DNA from: Protula sp. h YS-2021 | Lineage: Eukaryota; Annelida; Polychaeta; Sabellida; Serpulidae | Direction: 5' to 3' | Length of the DNA stretch: 64,000 nt | NCBI GenBank assembly: GCA_949752745.1 | Contig: CATKHT010000044.1 | Span: 1 to 64,000, forward strand | In this document: positions 1-64,000 of the stretch, one piece after another | Layout of the letters: each line of letters begins with the position of its first letter | Numbering within the stretch: the first letter of the stretch is position 1 | Position numbers and translations under genes: made by a program | The notes under the pieces: generated by a model | What the model was told of the DNA's origin: nothing | The model's input: the letters and a program-made list of their open reading frames with translations, nothing else | The model's database searches: none

Positions 1-349
1 TTGGATGATGTAGAATTGATACTGTACATCAAATAGCGCATAGGAAAAGCAAGACTACTCCAAAAAATGCAGCAGAAACACACGAAAAAAAAAACACACA
101 CACAGGATATGTAAAACTTGAAGGACGATAAGGAAAAGAAATCTAACACACCAACCTCCCACACCCCCTCTAACAACCACCATCACCATCCAATATTTGT
201 TGCATCTGGGCAATTAATGTCGACGAAATGTACCAAAAGCCGCCATAAATAATGTCACACTGAGATAAAGAGAGGAAAGGTATTTTTGATTTCCCTCAAT
301 GCTTGGGATCGTAAACGATATGATAACATTGTGGAACTGCATAATCACG

Positions 350-486
350 TTAGCGAGAGGGAGGGAGGGAGGGAGGGAGGGAGGGAGGGAGGGAGGGAGG
401 GAGGGAGGGAGGAGGGAGGGAGGGAGGGAGGGAGGGAGGGAGGGAGGGAGGGAGGAGGGAGGGAGGGAGGGAGGGAGGGAGGGAGA
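350..486 (+). repeat. GGGA/GGA purine tract
   Basis: Almost uninterrupted (GGGA)n with occasional GGA units. The G3 runs could form quadruplexes. Frames read through it only because the repeat lacks stop codons. Confidence 0.9.
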
Positions 487-601
487 TTTCCGAGTCAGTA
501 CACCATAGAAAAGGACTTACCTACGATGACAGTAATATGATATATATATAATCGTCTCTGAATTATAGAGAAGTGCGATAATAAAATCATACGCCATCCC
601 C

Positions 602-1480
602 CGCCAACTTCCGGTTTGGGGCTCGAAAGTGACATGGAGGTCAAAAACACCGGAAGTTATACCTTACGTATCGTCGTATAGGGCGTAGAGGTCGAAAATG
701 AGGTCAAAATTGCTCTATCTCTTACCGTTTTCCAGATAAAGGCCAACTTCCGGTTTGGGGTTCGAACGTGAACTGGAGGTCAAGGACACCGGAAGTTATA
801 CCTTAAGTATCGTCGTATAGGGGGTGGAGGTCGAAAATGTGGTCAGAATTGCTCTATCTCTTTCCGTTTTCGAGATAACTCATTGTTTTTCTTAAATAAC
901 GTTTTTTCGCCATTTCAAGGTCATGGTCAAGGTCAAGGTCAAAAATTTTTATCGGTTGCTTTAGATCGCATCGCTCTTTATATATATGCCAAGTTTGGCT
1001 TTTCTAGCTTCAACGGCCTTGCAGTAATTGTCTGAAAACCGTTTGACCTTTTTCGCGATTTGACCTTGACCAGTAAAGTCAAGGTCAAAAATTTTTATTA
1101 GGTGCACCACTTTCGATGACCCTCCATATATGTGCCAAGTTTGGTTGGTTTAGCTTCAGTGGTCTCGGACGTTTTCGAAATAATTCATTGTTTTTCTTAA
1201 ATAACATTTTTCGCAATTTCAAGGTCATGGTCAGGGTCAAGGTCAAAAATTTTTATTGGTTGCTTTAGATCACATCGCCCTTTATATATATGCCAAGTTT
1301 GGCTTTTCTAGCTTCAACGGCCTTGCAGTAATTGTCAGAAAACCGTTTGACCTTTTTCGCGATTTGACCTTGACCAGTAAGGTCAAGGTCAAAAATTTTT
1401 ATCAGGTGCACCACTTCAGATGACCCTCCATACATGTGCCAAGTTTGGTTGGTCTAGCTTCAGCGGTCTCGGAGGAGATG
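602..1480 (+). repeat. Diverged interspersed repeat in tandem, rich in TCAAGGTCA
   Basis: A ~139-bp unit beginning GCCAACTTCCGG occurs at 602 and 742. A ~305-bp unit beginning GTTTTCGA occurs at about 866 and 1171. Each long unit carries several TCAAGGTCA or AAGGTCA words, which match extended nuclear-receptor half-sites, and a conserved segment near GCCAAGTTTGG. It ends in an A-rich tail at about 1500. This is probably a dispersed non-coding repeat family; function is not shown. Confidence 0.65.
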
Positions 1481-2599
1481 TCTGGAAACCGATTCGGCGG
1501 AAGAAGAAAAAAAATAAAAAAAAGCGAGAAAAAAAAGGAAAAATAGGTGAAGAATTCGAGGCAATCCATCCCCATTTGGCATTTTCAATGCCAAGTGGGA
1601 ATTAACTCGAAAGAGAGATATGTATTAGTCGTGATCACACCCGAGTTTTTTTTAATGTAAATAATTTAGAAAACCATATTATTATTAATGAGAGACTGAG
1701 GGGAGTTATAAGGCATTTGATTTTATATATATATATATATATATTTTTCATAGATATGTCGAAATCTATTGGACCATTCCTAGCTAATGTTTGCTGGGAC
1801 GCGGGGGAGGGAGGGGGGTGGTGGTGGTGTGGGAGGGTAGGGATAGGAGCTGACGAAGTGACGGCAGGAAGGTACTTGATTTTTCGACTAGATATGTCGA
1901 ACCTCTTACGCTATTATTGGTGACGTCATCGATTTGCATGGAAAGGTCTCGCAGCCATTTCATTTTCAAGGTTTAAAGGAGGTCAGGTACGGATGAGAAA
2001 GTTGCAAACTAGAGAAATTTATTGTACGGTTCTGGATACACAGTGCCTCTTGGCTTGCTTCCAAAAATCGTGTATTTACATTTTATCCTGTTACTTAATG
2101 GCAACCTTTACATTATGGCAATCTTTACATTATTTCGTCAAGGTTCAAGAACTCCAAACGCAAATGTCATTCTTTTCTTACAAGTCACGTCTTTTTTACC
2201 AATGGCCGAGAAACCGGTTTTAGTCCTTTTTTTTTTTTTTTTTTTTTTTTGTTTGAGGAGAAAGTGGGTGTAAAGGGAGCGGACACGAGTGTAAATACAC
2301 TGTTTATTTTATAGTAAGACCGCAGGCTGTTTAGATAACCTATACTTACCATGAACAAGTGAATGAATGTTAAATTCCTGCCCGAACGCAGAATACGAGC
2401 ATGGCGGCTTGTAATAAAAACCACCCCACAAGACGCCTCCGAGGTGTCTGGGGGAGGGGAGCGGGGGTGGGGGTGGGGGGATGGGGGAGGGGTTGAATTG
2501 AGGGAGGCGGTAGGACTGAGCAGTTTAGTAAGGTGGGAATTGTGTGCACCAAACGGGGGGGGGGGGGGGGGGTAGTGGAAAGTTCTGCGGGTTGTGTCA

Positions 2600-2722
2600 A
2601 ACATTACCGGTCTATCAAGCATTACCGGGCACGGGGGGTTTCAGGCATTACCGGGCACAGGGCGTGTCAAGCATTACCGGACACAGGGTGTCTCACTGGG
2701 CACCAACAGTACAGGGTGTCCC
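2600..2722 (+). repeat. ~30-bp minisatellite (CATTACCGGRCACRGGG)
   Basis: Four to five imperfect copies of a unit containing CATTACCGG and CACAGGGTGTC. Confidence 0.7.
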
Positions 2723-5143
2723 GTATGCCTTTCTTGCAAGAAATGGATAAAGGCTTAGTGGTTGCAGAGCCTGAATACGGCTGTATCTGGACATCCACCC
2801 CACCCCTGGGCAGTTTTGGGAGTGGTTTGGGGTTTGTGGAGCGAGTAAACACCTGCCACTTTTTTGTGATCTCGCTGAATTATCTTTAGAGAAATAAAAA
2901 TCCTACAATGTATTTTCGAATAAGGAAAAAAATCTACGATCTTTTGAAATTTTTTAAACTTCGGTGATCTCTGATAAAAAAAACACACTACTGCCTTTTT
3001 TCAAGTATTAAAATCTTACACATTTTATTGTTTCACATGTGACAAAATCCAATAACTGCCTTTGATACCCCCTCTGCCATCTTTAATAAATATAAACCTT
3101 TTCATTATCTCCTCTTAAATATAATTTTGGGTAATTTTGCCATAAAACACAATACATAGAAACATATACATGAAAAAAGAGAACCGCACTAGAAAAATAT
3201 GGCTCTTTTCAAATGGAAGTTAAGGTGCACTGAAGTTACAGGAGGTGATACCTTGCTAATGGGACCAAATTGCCAACAGTATCCCCTCCCCCCCCCCCCA
3301 CCCCACCCCCCGCCCCTCTTTTTTCAATTTCCGCATTTCGATTGCCTTCCATTCTGAAGCATACCCCCTGCTCCTCCCTCTCCCCCCTCCCCTTTCTACC
3401 AACATACAGACCCAACCTTCCAGAGTAGACTAACTGCAGTCTTATAAGCGCTCATCCCCTGCACTCACTTCAATAATTCAAACCATATTAGGAAAACAAG
3501 TTTTTTCCCCATGTGTCTTCATTCACCTTCGAGTAGCTTTCAAATATAGGATTACTTAAGAAGAGATTTTTACCATTTTTTCTCCATGATTTTAACATTT
3601 TTTTCTTCTTTTTTCACAATTCTTTTTTCAGTATTCCTCTTTCTTTTAGCGGGCTTACTAAACGCATTTTTTTACGGACAAGCATGCAGACAAGTGGCCA
3701 GTCGTTTGTTTTTGTTTTGTTTGTTTGTTTTTTTTTTTAATTCATGAAAAAAAAATTTAAGATAACTAACATACCGTATTAAATCAACCGTGGGGTAAAT
3801 TTTGTATAAGGCAATTTAAGCTTGCTCATGCAGCGAATTAACCTAGAAGGTACTTGTCTACCTTCTATTTTTAAATAAATTGTCTTTAATTTTCCAGGGC
3901 TTTTTTCACATTGGGGCTCCTACAGGGGGCAATTGATCGTAACCACTCTGGTGTCCTTCTACTCGTAATGAAGCCTCCCGGTAAACGTGTGACGTTCGAA
4001 AAACGTTGGGAAGACGCCGCGACGTGTAGTCAGTCCTTTTGTGATTTCCAGTTTCGCTGAAGTCGGAAGGAAATGGTGCATGGGCGGGAGCAAACGTCAG
4101 CGTCTGGACAACGTTTGTTATTTTCATGCGCTGTAACAAAGACGTCGAATCGTCGACGGAGGCCGCTTGAGTTTGGCCACAACCAAACGACACACCTAAT
4201 CGACGTTGTTTTGTCAACGTCAATTCAACGTTATGCCAATTTATTGTTTAGAATTGTTTATAATAAACACAAGGAAAACGATGTCATTTTGCAGATTCTT
4301 ATATACAACAGCCAAATAACTTTGTGGAAATGTCGGAGCTATTATTTTGATTTCTTCATGCATTTCACTGTATGTATTTCGTCATAAATGGAGTTTCACT
4401 GTCCTTGTCAAAGACCAGATGAAAGAAATTAATCAAGTATTATCGAACAAACGCACTGTTTCTTGTTCAATTAAGCAGAAATTCCACGCCGAATATTTAA
4501 TCACCAAATTAAGTCTGGAAGCACATATTTATCCTTCTTTTATGAATGAACTCATGTTCCCTAGGGCTACAAGCTATTGCTTACTCCCCCATCTTCCCCC
4601 TCCCCCCCGTCCCCTCCCTTTCTGCTGTGGGGCTTGCACAAACTTAACTTTATTAGTTGTTCGTTAATGCGCCAATAACTGTGTGGCCAAACTACAAAGT
4701 TGTCGTCACAGGAGTGGTTTCTATACAAATCCGGGGATGGAGGGGACGGGAGGGCAGGGAGGGGAGGGAAGGGGAGGGGAGGGGGAGGGAGGGAGGGAGG
4801 GAGGGAGGGGAGGGAGGGAGGGAAGGCCACTGTCAATCACAACCAAACTGCAAATGTCAATTTAACGTTGCACCTAAGACGCTGTTTGTTTCCGACTAGC
4901 ATATAAAGTGACCAATCACAACCCAACTACCACCAGAGGCCGATTTACCTCAATGAGAATCTAAAAGACGGCTGTAACGTTTTGTTGGTCTTTCTTGCCC
5001 CCCTCCCTCCCTCCCTCCCTGTTTTAAGTTTTATGTCATTAATATTCCGCCACATTTTTTGTATGTGCCTCATTTCCTATTTGAATGGTGCGAAAAAACA
5101 AACATCAGGCGACAGCAGCACGTCAAAGAGCACCCCCAACAGC

Positions 5144-5308
5144 CACACCACTTCACCATAGGTCACGCCCATCAGGCACATCACTTCACCACGGGTCACG
5201 CCCAACAGGCACACCACTTCACCACGGGGCATGGCCAATAGGCACAGCAGTTCGTCACGGGTCACGGCAAACAGCCACAGTACTTCGACACGGGGCACGG
5301 CCAAGGGG
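5144..5308 (+). repeat. 33-bp minisatellite, five copies
   Basis: Five imperfect 33-bp units, each with CACTTCACCACGGGTCACG or a variant. The unit is a multiple of three, so long frames occur on both strands. It lies just upstream of the signal-peptide exon of the collagen gene. Confidence 0.8.
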
Positions 5309-5420
5309 ACTGTCTCATGAAATGGATCAGCCAACAGAATGCCACGTTTATCACGCGCACTCTTGTTTAACTGAACACGAATACTCCGGCTAATTCCAAA
5401 TATTTGTTACTTTGTTTCAG

Positions 5421-22945
<17,525 letters not shown>

Positions 22946-23945
22946 AACTGCCTCTAAATGCCTTACACTTTAAATGAAACGTTTTGAATTCGAAAACTCC
23001 AGGATAACATATCTGCCAAATATTGGTTCTCATATCTGCCAAATATTGGTTCTCTTTACTGTGATTCGTGTTTTATTTTTTTTTCTTGTTGCAAACAATT
23101 GAAAAACATTGATAATCATTTATATTGACGTATAAAAACTTTTATGTACATTTGATTAAATGTGAGCAGGGAATCCGTGGAGAATTCCTCTAAAACATAT
23201 CATTCGGCATTCTCTCTATATATAACGAGAACAGTCATGACTACGCCCCACCCCCCTCACCTCTACCACCCCCATGCACCCCCCCCCCCCCATCCCCTCT
23301 TTACGCCGCCTTTCTCATTCGTTTTCTTTACCATAAAATGTTTTAAAATACTCGAGAATTTGAAGTTCGTCCCTTTTTGTTCATACCATCAGCTTATAGC
23401 CATTTGTTAATAAGCGAAGCTTTTTTTCACACTTATTACATAATTTTGCACCTTACCACTTGTTCAGGCAGGCAAAGTATACCTTCAAATATTGAATTTT
23501 ATACGAAAATTTTAAGCAAATAACATATAGCAGAGGCGGGTTATATTGTCCAACACATTTTTTGCAGGTGATGACATACCTATGTCGTTAAAACTGCAGC
23601 TTATTATAAGTATCTTTTTTACATGATATATGCTAATACATATCGTCTTAGTCGAATTTTTACATATTTAAAACCCTGTTTTAATTCTTTATTTTATCTT
23701 AGTATTTTTTTTTCTTCTTCTTTTTCGTCTTCAAAACAATTCTGCAGTAATATCGTGTGTTTGGTGTAATTAAGTACAAGTCAAAGGGTGCTGTAATACT
23801 GGCTTGTGTACCTAGCAAGAGGGGTGTACCTAGCAACATATATGTATCTAGCAACATGTGTACCTAGAAGCGCTGTTTATGTATATAGAAAGGCGTAGCT
23901 GATGTTGATTTTTATTTTTCAACGTGTAATTGAATTCATTTTATA

Positions 23946-23951
23946 AATAAA
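23946..23951 (+). terminator. Candidate polyadenylation signal AATAAA of the collagen gene
   Basis: AATAAA about 1 kb after the stop codon, followed by a T/G-containing stretch. The intervening sequence holds no other feature I can support, so it would be 3'UTR. Confidence 0.45.
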
Positions 23952-24089
23952 AGTCATTTACAAAATCTCGGTGTAATATTGTAGTATTTCAACTGCATTA
24001 TACCTGTGATGTTTCAATCTGCAATGTAAATTTAAAGTACTGGATATTCCGTTATTGGCGCGTAGAAGCGTAGTATGCAAGGAGATTGT

Positions 24090-24345
24090 AAACGAGTTTT
24101 GATGCGTCTAGAGATCCTAGTCTGTCAGGAGAGTGCGAACGAAATGTTACGTGTGCATAGACCTTAGTCTGTCAGGAGAAAGCAAAGAAATGTTCCGTGC
24201 GCATAGACCTTAGCCTGTCAGGAGAATACACAGAAATGTTACGTGCGCATAGACTTTAGTCTGTCAGGAAAGTGCAAACGGACTGTGAAGTGTGCATAGG
24301 CCTTAGGCTGTCAGGAGAATGTAAACGAATTGTCAGAAGATTAGT
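24090..24345 (+). repeat. ~58-bp minisatellite between convergent genes
   Basis: About five imperfect units containing CTGTCAGGAGA and GTGCATAGACCTTAG. A second short array of about 15-bp units (GATGTCACTGTCAC) lies at 24755-24860. Confidence 0.75.
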
Positions 24346-25639
24346 GCATCCAGAGATTGTAAATGATTTTTGGCGTGTCCAGAGACTGTAAGAGAGTGGA
24401 AACAAGTGCTGAAGCTTGTTCGCTTAGTGCGAAGACGTCAAGTGTTGATCCAATCAGAACACCCGAGACAAAAAGTTCACGAAATCTGATTGGACAGAAT
24501 TTGATTTCACCATCCCCCCCCCCCTCCAAAAAAAAAAAAAAAAACGAACAGGCCCTATTTGTCCTCTCTGTCAGAAGACCGTGACGTCATTGTGGCGTCG
24601 TCATTACGACACGCTAACGCCTTGAGAAAAAAAAACGTATCCTTGCATTGTGACGGCAAATAAACTGTGACGTAAATAGACACTGGCAGTGACCAGCTCT
24701 TAGATTTTGTTTATGCTCAGAAATCTTAAATTCACGAAGTCTTCATACTAAGGCATTCGCTATCACGATGTCACTTTCACGATGTCACTATCACAATGTC
24801 ACCGTCACGATGTCACTGTCACGATGTCACTGTCACGATGTCACTGTCACGAGGTCGTATAAAACAATACTAAGATATTTTTAATAGGACCCTTTCTAAT
24901 TAAGCCACAACTTGTTTTGTATAAGCGCAGTCATTTATTATTCAAAGAAGGTCGTTGCTGAAAACACTTTGCAATTAACATCATTTAAGAAAATTATGTA
25001 GAAAAAAGTGTTACATTTTTTAATGATATCAGCGTAACTTTTTCATGAAACTCTGCTGTTCTGAAAACCGCTTCTGTGTGCCAAGTATTTTATAAGCAAG
25101 GGACTCAAGGTTTGAATATCGGTTTTCTTTTAGAAATGTTGCTAATAAATTTTTTCTTAACAAAAAAATAGACAATTTCTTGTTATTCCAGTCCGTACTC
25201 TTTGGGGACAAATATATACTGAGAAAAAAACGCCATGCAATTTAATTTGCCATATCTTTAAAAAAACACAGGTAAAATGTTACACTTGTGCTTTTTTATG
25301 TTATTGTTAAAAATTCTCGCAAAAAAACATAAAAAAGGGAAACATGACTGTGTGGAGTTAACAAAATGATACCTTACAGATACACAGAATACCGATAAAA
25401 CGGTGGGATTCCGTTTTATATATGTAATAGGAGACCTGTATAATTTGCTCGTTTATTATTCCAACAGTCACTTGACGTCACGTCATCTAAAATCGAAGTC
25501 TTTTCCGGTAATGACGGCCCCATTTTGTTTGTCAAGCAATAAAAGCAGGAGTAAAAAATTTAAAGGAAAATGAACTGTTTCTGTTGAACTTTAAGCAATC
25601 CGACCTCGATTTAATATTCTGACGTCAACATGACTAAAT

Positions 25640-25870
25640 GGCAACATTAATTCTGGTGTACTTTGGTTGTGATTAGTCTTGACCATGACCAAGGTACAAC
25701 CATCGCCTTTGACACAACGCTAAATAAACGGTGGGTAAGCAAAATTCTTTTACACGTTTGCTTTTGGTCGCAATCAAAAATCCGACTTTTTCCGTCGTCT
25801 AATCAACGTCTTTGGTGTAACGTTGATTAGATGTCGGAAAAATGACGTTGCATAGACGCTTTTGTAGCAA
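25640..25870. repeat. CAACGTC-type interspersed repeat fragment
   Basis: Carries the same CAACGTC/GACGTTG-rich words as 19629-20410. A further fragment lies at about 26255-26480, beyond the TA array. Confidence 0.45.
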
Positions 25871-25983
25871 CCATACAACAACCTCATCGTGTTATTGCTC
25901 ATTGAAAATGGAAGTCATGACCAAAGTGAGAGCGTAAAATTTGGCAATTTCACGAGTGCGCAAATTTTTCACGCCTAATTCCG

Positions 25984-26168
<185 letters not shown>

Positions 26169-26536
26169 TTAAAATTGGCTTCATACATATGCTGCGGTAC
26201 CGAGTGACCCAAAGGCAAGGGGAGGATGCGGGTGATTCCTGACAGTGACTCTATATAAATATTTCCCGACGTCTATACAACGATGCTCTCTGAACGTCAA
26301 TGCAAATCCGGGAGATGGACACGGTTTTGACTTCCAATTGCAAACTTTACGCAACCTTGATTAGTGCCATATAATCGACATCTATCAAACGTGGACCGGC
26401 AGAGCTTGCTTCGATTTCCATAACCAACCCAAACCCGACGCTAATCCGATCTCAATTGCGACATTTATCCACAGCTGATGAAAAGTTATTTACTGGGAAA
26501 TATTTACAGTTAATTTAATTACCAAGTCAGTAACAG

Positions 26537-26542
26537 TTTATT
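26537..26542 (-). terminator. Candidate polyadenylation signal of the F-type lectin gene
   Basis: AATAAA on the minus strand about 104 nt after the stop codon. Confidence 0.55.
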
Positions 26543-26645
26543 GAGTTAACACAAACACTTTGCTATCACGTGATCTGCACCTGTCCTACTTCATCCGATA
26601 GGTAGCTGTCACGTGATTATCTGCTGATTTAATCAGCGCTACCAA

Positions 26646-26905
26646 TCAGGGGTCACGTGGCCTGCCATTGATCCAATCACCATCAAGGGCTTGCTGCGAC
26701 GGGGCGATCGCGGCCTGACTCTGAAGCAGTTCACACATACGGGTCTCTGAGTCGTAATTAAATTGGTAACACCCCTCTCGTCTAATGCAGTCCATGGCAC
26801 ATAGCACGAGGCTGTGACGCAGGTGTGACGTCATGACTCCGTACTGGATGCGGTAGCCATACGCTAACTCAAACCAGGTGGGGTTTTGCTGCACGTACGG
26901 CGGTA
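26646..26905 (-). CDS. PAN/apple-like terminal exon of the F-type lectin gene
   Basis: Acceptor GACGTTGCAG precedes the exon. The 85-residue product has the spacing C-x3-C-x5-C then a later C (LCAMDCIRREGC ... RMCELL) and the FNYDSETRMC strand typical of small PAN domains, which bind protein or carbohydrate. It carries the gene's stop codon. Confidence 0.75.
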
Positions 26906-29022
26906 CTGCAACGTCAATGCGTCAAGTACACATAAGTACATATGACTACCGAAGTACACAAGTACATATACAAGTACAACCACTGTCAAAACAGTATATA
27001 TTACTTCCCTCTTATTACACCGTTTTATATGTTCTCTAAAGGGCTTGTTCTTGATGGAGTGTTGAAATTAAATATCTCACTACCACCTTCACGTTTACCT
27101 TGGAGAACGTGCACATAAAATTGAAAAGTACTCACGAGCAACCAGTTGAAACCCAAAACACTGCTTTTCCCCAGAGGTTTGATTAATTATCAACTAAATT
27201 ATAATAAAGTAAAATTTTTAGCCTATTTGATTAATCAACCTTCAATTTGCTGCAATATGTACACTGTAACGTAGAAATCAATTGTACAAGAATATTTTCG
27301 TGACGTCACCTACTTATTTCATCGATAATGGGTTCGAATTGCAGTTGTGTCGTTGCCATGGTGGCAGCGGTCGCGTTGGTGGTGTTGATGGTGGTGGCAG
27401 CGGTGGTGGTGGTGGTTGGCGATGTGTCAGGGAGTGATGTCTCATCTCCCTCCCCCTCTCCCTCCGCCGCCCCTGCCTCATAAATCTCCACTTCACAGAG
27501 CTCCAACAAGTGCGACGAATTAGGCTGTATGGCGATGTACTGCCCTGTGAGTGGGCATGCGAACGTGACCGTGGTGCCCGCTGGTATTGGGTCGCTGTAG
27601 TCACAGGCATCCCCCACAAAAGCTATAGAATTCCATTCACTCGGCATGGTCGCCACGGCACCGATAGAAAACTCTTGTAACAGATCCTCTAAAATCAAAA
27701 TCAAAGTACCTCCAATGACTTCAGCTGTGAATGTAAACCGACGATGCGATCATTAACAGACAGAGAATGATCAAAAATTTTTGGCTAAGTTATTACGTTA
27801 TGGATATAAAAAATAGTGCTAAATATAACTTATATTTTACTTGCAGTTATACATGTCAGTTATACATATCAGTTATATTACCTGTCAGTTATACATATCA
27901 GTTATATTACCTGTCAGTTATACATGTCAGTTATATTACCTGTCAATTATAGATGTCAGTTATATTACATGTCAGTTATACATGTCAATTTGTCGATTCA
28001 TATTTACAAAGACTTATTGACGAATGTCAATTGTATATGTCAATTATAAATGTCAGTTAGACATATCATACAATTATTCACATTTACAAACACTTATTGA
28101 CGAAATCTGATCAATTCATTGTTTTACAGAAGTTACAAGCTTGACATTTTTTAATATCTTAACGACTACCCAGTAAACATTCCAACGCCCCTCAAACATC
28201 GCTTTGAAATTGCGACGTTGATCCGATCAAATTGCAAACATTAAATCTTGTTGCAATAGGACTATGAGCATATCGTAGCTGTCAATCATAACATTGAATA
28301 GATGTTGGATTAACAGCGTTATAACGACGTTATATTTGGCTGCAAACTTAACACCACTTTCTCCGACTTCTAATTGTTCTGTTTTGGAGAAATTTTGAAA
28401 AGACATCAAGTTAAAAATTGCTTGCGCACAGACATCGAGCTCACAACAAAATAACTGCATCATATTGTCGCTCACCGCAAATCGAATGCGCGACAGCTCC
28501 ATTCAAAAATAAAACAAAATCAGAGCGTGAAATATGGGAATTTCTTAATCATTTATGCTTTTTCCGCATACTTTTTGGAAATATCGATGGAAAATGATTT
28601 TTACATAACCGGTGTTGGCGAATGACCTAAAATTGTGCGCTTTGAAATAGGAATGGGCGTGGCACTTTGTTATTTTATCTGTGTAGATGGCGATTCTTGG
28701 ATAATATTTCACCGACATCTTTATAACGTCGGGAGATAAGTGTTGTTTCCTTTTCGATTTGCAACCGATTCGCAACGTCAATTAGACGTTGGATAATTCA
28801 TCAATTCAACGCCTGCAGGTAGACTTTGTTTCTACTTTTACTAACATCCAAACCCGGCGTTGATCCCACGTCGGATGCAACGCCTATCTAACGACGTTCG
28901 AGCGTCGCAGTGCTTACTGGGTAGCCATTGTTGTAAGGTGATATGCTGATTGGCGGTGCCTGGAAAATATGGTTACTATTTATAACAAAGTACAGCTGGG
29001 CAAAGATACATTGAGGACATTA

Positions 29023-29083
<61 letters not shown>

Positions 29084-29433
29084 CATATATATATATATAT
29101 ATACCCCATGATTGACTGACGTACTTACCAGAGGGTGCACCACTCCTCGTTGTTATCACTACACTTGTGATGTTATAGACTCCCTGGAGGTCGACAGTCC
29201 ACCATACTGTAGAGCCCCCAGCAAAAACTCGTGAGCACGAACAATCTACAAAGTAACCATATACCCATCTATACAAGAACAAACTACAAAATACCTAACC
29301 ACTGGCCTGTACAAGAACAGACTACAAAGTACCGAAACACTTACCTGTACAAGAACAGACTACAAAGTACCCAAACACTTGCCTGTACAAGAACAGACTA
29401 CAAAGTAACCATACACGCACCTATGGTATATAT

Positions 29434-29502
<69 letters not shown>

Positions 29503-32500
29503 ACAAGATTAACAAGATCTTCTGTGCAAAATATCTTGGTAATGGAAAATCGTTTCAACTCCAAACTTCATCTGGATATTCTCTAGATCAATCGAACGGT
29601 TATTTCAACCTTTGACGCATGATATATTATTAGGGAAGGCGTATGACGCCATTACGTAAATATCTTGTATGTCAGATTTCTCAGCCGCTGAAAATCGGTG
29701 AGACCTGGCTGGCTTTCAAATTTTGTCGTGAGTACGAGTGCGGCGTATGATGTCACCACATAATCACGCTCATAATTTGGACAAAATCTTGTGTACGCAC
29801 TATGTCCATAACGGGAAGTCGTATCGACTTCAAATTTTGTATAGGTGTTCTTCGGATCAGTCGCAGGGTGTAGCAAAATTATGAAAGGCATATGACGTTA
29901 AAATCTTTATGTGTACATTTCTCAGCCGCTAAAATCGAAGAAAGTTGAAACTTGGTGGGAGTGTTGGTTATTAGATTCCAAAGCTTTTGTCAAATATGCC
30001 CGGAGTAGAATAAAAGAAAACGGTACCTAACCCTCCAGCCGTTTTGTCGGCCCTTTTGTTAACTAATGATAGTTATGAACTATGCTTGGGATTTCAGCGT
30101 TTTCCAGAAGATTCTTCAATGTTCCTGCATTCTGTAGACATACTTGAAAACATCAGCAGTACAATTATCGACCATTTCTCGGATTTCGGGTAATTGATCT
30201 TTTTGTGCGTCACTCACGTACAGCTATTTGCGTGGTTTCATTTGGCTGCCAAGCTATTCCATATATATGGGAATAATTACGTAACAGATCGCAATGTTTG
30301 TATAGTACCTGGAAGTATCTTTCACTTTAAAGTGAGTCATTTACTATCTTGTGTTATGATAAGCAGCAACTATTTTGACCCAAACTGCCTTTACCCACTC
30401 TTTCACCGAAGTGAGTCATGTCTTCCAGTTATGAAACATGTCTTTCTAGTGCTTTTTGGCCGATGTGGAATATACAAAGACAAGGTATACATTATGACTA
30501 TAACTACACTTAGTACACAAACCCTTACGGTAACTTTGGCTGAAAGGGTTAGGGTTGCCTTTAGAGTCGTACCTACTTTAGATAGCTGAGGGGGAGCGGG
30601 AACAGTGTAACAAAAAAACATCTCGATTAACTTATCTTTGACTGCCACCTTCAAGATTCGGATAAAAAGGCGTAACTTAAAACCTGTTCGTAGTACCCAA
30701 CTTCCCGTTTCGGATAATAAGGCGTACGGTAAAACCCGCCAGTCGTGACCACCTTCCGCACCCGGATAAAAAAGTACATACAATAAAACTGCTGTAATGA
30801 CCAACTTCAAAACAGGGATAAAAAGGACGTACAGTAAAACCTCTTAAGTGACCACCCACTAGACGAAGATAAACACCTAAGCCTAAACCTGCATAAGACA
30901 GAGGACTGAAATATGGACAATTCAAGTGATGTATCCCCTACCATTCGGAAATTGGATAAATGTGATGCACAGCCCGACTACTGGGCACATGGGATACACT
31001 TACATAAGGCCAAAGGTCTTATTCTTCTGAAAATAACAAACTTGTTCAAACAAAACTTTGTGAAAGGCTGTCGGGATCGGTGGGAAAGAAAAATGGAAAA
31101 TGGTTATTGGTGAATCATGAGTTAAGTCGGGAAGAAATTTGTTTTTGTTTACAAAAAAAAAAAAACATTAATAGGTATCGATTGAAAGTTTGTGATATAA
31201 ACCTGTACACTTATGCTTTGTGTGCACTGGCCGCTCTAGTTCCATCAAGGCCTCGGTCTTGCCAGCTAAACCTTGGCGAGAACATTCCACACAATCTTTC
31301 TATTTTGTAGCATATGGCCACAATGTGTTTTAAATTGGGTCTCTCTTACTTGATTCCTTCTCGAGCTGTATCGTGTAATTCAAAACATTTCGAACACACA
31401 ATAATCAATTCCAACGAAAACTTCTGAATAAACTTGAACCAGGAGCTAGTAACCAATGAATACATAAAACTGTGAAAAAAAAACAGGTCACGTGGTCTAA
31501 CAAGGCCTTGCATTAATCAATAAGAACAATCGGAAGTGTAATCTCTACGCCCGATGTCTAATAACCACGCACATTCGTCAAAATGAGAAAAAACATTATC
31601 GGAATGTGCGCATACGTTAGCAATAACAATGTAAATCATAATCACGCAATCGTTAACATGGAAATTCGGAAATATATCATTTTCAACCAATGTTTTGCAT
31701 TTGCTACTGCATCAATAAATGCGTAAACATATCACACTTCTTGTAGCATGTCACCGGTCTTGAACTGAAAAAGATCTTAACATGTCTACAACATCTACTC
31801 ATCTCATCTATCTGCATAAGTCATGCCTTAGTTGTCCACATGCCTCATCTATCTACAATAACACTTTGCTTGTCTCTCTACAATAACACATGTCTCACAT
31901 GTCTAGAATAATACATGCCTCACCTGTTTACATAAGACACCCTCAGTTGTCATTATGACGCACGCCTCACATGTCGGCAGTAACACATGATTCACATCTC
32001 TAAAATAACACATGCTTCACATGTTTACAATAACACATGCCTCACATCTCTACAATAACACATGCCTCACATATCTGCAATAACACATGTCTCACCAGTT
32101 TACATTAATGTATATCTCACCTGACTTTAATGGAATATGCATCATATGTCTACAACGGAAGGTGCCTCACCTGACTACAAAAGAGCATGTCTCAACTACT
32201 TGTAATAGCAAATGCCTCACCTTGTAGGAAGAAAACGTGACTGACCTGCGTGTGTCGTTACGCTTTAATTAACTATGTTTTTCCCATAAAGAGACTGACC
32301 TGTATGAGTCGCTAGGTCATCAATAACTATGCCATTTTATACGAAGAGCACGTGACTAATTTCTGGAGGTCATTATGTCATATTTAGTTATGTCATGGTT
32401 AACAGGAAGAGCATATGACTTATCTGTATGGTCGTTAGGATATAATAACCTACGTCATTTTTACAGAAAGAATACGTGACTGACGTGTATAGGTTGTAAT

Positions 32501-33857
32501 ATAATGCGTAACTGTTACAGAAAGAGCTTAGAACTGACCTGCTTGAGTCTTTACGCCATACTCAACTGTCATATCTACAGGACGAGTGCGTGACTGGCGG
32601 GTATATGTCGTAATGTTATAAGTAACTACATTTAGTGTTACAGGAAGAGATTTTAACAGTCCGTAAATAAACAGTCCGTAAAGGCATAAATAACTGTCAC
32701 AGATACAGGAAAAGCACGGGACTAGCTACAGGCAGACCACGGGACTGACCTGTTGTGGAGCATCTATTACCATCCACTGCGTGACCTCCATTCTGGTAAT
32801 CGTCATACATCATAGTTCTTTTGTTGAGGGCTAAATTCTCTGCAAACGAATGCCTTGAATTAGCATTTGGCTTATGTTGATAACGTGCGAATCTATGCGT
32901 TGATACTGTGCAAATCTATACAATGGTTATGTGAGAATAAATGCATCTACATCAGAATGATAATATTCAACGTCAGTGTGTTATTGCTTGTTATTTCATG
33001 ATCCAGTGATTGCTGGTAAACACGCATAGCCGTATCCCCCTCTCTGCCATACCAAAAATGTCCCACTACGCACCACTGCGCTTGGACTAATACAAAAGCC
33101 TGTCTTAGCCTTGCGAACTGTTCGCATTAGCCCTTCACGCTCTTGCGTACTGTTCGCACCAGCCCTTCACGCTTTTGCGCACTGTTCGCGCTAACCCTTC
33201 ACTCTCTCGCCACCAGTATTACAGGTAGCGGGAGGGGGTTTTTTTTAATAAGTCCTACCCGCTGGTGTGGTTTTATTATTTAATTATTGAGCCTTCGAAT
33301 TATATATTCTGCAAGACAGAAGTATTAATGAAATTAGAAAAGCATCAAGGCATATTTGTATTACCGGGATATAGCCAGACCTGTGCTTATTTTACTAGAT
33401 AATATTCAATGTTTAATATTATAAATATATATGCTTCTCTTAAAATACAGTGAACAAAGTATTATAAGTAAATGTAAAAGGAAAGTAACGGTGACGTCAT
33501 TCGTGCATTCTGTGATTAAAAACTACGGAATTTGTTTGACTTTGTCAACAACAATAATAGCAATTGTATATGTATTTCAGTGTTTGTATAAGTATTTGTA
33601 GTCAGTATCTGACCTGAATACTTGAAACAGTAAACTGCTGAAAAATATTTGACCACAGAGTACCGCTATGTGATCGTCGCGCTACGGTTTCTGTAATACT
33701 ATACTACATCTTTTACCCTATGCTGTAATTAGAAGCACTGTAATTAACTTCACAAGAAAAACAACTTACGTGCGACACAAGCATGACACAATTGCAGAAA
33801 ACAGAAAACAATTCTCACAACAGAAACAAGACATCTCTTTCTTGTGTATACCGACAT
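26646..33857 (-). CDS. Secreted F-type-lectin-fold protein with Thr-rich linker and PAN/apple-like domain
   Basis: Five minus-strand exons join in phase 1 throughout: 33857-33770, 32839-32750, 29245-29129, 27688-27314, 26905-26646 (930 nt, 309 aa). Exon 1 encodes a signal peptide (VVRIVFCFLQLCHACVA). Exons 2-4 encode one F-type lectin (FTP) domain: it opens QNLALNK and NGGHAVDGN, has a WWTVDLQGVYNITSVVI core, and closes with SSHLLELCEVEIYEAG. Exon 4 continues into an acidic then Thr/Ala-rich linker. Exon 5 encodes a four-cysteine PAN/apple-like domain. F-type lectins are usually fucose-binding innate-immune proteins. Here the HX24RGDX4(R/K) fucose motif is not intact, so specificity may have changed. 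Donors GTAAGT (exons 1, 3) and GTCAGT (exon 2) are good; GTAGGT (exon 4) is acceptable. Confidence 0.85.
27845..28060 (+). repeat. TCAGTTATA short tandem repeat
   Basis: Imperfect ~14-28 bp units of GTCAGTTATACATRTCAGTT in the intron before exon 4 of the lectin gene. Confidence 0.85.
28165..28924. mobile_element. Candidate MITE-like element, CTACCCAGTAA termini, ACGT-rich
   Basis: A ~760-bp block starts CTACCCAGTAAACA, and its reverse complement starts CTACCCAGTAAGCA, giving short inverted termini. The interior is rich in CAACGTC and GACGTT words shared with copies elsewhere in the window. It has no coding capacity I can support. A target duplication is not clear, so the superfamily is unknown. 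Confidence 0.5.
29024..29102. repeat. (TA)n microsatellite
   Basis: TA array with two interruptions, just downstream of lectin exon 3. A second TA array lies at 29437-29499. Confidence 0.97.
29246..29425 (-). repeat. ~37-bp tandem repeat containing the 3' splice site of lectin exon 3
   Basis: On the minus strand the exon's acceptor TTACTTTGTAG is the last copy of a unit repeated about four more times upstream in the intron. Each copy carries TACTTTGTAG or TATTTTGTAG followed by TYTGTTCTTGTA. Confidence 0.75.
30645..30865 (+). repeat. ~52-bp minisatellite
   Basis: Four imperfect units with GGATAAAAAGGCGTAC and GTAAAACC, in an intron of the lectin gene. Confidence 0.75.
31780..32230 (+). repeat. 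~27-bp minisatellite (ACACATGCCTCACATGTCTACAATA)
   Basis: More than ten degenerate units in the second intron of the lectin gene. Confidence 0.8.
32230..32740 (+). repeat. ~62-bp minisatellite abutting lectin exon 2
   Basis: About seven degenerate units with AGGAAGAGCACGTGACTGACCTG and GTCATAATAACTATGTCA. The array runs up to the donor of exon 2, whose GACTGACCTG (+ strand) matches the repeat unit. Confidence 0.7.
33115..33220 (+). repeat. ~34-bp minisatellite, three copies
   Basis: Units with TTGCGYACTGTTCGC and AGCCCTTCACGC. Confidence 0.75.
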
Positions 33858-33916
33858 CTTTTCTAGAAGCAATTCAGAGATTTAAACTGATATACCAGAC
33901 CATTTATCCATCGAAG

Positions 33917-33925
33917 CCTTTTTAT
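33917..33925 (-). promoter_or_regulatory. Weak TATA-like box upstream of the lectin gene
   Basis: GATAAAAAG on the minus strand, 60 bp before the start codon at 33857. Its spacing suits a core promoter with a short 5'UTR, but it is unsupported beyond position. Confidence 0.3.
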
Positions 33926-35599
33926 CCATTAACTTAATAAATATAATAATCTCCTATTTATTCCGCCTGGTAATTTGTTAAAAGGAAAAGAAACACATTT
34001 CATTACAATTCCTTGTAAATGCGGACGTTAAAGATTTTTCAAAATGTCACATGATAATTCTGGGCAAGCCTTAAGTGTTAACAAATAAAACTTTGCATAA
34101 ATATCGATTTTTTGCACTATTTTTGTGTCAATTGAATACAATTAGTAGCTAATTGGTTTTATTGCATCGCCCCTTCTTTTACTTCCTGTTATTTTTCTCT
34201 ATGTTCTATGACAAATGTGTGCTTTGTGCACTCTGTAAATACCTTAATACCAGAGCAAACGTGTCTTCTAGGTCTTATTTGTTACAATCACAAAACGCAT
34301 TGAAAAATCCCAGAAAGTATTTTTAATAAATTTAATCATAGCCTAATAGCAGTATGAAACAGAATTTAGCAGTACGCCGCATCGTTCATTTTTCTATTCA
34401 CCTCGTAGAGTGCCCCCATCCGCCCACCCACCCATCACCACATACACTTATCAATTTCCCTTATTATTTCATGGAATGCCCCCACCCAACTACCACACAC
34501 ACTTATACTTCATAGAATGCTCCCATCACCCGTTACTCACCTACCACATTTTACGTCTTTCCCTTTCATAGAGAAATAGCTAACAATTCACAGTTTATCA
34601 AGATAAAATATTTGTAAATATAATTTGTAAACAAATGTTCCTCAACCAATGCTCTCTCCAATCAATTAAGCTAAGCAATATTTTCGTTTAACCAATAAAC
34701 TACAATGATTTTACTAAACCTCTTTACTATGATGTTTTACTAGACTTCTGAACTATAATGTTTTCACTAGACCCATGAACTATAATTTTTACCTGTTCCA
34801 TTTCAAATTGTACCTTTTCCATGAGCTTTTGAATTCTTACCTGCAGCTCCCGACAATACCTTTCATAGTTCATTCTGTTAACTTATAAATGACCTTAGTG
34901 AAACACCTTAATGCTACAGGTAACTTAAAAAGATCAAAAAGACTCACTGGGCAATAATTTTGAATTCTGTGATAGGTGATCTGATCTAAGCTATTTGCCT
35001 AGTGGAGGAAATGGGAGCGAAATGGAGCCCACACCCCTCGCCTACCACAACTGTCTGCATTTAAACTGTGGGCCTTAGGAGTGCCAAGCAACGCTTTAAG
35101 CGACTGTACTCACCGTCATTAGATTCCGCTAGGGAAATAATGCACTTAATATATGATCTATTTGTTTGATAACACAAGCACTGAAAAAAGTTTACGAGAT
35201 AAGCAAGTACAAAACAAAGAAAAGAGAAAAAAATATGATAATGCTAATAATCTACGACAGCACCCTCCTGAATAATATTTACAAAACTTCATCGGGTAGC
35301 GTATGTACTCCTGAACTATGATACACATTGAATTCATTTTCGAGCGTCTTGACAGCCTAGTTATATAAGACTGAGAAATATAACTGCTTCTATTACTCAT
35401 AGCAAATATCTTACATGTTGTATATTGAATGAACAGATTCAAAGATAGGTAGGACAGCAAGCAACAATCACATTTTTTACTAACAACTCTAACTCGTTAA
35501 AAATGGAATAAAACAATTTAATGCATTTAATATTAGAGCCAAATAAATAGTGAAAACGGTTTTTACATTTATGATACAATTATAAATCCACCTAAGGCG

Positions 35600-36800
35600 C
35601 GCCTATATATGGCCGATATTTCGTCCTTCTCAGGCAATTTAATTCTTCAGGTGTTTGCAATACTGACGTATTGCTTAAGTTCAAAATGACAGGGGTACTA
35701 GCAGTTAAAATCCAATTCGAACGATCTGATTTTATAGCAACTTTTATAGCAAATTTATCGCTAATAGATTTGCCAAAGTGCAAACGAATCCCCAAAGAAC
35801 CTGGTTCATCAGAATCAGCACCATGTAAAAGCGTTATATCAGACTTCAGGCCAAAAATCGCTGACAGCCGAATCGTAAAGGCGATGCTATCCGCCGGGCA
35901 AAAATTCTCAACTACATAAATAAAATACGTATCCGTATACGTATAAGTAAAATATTATTGACACACGTTTTGAAAATTGCACTAATTTATTTTCTAAATA
36001 GACTAATATAAGCGTGAGAGTGGCAGGGCTGACCCGATGACCCTCACGCTGCTTGCAGGTACTGGTAACACGAGCATGGAATAAAGTTATATTCTTAAAC
36101 ACAAGCATCAAGTAAGCTGGTGTTACGATAAATCAAAGCTATATATCACCAAATGATTGCAAATTCATCTCATTGAGCGGCCTCTCTAATACGGCGCATG
36201 TGCTTTGAGGCACAGTTTCTAAATGCATTTCCTTCAATGAAAGAATCTACACTGCCACTTTTGTTTCTGAACCTTCCAATAAATAATAAGGCGCATGCTT
36301 AGCCATTACAGTAACTTGAAACCAGTATTTGTAACTGCTCTTTGCTCGAATAGTATTTGTTGTGTCGTCTTTTCTCTGAAATTGTGCCTGGTATTAACAG
36401 GTTATTATTGTTAAGGAAATTACCTAGAAGTAAACAATACATTATATGCCAGGCGTTCGGGTGTTTCAGCAAATCTAGGTCACGTAAACACACAAACATA
36501 TAAAAAGGCATACACCGTTTTTTTATCTCATTGTTAATCTCTCAACGTAAAACAGTTTCAACACGTCATCAAGGATTAATAAATACCTGAAGGTTACAAA
36601 TTAAATAGTGTTTGAGGAAGCGAATAGAATTAGCTCTTTGTAATGCACTCGACAAGTGTCCCCGACATTACGACAACGGACGATTCAACAAATTCTTCAT
36701 TGTATTTGATTGGTGTTTGATTGCTTGTGTTTGATTCGTTGTGTTTATTCAAGAGCTTCAATAAATGACCTTATTAAAATACATGGCAAAAATCTCAAAT
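35600..36800. repeat. First copy of a diverged ~1.4-kb tandem duplication
   Basis: Collinear with 36990-39330: shared blocks include TTTCGTCCTTCTC at the start, a TTTTCTAAATAGA block, CACCAAATGATTGCAAA, and TTCTTCA(T/C)TGT near the end. This copy lacks the Tc1 insertion and so shows the pre-insertion site. Confidence 0.75.
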
Positions 36801-37426
36801 ATCATTTAGAGATTGCTATATAGAATAGGGCAGTTGCCACATTTCGGAGTAAGTAATAATAATAATAGTAATAATAATAATAATTAGACGCAGTTCAGTT
36901 AAAAAGGCTGAGAAATATTACTCTGCCTTTGTCACTTATGACAAGTATATTGTCATATACTCTTTAACTAAGAACTCTAACCCTTACTATCTGACGTTTT
37001 GTCCTTCTCGGACAACTTAATTCTCCAGATGTTTTAATGCGGGTGTATTGCTTCAGGAAATGATAAATTGCTATATTCTTGAGAATACAATCCAATGAAT
37101 CTTATTCAAGTTGTTATAGCATATGATTGATTTCAATGTGATGTGATTTCGTGCCACAAAAAATTGTATAGAAAATTGTATACAAAAAATTGTATAGCTG
37201 ATGCTGTGCCCCGGACAAGCATTTTTAACTAAGTAAATAAAATACGATGTTCGAATTGTTGACACACAATTTAAGGATTGGATAAATTTGTTTTCTAAAT
37301 AGATTAATATAAGCACAAGAGTTGGGGACTGACCTGATGGCTGCACCACTGCTTGCAGCACTGGTAATACGAGCGTGAAATCTAGTTATTAAGCATTAAG
37401 CTGATGCTACGATAAACCTAACTATA

Positions 37427-38638
37427 CTCAACAACAAAAGAAACGCCGAATAATTTTCGTGTGGTTTTTTGCGTTTTTGGCGATTTCTGGGAAACTTGTG
37501 TGCGAACTTTTTTCTGTAATATTTTTCTTTCTTTATCCTTTATGTGGTCTGTTGGTGGCGGCTTAATTACCCTAACACCTTGGTCAATTCAATGAAGTGG
37601 TCGTTTTGACACCTTTTTCCATATTAGGCAACATGTGTTACAATGACCCGTACAAACTGAAATGCATAGTAAAGACAAGCTTAAAAAGGGATAAAAAACG
37701 TTAAAATATTGAAACAAACTCAACGGAAAAACCATGCCACGGCTCTCACAAATTGATAGGGAACGCGCCGTGGGTATGCTGGACAGCGGAAGGAGCCGCG
37801 CTTACGTCGCGCACCACTTTGGTGTTAATGAAAGTACAGTTCGACGCCTACGAAGTCGTCTTACGGACACTGGATCTACTCGCGACAGACCTCGGTCAGG
37901 TAGACCACGTGTTACTACTCCCCAGGAGGACCGCTATATTCGGGTCTCACACCTACGCCAGAGATTTATTCCAGCGACAACCACCGCCGGAGCACTCCCA
38001 GGACGTCAGGGCAATCGCATCAGTGCCCAAACAGTGAGGAGACGGCTTCATGAACACGGTATTCGAAGCCGGCGCGCGTATCGCGGAATGCCCTTAGCCG
38101 GTGCTAGGCGCCAAGCGAGGCGTCAATGGGCCATGAATCATGTGCGCTGGAGACTTGCGGACTGGAATAGGGTTCTTTTCACAGACGAATCGCGTTTCTG
38201 TCTGGAATTTGCCATGGCCGGCGTTTTCACCAGATCTCTCACCCATAGAGCACGTCTGGGACGTGTTAGGCCGAGCTGTTCGTCAGAGACGCAACCCTCC
38301 GTATACGTTACCACAGCTACGCCAAGCCCTCATCGAGGAGTGGCATCGCATACCCAGAGTCGTAATCCAGCGCTTGGTGACCTCTATGAGGCGCCGGTGT
38401 ACGGCGGTGATTAACGCGAACGGAGGCCACACTCGTTATTAGGCACTTTAACTCGTCATTTTGTGAGGCACTTTTGTTGTGTTAAATGAACCGTGACTAT
38501 CTTCTGTAAAGTGACTAAAACTGTCTAGAAGTATGCTATAACAACTGCCTTTTTGATATATGTAACATAGATTCCAGTTGCAAATTTAGGAAGATAGATG
38601 TGGAATTTCTAAGAATCGGCGTTTCTTTTGTTGTTGGG
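37427..38638 (+). mobile_element. Internally deleted Tc1/mariner element
   Basis: Short inverted termini (CAACAACAAAAGAAACGCC on both ends, preceded by CT or CC) flanked by TA at 37425-37426 and 38639-38640. It contains a transposase gene with an internal deletion. The 1212-bp length is shorter than the ~1.6 kb usual for this family. The empty site is visible in the neighbouring duplicate. Confidence 0.88.
37734..38442 (+). pseudogene. Tc1-like transposase with internal out-of-frame deletion
   Basis: The first frame (from ATG 37734) encodes the helix-turn-helix DNA-binding region with the GRPRVTT linker and the first catalytic Asp (VLFTDESRF). Near 38210 it changes abruptly, and the C-terminal part (WPAFSPDLSPIEHVWD, with the catalytic Glu) continues in another frame to 38442. 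The segment with the second catalytic Asp is missing, so the product cannot be an active transposase. Confidence 0.88.
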
Positions 38639-40839
38639 TATATGTACCACCAAATGATTGCAAAATATAGTATTCATCTTATTAAGCATCCTATCTAATA
38701 CAGCGCATGTACTTGAAGCTCTCTTTGAATACATTTCCCTCTATAATAAGAGCTACCTGTCATATTTTCTTGTTTGCTTCGTCATAGATGAAAGGATTAG
38801 AAACTACCAATAAATAACGTGTAAACAACATTTATAACTGTTCTGTCTTCTCTTATAGAATGTATAATGTTGTCTTTAAAATGACATGCTCTGGCACTCT
38901 GCCCTGGTAATTACAGGGCATTAGGCTAAAGGAAATTAGATAGTAGTTAACAGGATATAATGCTACAGGCACTGAGATGTTTCAGCAAACTTAGGTCTTT
39001 TTTAATTGTCTCAGTGTAAATCTGTCAACGTAAAAACAGTTTCAATACGTCATCAATGATTAGTAAATGCCTGAAGGCTAAGACTGAATCAATATTTGTT
39101 GGGGAAGCGCACAGAATTAGCTCATTATAGAGCACCTAATAAGTGTCCTTGACAGTAAGAAAACAGAGATTTTAATAAATTCTTCACTGTGTTTGATTGG
39201 TGTGTTCGCTTGTGTTTGATTTTAGTTTGATTCCATATGTTGCATTGGTTATTTTTGATAGGTTCTGTTAATTCAAAAGGCGTCAATTAATGATCTTATT
39301 AATATATATGGCAATACCAAATCTCAGATCTTAGAGATAAGATTAACGGTTATTAACGAGAATTCAGTTCTCACCTGGATGAAAAATGTCTTAAAGTATC
39401 TAACTGAAACTATTATTAGTAACGAATATGCAAATTGGTCTTTAACATCTGTTATCAAATTTAAATATCTAAAGTTATTTTAAAACATCGTGATTTTCTA
39501 TAGAATCTGTAACAGTGATGTGTTTTACACCACCCCACTGAAAATTTGTTATTCATACGCAGCTAAAAATACTCATGAAGACATAAAACTCTTGCAGCGT
39601 GGCGTTAAAGTATACAGAATATACAGAATAAAAGACACTATAATGCACTCCTACAATACAGCGCTTAAAACACTCTCAAAAAGATGGCACAAGAGTGCAC
39701 ACTTACAGTAAGCCACTAAACTGCATTTCGATGATGTGAAGTATTTCTTTTAGTGTTACACAAACGGGTAATTCTCAAAAAATATGTCACAACAGCACAA
39801 TACCAAACAGCATGACACCATAAAAGACACTAGATAAGAGCGGCCTTTATTATGTCTATTTCCAACAGTATGGATGGAATGCCATGAAATTTGGGCACTG
39901 AAGAGACATCTTTCTCAATATAGTACTATTATGCACCCTATATTTATATCATTATAATGTACTTATTTAAATCACAGTAATATAACTTTTTTCAGTCTTA
40001 AGCGGAACCGTTAAATCCTCCAGTTGTGTCTGAGTTGCGAATGCTGTATTGCTATAACATTCTACCCTGTAATGACAATTTTTGCAAAAGATTGAAACTG
40101 CGCATACAAATGCATTCGTGTGATTAAAGGACAAAGCCATGATCTTTTTATGCATTTATTCATTTACTTCCATCACTAAGGCCCGTTATGCTTTAATGGC
40201 ACTAATATTTTATTCTAAATGAGAATTAAGTGGAAAAGTAAGTTTTCACAGGAATTTCACCGCTGAAGCGTAAACTCATTCAGGTGGAAATGGGTCAATT
40301 TGCGTCGCCATTCCACCCAAAGTATGCTAATGAATGCGGTATGGGTTTATGTGCAGTAGTTAAATAGCCACTCCTAACACGATTCCATTATTATAGCATT
40401 TGTTGTGAAACTGTGCGATGGAGGTGTGACAACAAGTGTCGTTTTAAACATTTATCTCTTACATAATAGGGCGGGTAGCGTTCACCGTTTTAGTCCATTA
40501 CACAGAGGCACCCAATCAGCTGGTCGTACAAAGCACGAAGATGTAGTTTGGAGTTAATAATTTAATTCCATTCGCTTAGTTAATTTAAGTATAAAGAGTG
40601 TATTTTTCCCGTATTGCAGCGTGTGTAATTTATTCATGAATTTTAGTACGTCACAAAGAGTTTGTGATTTTTTTGTCACAACGATTTCACAGCAACACAT
40701 CAAGCCGCTATCCTATGGGCTGACTAGACATTTGACAACACGTTTGTGAAAACAGCTTTCATGTGACATACGGAAGGCGCCGAATGAGCTGCTTTTTACT
40801 GGAAATAATTTGACTGAGCCTCATTATGCCAGGGGATAT

Positions 40840-41275
40840 GGATGCGAAGAAGGAGGGGGTTGGTGGTGTAAGACGCACCTCTGTTGTAGTTTCTTTATCA
40901 AGTGACCATAAAGAAGTACGGCCGTGTTGACTCTCCATCCTGACGTGTGAATATAGCTGTTGGGTGTGAGTGCGAGGAAGAAGGGGGTTGGTGGTGTAAG
41001 ACGCACCTCTGTTGTAGTTTCTTTATCAAGTGACCATAAAGAAGCACGGCCATGTTGACTCTCCATCTTCACTTGAGATTATAGCTGTTGGGTGTGGGTG
41101 CGACAGAAGAGGGGGTTGGTGGTGTAACACGCACCTCTGTTGTAGTTTTTTTATCAAATGACCATAAAGAAGTACGGCCGTGTTGACTTTCCATCCTGAC
41201 GTGTGATTATTGGCTGTTGGGTGTGGGTGCGAAGGAGGAGGAGGTTAGCGGTGTAAGACGCACCTCTGTTGCAGT
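40840..41275 (+). repeat. ~129-bp tandem repeat, 3.5 copies
   Basis: Units contain GGTTGGTGGTGTAAGACGCACC, a stretch with ATCAAGTGACCATAAAGAAG, and CTGTTGGGTGTG. The first copies are close to identical and the last more diverged. Confidence 0.88.
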
Positions 41276-41934
41276 TGCTTTATCAAATAACTATGTTTGA
41301 AAACAATGTTAGAGATCTAAATATGATAAGAGGTGTTAACCAGGTGTGCAGCAAAACTGATATATACAGTATGGTACATAATTTCAGTCAGATACTAAAT
41401 TTTGAAAACTGAATTTCCATTAATAAATCTTTCCACACATTATATCTGATTAATGACCAACAACGGCGTTTATCCTTATCTCTTATCTCTGGGAGCTTAG
41501 GGTGTCCCACGAAAGTCAAGTAATGGACATCACCATTTACTGGGCTGAGGTTTTAACACAAAGCATTCCTTTACAAAAAATCCTGATTCTTACACAAAAC
41601 CAATGGCATTTGGCTAAATATGAAAACAAAAGAAGAAGTGCAATGTTAAAAAGAGAAAACAGTTACTTTCTGCTAAAGGCGTTAATTTAGAAATAAGCCC
41701 CAGCCATTAATACATTAAAGCTTGTTTTTGCGAGAAGCGTTTTAACAGAGAAGGTTGTGAACAGTGTAAATGTTATTCTATAGCGCTACATTTGGCGGGA
41801 TATATTAAGAGCTGCAATGAGAACAAGCTTTTCATCTTCAATAATATTGCTGTGGAAAACTAAATGGGTTCCACAAACTGAAGTTTCAAACTTACGAATC
41901 ATAGCGACCAAACAGATAATGACTTTGCTTTATC

Positions 41935-41969
41935 TGCTCTCTCTCTCCCTCTCGCTCTTTCTCGCTCTT

Positions 41970-42034
<65 letters not shown>

Positions 42035-42080
42035 CTCTCACTCTTCCTCTCTCTCGCCCTCATTCAATCTCTGTCTTTCT
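41935..42080 (+). repeat. CT-rich low-complexity tract followed by CACATAAC repeats
   Basis: (CT)n with TTTC interruptions. From 42120 to 42310 follow ~45-bp units with ACAACACATAACCACGTC. Confidence 0.85.
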
Positions 42081-42871
42081 CTACGTTAAGAAGGTATAAC
42101 AATCTGAAATCACAGTCTCGCATAACTACGTCACATAACAATGTCATGACATCATGCCATTTAACTACAACACATAACCACGTCGCATAGCAATGTCATA
42201 TTATACAACACATAACGACGTCAATTGACAACGTCTTATTATGAAGTCATTTAATTACAACACATAACCACGTCACAAATGAGTACGTCACGTAAACACG
42301 TCAAAAATAAGTACATCACGTTATCAAATACCAACTTCAGACAAACAGAGTCCCACAACAACGCCAAACCAAGACAAACCTCAAAGCATTGCATTGCAGC
42401 AATAAGCTCCAGTTCTTAAATATTTCAATTCGTCGTGATATCCTATGGCATTGAATTATCAATTATAAGTTCTATAAACTCAAAGTTCTATAGATGGCAA
42501 AGTAAACTAGCATGAGTTATGCCTGCTGACATTTTAGCATTTTCAACTCTGCACCCGTTATCACGGCATTCGCATAGAGGGGGGAATAGATTAAAAGCAA
42601 GACAAATAGATCTTTTTAATGATATATCAAGTGATCTTATGAACCACAATGACCTTCAGGTCATTCTCTGGCTGCCAATAGATTAAGGTATGTCACCTGA
42701 AATCGCTGAAAGTACGTCCATGAGTCGTGATTAATGTTTTGGCTTGTAACGCATCTCTTAAAGTCATGGAGCTACACAGCGACTTGGATTCGTCGTTCGA
42801 TACAGAACCTGTGGAAAATAATCGAATAACCGAATTTTCTCAAAGCACTCAACTTTCGGTTTTTGTAAACC

Positions 42872-43003
42872 AACGTGCCATCTGGAGAGCTACTCACGTG
42901 CCATCTGGAGAGCTACTCACGTGCCATCTGGAGAGCTACTCACGTGCCATCTGGAGAGTTACTCACGTGCCATCTGGAGAGCTACTCACGTGCCATCTGG
43001 TTA
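42872..43003 (+). repeat. 23-bp minisatellite, six copies
   Basis: Nearly identical units of GTGCCATCTGGAGAGCTACT plus CAC. The recent homogeneity suggests active slippage or conversion. Confidence 0.92.
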
Positions 43004-43964
43004 CCATGCGTGGTTATGATTTTTAAAATAAACCCTAAACGTGGAGTACTAATTTTAAAATAATAACCCCTTTTTTAATCAAATATGGGTTGAGATTTTG
43101 AAATAGCCCTCTTTTTATAGGTGACTCGGAGTAGTGAATGGATGAGGGGAATTATGAAGTTCATCATTGCTGTATCGTGTGTCTCACTTAAGGCTCTAAG
43201 GGCTCCACGCAGTATTACCCTTAGCTCTGGAACTGACGTTATAACTTGAAAATTTTTCAGATTAACCTGATTTAGGCCTGCAATTAAAATCAAATAATCT
43301 TATCCTTTTTATAACCAATATCATGTTGTACAGGATACAGAAATGTACTGATTACGAATTACATAATAATGACTATCGCATTTCATAAATAATTACTATC
43401 GCATTGCCTTACTTTGGTTACAATACTGCCATTTTTTTCTATTCTTATAATATATTTATTTCTTATGCAAATAAGCCCGAGTGAAATGCAATTATTTTGA
43501 AAATTCTATATATAGTTTTTAGAAATATTTGCTTGAATAATTGATGGAGTGTTGGGTTTATTATTGGACGGTGCAGCTGTCGTTGTCAGGCAAACTTCGT
43601 TCTTGCGGACACCTTCATGCAATGCAGTGTGGGTAACTGAGGGCATAATGAGCGATATTTGGAGTTTATCGCACTGTTTTATACCAATACCAATTCTTCG
43701 GTATTTAAGCTAAGTAATAAAATTTTTCTAAACGGTAAAAACTATTTAAAAGAACTTCACGGCATGTGACATGTAGGCCAAAATGTCTGCAATCAGCCCA
43801 GAACAAGAAAAATACCCTGTTATATTTGTTATAAAACAGTGAGAAATTATGCATTTTGCCCCGACGCAAGCACTGACACTTTTTGATCACGTGATGAAAA
43901 TGCTAATTCTCATTGGTCGATGTAAGGTTGTGACATGAGCTCGTCCTCAAGAATCTACAATTGC

Positions 43965-44475
43965 ATCAAGTGTGTCGTTGTCAAGCACATTCCATCTACA
44001 ATTACATCAAGTCTTTGTCGTAAAGCATACTCCATCCACAATGACATCAAGTCTCTCTCGTTGTCAGGCACACTCCATCTACAATTACATCAAATCTCTG
44101 TCGTCAGGCACACTTCATCTACAATTACATCAAGTCTCTGGCGTTGTCAGGCACACTCCATCTACAATGACATCAAATCTCTGTCGTTGTCAGGCACACT
44201 CCATATACAATTACATCAAATCTCTGTCGTCAGGCACACTTCATCTACAATTACATCAAGTCTCTGTCGTCAGGCACACTCCATCTGCAATTAAACCAAG
44301 TCTCTGTCGTTGTCAGGCACACTCCATATACAATTACATCAAATCTCTGTCGTCAGGCACACTTCATCTACAATTACATCAAGTCTCTGTCGTCAGGCAC
44401 ACTCCATCTACAATTAAACCAAGTCTCTGTCGTTGTCAGGCAAACTTCATCTAAAATTACACTAAGTCTCTTTTT
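43965..44475 (+). repeat. 41-46-bp minisatellite, about eleven copies
   Basis: Units contain CATCTACAATTACATCAAG, TCTCTGTCGT and CAGGCACACT. An alternating longer and shorter unit gives a higher-order pattern. Confidence 0.9.
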
Positions 44476-45274
44476 GCAGATATTAAATATTAACTTTGGT
44501 ATGAAAGCAGCAAGCTATGAAGTCTTTGCTATTTTGACTAATCACAAAATGGATGCTAGGTGCAATTACTCATGACGTCAAACGCACGGTCCAAGCCAGT
44601 CGCTGAATGTCGGCGGGGGGGGGGGGTGGAGGTGGAGGGGAATGGTATGTTGAGCGGGTAGGAGCAGGCAGAGTGATTAGATGACGGCGGAGAGCGGAGC
44701 TCATTGGGCTTACACAAGTGCCCGAATCTAACATAAATCACACAAGTTATCGCTCTTGTAACAGAAACACGCACAATGATTATGTGACACAAATAAATGG
44801 AGACGACTTCAGCGGCCAGGGGTGAGGGGTTCGGAGGGGGGTACATTGAGCACGGTATCAGGCAGAGTCGTTTAATGCCATGAAAATCTGGAATGGTTTC
44901 AGAAGAGGGGGTCGAGTGGGGATTCATTAAGAATGGCTACTTGACAAAACAAACTGAGATAACGTGTGTTACGATGATTGACTTTGGTAGTCGACAAATT
45001 GATGATGTGTGGTAATAAGTGAGATGACGTCAGTTTAATGGTGGAGTTAGGGATGGTTTGGGTGCGGAACTGCGCTACTGCCGTACTTTTTACAAATCTT
45101 GGGGCTAAATGGTTTGCATTGGTTCGGGCACGCATAAAAGCTTGTCACCGATTCGCTCAGTGATGAACTCATCACCTTTCTCAAGTGACAGAATCTAATA
45201 AAAAGAATTCCGGCCCCATGGCCTATTGCAATTATAATTAAAACACACACTCGCACCATAAATGCTCTGTAATA

Positions 45275-45309
<35 letters not shown>

Positions 45310-46238
45310 CAAGATAATTACTTGTATTTTGAATCCGACCGTGTGCCAAATAGCAACTGTAGTTACGCAAAACAAAAAGGGCTTCGTCACAAAGCCTTTG
45401 CCAGTGTCAGCTTGACTTATACATGTAATATTCGTTTGAAATTGGCGAGCAAAACTTTGTGCATGTTTATGATTGTCGGCAGTTTTCTGTGGATGAACCC
45501 TGTGGAAATGTTGAGCCTACAAGGAGGGAGGCAGAATGATCGCATGGAATGAGACAATTTATATTACTTCAGCTAGGGTGTGGTGCTGAACAGGCAGGGT
45601 GGTTTTCGGTGGAGGATGCATTTTTTTTTTACAAAATGATGTGAAATGCTTACAATATTAAAACTTATAAAAACTGCGTTACTAAAACTTTAGTTGACAT
45701 TTTATTTCTAAAAAGTATTATAATATATCCTACGATTTTAATGTAATTTATCTGCAGTGCAAATTACTATGTGCAATAAAATAACCCTATTTTGTCGTTT
45801 TTATTTGTATGTTTTGAACTATATTTTGTGCTAATATTCAGATTTATTACATAAAGGTAACGGTATTGGTGTTTCACAATAGCAGCCTACACATGACCCA
45901 GTGCAGGAGGCAAAGTAACAAAACATTGGTAAAGAGGCACTACACTTTATGTTTTGGGAATAAAACAATAAAAGCCATTTAATCACAGAAATGCACTTTG
46001 CATTTTATAGTCAACAGTGAATGTTGTTAGTGGTAGGGGGAGGGATATATGAACTACGTGACAGAAAGCAGCGGTACCAATGCTATCTGGTTGGTTTACG
46101 CAAAGGTCTGTTCACTCAAAGAAATAAAATTTGTTCAACTCTCAAAAAAATACAACGAAATTATTTGCGAGTTAAACAAATCTTATTCAAAAGTATCTTT
46201 ATTTTTAAAAGAACATATTTGGGGGGAGATGAGAAAGT

Positions 46239-46244
46239 ATTTCT
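46239..46244. repeat. Left target-site duplication of the Polinton (ATTTCT)
   Basis: The identical 6-mer lies at 62989-62994 directly after the element. Six-base duplications are diagnostic of Polinton/Maverick integration. Confidence 0.95.
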
Positions 46245-46609
46245 AGTAGGGTGAAAAGGAGAGTTCTGGGTCACTTGATGACGTCATACTGTCTGGAAGT
46301 GACGTCATCATGTCTGGACCGGAAGTGCTGTCTAGACCGGAAGTGCTGTCTAGACCGGAAGTGCTGTCTAGACCGGAAGTGCTGTCTGGAGTGGAAGTGA
46401 CGTCATCATGTCTGGACCGGAAGTGACATCATGATGTCTGGACCGGAAGTGACGTCATCATGTCTGGACCGGAAGTCATGATAAGCGTTAGGATAGGCGC
46501 GACCATGTGTGACGTCATCATGACGTCATACTGAGATGATGCTGTCTGGAGCGAAAGTGGTTTGGCCGAGTCAATCAACATGAAGCCAATGAACCCGACC
46601 TGTCAATCA
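46245..46609 (+). repeat. Left terminal inverted repeat, 365 bp
   Basis: Matches the reverse complement of 62635-62988 apart from an 11-bp insertion near 46510-46520 (a duplicated GACGTC-ATCAT segment). It contains seven CCGGAAGT and six TGACGTCA words in ~20-bp units of the type GTCTAGACCGGAAGTGCT. Confidence 0.95.
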
Positions 46610-46621
46610 GTGTAACCATGG

Positions 46622-47188
46622 CAACAGACCCCCCCCCCCCTCGAAATTGTGATTTTTGCATATTTATCCGTTTCAGACGATTCTGAACATTTTTCATTTT
46701 TTCGACCCCCCCCCCCCTCGAAATTGTGATTTTTGCATATTTATCCGTTTCAGACGATTCTGAACATTTTTCATTTTTTCGACCCCCCCCCCCCCCTCGA
46801 AATTGAGATTTTTGCATATTTATCCGTTTCAGACGATTCTGAACATTTTTCATTTTTTCGACCCCCCCCCCTCGAAATTGTGATTTTTGCATATTTATCC
46901 GTTTCAGACGATTCTGAACTTTTTTCATTTTTTCGAGCCCCCCCCCCCCCCTCGAAATTGTGATTTTTGCATATTTATCCGTTTCAGACGATTCTGAACT
47001 TTTTTCATTTTTTCGGCCCCCCCCCCCCCCCTCGAAATTGTGATTTTTGCATATTTATCCGTTTCAGACGATTCTGAACATTTTTCATTTTTTCGACCGA
47101 CCCCCCCCCCCCCAGGACAGACTATGTACCGATCCCCCCCCCCCTAGGACAGACTATGTACCGACCCCCCCCCCCCCAGGAGAACAGA
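46622..47188 (+). repeat. Left subterminal C-run repeats
   Basis: Six ~80-bp units, each a C9-C14 run followed by TCGAAATTGTGATTTTTGC, a CGTTTCAGACGATTCTGAAC segment and TTTTTCG. Two shorter units with GACAGACTATGTACCGA follow. The short units match the right-end repeats in inverted orientation, so the inverted homology extends beyond the TIR. Confidence 0.93.
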
Positions 47189-47201
47189 CTAAAAAAAATT
47201 G

Positions 47202-47255
47202 TGCTGAATCAGCATGATGAAATCGTTGATTCAGCATGATAAAATCGTATATAAG
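47202..47255 (+). promoter_or_regulatory. Left outer promoter: TGCTGAATCAGCA palindrome and TATATAAG box
   Basis: A perfect 13-bp palindrome at 47202-47214, a half copy (TGATTCAGCA) near 47228, and TATATAAG at 47248-47255 followed by TGTAGTGTCTCGAGGCTTA. The right end (62319-62390, minus strand) carries the same arrangement, so the two ends have inward-facing sister promoters. Confidence 0.7.
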
Positions 47256-47308
47256 TGTAGTGTCTCGAGGCTTAGGCATCGTCAGACACACCAGCTATCA
47301 ACATAGAC

Positions 47309-47389
47309 ATGGATGACTTTGAAACAGTTACTTTTGATGATACATTATTATCGTTGGAAGAGATAGATGCGTCATGGTACAATCGCTAA
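47309..47389 (+). CDS. Short acidic peptide ORF, partial homologue of the right-end ORF
   Basis: Twenty-six codons after the left outer promoter, beginning MDDFETVTFDD and rich in Asp/Glu. DNA around it (ACACACCAGCTATCA) matches the 5' end of the right-end gene (62319). This looks like the decayed or rearranged start of a duplicated terminal gene, or a genuine small acidic peptide. No function is known. Confidence 0.3.
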   Translation: MDDFETVTFDDTLLSLEEIDASWYNR

Positions 47390-47481
47390 CAAACGGTTTA
47401 CCAACAACCTTTCTCGACGGTTTCAATGACATGACTCCGCGATTTTACAAACATCTCATGAAAACCTACATGTAACATCTG

Positions 47482-47490
47482 TATAAAAGG
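47482..47490 (+). promoter_or_regulatory. TATA box (TATAAAAGG) of the first + strand accessory gene
   Basis: Initiation about 30 bp downstream (~47512) would fall after the ATG at 47508, which supports the ATG at 47544 as the start. Confidence 0.6.
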
Positions 47491-47543
47491 AGGTAAAACC
47501 ATCTACAATGTCAACATTGCTTCTTCATCGATGTGTAGAGACC

Positions 47544-47942
47544 ATGGATGACGTCTTCAAAGTGAATTATGCTGACTATGTGTTTTCAAAGCTTCCTGCT
47601 TTTGAATCGGATTGGATGCTGCAAGTGAAGAACTTACATCAGCATTGGGAAGCTGTTGGAAAGACCATTCCAAGAGATCGTTTCATCCGCTCGTTTCTAC
47701 GTGAATGTGAAGATCTACATTTACCGTTAACTTATGACATTGATTTAGCATTTATCAACGTGAATACAATTTGGGCAGTTGAGCTCATGTTAGATGTGGC
47801 TGCAAGAATCATTTTACATTATGATGATGATGTTCCATTGAAGACGAATGTATCAGAGCTTGTCCGATTCAACCATGGACGAGTTGAAGTGAATTCAAAA
47901 CTTTGCAAGTTCTTTGCTGACTCAGCAGATAGTTGGGTATAA
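47544..47942 (+). CDS. Predicted helical accessory protein, MDxxFK family, member 1
   Basis: Unrecognised protein of 132 aa. I chose the ATG at 47544 over 47508 because of the TATA position and because the product then starts MDDVFKxxYxD, aligning with MDACFKxxYxD of the protein at 48695. Further shared positions are FLRECEDL/FLGECHKT, DIDLA/DFDAA and a VE-x4-V segment. It looks mostly alpha-helical, soluble and acidic, with no signal peptide. It is the first substantial gene of the + arm, where early regulatory or host-interaction genes would sit; that role is inference. Its stop codon lies inside the TATA box of the next gene. Confidence 0.65.
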   Translation: MDDVFKVNYADYVFSKLPAFESDWMLQVKNLHQHWEAVGKTIPRDRFIRSFLRECEDLHLPLTYDIDLAFINVNTIWAVELMLDVAARIILHYDDDVPLKTNVSELVRFNHGRVEVNSKLCKFFADSADSWV

Positions 47943-47946
47943 AAGG
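47915..47946 (+). promoter_or_regulatory. Maf-type palindrome TGCTGACTCAGCA plus TATA box
   Basis: A perfect 13-bp T-MARE-like palindrome at 47915-47927 lies 10 bp before TATAAAAGG (47938-47946). Two more CTCAGCAGA half-sites follow at about 47953 and 47975. The upstream gene's TAA stop (47940-47942) is part of the TATA box. Confidence 0.75.
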
Positions 47947-48022
47947 GAGTGAACTCAGCAGAGTGAAGTCATTTCTCAGCAGACAGTTGGAGGGAGTGGA
48001 TCATCAGTACATTGTAGCAGCC

Positions 48023-48670
48023 ATGGAGAACAAGACAAGCAACGCAACGCAGCGCAGCAGCAGCTTTAAAATTAGTGCTAACTTAACCATTACTGTGGAG
48101 CATGGAGAATATGGGCCATTTCTACGCATCACACGTGGAGAGAGATGGTGTGCTTATTCACCATCTTTGTGGAAGATTGTATGCCAAAGCTTGAAAAATT
48201 TACGCGACATTGGCTTCAAACTGTACTTAACGCAAACGAAGTGGCTTGAAGTCATTTCATACTTGGATATGCGCTATGTGAGTTTTGTGCGCACGTCACG
48301 GTTTGAAGGGAAAGAATACACACATCACATCAACATGAATGATGGTGAATGGGAGACACTGCTTCAGGAGATGGACAACATCAACTCAGCCCTATCACCA
48401 TGTGAGGAATGTCATGACAAGAAAACGATCATCAAGCTGCAAAAGGATGGTCGGATGAAGGTGTCAAAGCTATCCAAGAAAAGGCTGGCTGAAGTTCAGT
48501 TGGAGAACATGAACGTACAAAATCAACTTGGACTTACCTGTGACTATTGCGGTGCTTGTGGATATGTGGAGGATTATCATTGCCACTGCCACAAGTATAA
48601 TTGCAAGTTGTGTGAACCAAGCAACTTCTGCGGCAAGTGTGGAGTACTTAAAGTCAGTGAAGCACAGTAA
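48023..48670 (+). CDS. PC4-like plus Cys-rich accessory protein
   Basis: 215 aa. I chose ATG 48023 because the TATA box at 47938 predicts initiation near 47968. Residues ~12-115 resemble the small PC4-like proteins of the minus arm: a strand block, then YVSFVRTSRF and a terminal strand-helix MNDGEWETLLQEM, equivalent to LLTIPEWKMM in the clearest PC4 member. The C-terminal ~50 residues carry several CxxC pairs with His (CDYCGACG, HCHCHKYNCKLC, CGKCG), a likely zinc-binding module. PC4 folds bind single-stranded DNA and act in transcription, so a DNA-binding regulator or replication accessory is plausible but inferred. Confidence 0.65.
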   Translation: MENKTSNATQRSSSFKISANLTITVEHGEYGPFLRITRGERWCAYSPSLWKIVCQSLKNLRDIGFKLYLTQTKWLEVISYLDMRYVSFVRTSRFEGKEYTHHINMNDGEWETLLQEMDNINSALSPCEECHDKKTIIKLQKDGRMKVSKLSKKRLAEVQLENMNVQNQLGLTCDYCGACGYVEDYHCHCHKYNCKLCEPSNFCGKCGVLKVSEAQ

Positions 48671-48694
48671 AAGCCCACAAGACACTGAAACAAG

Positions 48695-49204
48695 ATGGAC
48701 GCATGTTTTAAAAATGCTTATATTGACTTGATGATTGCTAAACTTGCTTGCTGTGGCACTCCAGACTATCAACTTTATCATTTGGATGCTTTTTGGGATG
48801 TTGTACATCATAGTCTTGATGTGATTGAACTGCATTCAAGATTTCTTGGAGAATGTCATAAAACTGGAATAGAAGAAGATCCTGACTTTGACTTTGATGC
48901 TGCACTTTATTCTGCTCGCACTGATGTGGAAGTATATTTCACCGTGGTTGATCATTTGAGAGATTGTTGTAAAGAAGAAGAGGAAACCGAGCAGCTTTAT
49001 CAGGTAAGTTATAAAAACCTTTTTTAAACATGTTTATGACAACATAGTGAATTGTTTCTCAAAGACATAACCATGTTTTTCTTACTAGCAAATTTAGTTT
49101 TATGTGAGTGGTTTCAACGTAAACAAAGAAAGAATATGATAGAAGAGGCAGCAAATATATTAAAAGATATTTTATTACAGGAAGAAACCGACATGTCAGA
49201 ATAA
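48695..49204 (+). CDS. Predicted helical accessory protein, MDxxFK family, member 2 (spliced)
   Basis: Exon 1 is 48695-49003, exon 2 is 49181-49204, 110 aa after splicing. The unspliced frame would also end after 110 codons (49027). The donor CAG|GTAAGT is consensus and the acceptor TTTTATTACAG has a good tract; the 177-nt intron joins codons cleanly and changes the C-terminus to EETDMSE. The N-terminus starts MDACFK and aligns with the protein at 47544. It is acidic and probably helical, with no recognised domain. The gene begins 24 nt after the PC4-like gene and has no TATA box of its own. Confidence 0.6.
49004..49180 (+). other. Candidate spliceosomal intron inside the Polinton
   Basis: GTAAGT to TTATTACAG, 177 nt, AT-rich. 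It could also serve to splice upstream leader sequence onto the NADAR gene that starts 39 nt after the acceptor. Confidence 0.55.
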
Positions 49205-49219
49205 AGAAGCAAAGTCAAC

Positions 49220-49657
49220 ATGAAGAATCTTGTACTATTCAGCGGTCATAAGGACGTTCTTTCAAATATGTTTCCAACACGACTTGAAAAGTATGGACAT
49301 GTGTTCAACTCAAGTGAAGCGTTGTATCAATATGAGAAAGCAGTGTTTCATCACCGTCCAGATATTGCTTCAGCCATTGTGTCATCCAGAAATGGATATG
49401 AAGCGAAACGTATTGCTAAAGGGATAAAACCATGTCCTTTATGGCATACAGTGAAGAGAAGCAAAATGCAAGATGTTTTACAAGTCAAACTGGATCAGTG
49501 TGTATTGTTTCGCAATAAGTTGAAAGAATGTAAAGACAAAACTTTAGTTGAAGCAACGTATGATCATTGGTGGGGAGCTGGTGTGAAACATGTGTCATCT
49601 GGATATCCTGGTCAGAATATTATGGGAAAGTTGTTAGAACTGTTGTGTGAGGGTTAG
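49220..49657 (+). CDS. NADAR-domain protein (YbiA-like N-glycosidase / ADP-ribosyl-guanine hydrolase fold)
   Basis: 145 aa, one complete NADAR domain. Family motifs are present in order: FSGHKDVLSN near the N-terminus, FNSSEALYQYEKA (catalytic Glu region), LWHTVKRSKMQDVLQVKLDQ, LVEATYDHWWGAG and GQNIMGKLLELL. Known NADAR proteins act in riboflavin-intermediate clearance (YbiA type) or remove ADP-ribose from guanine in nucleic acid, opposing DarT-like toxins. In a virus-like element it could erase a host or viral ADP-ribosyl mark on DNA or RNA; that is inference. ATG 49220 is 15 nt after the spliced upstream gene. Length is normal for the family and no key segment is missing. Confidence 0.88.
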   Translation: MKNLVLFSGHKDVLSNMFPTRLEKYGHVFNSSEALYQYEKAVFHHRPDIASAIVSSRNGYEAKRIAKGIKPCPLWHTVKRSKMQDVLQVKLDQCVLFRNKLKECKDKTLVEATYDHWWGAGVKHVSSGYPGQNIMGKLLELLCEG

Positions 49658-49758
49658 AGACTTTTTCATTTGCTTGCCAACCGTCATGGTGTGCAGACGT
49701 GTGGACATGTAAATTTGAAGTATGTTTAACTTGTGTTGCATTGATTCAAGACTGCACA

Positions 49759-50091
49759 ATGGCGGACATGACACTGAGACAATATATTGTGCAAAAAGCT
49801 TATTGTGAAGAAATGTTATCAGCTGTAAAAAAGTTTGCCTATTTAGTCTGTCCTGCTTGTCAACATGAAGAGTGTCAAGAACATACTTGTCATTTTGCAT
49901 CTGTTTATACATATTGGAATGAAGCTAAATATTACATGCATTTAGATAAAGTGTTAGAGAATGCAAATCAACGTTGTGAGAAATATGGTGTAGATGCTAT
50001 TACATTGGATGAACTCAGTCATTGGTTAGTGTTCATTGAAGACCAATGGTCTCCAGTTATTCATACCATTGTATCTATACTTGATTTGTAA
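49759..50091 (+). CDS. Predicted helical accessory protein with Cys/His cluster, MDxxFK-like member 3
   Basis: 110 aa from ATG 49759; the longer reading would need a GTG start. A CPACQHEECQEHTCH cluster (residues ~31-45) could bind zinc. The C-terminal half (KVLENANQRCEKYGVDAITLD then VIHTIV) aligns loosely with the helical halves of the proteins at 47544 and 48695, suggesting a third, more diverged paralogue. No known domain is recognised. It ends 106 nt before the integrase. Confidence 0.55.
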   Translation: MADMTLRQYIVQKAYCEEMLSAVKKFAYLVCPACQHEECQEHTCHFASVYTYWNEAKYYMHLDKVLENANQRCEKYGVDAITLDELSHWLVFIEDQWSPVIHTIVSILDL

Positions 50092-50197
50092 AAAAACTTG
50101 TTAGTTAAGTTATAAATGCATGTTAGTTAAGTGATGTTGGTTGAGTTATAAAATAAAAGCTGTTCTGTTGAGAAGGTGGTTTTCATTCGGTGTGACC
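50092..50197 (+). promoter_or_regulatory. Spacer with TTAGTTAAG repeats and TATAAAAT box before the integrase
   Basis: Contains two GTTAGTTAAG words, the unit also repeated at 55985-56150, and TATAAAAT at 50147-50154, 51 bp before the integrase ATG. It is the only clear TATA box for the long overlapping gene cluster that follows. Confidence 0.55.
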
Positions 50198-51304
50198 ATG
50201 TCGACGTGGAAAGACTACTTGACCAATATTTACTTCAAACCTGGACAGCCTGGAGCATTTGCTGGTCCTTACAAACTGTATCACATCTTACGAAAACATA
50301 ATCAACCAGTCACACAGTCACAAGTGAAGAAATGGTTGCAGGATCAAGATGCTTTTAGTTTACTCCAACCTGTCAAATACAGGTTCAAAAGACAACGTGT
50401 CATTACACGTGGTATTGATGACATGTGGGATATTGATTTGGCTGATATGGGAAACATAGCTCCCTATAATGATGACATACGCTTTTTACTCATTGTCATT
50501 GATGTGTTTTCCAAATATGTCTGGGTACAGCCAATACCTAATAAATCACATACCAGCGTCATACAAGCTTTCCAAAAGATTTTTCATGACACACGACGAA
50601 GACCGCGAACTCTAAGGTCTGATAAAGGAACAGAATTTAAAAACAGATGGGTAAAAGCATTTTTGAAGAAAGAAGGCATTCATGCTTATACCACAAAGAA
50701 TGAAACCAAAGCCAACTTTGCTGAAAGAGTCATTCGTACTCTAAAGGGAATGATGTATCGGTATTTTCTACATAATCAAACTTACCGTTATTTAGACATT
50801 CTTCCAGACTTGGTGTACAATTACAACCATAGACCTCATGGTTCTCTTCCTAATAAATATGCTCCAGCCGAGATTCGTAAAGACAACGAATCAAAAGTGT
50901 GGAAGTATATGTATGTCGACAAACTGAAATTGAAACCTAAGAAGAAGAAGAAGTACAAATTTAACATTGGTGATCATGTTCGCATTTCTCACATTAAATA
51001 TGTGTTTCAACGGGATTATCACATCAAATGGACGCAAGAAGTCTTCATTGTCACACATCGTTGTAAGAAGCAAGGAATACATTTATATCGTGTGAAAGAC
51101 TTTTTAGACGAAGATATTGATGGTCATTTCTATGAAGAAGAACTGCAGAAAGTGACCAAAGATATTGAATCTATTTATAGAATTGAAAAAGTCTTGAAAA
51201 CACGTAAAAGACGAGGAGGAGGTGTGAAAGAATTATTTGTCAAGTGGTTAGGTTGGCCAAACAAGTTTAACAGTTGGGTGAAAGAAACAGACATTCAACA
51301 ATGA
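50198..51304 (+). CDS. Retroviral-type integrase with C-terminal chromodomain
   Basis: 368 aa from ATG 50198; the upstream in-frame codons need a TTG start. The rve catalytic core carries Asp near residue 80 (DIDLADM), Asp ~142 (RSDKGTEF) and Glu ~176 (NFAERVIRTLKG), the DDE triad that cuts and joins DNA ends. A basic KPKKKKKYKF linker and SH3-like region follow. Residues ~327-368 form a chromodomain (YRIEKVLK, FVKWLGWP, FNSWVKETDI) of the kind that directs integration by reading histone marks. The enzyme accounts for the 6-bp target duplication. Its stop overlaps the next start (ATGA). Confidence 0.95.
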   Translation: MSTWKDYLTNIYFKPGQPGAFAGPYKLYHILRKHNQPVTQSQVKKWLQDQDAFSLLQPVKYRFKRQRVITRGIDDMWDIDLADMGNIAPYNDDIRFLLIVIDVFSKYVWVQPIPNKSHTSVIQAFQKIFHDTRRRPRTLRSDKGTEFKNRWVKAFLKKEGIHAYTTKNETKANFAERVIRTLKGMMYRYFLHNQTYRYLDILPDLVYNYNHRPHGSLPNKYAPAEIRKDNESKVWKYMYVDKLKLKPKKKKKYKFNIGDHVRISHIKYVFQRDYHIKWTQEVFIVTHRCKKQGIHLYRVKDFLDEDIDGHFYEEELQKVTKDIESIYRIEKVLKTRKRRGGGVKELFVKWLGWPNKFNSWVKETDIQQ

Positions 51305-51960
51305 AGCATCCATTTACATGTTTAGTCTCTGGACCTACAGGCAGTGGCAAAACGTCTCTGGTGAAGGAAATTCTAGAACAAAAGTTGATTAAACCCTCTC
51401 CAAAAAGCATTTTATGGCTCTATGCAGCAGATCAGCCTTTGTACAAGGGAATGAAAGGCGTGGAATTTTACCAAGACATTCCAGATGACATTGAAGAGCG
51501 TTTTAACCCGAAGAAACCAAACTTACTTATCATTGATGACTTAATGACGAAATGCCATAGTGATGAGCGTATGACACGTCTCTTTAGTGTTGGCAGCAGT
51601 CATCAAAATCTAAGCATTATTTTTATTGTGCATAATTTATTCCATCATGGGAAAGAGATGCGAAATATTAGTTTGAATACACATTATATCATTCTGTTTA
51701 AAAATCCGAGAGACAGTCAACAAATTAGTACATTGGCGCGGCAAATGTATCCTAGAAGATCTCAATTTCTCATAGAAGCCTATCAAGATGCTACTAGCAA
51801 ACCTCATGGTTATTTATTCATTGATTTAAAACCAAAGACAAATGATCAACTACGTATTCGTACAGGCATTTTACCAAAAGATACACATTATGTATATATT
51901 GATAAAGCAGTGTATGAACAAGAACCAAGTCATTTAACCATTCGCAGTCAAGATGTCTAA
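51301..51960 (+). CDS. FtsK/A32-type genome-packaging ATPase
   Basis: 219 aa from ATG 51301, overlapping the integrase stop by 4 nt. Walker A (GPTGSGKTS, residues 11-19) and Walker B (NLLIIDDLM, Asp 79 and 80) are intact, followed by a sensor-like segment (LSIIFIVHNLF) and SLNTHYIILFKNPRD, typical of the Polinton and adintovirus ATPases. These enzymes translocate DNA into preformed capsids of double-jelly-roll viruses. The length is normal for the short Polinton version. The 8-nt overlap with the next frame supports co-expression with virion genes. Confidence 0.93.
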   Translation: MKHPFTCLVSGPTGSGKTSLVKEILEQKLIKPSPKSILWLYAADQPLYKGMKGVEFYQDIPDDIEERFNPKKPNLLIIDDLMTKCHSDERMTRLFSVGSSHQNLSIIFIVHNLFHHGKEMRNISLNTHYIILFKNPRDSQQISTLARQMYPRRSQFLIEAYQDATSKPHGYLFIDLKPKTNDQLRIRTGILPKDTHYVYIDKAVYEQEPSHLTIRSQDV

Positions 51961-52279
51961 ACGTATTCGAGCGAACCAGCCGTTTCTTCACTTGCTTGCA
52001 CGCAGTGGGCCTAAACGACGTAAATCCTTGCTACAGCAAGCTACAAAGGAGGAATTAACAAGCTTGTTTGAAATTTGTTTGAATATATTGCAAGGACATT
52101 TACCCTTAAGCTCAAAACGGTTTAAGGAATTTAAACGTGAACGTCATACGCTTCGTACTCTAGCAGATAAGAAGATATCCCTTCGACGAAAAAAGAAGTT
52201 GATTAATCAGAAAGGAGGATTCATTGGAGTTATTGCTAGATTGGCATTGCCCTTGTTAGCCAAACTGCTGCTAAAATGA
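51953..52279 (+). CDS. Basic virion protein with hydrophobic C-terminal helix (adenovirus pX-like candidate)
   Basis: 108 aa. Very basic body (KRRKSLLQQ, FKEFKRERH, KKISLRRKKK) followed by QKGG at residues 86-89 and a hydrophobic/amphipathic terminal helix at 90-108. QKGG-F fits the adenain consensus (M/I/L/N/Q)XGG-X, so the element's own protease may release the helix. In adintoviruses small basic proteins of this place and shape have been compared with adenovirus core protein pX. Homology by sequence alone is weak. Starts inside the ATPase frame and overlaps the next frame by 4 nt. Confidence 0.65.
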   Translation: MSKRIRANQPFLHLLARSGPKRRKSLLQQATKEELTSLFEICLNILQGHLPLSSKRFKEFKRERHTLRTLADKKISLRRKKKLINQKGGFIGVIARLALPLLAKLLLK

Positions 52280-52857
52280 AACATACGATGAAAATGGTCC
52301 TCATTCCTGAATATGAATATAAAATGTTGCTAGAAAAGAAGGGAAAACATGGTGAAATCAAAACGAAAGTGAATAAACTTTTACGTGGGAAGCGAACGCG
52401 TGAAAAGGTTATTGAAATGTCTCAACTTCTTGGCCGTCATTTACGAACAAGTCAGTCTAGACAGCAAAAGCCCTCATCATCATCATCACCACCTGAAAAG
52501 CCAGAAAAGTTATTTTTAAGTCATTTTCAACCTATCTATCATGGAAAAGTAACACAACTTTTAGCCGAACTGAAGAAATATGGTACAACATGGTCAGAGA
52601 AGAATGAACTTGTGTTGAAAACGGGCGATATTATAGCAAATTCCAACATGGTTGATTTGATGAAAGAAGCATTGGTGGCGACAAGAAGAAAAGAACGAGC
52701 CATACCACCACATGGCTGGCATCCGTTTATCCAGGAAATTGTTGATGCTAATATTCCAAAAACAATGTTTAGTAAAAAGATCACTCGTGACGACATTACA
52801 ACAGAAATGAAACAACGTCAACAAAGACGGTTTCCTGAAGGATGGGAAAATTTTTAA
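52276..52857 (+). CDS. Conserved Polinton protein of unknown function, between pX-like and capsid genes
   Basis: 193 aa. Basic, with a Ser/Pro-rich linker (residues ~66-78) separating an N-terminal helical half from a C-terminal half that includes LVLKTGDIIANSNMVDLM and RAIPPHGWHPFIQEIVDANIP. No catalytic motif is visible. The position in the virion cluster and the 4-nt overlap upstream suggest a structural or assembly role; I cannot name the family. Confidence 0.6.
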   Translation: MKHTMKMVLIPEYEYKMLLEKKGKHGEIKTKVNKLLRGKRTREKVIEMSQLLGRHLRTSQSRQQKPSSSSSPPEKPEKLFLSHFQPIYHGKVTQLLAELKKYGTTWSEKNELVLKTGDIIANSNMVDLMKEALVATRRKERAIPPHGWHPFIQEIVDANIPKTMFSKKITRDDITTEMKQRQQRRFPEGWENF

Positions 52858-53063
52858 CATGGCTGAAAGAGCTATGTTGTTGTTGTGAGGAAGATAAATC
52901 AACTATTCCTGTGAAGATCAGATGTACAATTGCTTGTTGTGAAGGAGAAGTCATAGATCATCTAGATCATCATCATGATGTGAAAGACCATTTGCATACT
53001 TGGTCGAATGGCGCGCGCTATCGTGAAGTATATAGACAACGTCAACGCACCTATACCATTTAG
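52842..53063 (+). CDS. Small candidate N-myristoylated Cys4 protein
   Basis: 73 aa, overlapping the previous frame by 16 nt. It starts MGKFLT, which fits the G-x-x-x-S/T N-myristoylation pattern once Met is removed, followed by an amphipathic segment and four consecutive Cys (12-15), an arrangement suited to palmitoylation. A His/Asp-rich region (HLDHHHDVKDHLH) follows, then a basic tail. It has no membrane span of its own. Possible roles are membrane association during assembly or exit; this is inference from the motif only. Confidence 0.5.
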   Translation: MGKFLTWLKELCCCCEEDKSTIPVKIRCTIACCEGEVIDHLDHHHDVKDHLHTWSNGARYREVYRQRQRTYTI

Positions 53064-53075
53064 TTCCCATCCATC

Positions 53076-53834
53076 ATGCAGTCGACAAGCTTTTACATTA
53101 CTTTGCCTAGCAATGCGAGTATGACCTATTATCCCAACAACAAGGCTTCGAATTATCAAATTCGTATGCCTCGAACCATCTATCTGAATGGAAAATATGA
53201 AGTGGCTTTAGCTGAAATTCAATATCCACATACATGGACAACGATGAGACAGGGCATGGACTATTCTATTCAGTATCGACAAGAACTATTCGATGATCCT
53301 ATTCTTAGCACTCTCGATATTCCTTATGGGTACTATAGAACCATACAAGAACTATGTGAGGCAGTCAATGAAGAAGCGACTAATGCTCTGAAACTTACAG
53401 AAGCTATTCGACTAAAGTATGATAAAATTAGACGACGTGTGTTTCTATTTCTCGATTATGGTTATGAAGTGTCTTTTTCCACTGGATTGGCTGAGATTTT
53501 AGGATTTATCCCAGATCAATGGTATACTGAAACATGTACAGCTGAACATAAAGCGGATGTGAAACAGGGGTTTTATACACTGTATGTGTATTGTAGCATT
53601 TGTGAACCACAAGTTGTTGGTGATTATTATGTGCCTTTGCTACGTTCTGTTGGCATACAAGGCCATGATGGTGACATTATCATGAAAACGTACGGCGAAC
53701 CGCATTATGTTCCTGTAAACACGTCCAAATTTGACGTGATAGAAATGAATATTAAGGACGACACAGGCTATAATGTTCCATTTCAAACTGGAAAGGTGAT
53801 CTGTAAACTTCATTTTCGACCAAAAGCAATATGA
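53076..53834 (+). CDS. Minor capsid protein (penton, single jelly-roll candidate)
   Basis: 252 aa. N-terminal ITLPSNASMTYYPNNKASNYQIRMP and KYEVALAEIQYPHTW are characteristic of Polinton minor capsid (penton) proteins, followed by beta-rich sequence and a conserved YVYCSICEPQVVGD segment. The expected fold is a single jelly-roll forming the capsid vertices. It sits directly before the pVI-like and major capsid genes, the usual order. A TATA-like GTATATAG lies ~50 nt upstream. Fully open frame of normal length. Confidence 0.82.
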   Translation: MQSTSFYITLPSNASMTYYPNNKASNYQIRMPRTIYLNGKYEVALAEIQYPHTWTTMRQGMDYSIQYRQELFDDPILSTLDIPYGYYRTIQELCEAVNEEATNALKLTEAIRLKYDKIRRRVFLFLDYGYEVSFSTGLAEILGFIPDQWYTETCTAEHKADVKQGFYTLYVYCSICEPQVVGDYYVPLLRSVGIQGHDGDIIMKTYGEPHYVPVNTSKFDVIEMNIKDDTGYNVPFQTGKVICKLHFRPKAI

Positions 53835-54172
53835 AAGCTTATACACACGATCCGTCTGCATATCGCAACCATTTTCTTCGTCAAGTGGGCGGGGAATTAC
53901 CAGGATTCAAAGGAGCGCGAATCCAATATGGCGATGGTATTGGTTCCATACTGGGATCATTGGCTCGCAAAGCTATTCCACTACTTAAGGCTGGGGCTAA
54001 GATCGTTGCGCCACATCTTAAGAAGGCTGCAAAGAATGTCGCGAAAGATGTGACGGGTCGAGTAGCAGAACGTGTGTTTGGTGAACAAAAGCGTATGCAA
54101 CCAACGAAACGTGCCAGAAGACGAAAAACAGCCAGACGGATAACATCAAAATATCGCAAAGATATTTTTTGA
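53831..54172 (+). CDS. Membrane-active minor virion protein candidate (adenovirus pVI-like)
   Basis: 113 aa, overlapping the minor capsid frame by 4 nt. Two adenain-type motifs occur at residues 18-22 (QVGG-E) and 32-36 (QYGD-G), just before a Gly/Ala/Lys-rich amphipathic helix (about 37-73) and a strongly basic tail (87-113). Adenovirus pVI has the same plan, a cleaved N-terminal peptide and an amphipathic helix that disturbs endosomal membranes. Length and position fit adintovirus pVI-like proteins. Sequence similarity is too low to be certain. Confidence 0.65.
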   Translation: MKAYTHDPSAYRNHFLRQVGGELPGFKGARIQYGDGIGSILGSLARKAIPLLKAGAKIVAPHLKKAAKNVAKDVTGRVAERVFGEQKRMQPTKRARRRKTARRITSKYRKDIF

Positions 54173-54176
54173 AATC

Positions 54177-55550
54177 ATGTCTCTCATTCATAATCATTCG
54201 TGTGAATGTAGTCTTTCTCCATTGGAATGGTTTCACGTACCACCAACGCAAACTGCTGTAGAGAAAAGTTATAATGTTGACTATCAACCACTTACAAGCA
54301 TTAGAGAAGGCGCTCCAATAGAATTCTACATTCCTGCGAGTACAGAAGAATATCTGGATTTAAAGAACAGCAAACTTCATATTGTATGTCGCATTCTAAA
54401 GGCTGATGGAACAGCGTGTGGCGCAGATGATAATGTCTCTTGCATCAATGATGTGTTTAATGGGTTATGGTCTAATATTGAATTGTTTCTGAATGATCGT
54501 TTGGTTTCGCATAGCAACAATACTCATGGTTATACCAGCATTATCTCTCATCTCATCCATGATTCGGAAGAAAGTCTGCATTCTGAGCGCTCTATGCGTC
54601 TCATGTACAAGGATACTGCTGGGTCAATGAATAGTCATGAGGTGAAAAGACCTAATCATGAACAATATGTATCCGGGTTTCATGTCAATGCCGACGGTGG
54701 TGACTTGGCTGAGCAAGGCAATAATGGCTTACATCATCGTTATTTGCATACTCGTCTTAGCCGTGATGTTATGCTCGCAGGTGGTTTAAGGATAGATTTG
54801 TTTGAGCAGGATCGTTATCTTCCGAATGGCATCAGTTTGAAATTGCGTTTCCATAGGCAAAAAGATGACTATGTATTGATGGCTGTAAATAATACCTATA
54901 AGGTAGAAGTGAAAGAGGCATTTTTAACCATTCGCAAAGTGAGGGTGAGTCCAGGTATTCAGTTAGGACATGCAGATGCATTGATGAAAAGTCCTGCCAA
55001 GATCATCATCACTAGAAAAGAATGTAAAGTCTTGGCCATTCCAGCAGGATTTCAGTCTTTTGTGAAAGATAACATCTTTTTGGGTCAATTACCAAATCGT
55101 ATTGTCATTGGTCTGGTTCATAATGAAGCTTTTGGTGGATCAGTATTGAGGAATCCATACAATTTTGATCATTTTAATCTGGACTATATGCAACTGTACA
55201 CGGATGGTGAACCAGTTCTATCCAAACCTCTCAAGCTTGACATTACACAGAACAAATACCTGAACGCTTTTGAAACGCTTTACAAATCGTTTGATCGGTT
55301 GAATGGTGAGAAAAGTTCCATTATAAAACGGGAAGATTGGCCTAGAGGTTATGCTTTATTTTCGTTTGACTTAACACCGGATTATGATGGTGATGATCAT
55401 TTCCCCCTGATCAAGCATGGGAATTTGCGGCTAGAAATGAACTTTGCTAGGGCTTTGCAACCTACCATCAATGTCATTGTCTATGCTGAATTTGACAACA
55501 TTATTGAGATCAGTGCCAATCGCAGCATCCAATTCGACTACCAGTCATGA
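54177..55550 (+). CDS. Major capsid protein (double jelly-roll hexon)
   Basis: 457 aa. The N-terminus has PLEWFHVPPTQTAVEKS and REGAPIEFYIPASTEEYLDLKNSKL. Later come FNGLWSNIELFLNDRLVS, a GRE-like RLSRDVMLAGGLRIDLFEQDRYLPNGI region and a terminal YALFSFDLTPDYDGDD strand. This is the Polinton major capsid family, which also appears in invertebrate gene sets as F54H12.2-like proteins. The double jelly-roll trimer forms the icosahedral shell. The full length is open and the last 4 nt overlap the protease gene. Confidence 0.92.
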   Translation: MSLIHNHSCECSLSPLEWFHVPPTQTAVEKSYNVDYQPLTSIREGAPIEFYIPASTEEYLDLKNSKLHIVCRILKADGTACGADDNVSCINDVFNGLWSNIELFLNDRLVSHSNNTHGYTSIISHLIHDSEESLHSERSMRLMYKDTAGSMNSHEVKRPNHEQYVSGFHVNADGGDLAEQGNNGLHHRYLHTRLSRDVMLAGGLRIDLFEQDRYLPNGISLKLRFHRQKDDYVLMAVNNTYKVEVKEAFLTIRKVRVSPGIQLGHADALMKSPAKIIITRKECKVLAIPAGFQSFVKDNIFLGQLPNRIVIGLVHNEAFGGSVLRNPYNFDHFNLDYMQLYTDGEPVLSKPLKLDITQNKYLNAFETLYKSFDRLNGEKSSIIKREDWPRGYALFSFDLTPDYDGDDHFPLIKHGNLRLEMNFARALQPTINVIVYAEFDNIIEISANRSIQFDYQS

Positions 55551-55984
55551 ACACGAAGCAGATTGATGCCATATTGAGTCATGATGTCATGACCAAAGAC
55601 TTGTTTCAAGGCGTGTTTGCCATGGACCAGTTACCGTCTTTACAACGCGGCGCCTATGTGATCAACACAGACGATCAAGATGAACCAGGAGAACATTGGG
55701 TGGCAGTGTATTATGATAAAGACCCTGTGAAATATTTTGACTCTTATGGACTGTTCCCTCTCGATGATCGTTTAGACATGTTTTTAAGAAATGACTATAT
55801 GTATAATTCTATCTCATTACAAACGCCAATATCATCGTCATGTGGTTTTTATTGTGTCTATTATATATTGCATAGAGCTCGAGGTCAGAGTATGTTTGAT
55901 ATTGTGAATATATTAAAAAGAAAGGATGGTGATTTTATTGTAAAGGATTTTGTATATAGACATTATAAACCATTGTTTTATTAA
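55547..55984 (+). CDS. Adenain-like cysteine protease (Ulp1/C5-type maturation protease)
   Basis: 145 aa. Catalytic residues are visible in the usual order: His50 (GEHWVAVYY), Asp65 (KYFDSYG), Gln92 oxyanion (LQTP) and Cys99 (SSSCGFYCVYY). The family cleaves precursor virion proteins after (M/I/L/N/Q)XGG or XGX-G motifs; matching motifs are present in the small basic proteins at 51953 and 53831. It is shorter than adenovirus adenain (~204 aa) but normal for Polintons. The frame overlaps the major capsid gene by 4 nt and is the last gene of the + arm. Confidence 0.93.
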   Translation: MNTKQIDAILSHDVMTKDLFQGVFAMDQLPSLQRGAYVINTDDQDEPGEHWVAVYYDKDPVKYFDSYGLFPLDDRLDMFLRNDYMYNSISLQTPISSSCGFYCVYYILHRARGQSMFDIVNILKRKDGDFIVKDFVYRHYKPLFY

Positions 55985-56157
55985 TGTTGTTGTTGTTATA
56001 TTAGTTAAGTTGTTGTTGTTATATTAGTTAAGTTGTTGTTGTTGTTATATTAGTTAAGTTGTTGTTGTTGTTGTTATATTAGTTAAGTTGTTGTTGTTGT
56101 TGTTATATTAGTTAAGTTGTTGTTGTTATATTAGTTAAGTTGTTGTTGTTAAATAAA
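55985..56157 (+). repeat. TTG/TATATTAGTTAAG tandem repeat and polyA signal at the arm junction
   Basis: About seven units of (TTG)nTTATATTAGTTAAG, followed by AATAAA at 56152-56157, a likely polyadenylation signal for the + arm. The TTAGTTAAG word is shared with the spacer before the integrase. Confidence 0.85.
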
Positions 56158-56179
56158 ACAAACCAAGTTTTCAAACAAC

Positions 56180-56424
56180 TGTCTTGTTTATTGTGTTGTA
56201 CATACGTTTATTTACAAATTCTTAACTACAAACACTATTTACAAACACTATTTACAAAGTTTACAAACACTATTTACAAACTCTTAACTACAAACGCTAT
56301 TTACACTATTTACAAATTCTTAACTACAAATTCTATTTACACTATTTACAAACTTTTATTTACACTATTTACACTATTTACAAAATTCTTTACTACAAAC
56401 TCTTAACTACAAAGTCTATTTACA
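56180..56424. repeat. AT-rich CTATTTACAAA tandem repeat, 3' region of the minus arm
   Basis: Degenerate units of ACAAACTCTTAACTACAAA and CACTATTTACA. Several TTTATT words (AATAAA on the minus strand, near 56186, 56208 and 56347) are candidate polyadenylation signals for minus-strand genes. Confidence 0.8.
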
Positions 56425-56799
56425 CTATTTACAAACACATTCATTTTTCAATACATTCATCAATGAATACCATTCATTAGAATCTAAATTGATATAGGTA
56501 TCATAGACATTACATCCATGTTTGTAAATGCTATGAAAGCTCACATAACACACATCACCAAACTTTATCACTTTAACAGTTACATGTTCAGACAGTTTCA
56601 GTTCATATCCTTCTTCTAAGTCAATGTCCATCACACGCATAGGTTGTGTCAGCTCAATGGATTTGGTGCCTCGTGTAAGCCATATTTCTGTTTCTTTGAA
56701 TTCAAGCGTTAGGTTCTTTCCAATCCAATGCTTGTAACAACGCGTTCCATTCCACTGTGTTGAGGGTGATGTAGTCATAGTTTTCTGTAAGCTCGTCAT
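56425..56799 (-). CDS. Small PC4-like family protein, minus arm, last gene
   Basis: 124 aa from ATG 56799 (117 from ATG 56778). Its core (about residues 28-120) is beta-rich and ends VCYVSFHSIYKHG ... YINLDSNEWYSLMNVL. This aligns with the EW-x2-L motif of the PC4-like proteins at 57487, 56702 and 48023. The first ~30 codons overlap the 3' end of the upstream frame and look like that frame read in a shifted register, so the two may descend from a two-domain gene or use frameshifting. Single-stranded DNA binding is inferred from family resemblance only. Confidence 0.55.
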   Translation of the reverse strand: MTSLQKTMTTSPSTQWNGTRCYKHWIGKNLTLEFKETEIWLTRGTKSIELTQPMRVMDIDLEEGYELKLSEHVTVKVIKFGDVCYVSFHSIYKHGCNVYDTYINLDSNEWYSLMNVLKNECVCK

Positions 56800-57043
56800 A
56801 TTGGCGAAATTGTATAAACACGTCTAAGCAGTTCTCAGTCACACGCACTTCTAATTCATTTGAGACTGCTAGGAGAAAGCCAGGTATCCTGAACTTCTCT
56901 AGATGGTCTTTCAACACGGATTGGTCATCAAGTGATAGGACGAGATACTGTCCAAAATGTCTTAGCACAATGTCATCATATTCGTTTCTCAGATATGAGA
57001 ACCCATGCGTAATTGGTTTATATTCCGTTAAAAAGTCTTCCAT
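56702..57043 (-). CDS. Small PC4-like family protein, minus arm
   Basis: 113 aa from ATG 57043; a slightly longer reading needs a TTG start. Pattern: YLVLSLDD strand, FLLAVSNELEVRVTE, LDVFIQFRQYDEL and YITLNTVEWNALLQALDW, matching the terminal strand-helix of PC4-like proteins. It overlaps the next downstream frame by ~77-98 nt. Unrecognised outside this family resemblance. Confidence 0.58.
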   Translation of the reverse strand: MEDFLTEYKPITHGFSYLRNEYDDIVLRHFGQYLVLSLDDQSVLKDHLEKFRIPGFLLAVSNELEVRVTENCLDVFIQFRQYDELTENYDYITLNTVEWNALLQALDWKEPNA

Positions 57044-57101
57044 CTCGTTCAACAGTCAGATGAACTATGAGCTGTCTCCTTGTCTGCAAAGACGTTTTTT
57101 T

Positions 57102-57473
57102 TTATGCTCGCAAGATGGCGAAGAGTGGATGTTGTATCACTTCTAGGAATCGTAAGACTGCGCGCCAGTTCTTGATATCAAAGATGATTAAATCTGTATA
57201 TGGTGTATCTGGTACAACTCCCTTATAATCCTCTGGATAATCCTGTAAAAGATTTCTACAGATTTCTACACGTATGTTAGAATCATATTCAGCCACTGTC
57301 ACTTCCACTTTATTTTCAAGTCTACGTTTAAACCCAGCTTCAAGTGGTATGTTTTTAAAGTCTTTCCACACTTCAGGTTTAAACCGATGATAACTTGTCT
57401 TAGAATCTAGTATCACTTCATTCCTCTCATTGACAGTAAGGTAAACACCACCGTTCAGCATGAGTGCATTCAT
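57102..57473 (-). CDS. Small PC4-like family protein, minus arm
   Basis: 123 aa from ATG 57473, starting 13 nt after the stop of the clear PC4 member. The segments GGVYLTVNERNEVI, FKRRLENKVEVTV, IRVEICRNLLQDY and LIIFDIKNWRAVLRFLEVI align with the other members (conserved aromatic plus helix at the end). Likely a diverged paralogue. Function is unknown; binding of replicating single-stranded DNA is a reasonable guess from family and location. Confidence 0.58.
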   Translation of the reverse strand: MNALMLNGGVYLTVNERNEVILDSKTSYHRFKPEVWKDFKNIPLEAGFKRRLENKVEVTVAEYDSNIRVEICRNLLQDYPEDYKGVVPDTPYTDLIIFDIKNWRAVLRFLEVIQHPLFAILRA

Positions 57474-57486
57474 GATTGTTACCTTG

Positions 57487-57834
57487 TTATGACTTGTCGT
57501 CTTGTCTGCGAAGCCTTTTATCCACTTCTTTCACCTGCTTCTTCATCATTTTCCATTCAGGTATTGTCAGCAAAATTCCCTTTTTCGTTGGACGGTTTTT
57601 TCCAGTCCCCTCATCTCTGAGGTATTTGCGAATGTTTACCACACCTTCATTACTTTGTTTCATAATCTTGATATACTTTCCATTGCCTAGAGAAAGCATT
57701 CCATCCCACGACTGTGGTGTTGGTACCGTCGTCTCCACTTTTAATTTCTTAATGGTAGTATCAGGATGTTTCACTTTCATGTCTTTCACCGTATCTGCTA
57801 GAGTATCCATATCCGTTGGTGCAGATCTTTTCAT
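57487..57834 (-). CDS. PC4/p15-like single-stranded DNA-binding protein
   Basis: 115 aa from ATG 57834. Residues ~47-105 match the PC4 coactivator domain: GNGKYIKIMK strand, VVNIRKYLRDEG, GKNRPTKKGILLTIPEW and a following amphipathic helix. PC4 dimers bind melted double-stranded or single-stranded DNA in transcription and replication. Its N-terminal ~40 residues are basic and polar. It has its own TATATAAGG box at 57888-57896, which overlaps the polymerase stop codon. It is the best-conserved member of a family of at least five in this element. Confidence 0.8.
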   Translation of the reverse strand: MKRSAPTDMDTLADTVKDMKVKHPDTTIKKLKVETTVPTPQSWDGMLSLGNGKYIKIMKQSNEGVVNIRKYLRDEGTGKNRPTKKGILLTIPEWKMMKKQVKEVDKRLRRQDDKS

Positions 57835-57887
57835 GTTGACGCTTCAGTGTTCACACCACAACTAACTCTCAAGTTGAAGTGTCTCCC

Positions 57888-57896
57888 CCTTATATA
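57888..57896 (-). promoter_or_regulatory. TATA box TATATAAGG containing the polymerase stop codon
   Basis: The TAA ending polymerase B (57890-57892) is part of this box, which lies ~54 bp before the PC4-like start codon. Confidence 0.7.
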
Positions 57897-60800
57897 CTGT
57901 AATGCCCATGCGCCAAAGTGGAATAGCCATCACTCATCACATATCGCTTGTCATCAAAGGGAGAGAGAGCCACTTTCCTCAACTTCTCCGAGAAGATCTG
58001 GTGGTTATGACTTCGAATGATGTGTCCTGTAGTCATCGTTTGCGTTTGGTTGAACAAACTGTCTCTATACTGCTGATGTTTCATCCGTCTTTGACACGCG
58101 CGAGTGATGCCTTTGGCCGTACGTTTTTCTTTCCCACCATACATCATACTATACATTTTCGGCCGAAGTCCAACAAACTCTTCAATGGGAATGCCCGCCG
58201 TCTCATCTTTCATTTTCCCAAGCACTTTCTTGTTCACGTTGGAATGTAGGAAATGATCTGGCGGATAGTCACTTGTGTCGAACAAGTCAGCATCTTCCTG
58301 CATGTCTTTGTATATATCTTCCGTTTCTATGTCATAACATAGACTGTCGGTGTCGCTGAACAAGAGTTTGGCGTTGGGATACTTGGTCATGATGTAGTTG
58401 TAATGAAAGTGGAACATGAGCACCTTGCTGAGGTCGAGAATGGTGAACCCAGCTTGAATGGGTTTATCCAGAAGCAGATCCACTTTGCGCAAATGTACCG
58501 CGGTCAAATCTTCGTTGAAAATTCTAAATTTGTGGAAGGAAGGTTTGGCTACAAGTTTCTTGAACCGCTTTTCCTGGTGAACAAGTTCCACATTCATGCG
58601 CTTTCTTACATTTTCCATGGTTTTGCCAAACACCGAGTTGTTCATCAATTTGAAGAAGTCTTTCTCAAACGGGTTCTTGGCCAACTTTCTCTTTTCCGTG
58701 TTCAAGGAGATGTATTTTGCCAACCATTTGCTCTGTGCAAACATGATGGCACGATGCACCTTCGTGACTTTCAATCCCAGTGAGACATATTGCTGTAAAT
58801 TTCTATAATGAAGCACATATTTCTTCTTGTCACACAAGTTGGGAATGAGCTTTTCACTAGGTTTGCCTTTCATGTTTAGATCTTTCCGTAGCTTCTGACT
58901 ATGTTTTGACAATTCTCCCACTTTCACACATTTCCGTTCTGGAGCCACTGGATAGTGATTATGATGATCATGGATTGAATATGGGTATTCCAAATCCACT
59001 TCTAAAATGTATCCAATCTCGTCATCTTCATCCACATCCATAAAGTCAATGGATTCTGGCTCGCTCACCCACATAAATCCACTTTCCGGCATGCTTTGCG
59101 ACATAGCCCAGCCATACAAGTTGTTTGCATCCAGGTAAGTCAAGTAGTTGGTTGGTTTCAAGGGATCGTAATCTGCTACGTAGGGGTTATTTGCTTTCGC
59201 ATACTTGTGTGTGATGACAGATATTCCTCCACGTAAACCTTGTTCAACCATTTGGTACATGTCAATGTCGTTGATCAATTCCAATTTCACCTTTGTCGCT
59301 TTCAACATGGCATCCCACGACAGTCCTGGCGCTGTATAGTAGTGAGCAGGATCCAATTCATACGTGTTGAGACATACGTGACGAAAGTTTTCAAACACGT
59401 CAGCCAGCAGCAACACATCTGATTTCAGGTACAAGTCATGGTATTCGCTAAATGTAGTACAGTGGAATGTCTCCCACACCTTCTGCGCATGCGCATAATC
59501 CTCATCGCTAATGTCTTCTTCACTGAGTAGACTGTAAAACTTGTCTTTGGACGGCAGTTGTGTTTCAGCAAACTTGGATGGCTCATCCACGTAATCATAA
59601 GGGTACACTCCCTTTCTCAACAGTAACTCTTGTTGGTCACTATCGTGAATGTGTGACGTCATGTGATAAAAGTTGTCTTTCCCTTCTGCTGCCAGGTTGG
59701 AGACCAACTTCTGTAGAGAAGTACTCATGAACTGAAAGCTGTCTGTAAATTTCAGATTGCTCATGGTGAATGCAATATATTTCTCAACGGTGTTGGGAAT
59801 GACTGTAATCCTTTCGTTTTTGAACTTTCCAATTTCTTCCATGATCAAATGGCTGTCATAGCCTCGGAAATTGTGGAAAAACACAGGAATGATGAAAGAA
59901 TCTTCAACATCCTGCTGATCTTTTCGAAATCGAAATTGTAAATTGCATTCATTATGTGCAGCTCCGCGGTATTTGCCATTGATATGATCATGATCTCTCA
60001 CACGATCTGCTCCTAGAGGCTCATGACAAATGTAGCAATCTGTGGCGTTCTTATAATGCTCTTCATCTTCATGAGTCATCACCATTTTCTTTGGCTGTAG
60101 CAAGCCATGCACAATACGATCACGCTCATTCACCATATGGTTTAAAAAGACTTTCACAGCATTATCGCCTCGATATACGACTGGAGCACGTGTATCATAT
60201 TGGCTCACAACCACGTAGGCAAAGCTGTTTGGACGATGATGTTGATACTTGTCTCCTTCATGCTTTTTCGTGAAACATTCAAAGTCCGCATAAATGACAA
60301 ACGGCGCTCGCTGTTGTTTGGCTACATTCTTGAACTTGATGAAGGGTTCCTTGGGGAATGATAAACGTTGTGCTCCATGCTTGCCACACACTTCACGATG
60401 CTTGTCTAACAGATCTTGTCGCCTAAACCCATGAAGACAGTTGAAACAATAAAAAGCTACACCATTATGCTTTGATCGATAAGCCATCAGTCTGCTGAAA
60501 TTCTTGATGAGGCAATAATGTCTTGTCTTGTCATTGCTAATCAAAAGCAAGTTGATTTCTCTCGCACTGTTGGCGCTGGTGTTTCGGCTGAGTTGTATGG
60601 GAACAACGACATCATGTTCATATCCAAACACGTTAATGGACACATCATTCTCCTTTTCAAACTTTGGAATGTCTGTAATCGGTGTTGGAAATGTCATGCC
60701 TTCTACCTTCAATTCGTTCTCAAATGGTGTGTAATGACTCACGCGGCAAGGACTGTTTGTTGAAGGGTGAAGGTGAGCCAATACAGACCATAAGAAACAT

Positions 60801-61573
60801 TTGTTGTCTTTATTCTGAATGTTTAACACCGCCTTTGTATTCTTTACTTTCTTCGGTAGTGGGATAAAACTGCTTGCTTCCAATGGTGCTGACGTCGCTG
60901 TATGCACTTCAATGAATAATATGTTATCCAACACCCAGCCAGAACCTTGTCGCTCATGTTCATCAAACCTGGTAAATAATTCTTTATAGGCTTCTGGCAA
61001 GTCCTTCTCAATATCTGTTGGATTGTATGCTGCATACGTTGGACTACTGATGAAGGCATTATCCACTTGTTCTACCATCACGCCTTCAACATTTGGTGTC
61101 ATTTTCTTGAAGCGTGCATGCACGACAATGTACCATTTCATACCACGGTTTAACGTTTCTAGCAAATGTCTCTTGATTCGGTTCTCTTGTTGTCGCATTT
61201 CAAGTAGCAAATCTGATCCATCTTCAGGCTCAAACCGTCTTTCCTGCGCGTTTTCACCAAGACTCACTCTTCTGCCTCTGCCTACTTGCACTGTCTCTTT
61301 CTTTCTTTGTTCTTCATGAGACACATTTTCCATCTCAGCACATGCATGTGTCTCAAATGCATCCAAAGATGAAAATATCTTGACGCATTTACAGCAGAGG
61401 ACTGGATCAGGTCTGTCAACACCATCTTGTACGGTCTTTCGTCTCTTGGCTTCAATCTGCTCAACAAGCTCTTCATGAGCACGTTTCATCCTAGCTGGTT
61501 TGCATGTATGTGTCACGAACACTTCCAGAGATGGAAATGTCACATCACAATCATGACAGTAGACTGGTGCCAT
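57890..61573 (-). CDS. Protein-primed family B DNA polymerase
   Basis: 1227 aa from ATG 61573; 18 further in-frame codons need a GTG start and lie too close to the TATA box at 61632-61640. The N-terminus has two C2H2-like fingers (about residues 6-24 and 60-78). A region with CFLWSV (~259) and RHYCLIKN (~352) could be a Cys/His protease-like fold; a third Cys/His cluster lies at ~376-397. Exonuclease motifs: Exo I DFE (430-432), Exo II FRGYDSHL (Asp ~573), Exo III LYLKSDVLLLAD (~715-725). An HNH/endonuclease VII-like cluster (CYICHEPLG ... RDHDHINGKYRGAAHNECN, 514-544) sits between Exo I and II. Polymerase motifs: A LDANNLYG (Asp ~815), B KLMNNSVFGKT (~975-985), C SDTDSL (1074-1076). The gene replicates the linear genome; every motif looks intact. 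Confidence 0.95.
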   Translation of the reverse strand: MAPVYCHDCDVTFPSLEVFVTHTCKPARMKRAHEELVEQIEAKRRKTVQDGVDRPDPVLCCKCVKIFSSLDAFETHACAEMENVSHEEQRKKETVQVGRGRRVSLGENAQERRFEPEDGSDLLLEMRQQENRIKRHLLETLNRGMKWYIVVHARFKKMTPNVEGVMVEQVDNAFISSPTYAAYNPTDIEKDLPEAYKELFTRFDEHERQGSGWVLDNILFIEVHTATSAPLEASSFIPLPKKVKNTKAVLNIQNKDNKCFLWSVLAHLHPSTNSPCRVSHYTPFENELKVEGMTFPTPITDIPKFEKENDVSINVFGYEHDVVVPIQLSRNTSANSAREINLLLISNDKTRHYCLIKNFSRLMAYRSKHNGVAFYCFNCLHGFRRQDLLDKHREVCGKHGAQRLSFPKEPFIKFKNVAKQQRAPFVIYADFECFTKKHEGDKYQHHRPNSFAYVVVSQYDTRAPVVYRGDNAVKVFLNHMVNERDRIVHGLLQPKKMVMTHEDEEHYKNATDCYICHEPLGADRVRDHDHINGKYRGAAHNECNLQFRFRKDQQDVEDSFIIPVFFHNFRGYDSHLIMEEIGKFKNERITVIPNTVEKYIAFTMSNLKFTDSFQFMSTSLQKLVSNLAAEGKDNFYHMTSHIHDSDQQELLLRKGVYPYDYVDEPSKFAETQLPSKDKFYSLLSEEDISDEDYAHAQKVWETFHCTTFSEYHDLYLKSDVLLLADVFENFRHVCLNTYELDPAHYYTAPGLSWDAMLKATKVKLELINDIDMYQMVEQGLRGGISVITHKYAKANNPYVADYDPLKPTNYLTYLDANNLYGWAMSQSMPESGFMWVSEPESIDFMDVDEDDEIGYILEVDLEYPYSIHDHHNHYPVAPERKCVKVGELSKHSQKLRKDLNMKGKPSEKLIPNLCDKKKYVLHYRNLQQYVSLGLKVTKVHRAIMFAQSKWLAKYISLNTEKRKLAKNPFEKDFFKLMNNSVFGKTMENVRKRMNVELVHQEKRFKKLVAKPSFHKFRIFNEDLTAVHLRKVDLLLDKPIQAGFTILDLSKVLMFHFHYNYIMTKYPNAKLLFSDTDSLCYDIETEDIYKDMQEDADLFDTSDYPPDHFLHSNVNKKVLGKMKDETAGIPIEEFVGLRPKMYSMMYGGKEKRTAKGITRACQRRMKHQQYRDSLFNQTQTMTTGHIIRSHNHQIFSEKLRKVALSPFDDKRYVMSDGYSTLAHGHYSI

Positions 61574-61631
61574 CGTTGTTGCTTCTTCAACTGCTGGAAC
61601 TGAAATGAAGTAAAATATACGTTTCACTCTT

Positions 61632-61667
61632 CCTTTTATACCACTTCAATGGTGTGTTGACTCAGCA
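61632..61667 (-). promoter_or_regulatory. Polymerase promoter: TATAAAAGG plus Maf-like palindrome
   Basis: TATAAAAGG (61632-61640, minus strand) with a one-mismatch palindrome TGTTGACTCAGCA at 61655-61667 just upstream. The start codon lies ~60 bp downstream of the TATA box. Confidence 0.75.
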
Positions 61668-62043
61668 GAATGTATCACTAGTTGACTAGTTGACATGTTT
61701 CACTCATGCTTTTATGCTACTTCCATGTAATCAAAATATGGTGTGTAACTTTTCAAACTTGTTCCAAAATGTTAAAATTGCTGACTCAGCAGAATTTTAC
61801 TTGTGTATATGAATGTCTTACTTACAGTTGTGAAGTTGTACAGCTGCACTGCTACACAGCAGAGACATCTAGCGGTGAAGTTAACTGACGGTGAAGTTAA
61901 ATGGTCTGTCAAATGGTATTCATCCGCCAACTAGACCTGAAATGTGATAAAATGTATTCTCACACACACACACACAAACATGTTTTGCTTCATTTCATAA
62001 TATAGGATGGCCCTTAAAAGGGCCCGAAATATTTTAGTATATA
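61668..62043. promoter_or_regulatory. Upstream control region between polymerase and right-end gene
   Basis: A duplicated promoter-like block (GTTTCACTCATGCTTTTATG at 61699, resembling the polymerase TATA region), a perfect TGCTGACTCAGCA at 61779-61791, a CA microsatellite near 61963 and a short GGCCCTT-AA-AAGGGCC hairpin at about 62010. No gene is seen in it. Confidence 0.55.
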
Positions 62044-62319
62044 TCAGCAGCAGTTATGGGGTTGTCCCTCATATTCCAACCACACTTGACACTTGCAGTA
62101 TCGTTGAGTCAGTGTTACTATGCGGTTGTTCCACATAAATGTAATTACTACGTCAGGCTTCACTGCAGTGATCTGAGTTGGAAATTGTAGCACCTCCTCC
62201 AAAGCATATGTAATATCAGCTGCTTCAGCTTCATCACGCATATTTACCCAGATGCAAACAGATTCATTCGCTTGAAACGCTGTTAAGTCATCAATGATGA
62301 TAGCTGGTGTGTTATCCAT
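62044..62319 (-). CDS. Right-end accessory protein of unknown function
   Basis: 91 aa from ATG 62319. Codons further upstream lie within and beyond the TATA box (62359-62366) and are not credible starts. The protein begins MDNTPAIIIDDLTAF, is acidic at the N-terminus and ends with a Cys pair (RYCKCQVWLEYEG). No domain is recognised. The DNA around its start matches the left end near 47281-47320, so it belongs to the extended terminal duplication. Being the outermost gene under a Maf-site/TATA promoter, it may be expressed early; that is inference. Confidence 0.55.
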   Translation of the reverse strand: MDNTPAIIIDDLTAFQANESVCIWVNMRDEAEAADITYALEEVLQFPTQITAVKPDVVITFMWNNRIVTLTQRYCKCQVWLEYEGQPHNCC

Positions 62320-62358
62320 GATGTGTCTGACAATGTCTCTAAGCCTTGAGACACCACA

Positions 62359-62390
62359 CTTATATAGGACTTTATCATGCTGATTCGACA
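62359..62390 (-). promoter_or_regulatory. Right outer promoter: TATATAAG and TCAGCATGATAAA element
   Basis: Minus-strand TATATAAG (62359-62366) followed by TGTGGTGTCTCAAGGCTTA and preceded by AATCAGCATGATAAA. It is the inverted counterpart of the left promoter at 47202-47255, but its palindrome is degraded to TGTCGAATCAGCA. Confidence 0.65.
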
Positions 62391-62410
62391 AAAATTTTTT
62401 GGTGCTCTCC

Positions 62411-62612
62411 TGGGGGGGGGGGGGGTCGGTACATAGTATGTCCTAGGGGGGGGGGGTCGGTACATAGTATGTCCTGGGGGGGGGGGGGTCGGTACATAGT
62501 ATGTCCTAGGGGGGGGGGGTCGGTACATAGTATGTCCTGGGGGGGGGGGTCGGTACATAGTATGTCCTAGGGGGGGGGGGGGTCGGTACATAGTATGTCC
62601 TAGGGGGGGGGG
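62411..62612 (-). repeat. Right subterminal G-run repeats
   Basis: Six ~31-bp units of a G8-G13 run plus GTCGGTACATAGTATGTCCT. Inverted copies of the same unit occur at the left end (about 47100-47178). Confidence 0.93.
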
Positions 62613-62634
62613 GTCGGGTTCATTGGCTTCATGT

Positions 62635-62988
62635 TGATTGACAGGTCGGGTTCATTGGCTTCATGTTGATTGACTCGGCCAAACCACTTTCGCTCCAGAC
62701 AGCATCATCTCAGTATGACGTCACACATGGTCGCGCCTATCCTAACGCTTATCATGACTTCCGGTCCAGACATGATGACGTCACTTCCGGTCCAGACATC
62801 ATGATGTCACTTCCGGTCCAGACATGATGACGTCACTTCCACTCCAGACAGCACTTCCGGTCTAGACAGCACTTCCGGTCTAGACAGCACTTCCGGTCTA
62901 GACAGCACTTCCGGTCCAGACATGATGACGTCACTTCCAGACAGTATGACGTCATCAAGTGACCCAGAACTCTCCTTTTCACCCTACT
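62635..62988 (-). repeat. Right terminal inverted repeat, 354 bp
   Basis: Reverse complement of 46245-46609 except for an 11-bp indel. It contains seven CCGGAAGT and five TGACGTCA words (minus strand). A ~33-bp direct duplication of the inner edge (TCGGGTTCATTGGCTTCATG) extends from about 62612. Confidence 0.95.
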
Positions 62989-62994
62989 ATTTCT
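62989..62994. repeat. Right target-site duplication of the Polinton (ATTTCT)
   Basis: Identical to 46239-46244. Confidence 0.95.
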
Positions 62995-64000
62995 GTATTT
63001 CATTGTAATTTAGCTTGTAATTTATTGCCAAAATGTGCACCTTATAAAAAATATTATTAAATATTGTAATAAATATAACTATTGATATGGTAATAACTGA
63101 GTTGGCAACTTTTGATATCGTAATAACTTACCATTATTCGCTTACTGGAGTCTGAAATCTTGTTTCATTACAGAAACTTTTATATGAGATTTAAATATAA
63201 AGCCAATTTCTCTTACAACTGACCTCTACATGACATTAATGCTCTTTTGCTTTAAGGGTGCTATAGCTTTGGTTTCTTCTGTCCGTTCTGTCCGTCTTAC
63301 TGTCTGTCTGTTCATCGCCGGATGTTATCTCTACTCTGATAATCTATTTCTTATCATATTTGGTATATATAGAGATGCACTCGACTCCCTTGAGAGCCAA
63401 ACCCAATTAATAACATATATGCTGCATAGCTATTGTTATCAGTTAGATGTACGTCAAACTTTAAGGATATGTTACTTATATAAATATATTGCTGACTGAC
63501 GTGACAATAGGAGTACTGCGAAAGCTTTATTTTTGCCCCGTTTGTAAGGTACAGCCTCACAAAAATTATCATGTTGTGTAATTATGGGGTATATTCAACG
63601 TTATCCAGATAACTGTGTTCAGTCGAGTGACTGCGTCAAACAGTAACCGGATATGCCTTGCGCTGGTGGCTTAGGGTTAAATACAGTCGTTCAGTATCGT
63701 AATTTCTTGTTCAGACATGTGTTTGTCCTTCATTTTCAATAAGGACAATATCGAGACGGTTCAAATAAATGCCATTGGATGAGATTATATGAGCGTTAAG
63801 AAATAGAACAAATAAAATACAGGTTATAACTCATTATAATCTCACAGTGGGAATACGACAGAAATATAATACGTGAGGAATCAATTATATGACGTCATCA
63901 CTGTAATATAAAGATTACATAAGCATGTGCCAGACGTTTAACAATAGAGGGCATTGTTTTTGGTCTGCTTTCGACATGGCTGCACTATACAGAGGGAACT
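62995..64000. other. Non-coding flank downstream of the Polinton
   Basis: AT-rich sequence without a domain-bearing frame, obvious repeat or RNA gene. Confidence 0.5.

What the first reader, a model, noticed from the sequence alone, without database searches (positions are those of the whole stretch)
46245..62988. Complete, apparently intact Polinton/adintovirus-like provirus with defined ends
Seen: 6-bp duplication ATTTCT on both sides, AG...CT termini, inverted repeats matching except for an 11-bp indel, and open frames for integrase, ATPase, polymerase B, protease, major and minor capsid proteins. Known: this is the full Polinton core set. Most genomic copies are broken, so an intact young copy could be mobile or form virions.
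Basis: partly seen in the sequence, partly recalled or inferred. Interest (0 to 1): 0.85.

Follow-up and report, generated by a model that had tools for sequence, protein, structure and literature searches.

The report
Young, multi-copy animal Polinton virus family
The stretch is a complete, recently inserted virus-like element of the Polinton (Maverick) type, one of about a hundred near-identical copies in an unnamed animal-like genome, and one 17-kb contig of that assembly looks like the free linear form of the element.

Summary
It is a Polinton/Maverick provirus. The assembly around the window adds four things. (1) An empty site: another contig carries both flanks (97%) joined by a single ATTTCT, so the insertion is unfixed within this assembly. 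(2) A family: a terminal pattern finds 197 ends; 54 of the 64 pairs seen are 16.6-18.2 kb, and 93 of 93 scored capsid genes encode the identical protein. (3) Both ends of a copy share a variable terminal tag in 63 of 64 pairs (20 tags; about 5 expected by chance), so ends are copied onto each other, as protein-primed replication would do. (4) Contig C193 (17,358 bp) starts and ends exactly on terminal bases: probably a free linear genome, though an assembly leftover is not excluded. Less usual cargo: NADAR (guanine-ADP-ribose hydrolase family), four paralogues with a predicted PUR/PC4/Whirly-like fold plus a true PC4 domain, and end repeats packed with CRE and ETS motifs. Virion formation is inferred, not shown.

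The parts
46239..46244 (.). left copy of the 6-bp target-site duplication ATTTCT
   Evidence: a single copy at the empty site on C153
46245..46609 (+). left terminal inverted repeat, 365 bp; 6 CRE (TGACGTCA) and 7 ETS (ACCGGAAGT) motifs
   Evidence: 0 of 2000 dinucleotide shuffles reach either count
46611..47181 (+). left subterminal array: about 77-bp repeats with C runs, then 31-bp repeats
47508..47942 (+). 144-aa early-arm protein, no known domain
48023..48670 (+). 215-aa protein: PUR/PC4-like paralogue plus Cys-rich tail
   Evidence: (phmmer 1.5e-6 with the 56425 protein)
48695..49027 (+). 110-aa protein, unknown
49220..49657 (+). NADAR-domain protein, 145 aa
   Evidence: PF08719 E 5.2e-18, 66.3 bits against cut-off 35.1
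49759..50091 (+). 110-aa protein, unknown
50198..51304 (+). integrase (rve) with C-terminal chromodomain, 368 aa
51301..51960 (+). packaging ATPase, 219 aa
51953..52279 (+). 108-aa basic protein, unknown (virion core protein by position only)
52276..52857 (+). 193-aa protein, unknown
53076..53834 (+). putative minor capsid (penton) protein, 252 aa, by position only
   Evidence: no profile or PDB hit
53831..54172 (+). 113-aa protein, unknown
54177..55550 (+). major capsid protein, double jelly roll, 457 aa
55547..55984 (+). adenain-like cysteine protease, 145 aa
   Evidence: just below cut-off; weak
56425..56799 (-). PUR/PC4/Whirly-like protein, 124 aa
56702..57043 (-). PUR/PC4-like paralogue, 113 aa
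   Evidence: leave-one-out profile, no scored shuffle reaches it
57102..57473 (-). PUR/PC4-like paralogue, 123 aa
57487..57834 (-). PC4 (p15) domain protein, 115 aa
   Evidence: PF02229 1.5e-8; PDB 6ycs 3.3e-7
57890..61573 (-). family B DNA polymerase of the protein-primed type, 1227 aa
   Evidence: motifs; (Endonuclease_7 3.7e-4, below cut-off)
62044..62319 (-). 91-aa protein, unknown
62413..62620 (-). right subterminal array (about), 31-bp repeats with G runs
62635..62988 (-). right terminal inverted repeat, 354 bp; 5 CRE and 7 ETS motifs
62989..62994 (.). right copy of the target-site duplication ATTTCT

Best explanation
A complete, recently integrated provirus of a Polinton/Maverick-type dsDNA virus that has amplified to roughly a hundred copies in this genome, at least some of it recently. 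Inferred cycle: the integrase inserts linear virus DNA and makes the 6-bp duplication (duplication and empty site shown). The end repeats act as replication origins and, through CRE and ETS sites, as host-factor-driven promoters (motifs shown, function inferred). The polymerase copies the linear genome from its ends by protein priming; displaced single strands are covered by the PUR/PC4-like proteins (fold predicted, role inferred); one end can be rewritten from the other (end-tag matching shown). ATPase, protease and double-jelly-roll capsid proteins package the DNA (genes shown, virions not shown). NADAR removes ADP-ribose that the host puts on guanine in nucleic acid (inferred from the family). 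The 17,358-bp contig C193 is most likely the free, unit-length linear form.
Against: No transcript, read-level or particle evidence. C193's right-hand part is rich in small indels with few substitutions, so its consensus is poor there and its polymerase frame is interrupted. C193 could be an assembly product. The polymerase and the minor capsid protein have no profile support, and the protease is just under its cut-off. One of seven left-arm genes (48695) has pN/pS 1.64. Some copies are deleted or carry stops, and 12 of the 140 ends seen have no partner.
Confidence: 0.8

Rival explanations
1. Same Polinton family, but a purely intragenomic transposon burst without virions; C193 is an assembly leftover (a repeat node, or a trimmed alternative haplotype of the C5:15715892 copy).
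For: C193 is nearest, among the pieces compared, to the C5 copy (11 substitutions in about 7.4 kb of left and middle pieces); its consensus is poor at the right. Of 20 other small contigs whose starts were read none begins at a terminus, so C193 is a single case.
Against: Both C193 ends fall on the terminal base. Both bear the tag of the C5 left end only, and its right end follows the C5 left end for 1000 bp with 0 (BLAST) or 3 (global) substitutions, whereas it follows the C5 right end for 557 bp with 27; so it is not simply that insertion. Capsid genes show only synonymous differences in the 19 chromosomal copies compared (a list ranked by identity).
Confidence: 0.3
2. Old copies kept alike by gene conversion, so that they only look young.
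For: Mosaic differences between copies show that sequence is exchanged among copies or their replicating forms.
Against: The window insertion has an empty counterpart; 7 of 8 other copies tested have their own TSD and flanks; conversion between copies does not explain ends that match within a copy but differ between copies.
Confidence: 0.05
3. Repeated germline infection by a circulating exogenous virus rather than amplification from resident proviruses.
For: Purifying selection on 6 of 7 left-arm genes measured; 20 end tags and mosaic genomes, as from a diverse circulating population; a possible free genome.
Against: Not separable from resident amplification with virions in one assembly; no relatives found in IMG/VR with the capsid protein or its alignment.
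Confidence: 0.35

Closest known systems
Polintons / Mavericks (vertebrate intact Mavericks, PMC8097293, passages seen)
   Same: TIRs, 6-bp TSD, integrase, protein-primed-type polymerase, ATPase, protease, double-jelly-roll capsid, purifying selection, intact young copies (the parts of this list not in the passages are recalled)
   Different: That paper reports 134 intact elements in 17 vertebrate species and at most 38 in one genome; here a terminal pattern gives 197 ends in one assembly (a different measure). NADAR and the PUR/PC4-like gene family are additions to the core set as I know it. An empty site and a candidate free linear contig are present.
Adintoviridae and other meldviruses (PMC11071296, passages seen)
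   Same: Retrovirus-like integrase, adenovirus-class capsid genes and PolB in an animal element
   Different: The capsid protein is only 11% identical to the listed Adintovirus protein (rank 10); alpha or beta clade not tested
Protein R9XLG5 of Cotesia sesamiae Mombasa bracovirus
   Same: Best match of the capsid protein in the viral structure library: 28% identity, E 5e-34
   Different: That it derives from a Maverick is recalled, not tested; no other gene compared; TM-scores of that row are low (0.36-0.39)
Mavirus and Sputnik virophages
   Same: Capsid fold; mavirus shares the integrating life style (recalled)
   Different: About 10-12% identity; no sign of a giant-virus helper examined
Adenoviruses
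   Same: Adenain-like protease, IVa2-like ATPase match, inverted ends with CRE/ATF sites (adenovirus part recalled), end renewal in replication (recalled)
   Different: Integrase present; terminal protein apparently fused to the polymerase (inferred from frame length); PUR/PC4-like proteins where adenoviruses have DBP (recalled)

Membership tests
Polinton/Maverick | Long terminal inverted repeats with AG...CT ends | tested here: met
Polinton/Maverick | 6-bp target-site duplication | tested here: met
   7 of 8 other copies
Polinton/Maverick | Retroviral-type integrase | tested here: met
   (rve 8.3e-11, above cut-off)
[quoted passage not shown]
   motifs in the expected order (motif names recalled; of the vOTU sites described for polinton polymerases in PMC11071308, passages, a Cys-type string was found and the His string as typed was not); no Pfam or PDB polymerase hit
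Polinton/Maverick | FtsK/A32-type packaging ATPase | tested here: met
   Pox_A32 and Adeno_IVa2 above their cut-offs
Polinton/Maverick | Adenain-type cysteine protease | tested here: inconclusive
   Peptidase_C5 E 2.9e-4 but 0.3 bits below the curated cut-off; PDB matches only at E 0.19-0.82, adenain among them; catalytic-type motifs; probable
Polinton/Maverick | Double-jelly-roll major capsid protein | tested here: met
Polinton/Maverick | Single-jelly-roll minor capsid protein | tested here: inconclusive
   position only; no hits
Adintoviridae | Hexon and PolB in the alpha or beta clade | tested here: inconclusive
   no reference set at hand; one search lists an Adintovirus protein at rank 10, 11% identity
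NADAR hydrolases | NADAR domain profile | tested here: met
NADAR hydrolases | Hydrolysis of guanine-linked ADP-ribose | not testable with these tools
   needs an enzyme assay
PC4/PUR/Whirly fold (four small genes) | Fold match over most of the domain | tested here: met
Free virus genome (C193) | Physical DNA ends at the terminal bases | tested here: inconclusive
   contig ends exact; reads not available

The most novel reading that the evidence does not exclude
C193 is a real, unit-length, linear extrachromosomal genome of an animal Polinton, caught in an ordinary genome assembly. Its right end was rewritten from a left end, as protein-primed linear replication predicts. The family is therefore replicating as a virus in the living animal, with host CRE/ETS-driven ends, its own PUR/PC4-type single-strand-binding set and a NADAR enzyme that undoes host ADP-ribosylation of nucleic acid.
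Probability: 0.5. Interest if true: 0.9.

Novelty: new variant of a known kind. Interest (0 to 1): 0.74.

Why it matters
Whether Polintons/Mavericks are living viruses of animals is a long-standing question; the 2021 Maverick survey says in its abstract that their particles had not been observed (PMC8097293, passages). This family offers an unfixed insertion with its empty site, roughly a hundred alike copies, a candidate free linear genome and a population-genetic signature of end copying. Raw reads of the same animal could test the free form directly. NADAR links such an element to nucleic-acid ADP-ribosylation conflicts: the survey of viral NADAR lists phages, NCLDVs and RNA viruses, among them bivalve and annelid picornaviruses, and its main text does not hold the words Polinton or adintovirus (PMC9503650, term counts and section).

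Tried and rejected
Relatives with genomic context: IMG/VR scans with the capsid protein, the capsid alignment and NADAR gave none, and phage records gave no polymerase match. Protein searches with the 48023 protein (64 candidates) and NADAR (20 candidates) gave nothing at E 0.001; the search needs shared 5-residue words, so absence is weak. NADAR matched 241 phage records, all under 60% identity, the 20 listed 30-35%; an origin from phage was not pursued. NADAR had no PDB match at E 0.01. No RNA family at gathering score and no tRNA in the window. Second copies or fragments of the element elsewhere in the window: none at the thresholds used. A first alignment of the empty site used the wrong strand and showed nothing; corrected. 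A link between end tag and polymerase N-terminus: the 13 variable sites do not follow the tags cleanly, and physical linkage would confound it; dropped. The idea that the capsid list alone proves purifying selection was not used: it is ranked by identity. Host identity: not established; flanks suggest an invertebrate (collagen-like repeats, mariner-type frames; my reading of the frames).

A host guanine ADP-ribosyltransferase of the pierisin/CARP type as NADAR's counterpart was considered from a literature listing only and not searched in the genome.

Rows dropped: L066 and L067 were out of frame upstream of the capsid gene and are not used for minor-capsid rates; of L065, which holds two capsid genes, only one was used; C193 (L050) is not among the 19 chromosomal copies, and its 4 non-synonymous changes there come from an apparent 9-base shorter gene end, its 454 aligned capsid residues being identical. 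In one search the C1:20.38 copy has an altered left terminus and no matching TSD. In one search the number of sequences per gene is 5-15 (window and C193 included where complete), because fetched pieces cut genes. In one search six of the 11 copies were tested for mosaicism: four gave p of 1e-4 or less, two about 0.014.
Full report
WHAT IS THERE. The finding is correct to the base. The element runs from 46245 to 62988, begins AGTAGGGTG and ends CACCCTACT, and lies between two copies of ATTTCT. The inverted repeats align over 354 bases with no substitution and one 11-bp indel. Nineteen frames with ATG starts fill the interior on two converging arms: rightward the early-arm genes, integrase, ATPase, capsid genes and protease; leftward the polymerase and a cluster of small genes.

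GENES. Pfam names NADAR (5.2e-18), integrase core (8.3e-11), chromodomain (6.9e-8), Pox_A32 and Adeno_IVa2 ATPase (about 1e-6), PC4 (1.5e-8) and, 0.3 bits under its cut-off, adenovirus protease (2.9e-4). The capsid protein has no Pfam match; 938 of 4486 candidate proteins in the large database match it, the best at 79% identity, and its AlphaFold model made from 40 sequences (39 of the 120 listed homologues plus the window's own) is confident and matches PBCV-1, iridovirus, Sputnik and mavirus capsid proteins; by sequence the same alignment hits no PDB chain. In the viral library the best match is a Cotesia bracovirus protein at 28% identity. The polymerase rests on motifs found in order (motif names recalled), the minor capsid protein on position.

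END REPEATS. The left repeat holds 6 CRE and 7 ETS core motifs; shuffles average 0.02 and 0.002, and 0 of 2000 reach either count. The interior of 16 kb has 1 and 0; the 46-kb left flank has 18 scattered CRE and 4 ETS motifs, and no 365-bp flank window, taken every 10 bp, comes near the repeat's combination. The 22 termini examined, the window's left end and both C193 ends among them, hold 6-8 CRE and 7-10 ETS motifs (these are related sequences, not independent evidence). Adenovirus ends with ATF sites are the recalled parallel.

THE ASSEMBLY. The window is the first 64 kb of contig C53 (70,680 bp) of an 863-Mb assembly in 218 contigs. Each flank has exactly one other high-identity, full-length place, on C153 at 97%, with six bases between the two (the remaining 38 and 31 matches are short and at most 85%); these six are a single ATTTCT. 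So an allele (or, less likely, a paralogue) without the element exists: this insertion is unfixed within the assembly.

COPY NUMBER AND AGE. A 33-base terminal pattern has 99 forward and 98 reverse matches and none for the reversed control. The 100 rows shown there and the 100 rows of the GGG subclass (63+63 matches) overlap in 60, so 140 of the 197 ends were seen: 64 pairs and 12 unpaired ends. Of the pairs 54 are 16,605-18,192 bp and ten are 0.7-35 kb. Seven of eight copies tested have perfect 6-bp TSDs; over the 234-420 terminal bases that BLAST aligns, the two ends of the eight differ by 0-5 substitutions. The capsid protein is identical in 93 of 93 scored places (capped, ranked by similarity; the window's own copy is not in the list); in 19 chromosomal copies taken from that list the gene differs from the window's by 1-5 synonymous and no non-synonymous changes. 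Left arms were read in 13 chromosomal copies and C193: NADAR is complete and without a stop in each, and the other early genes are found in each, some cut by the piece ends; one copy (C4:25.26) has a stop in integrase and one in the ATPase piece. Polymerase pieces of six copies (1000-1163 residues) have no stop. Pairwise pN/pS is 0.12 (integrase, 10 sequences, one with a stop), 0.13 (ATPase, 5), 0.15 (49759), 0.28 (47508), 0.31 (NADAR, 15) and 0.41 (48023), but 1.64 for the 48695 gene, which has few changes. The copies thus descend from genomes whose genes, NADAR included, were mostly under purifying selection. The published vertebrate maximum seen is 38 intact Mavericks in one genome (PMC8097293, passages); the measures differ.

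RECOMBINATION AND END COPYING. Differences between copies are clustered by gene: against copy L076 the window has 11 differences in NADAR but 3 in five other genes together (0 of 100,000 simulations as uneven); of six copies tested so, four give p of 1e-4 or less and two about 0.014. Immediately inside AGTAG lies a 13-14-base tag that varies among copies (20 tags) but is the same at both ends of 63 of 64 pairs, the exception differing by one base; random pairing gives 5.1 on average and at most 14. A change at one end is therefore carried to the other, most simply by linear replication with end renewal.

C193. This 17,358-bp contig begins and ends on terminal bases. Its exact tag pattern occurs in the whole assembly only at its own two ends and at the left end of the C5:15715892 copy, whose right end has another tag. 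Over the first 500 bp its right and left ends differ from the C5 left end by 0 and 1 substitutions, from the C5 right end by 30 and 53; most of the latter lie beyond the repeat, for within the first 421 bp the C193 left end differs from the C5 right end by only 5. The C193 right end follows the C5 left end for 1000 bp (0 substitutions by BLAST, 3 in a global alignment). Its left and middle pieces differ from the C5 copy by 11 substitutions in about 7.4 kb. So C193 looks like a sibling genome with left-type sequence at both ends, not a collapsed copy of the C5 insertion. Towards its right side it has many small indels and few substitutions, as a low-coverage consensus would, and its polymerase frame is interrupted there; I take this for sequencing error but cannot show it. 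Best reading: one or few long reads of a free linear molecule (about 0.65). Against it: assembly leftovers can also be bounded by repeats, and no reads are at hand. Of 20 other small contigs (of 218) whose starts were read, none begins on a terminus.

MECHANISM AND NADAR. Shown: integration footprint, empty site, uninterrupted genes, end matching, selection. Inferred: protein priming, single-strand coating, promoter function of the ends, capsid assembly, de-ADP-ribosylation. [quoted passage not shown] the residues of this protein were not checked. The survey of viral NADAR (PMC9503650: section read, term counts) names phages, NCLDVs and RNA viruses and does not mention Polintons. Full-text searches of the held library: PC4 with Polinton, 0 papers; NADAR with Polinton, Maverick or adintovirus, NADAR count 0 in all 20 papers shown of 158; at least three of Polinton, terminal inverted repeats, CREB and ETS, 0 papers; Polinton with Whirly, PUR-alpha or single-stranded DNA-binding protein, no Polinton paper in the 12 rows shown of 132. 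Searches on extrachromosomal or linear Polinton DNA (12 of 12 shown, 15 of 176 shown) listed nothing on free animal Polinton DNA by title or abstract start or, for one meeting report, passages.

VERDICT. A known kind of element, an unusually alive-looking family of it, with cargo and end anatomy that I have not found described in those searches, and one object, C193, that could make the virus question directly testable.

Noticed in passing
window 8175-9436: A Tc1/mariner-type transposon with 223-bp inverted repeats, 99% complementary, and a transposase-like frame at 8589-9038 (named by eye).
   Followed up: no
window 37713-38414: Another mariner/Tc1-type transposase-like frame in the flank (named by eye).
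   Followed up: no
G000 C6:37269807-37271359: Two back-to-back 0.7-0.8 kb elements bounded by the same Polinton termini: possible non-autonomous, MITE-like derivatives.
   Followed up: no
G000 C1:82902676-82907229: Two identical-protein capsid genes about 3 kb apart: perhaps a local tandem duplication inside one copy.
   Followed up: no
window 53076-53834 against L051, L052, L053, L063: The putative minor capsid gene differs far more between copies (36.5 non-synonymous and 14.5-16.5 synonymous changes over 216-217 codons) than the neighbouring capsid gene.
   Followed up: partly
window 49220-49657: In 7 of 11 copies compared NADAR is the left-arm gene with most differences from the window; in three others it is the 47508 gene. 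This points to exchange among co-replicating genomes.
   Followed up: partly
L044 (G000 C199:1-150): A contig of 12,540 bp starts inside a CRE/ETS-like repeat resembling, but not matching, the end repeats: perhaps a related element family.
   Followed up: no
L028 (G000 C3:92158500-92160100): One copy carries a second, partial copy of the terminal sequence about 180 bp inside the first.
   Followed up: no
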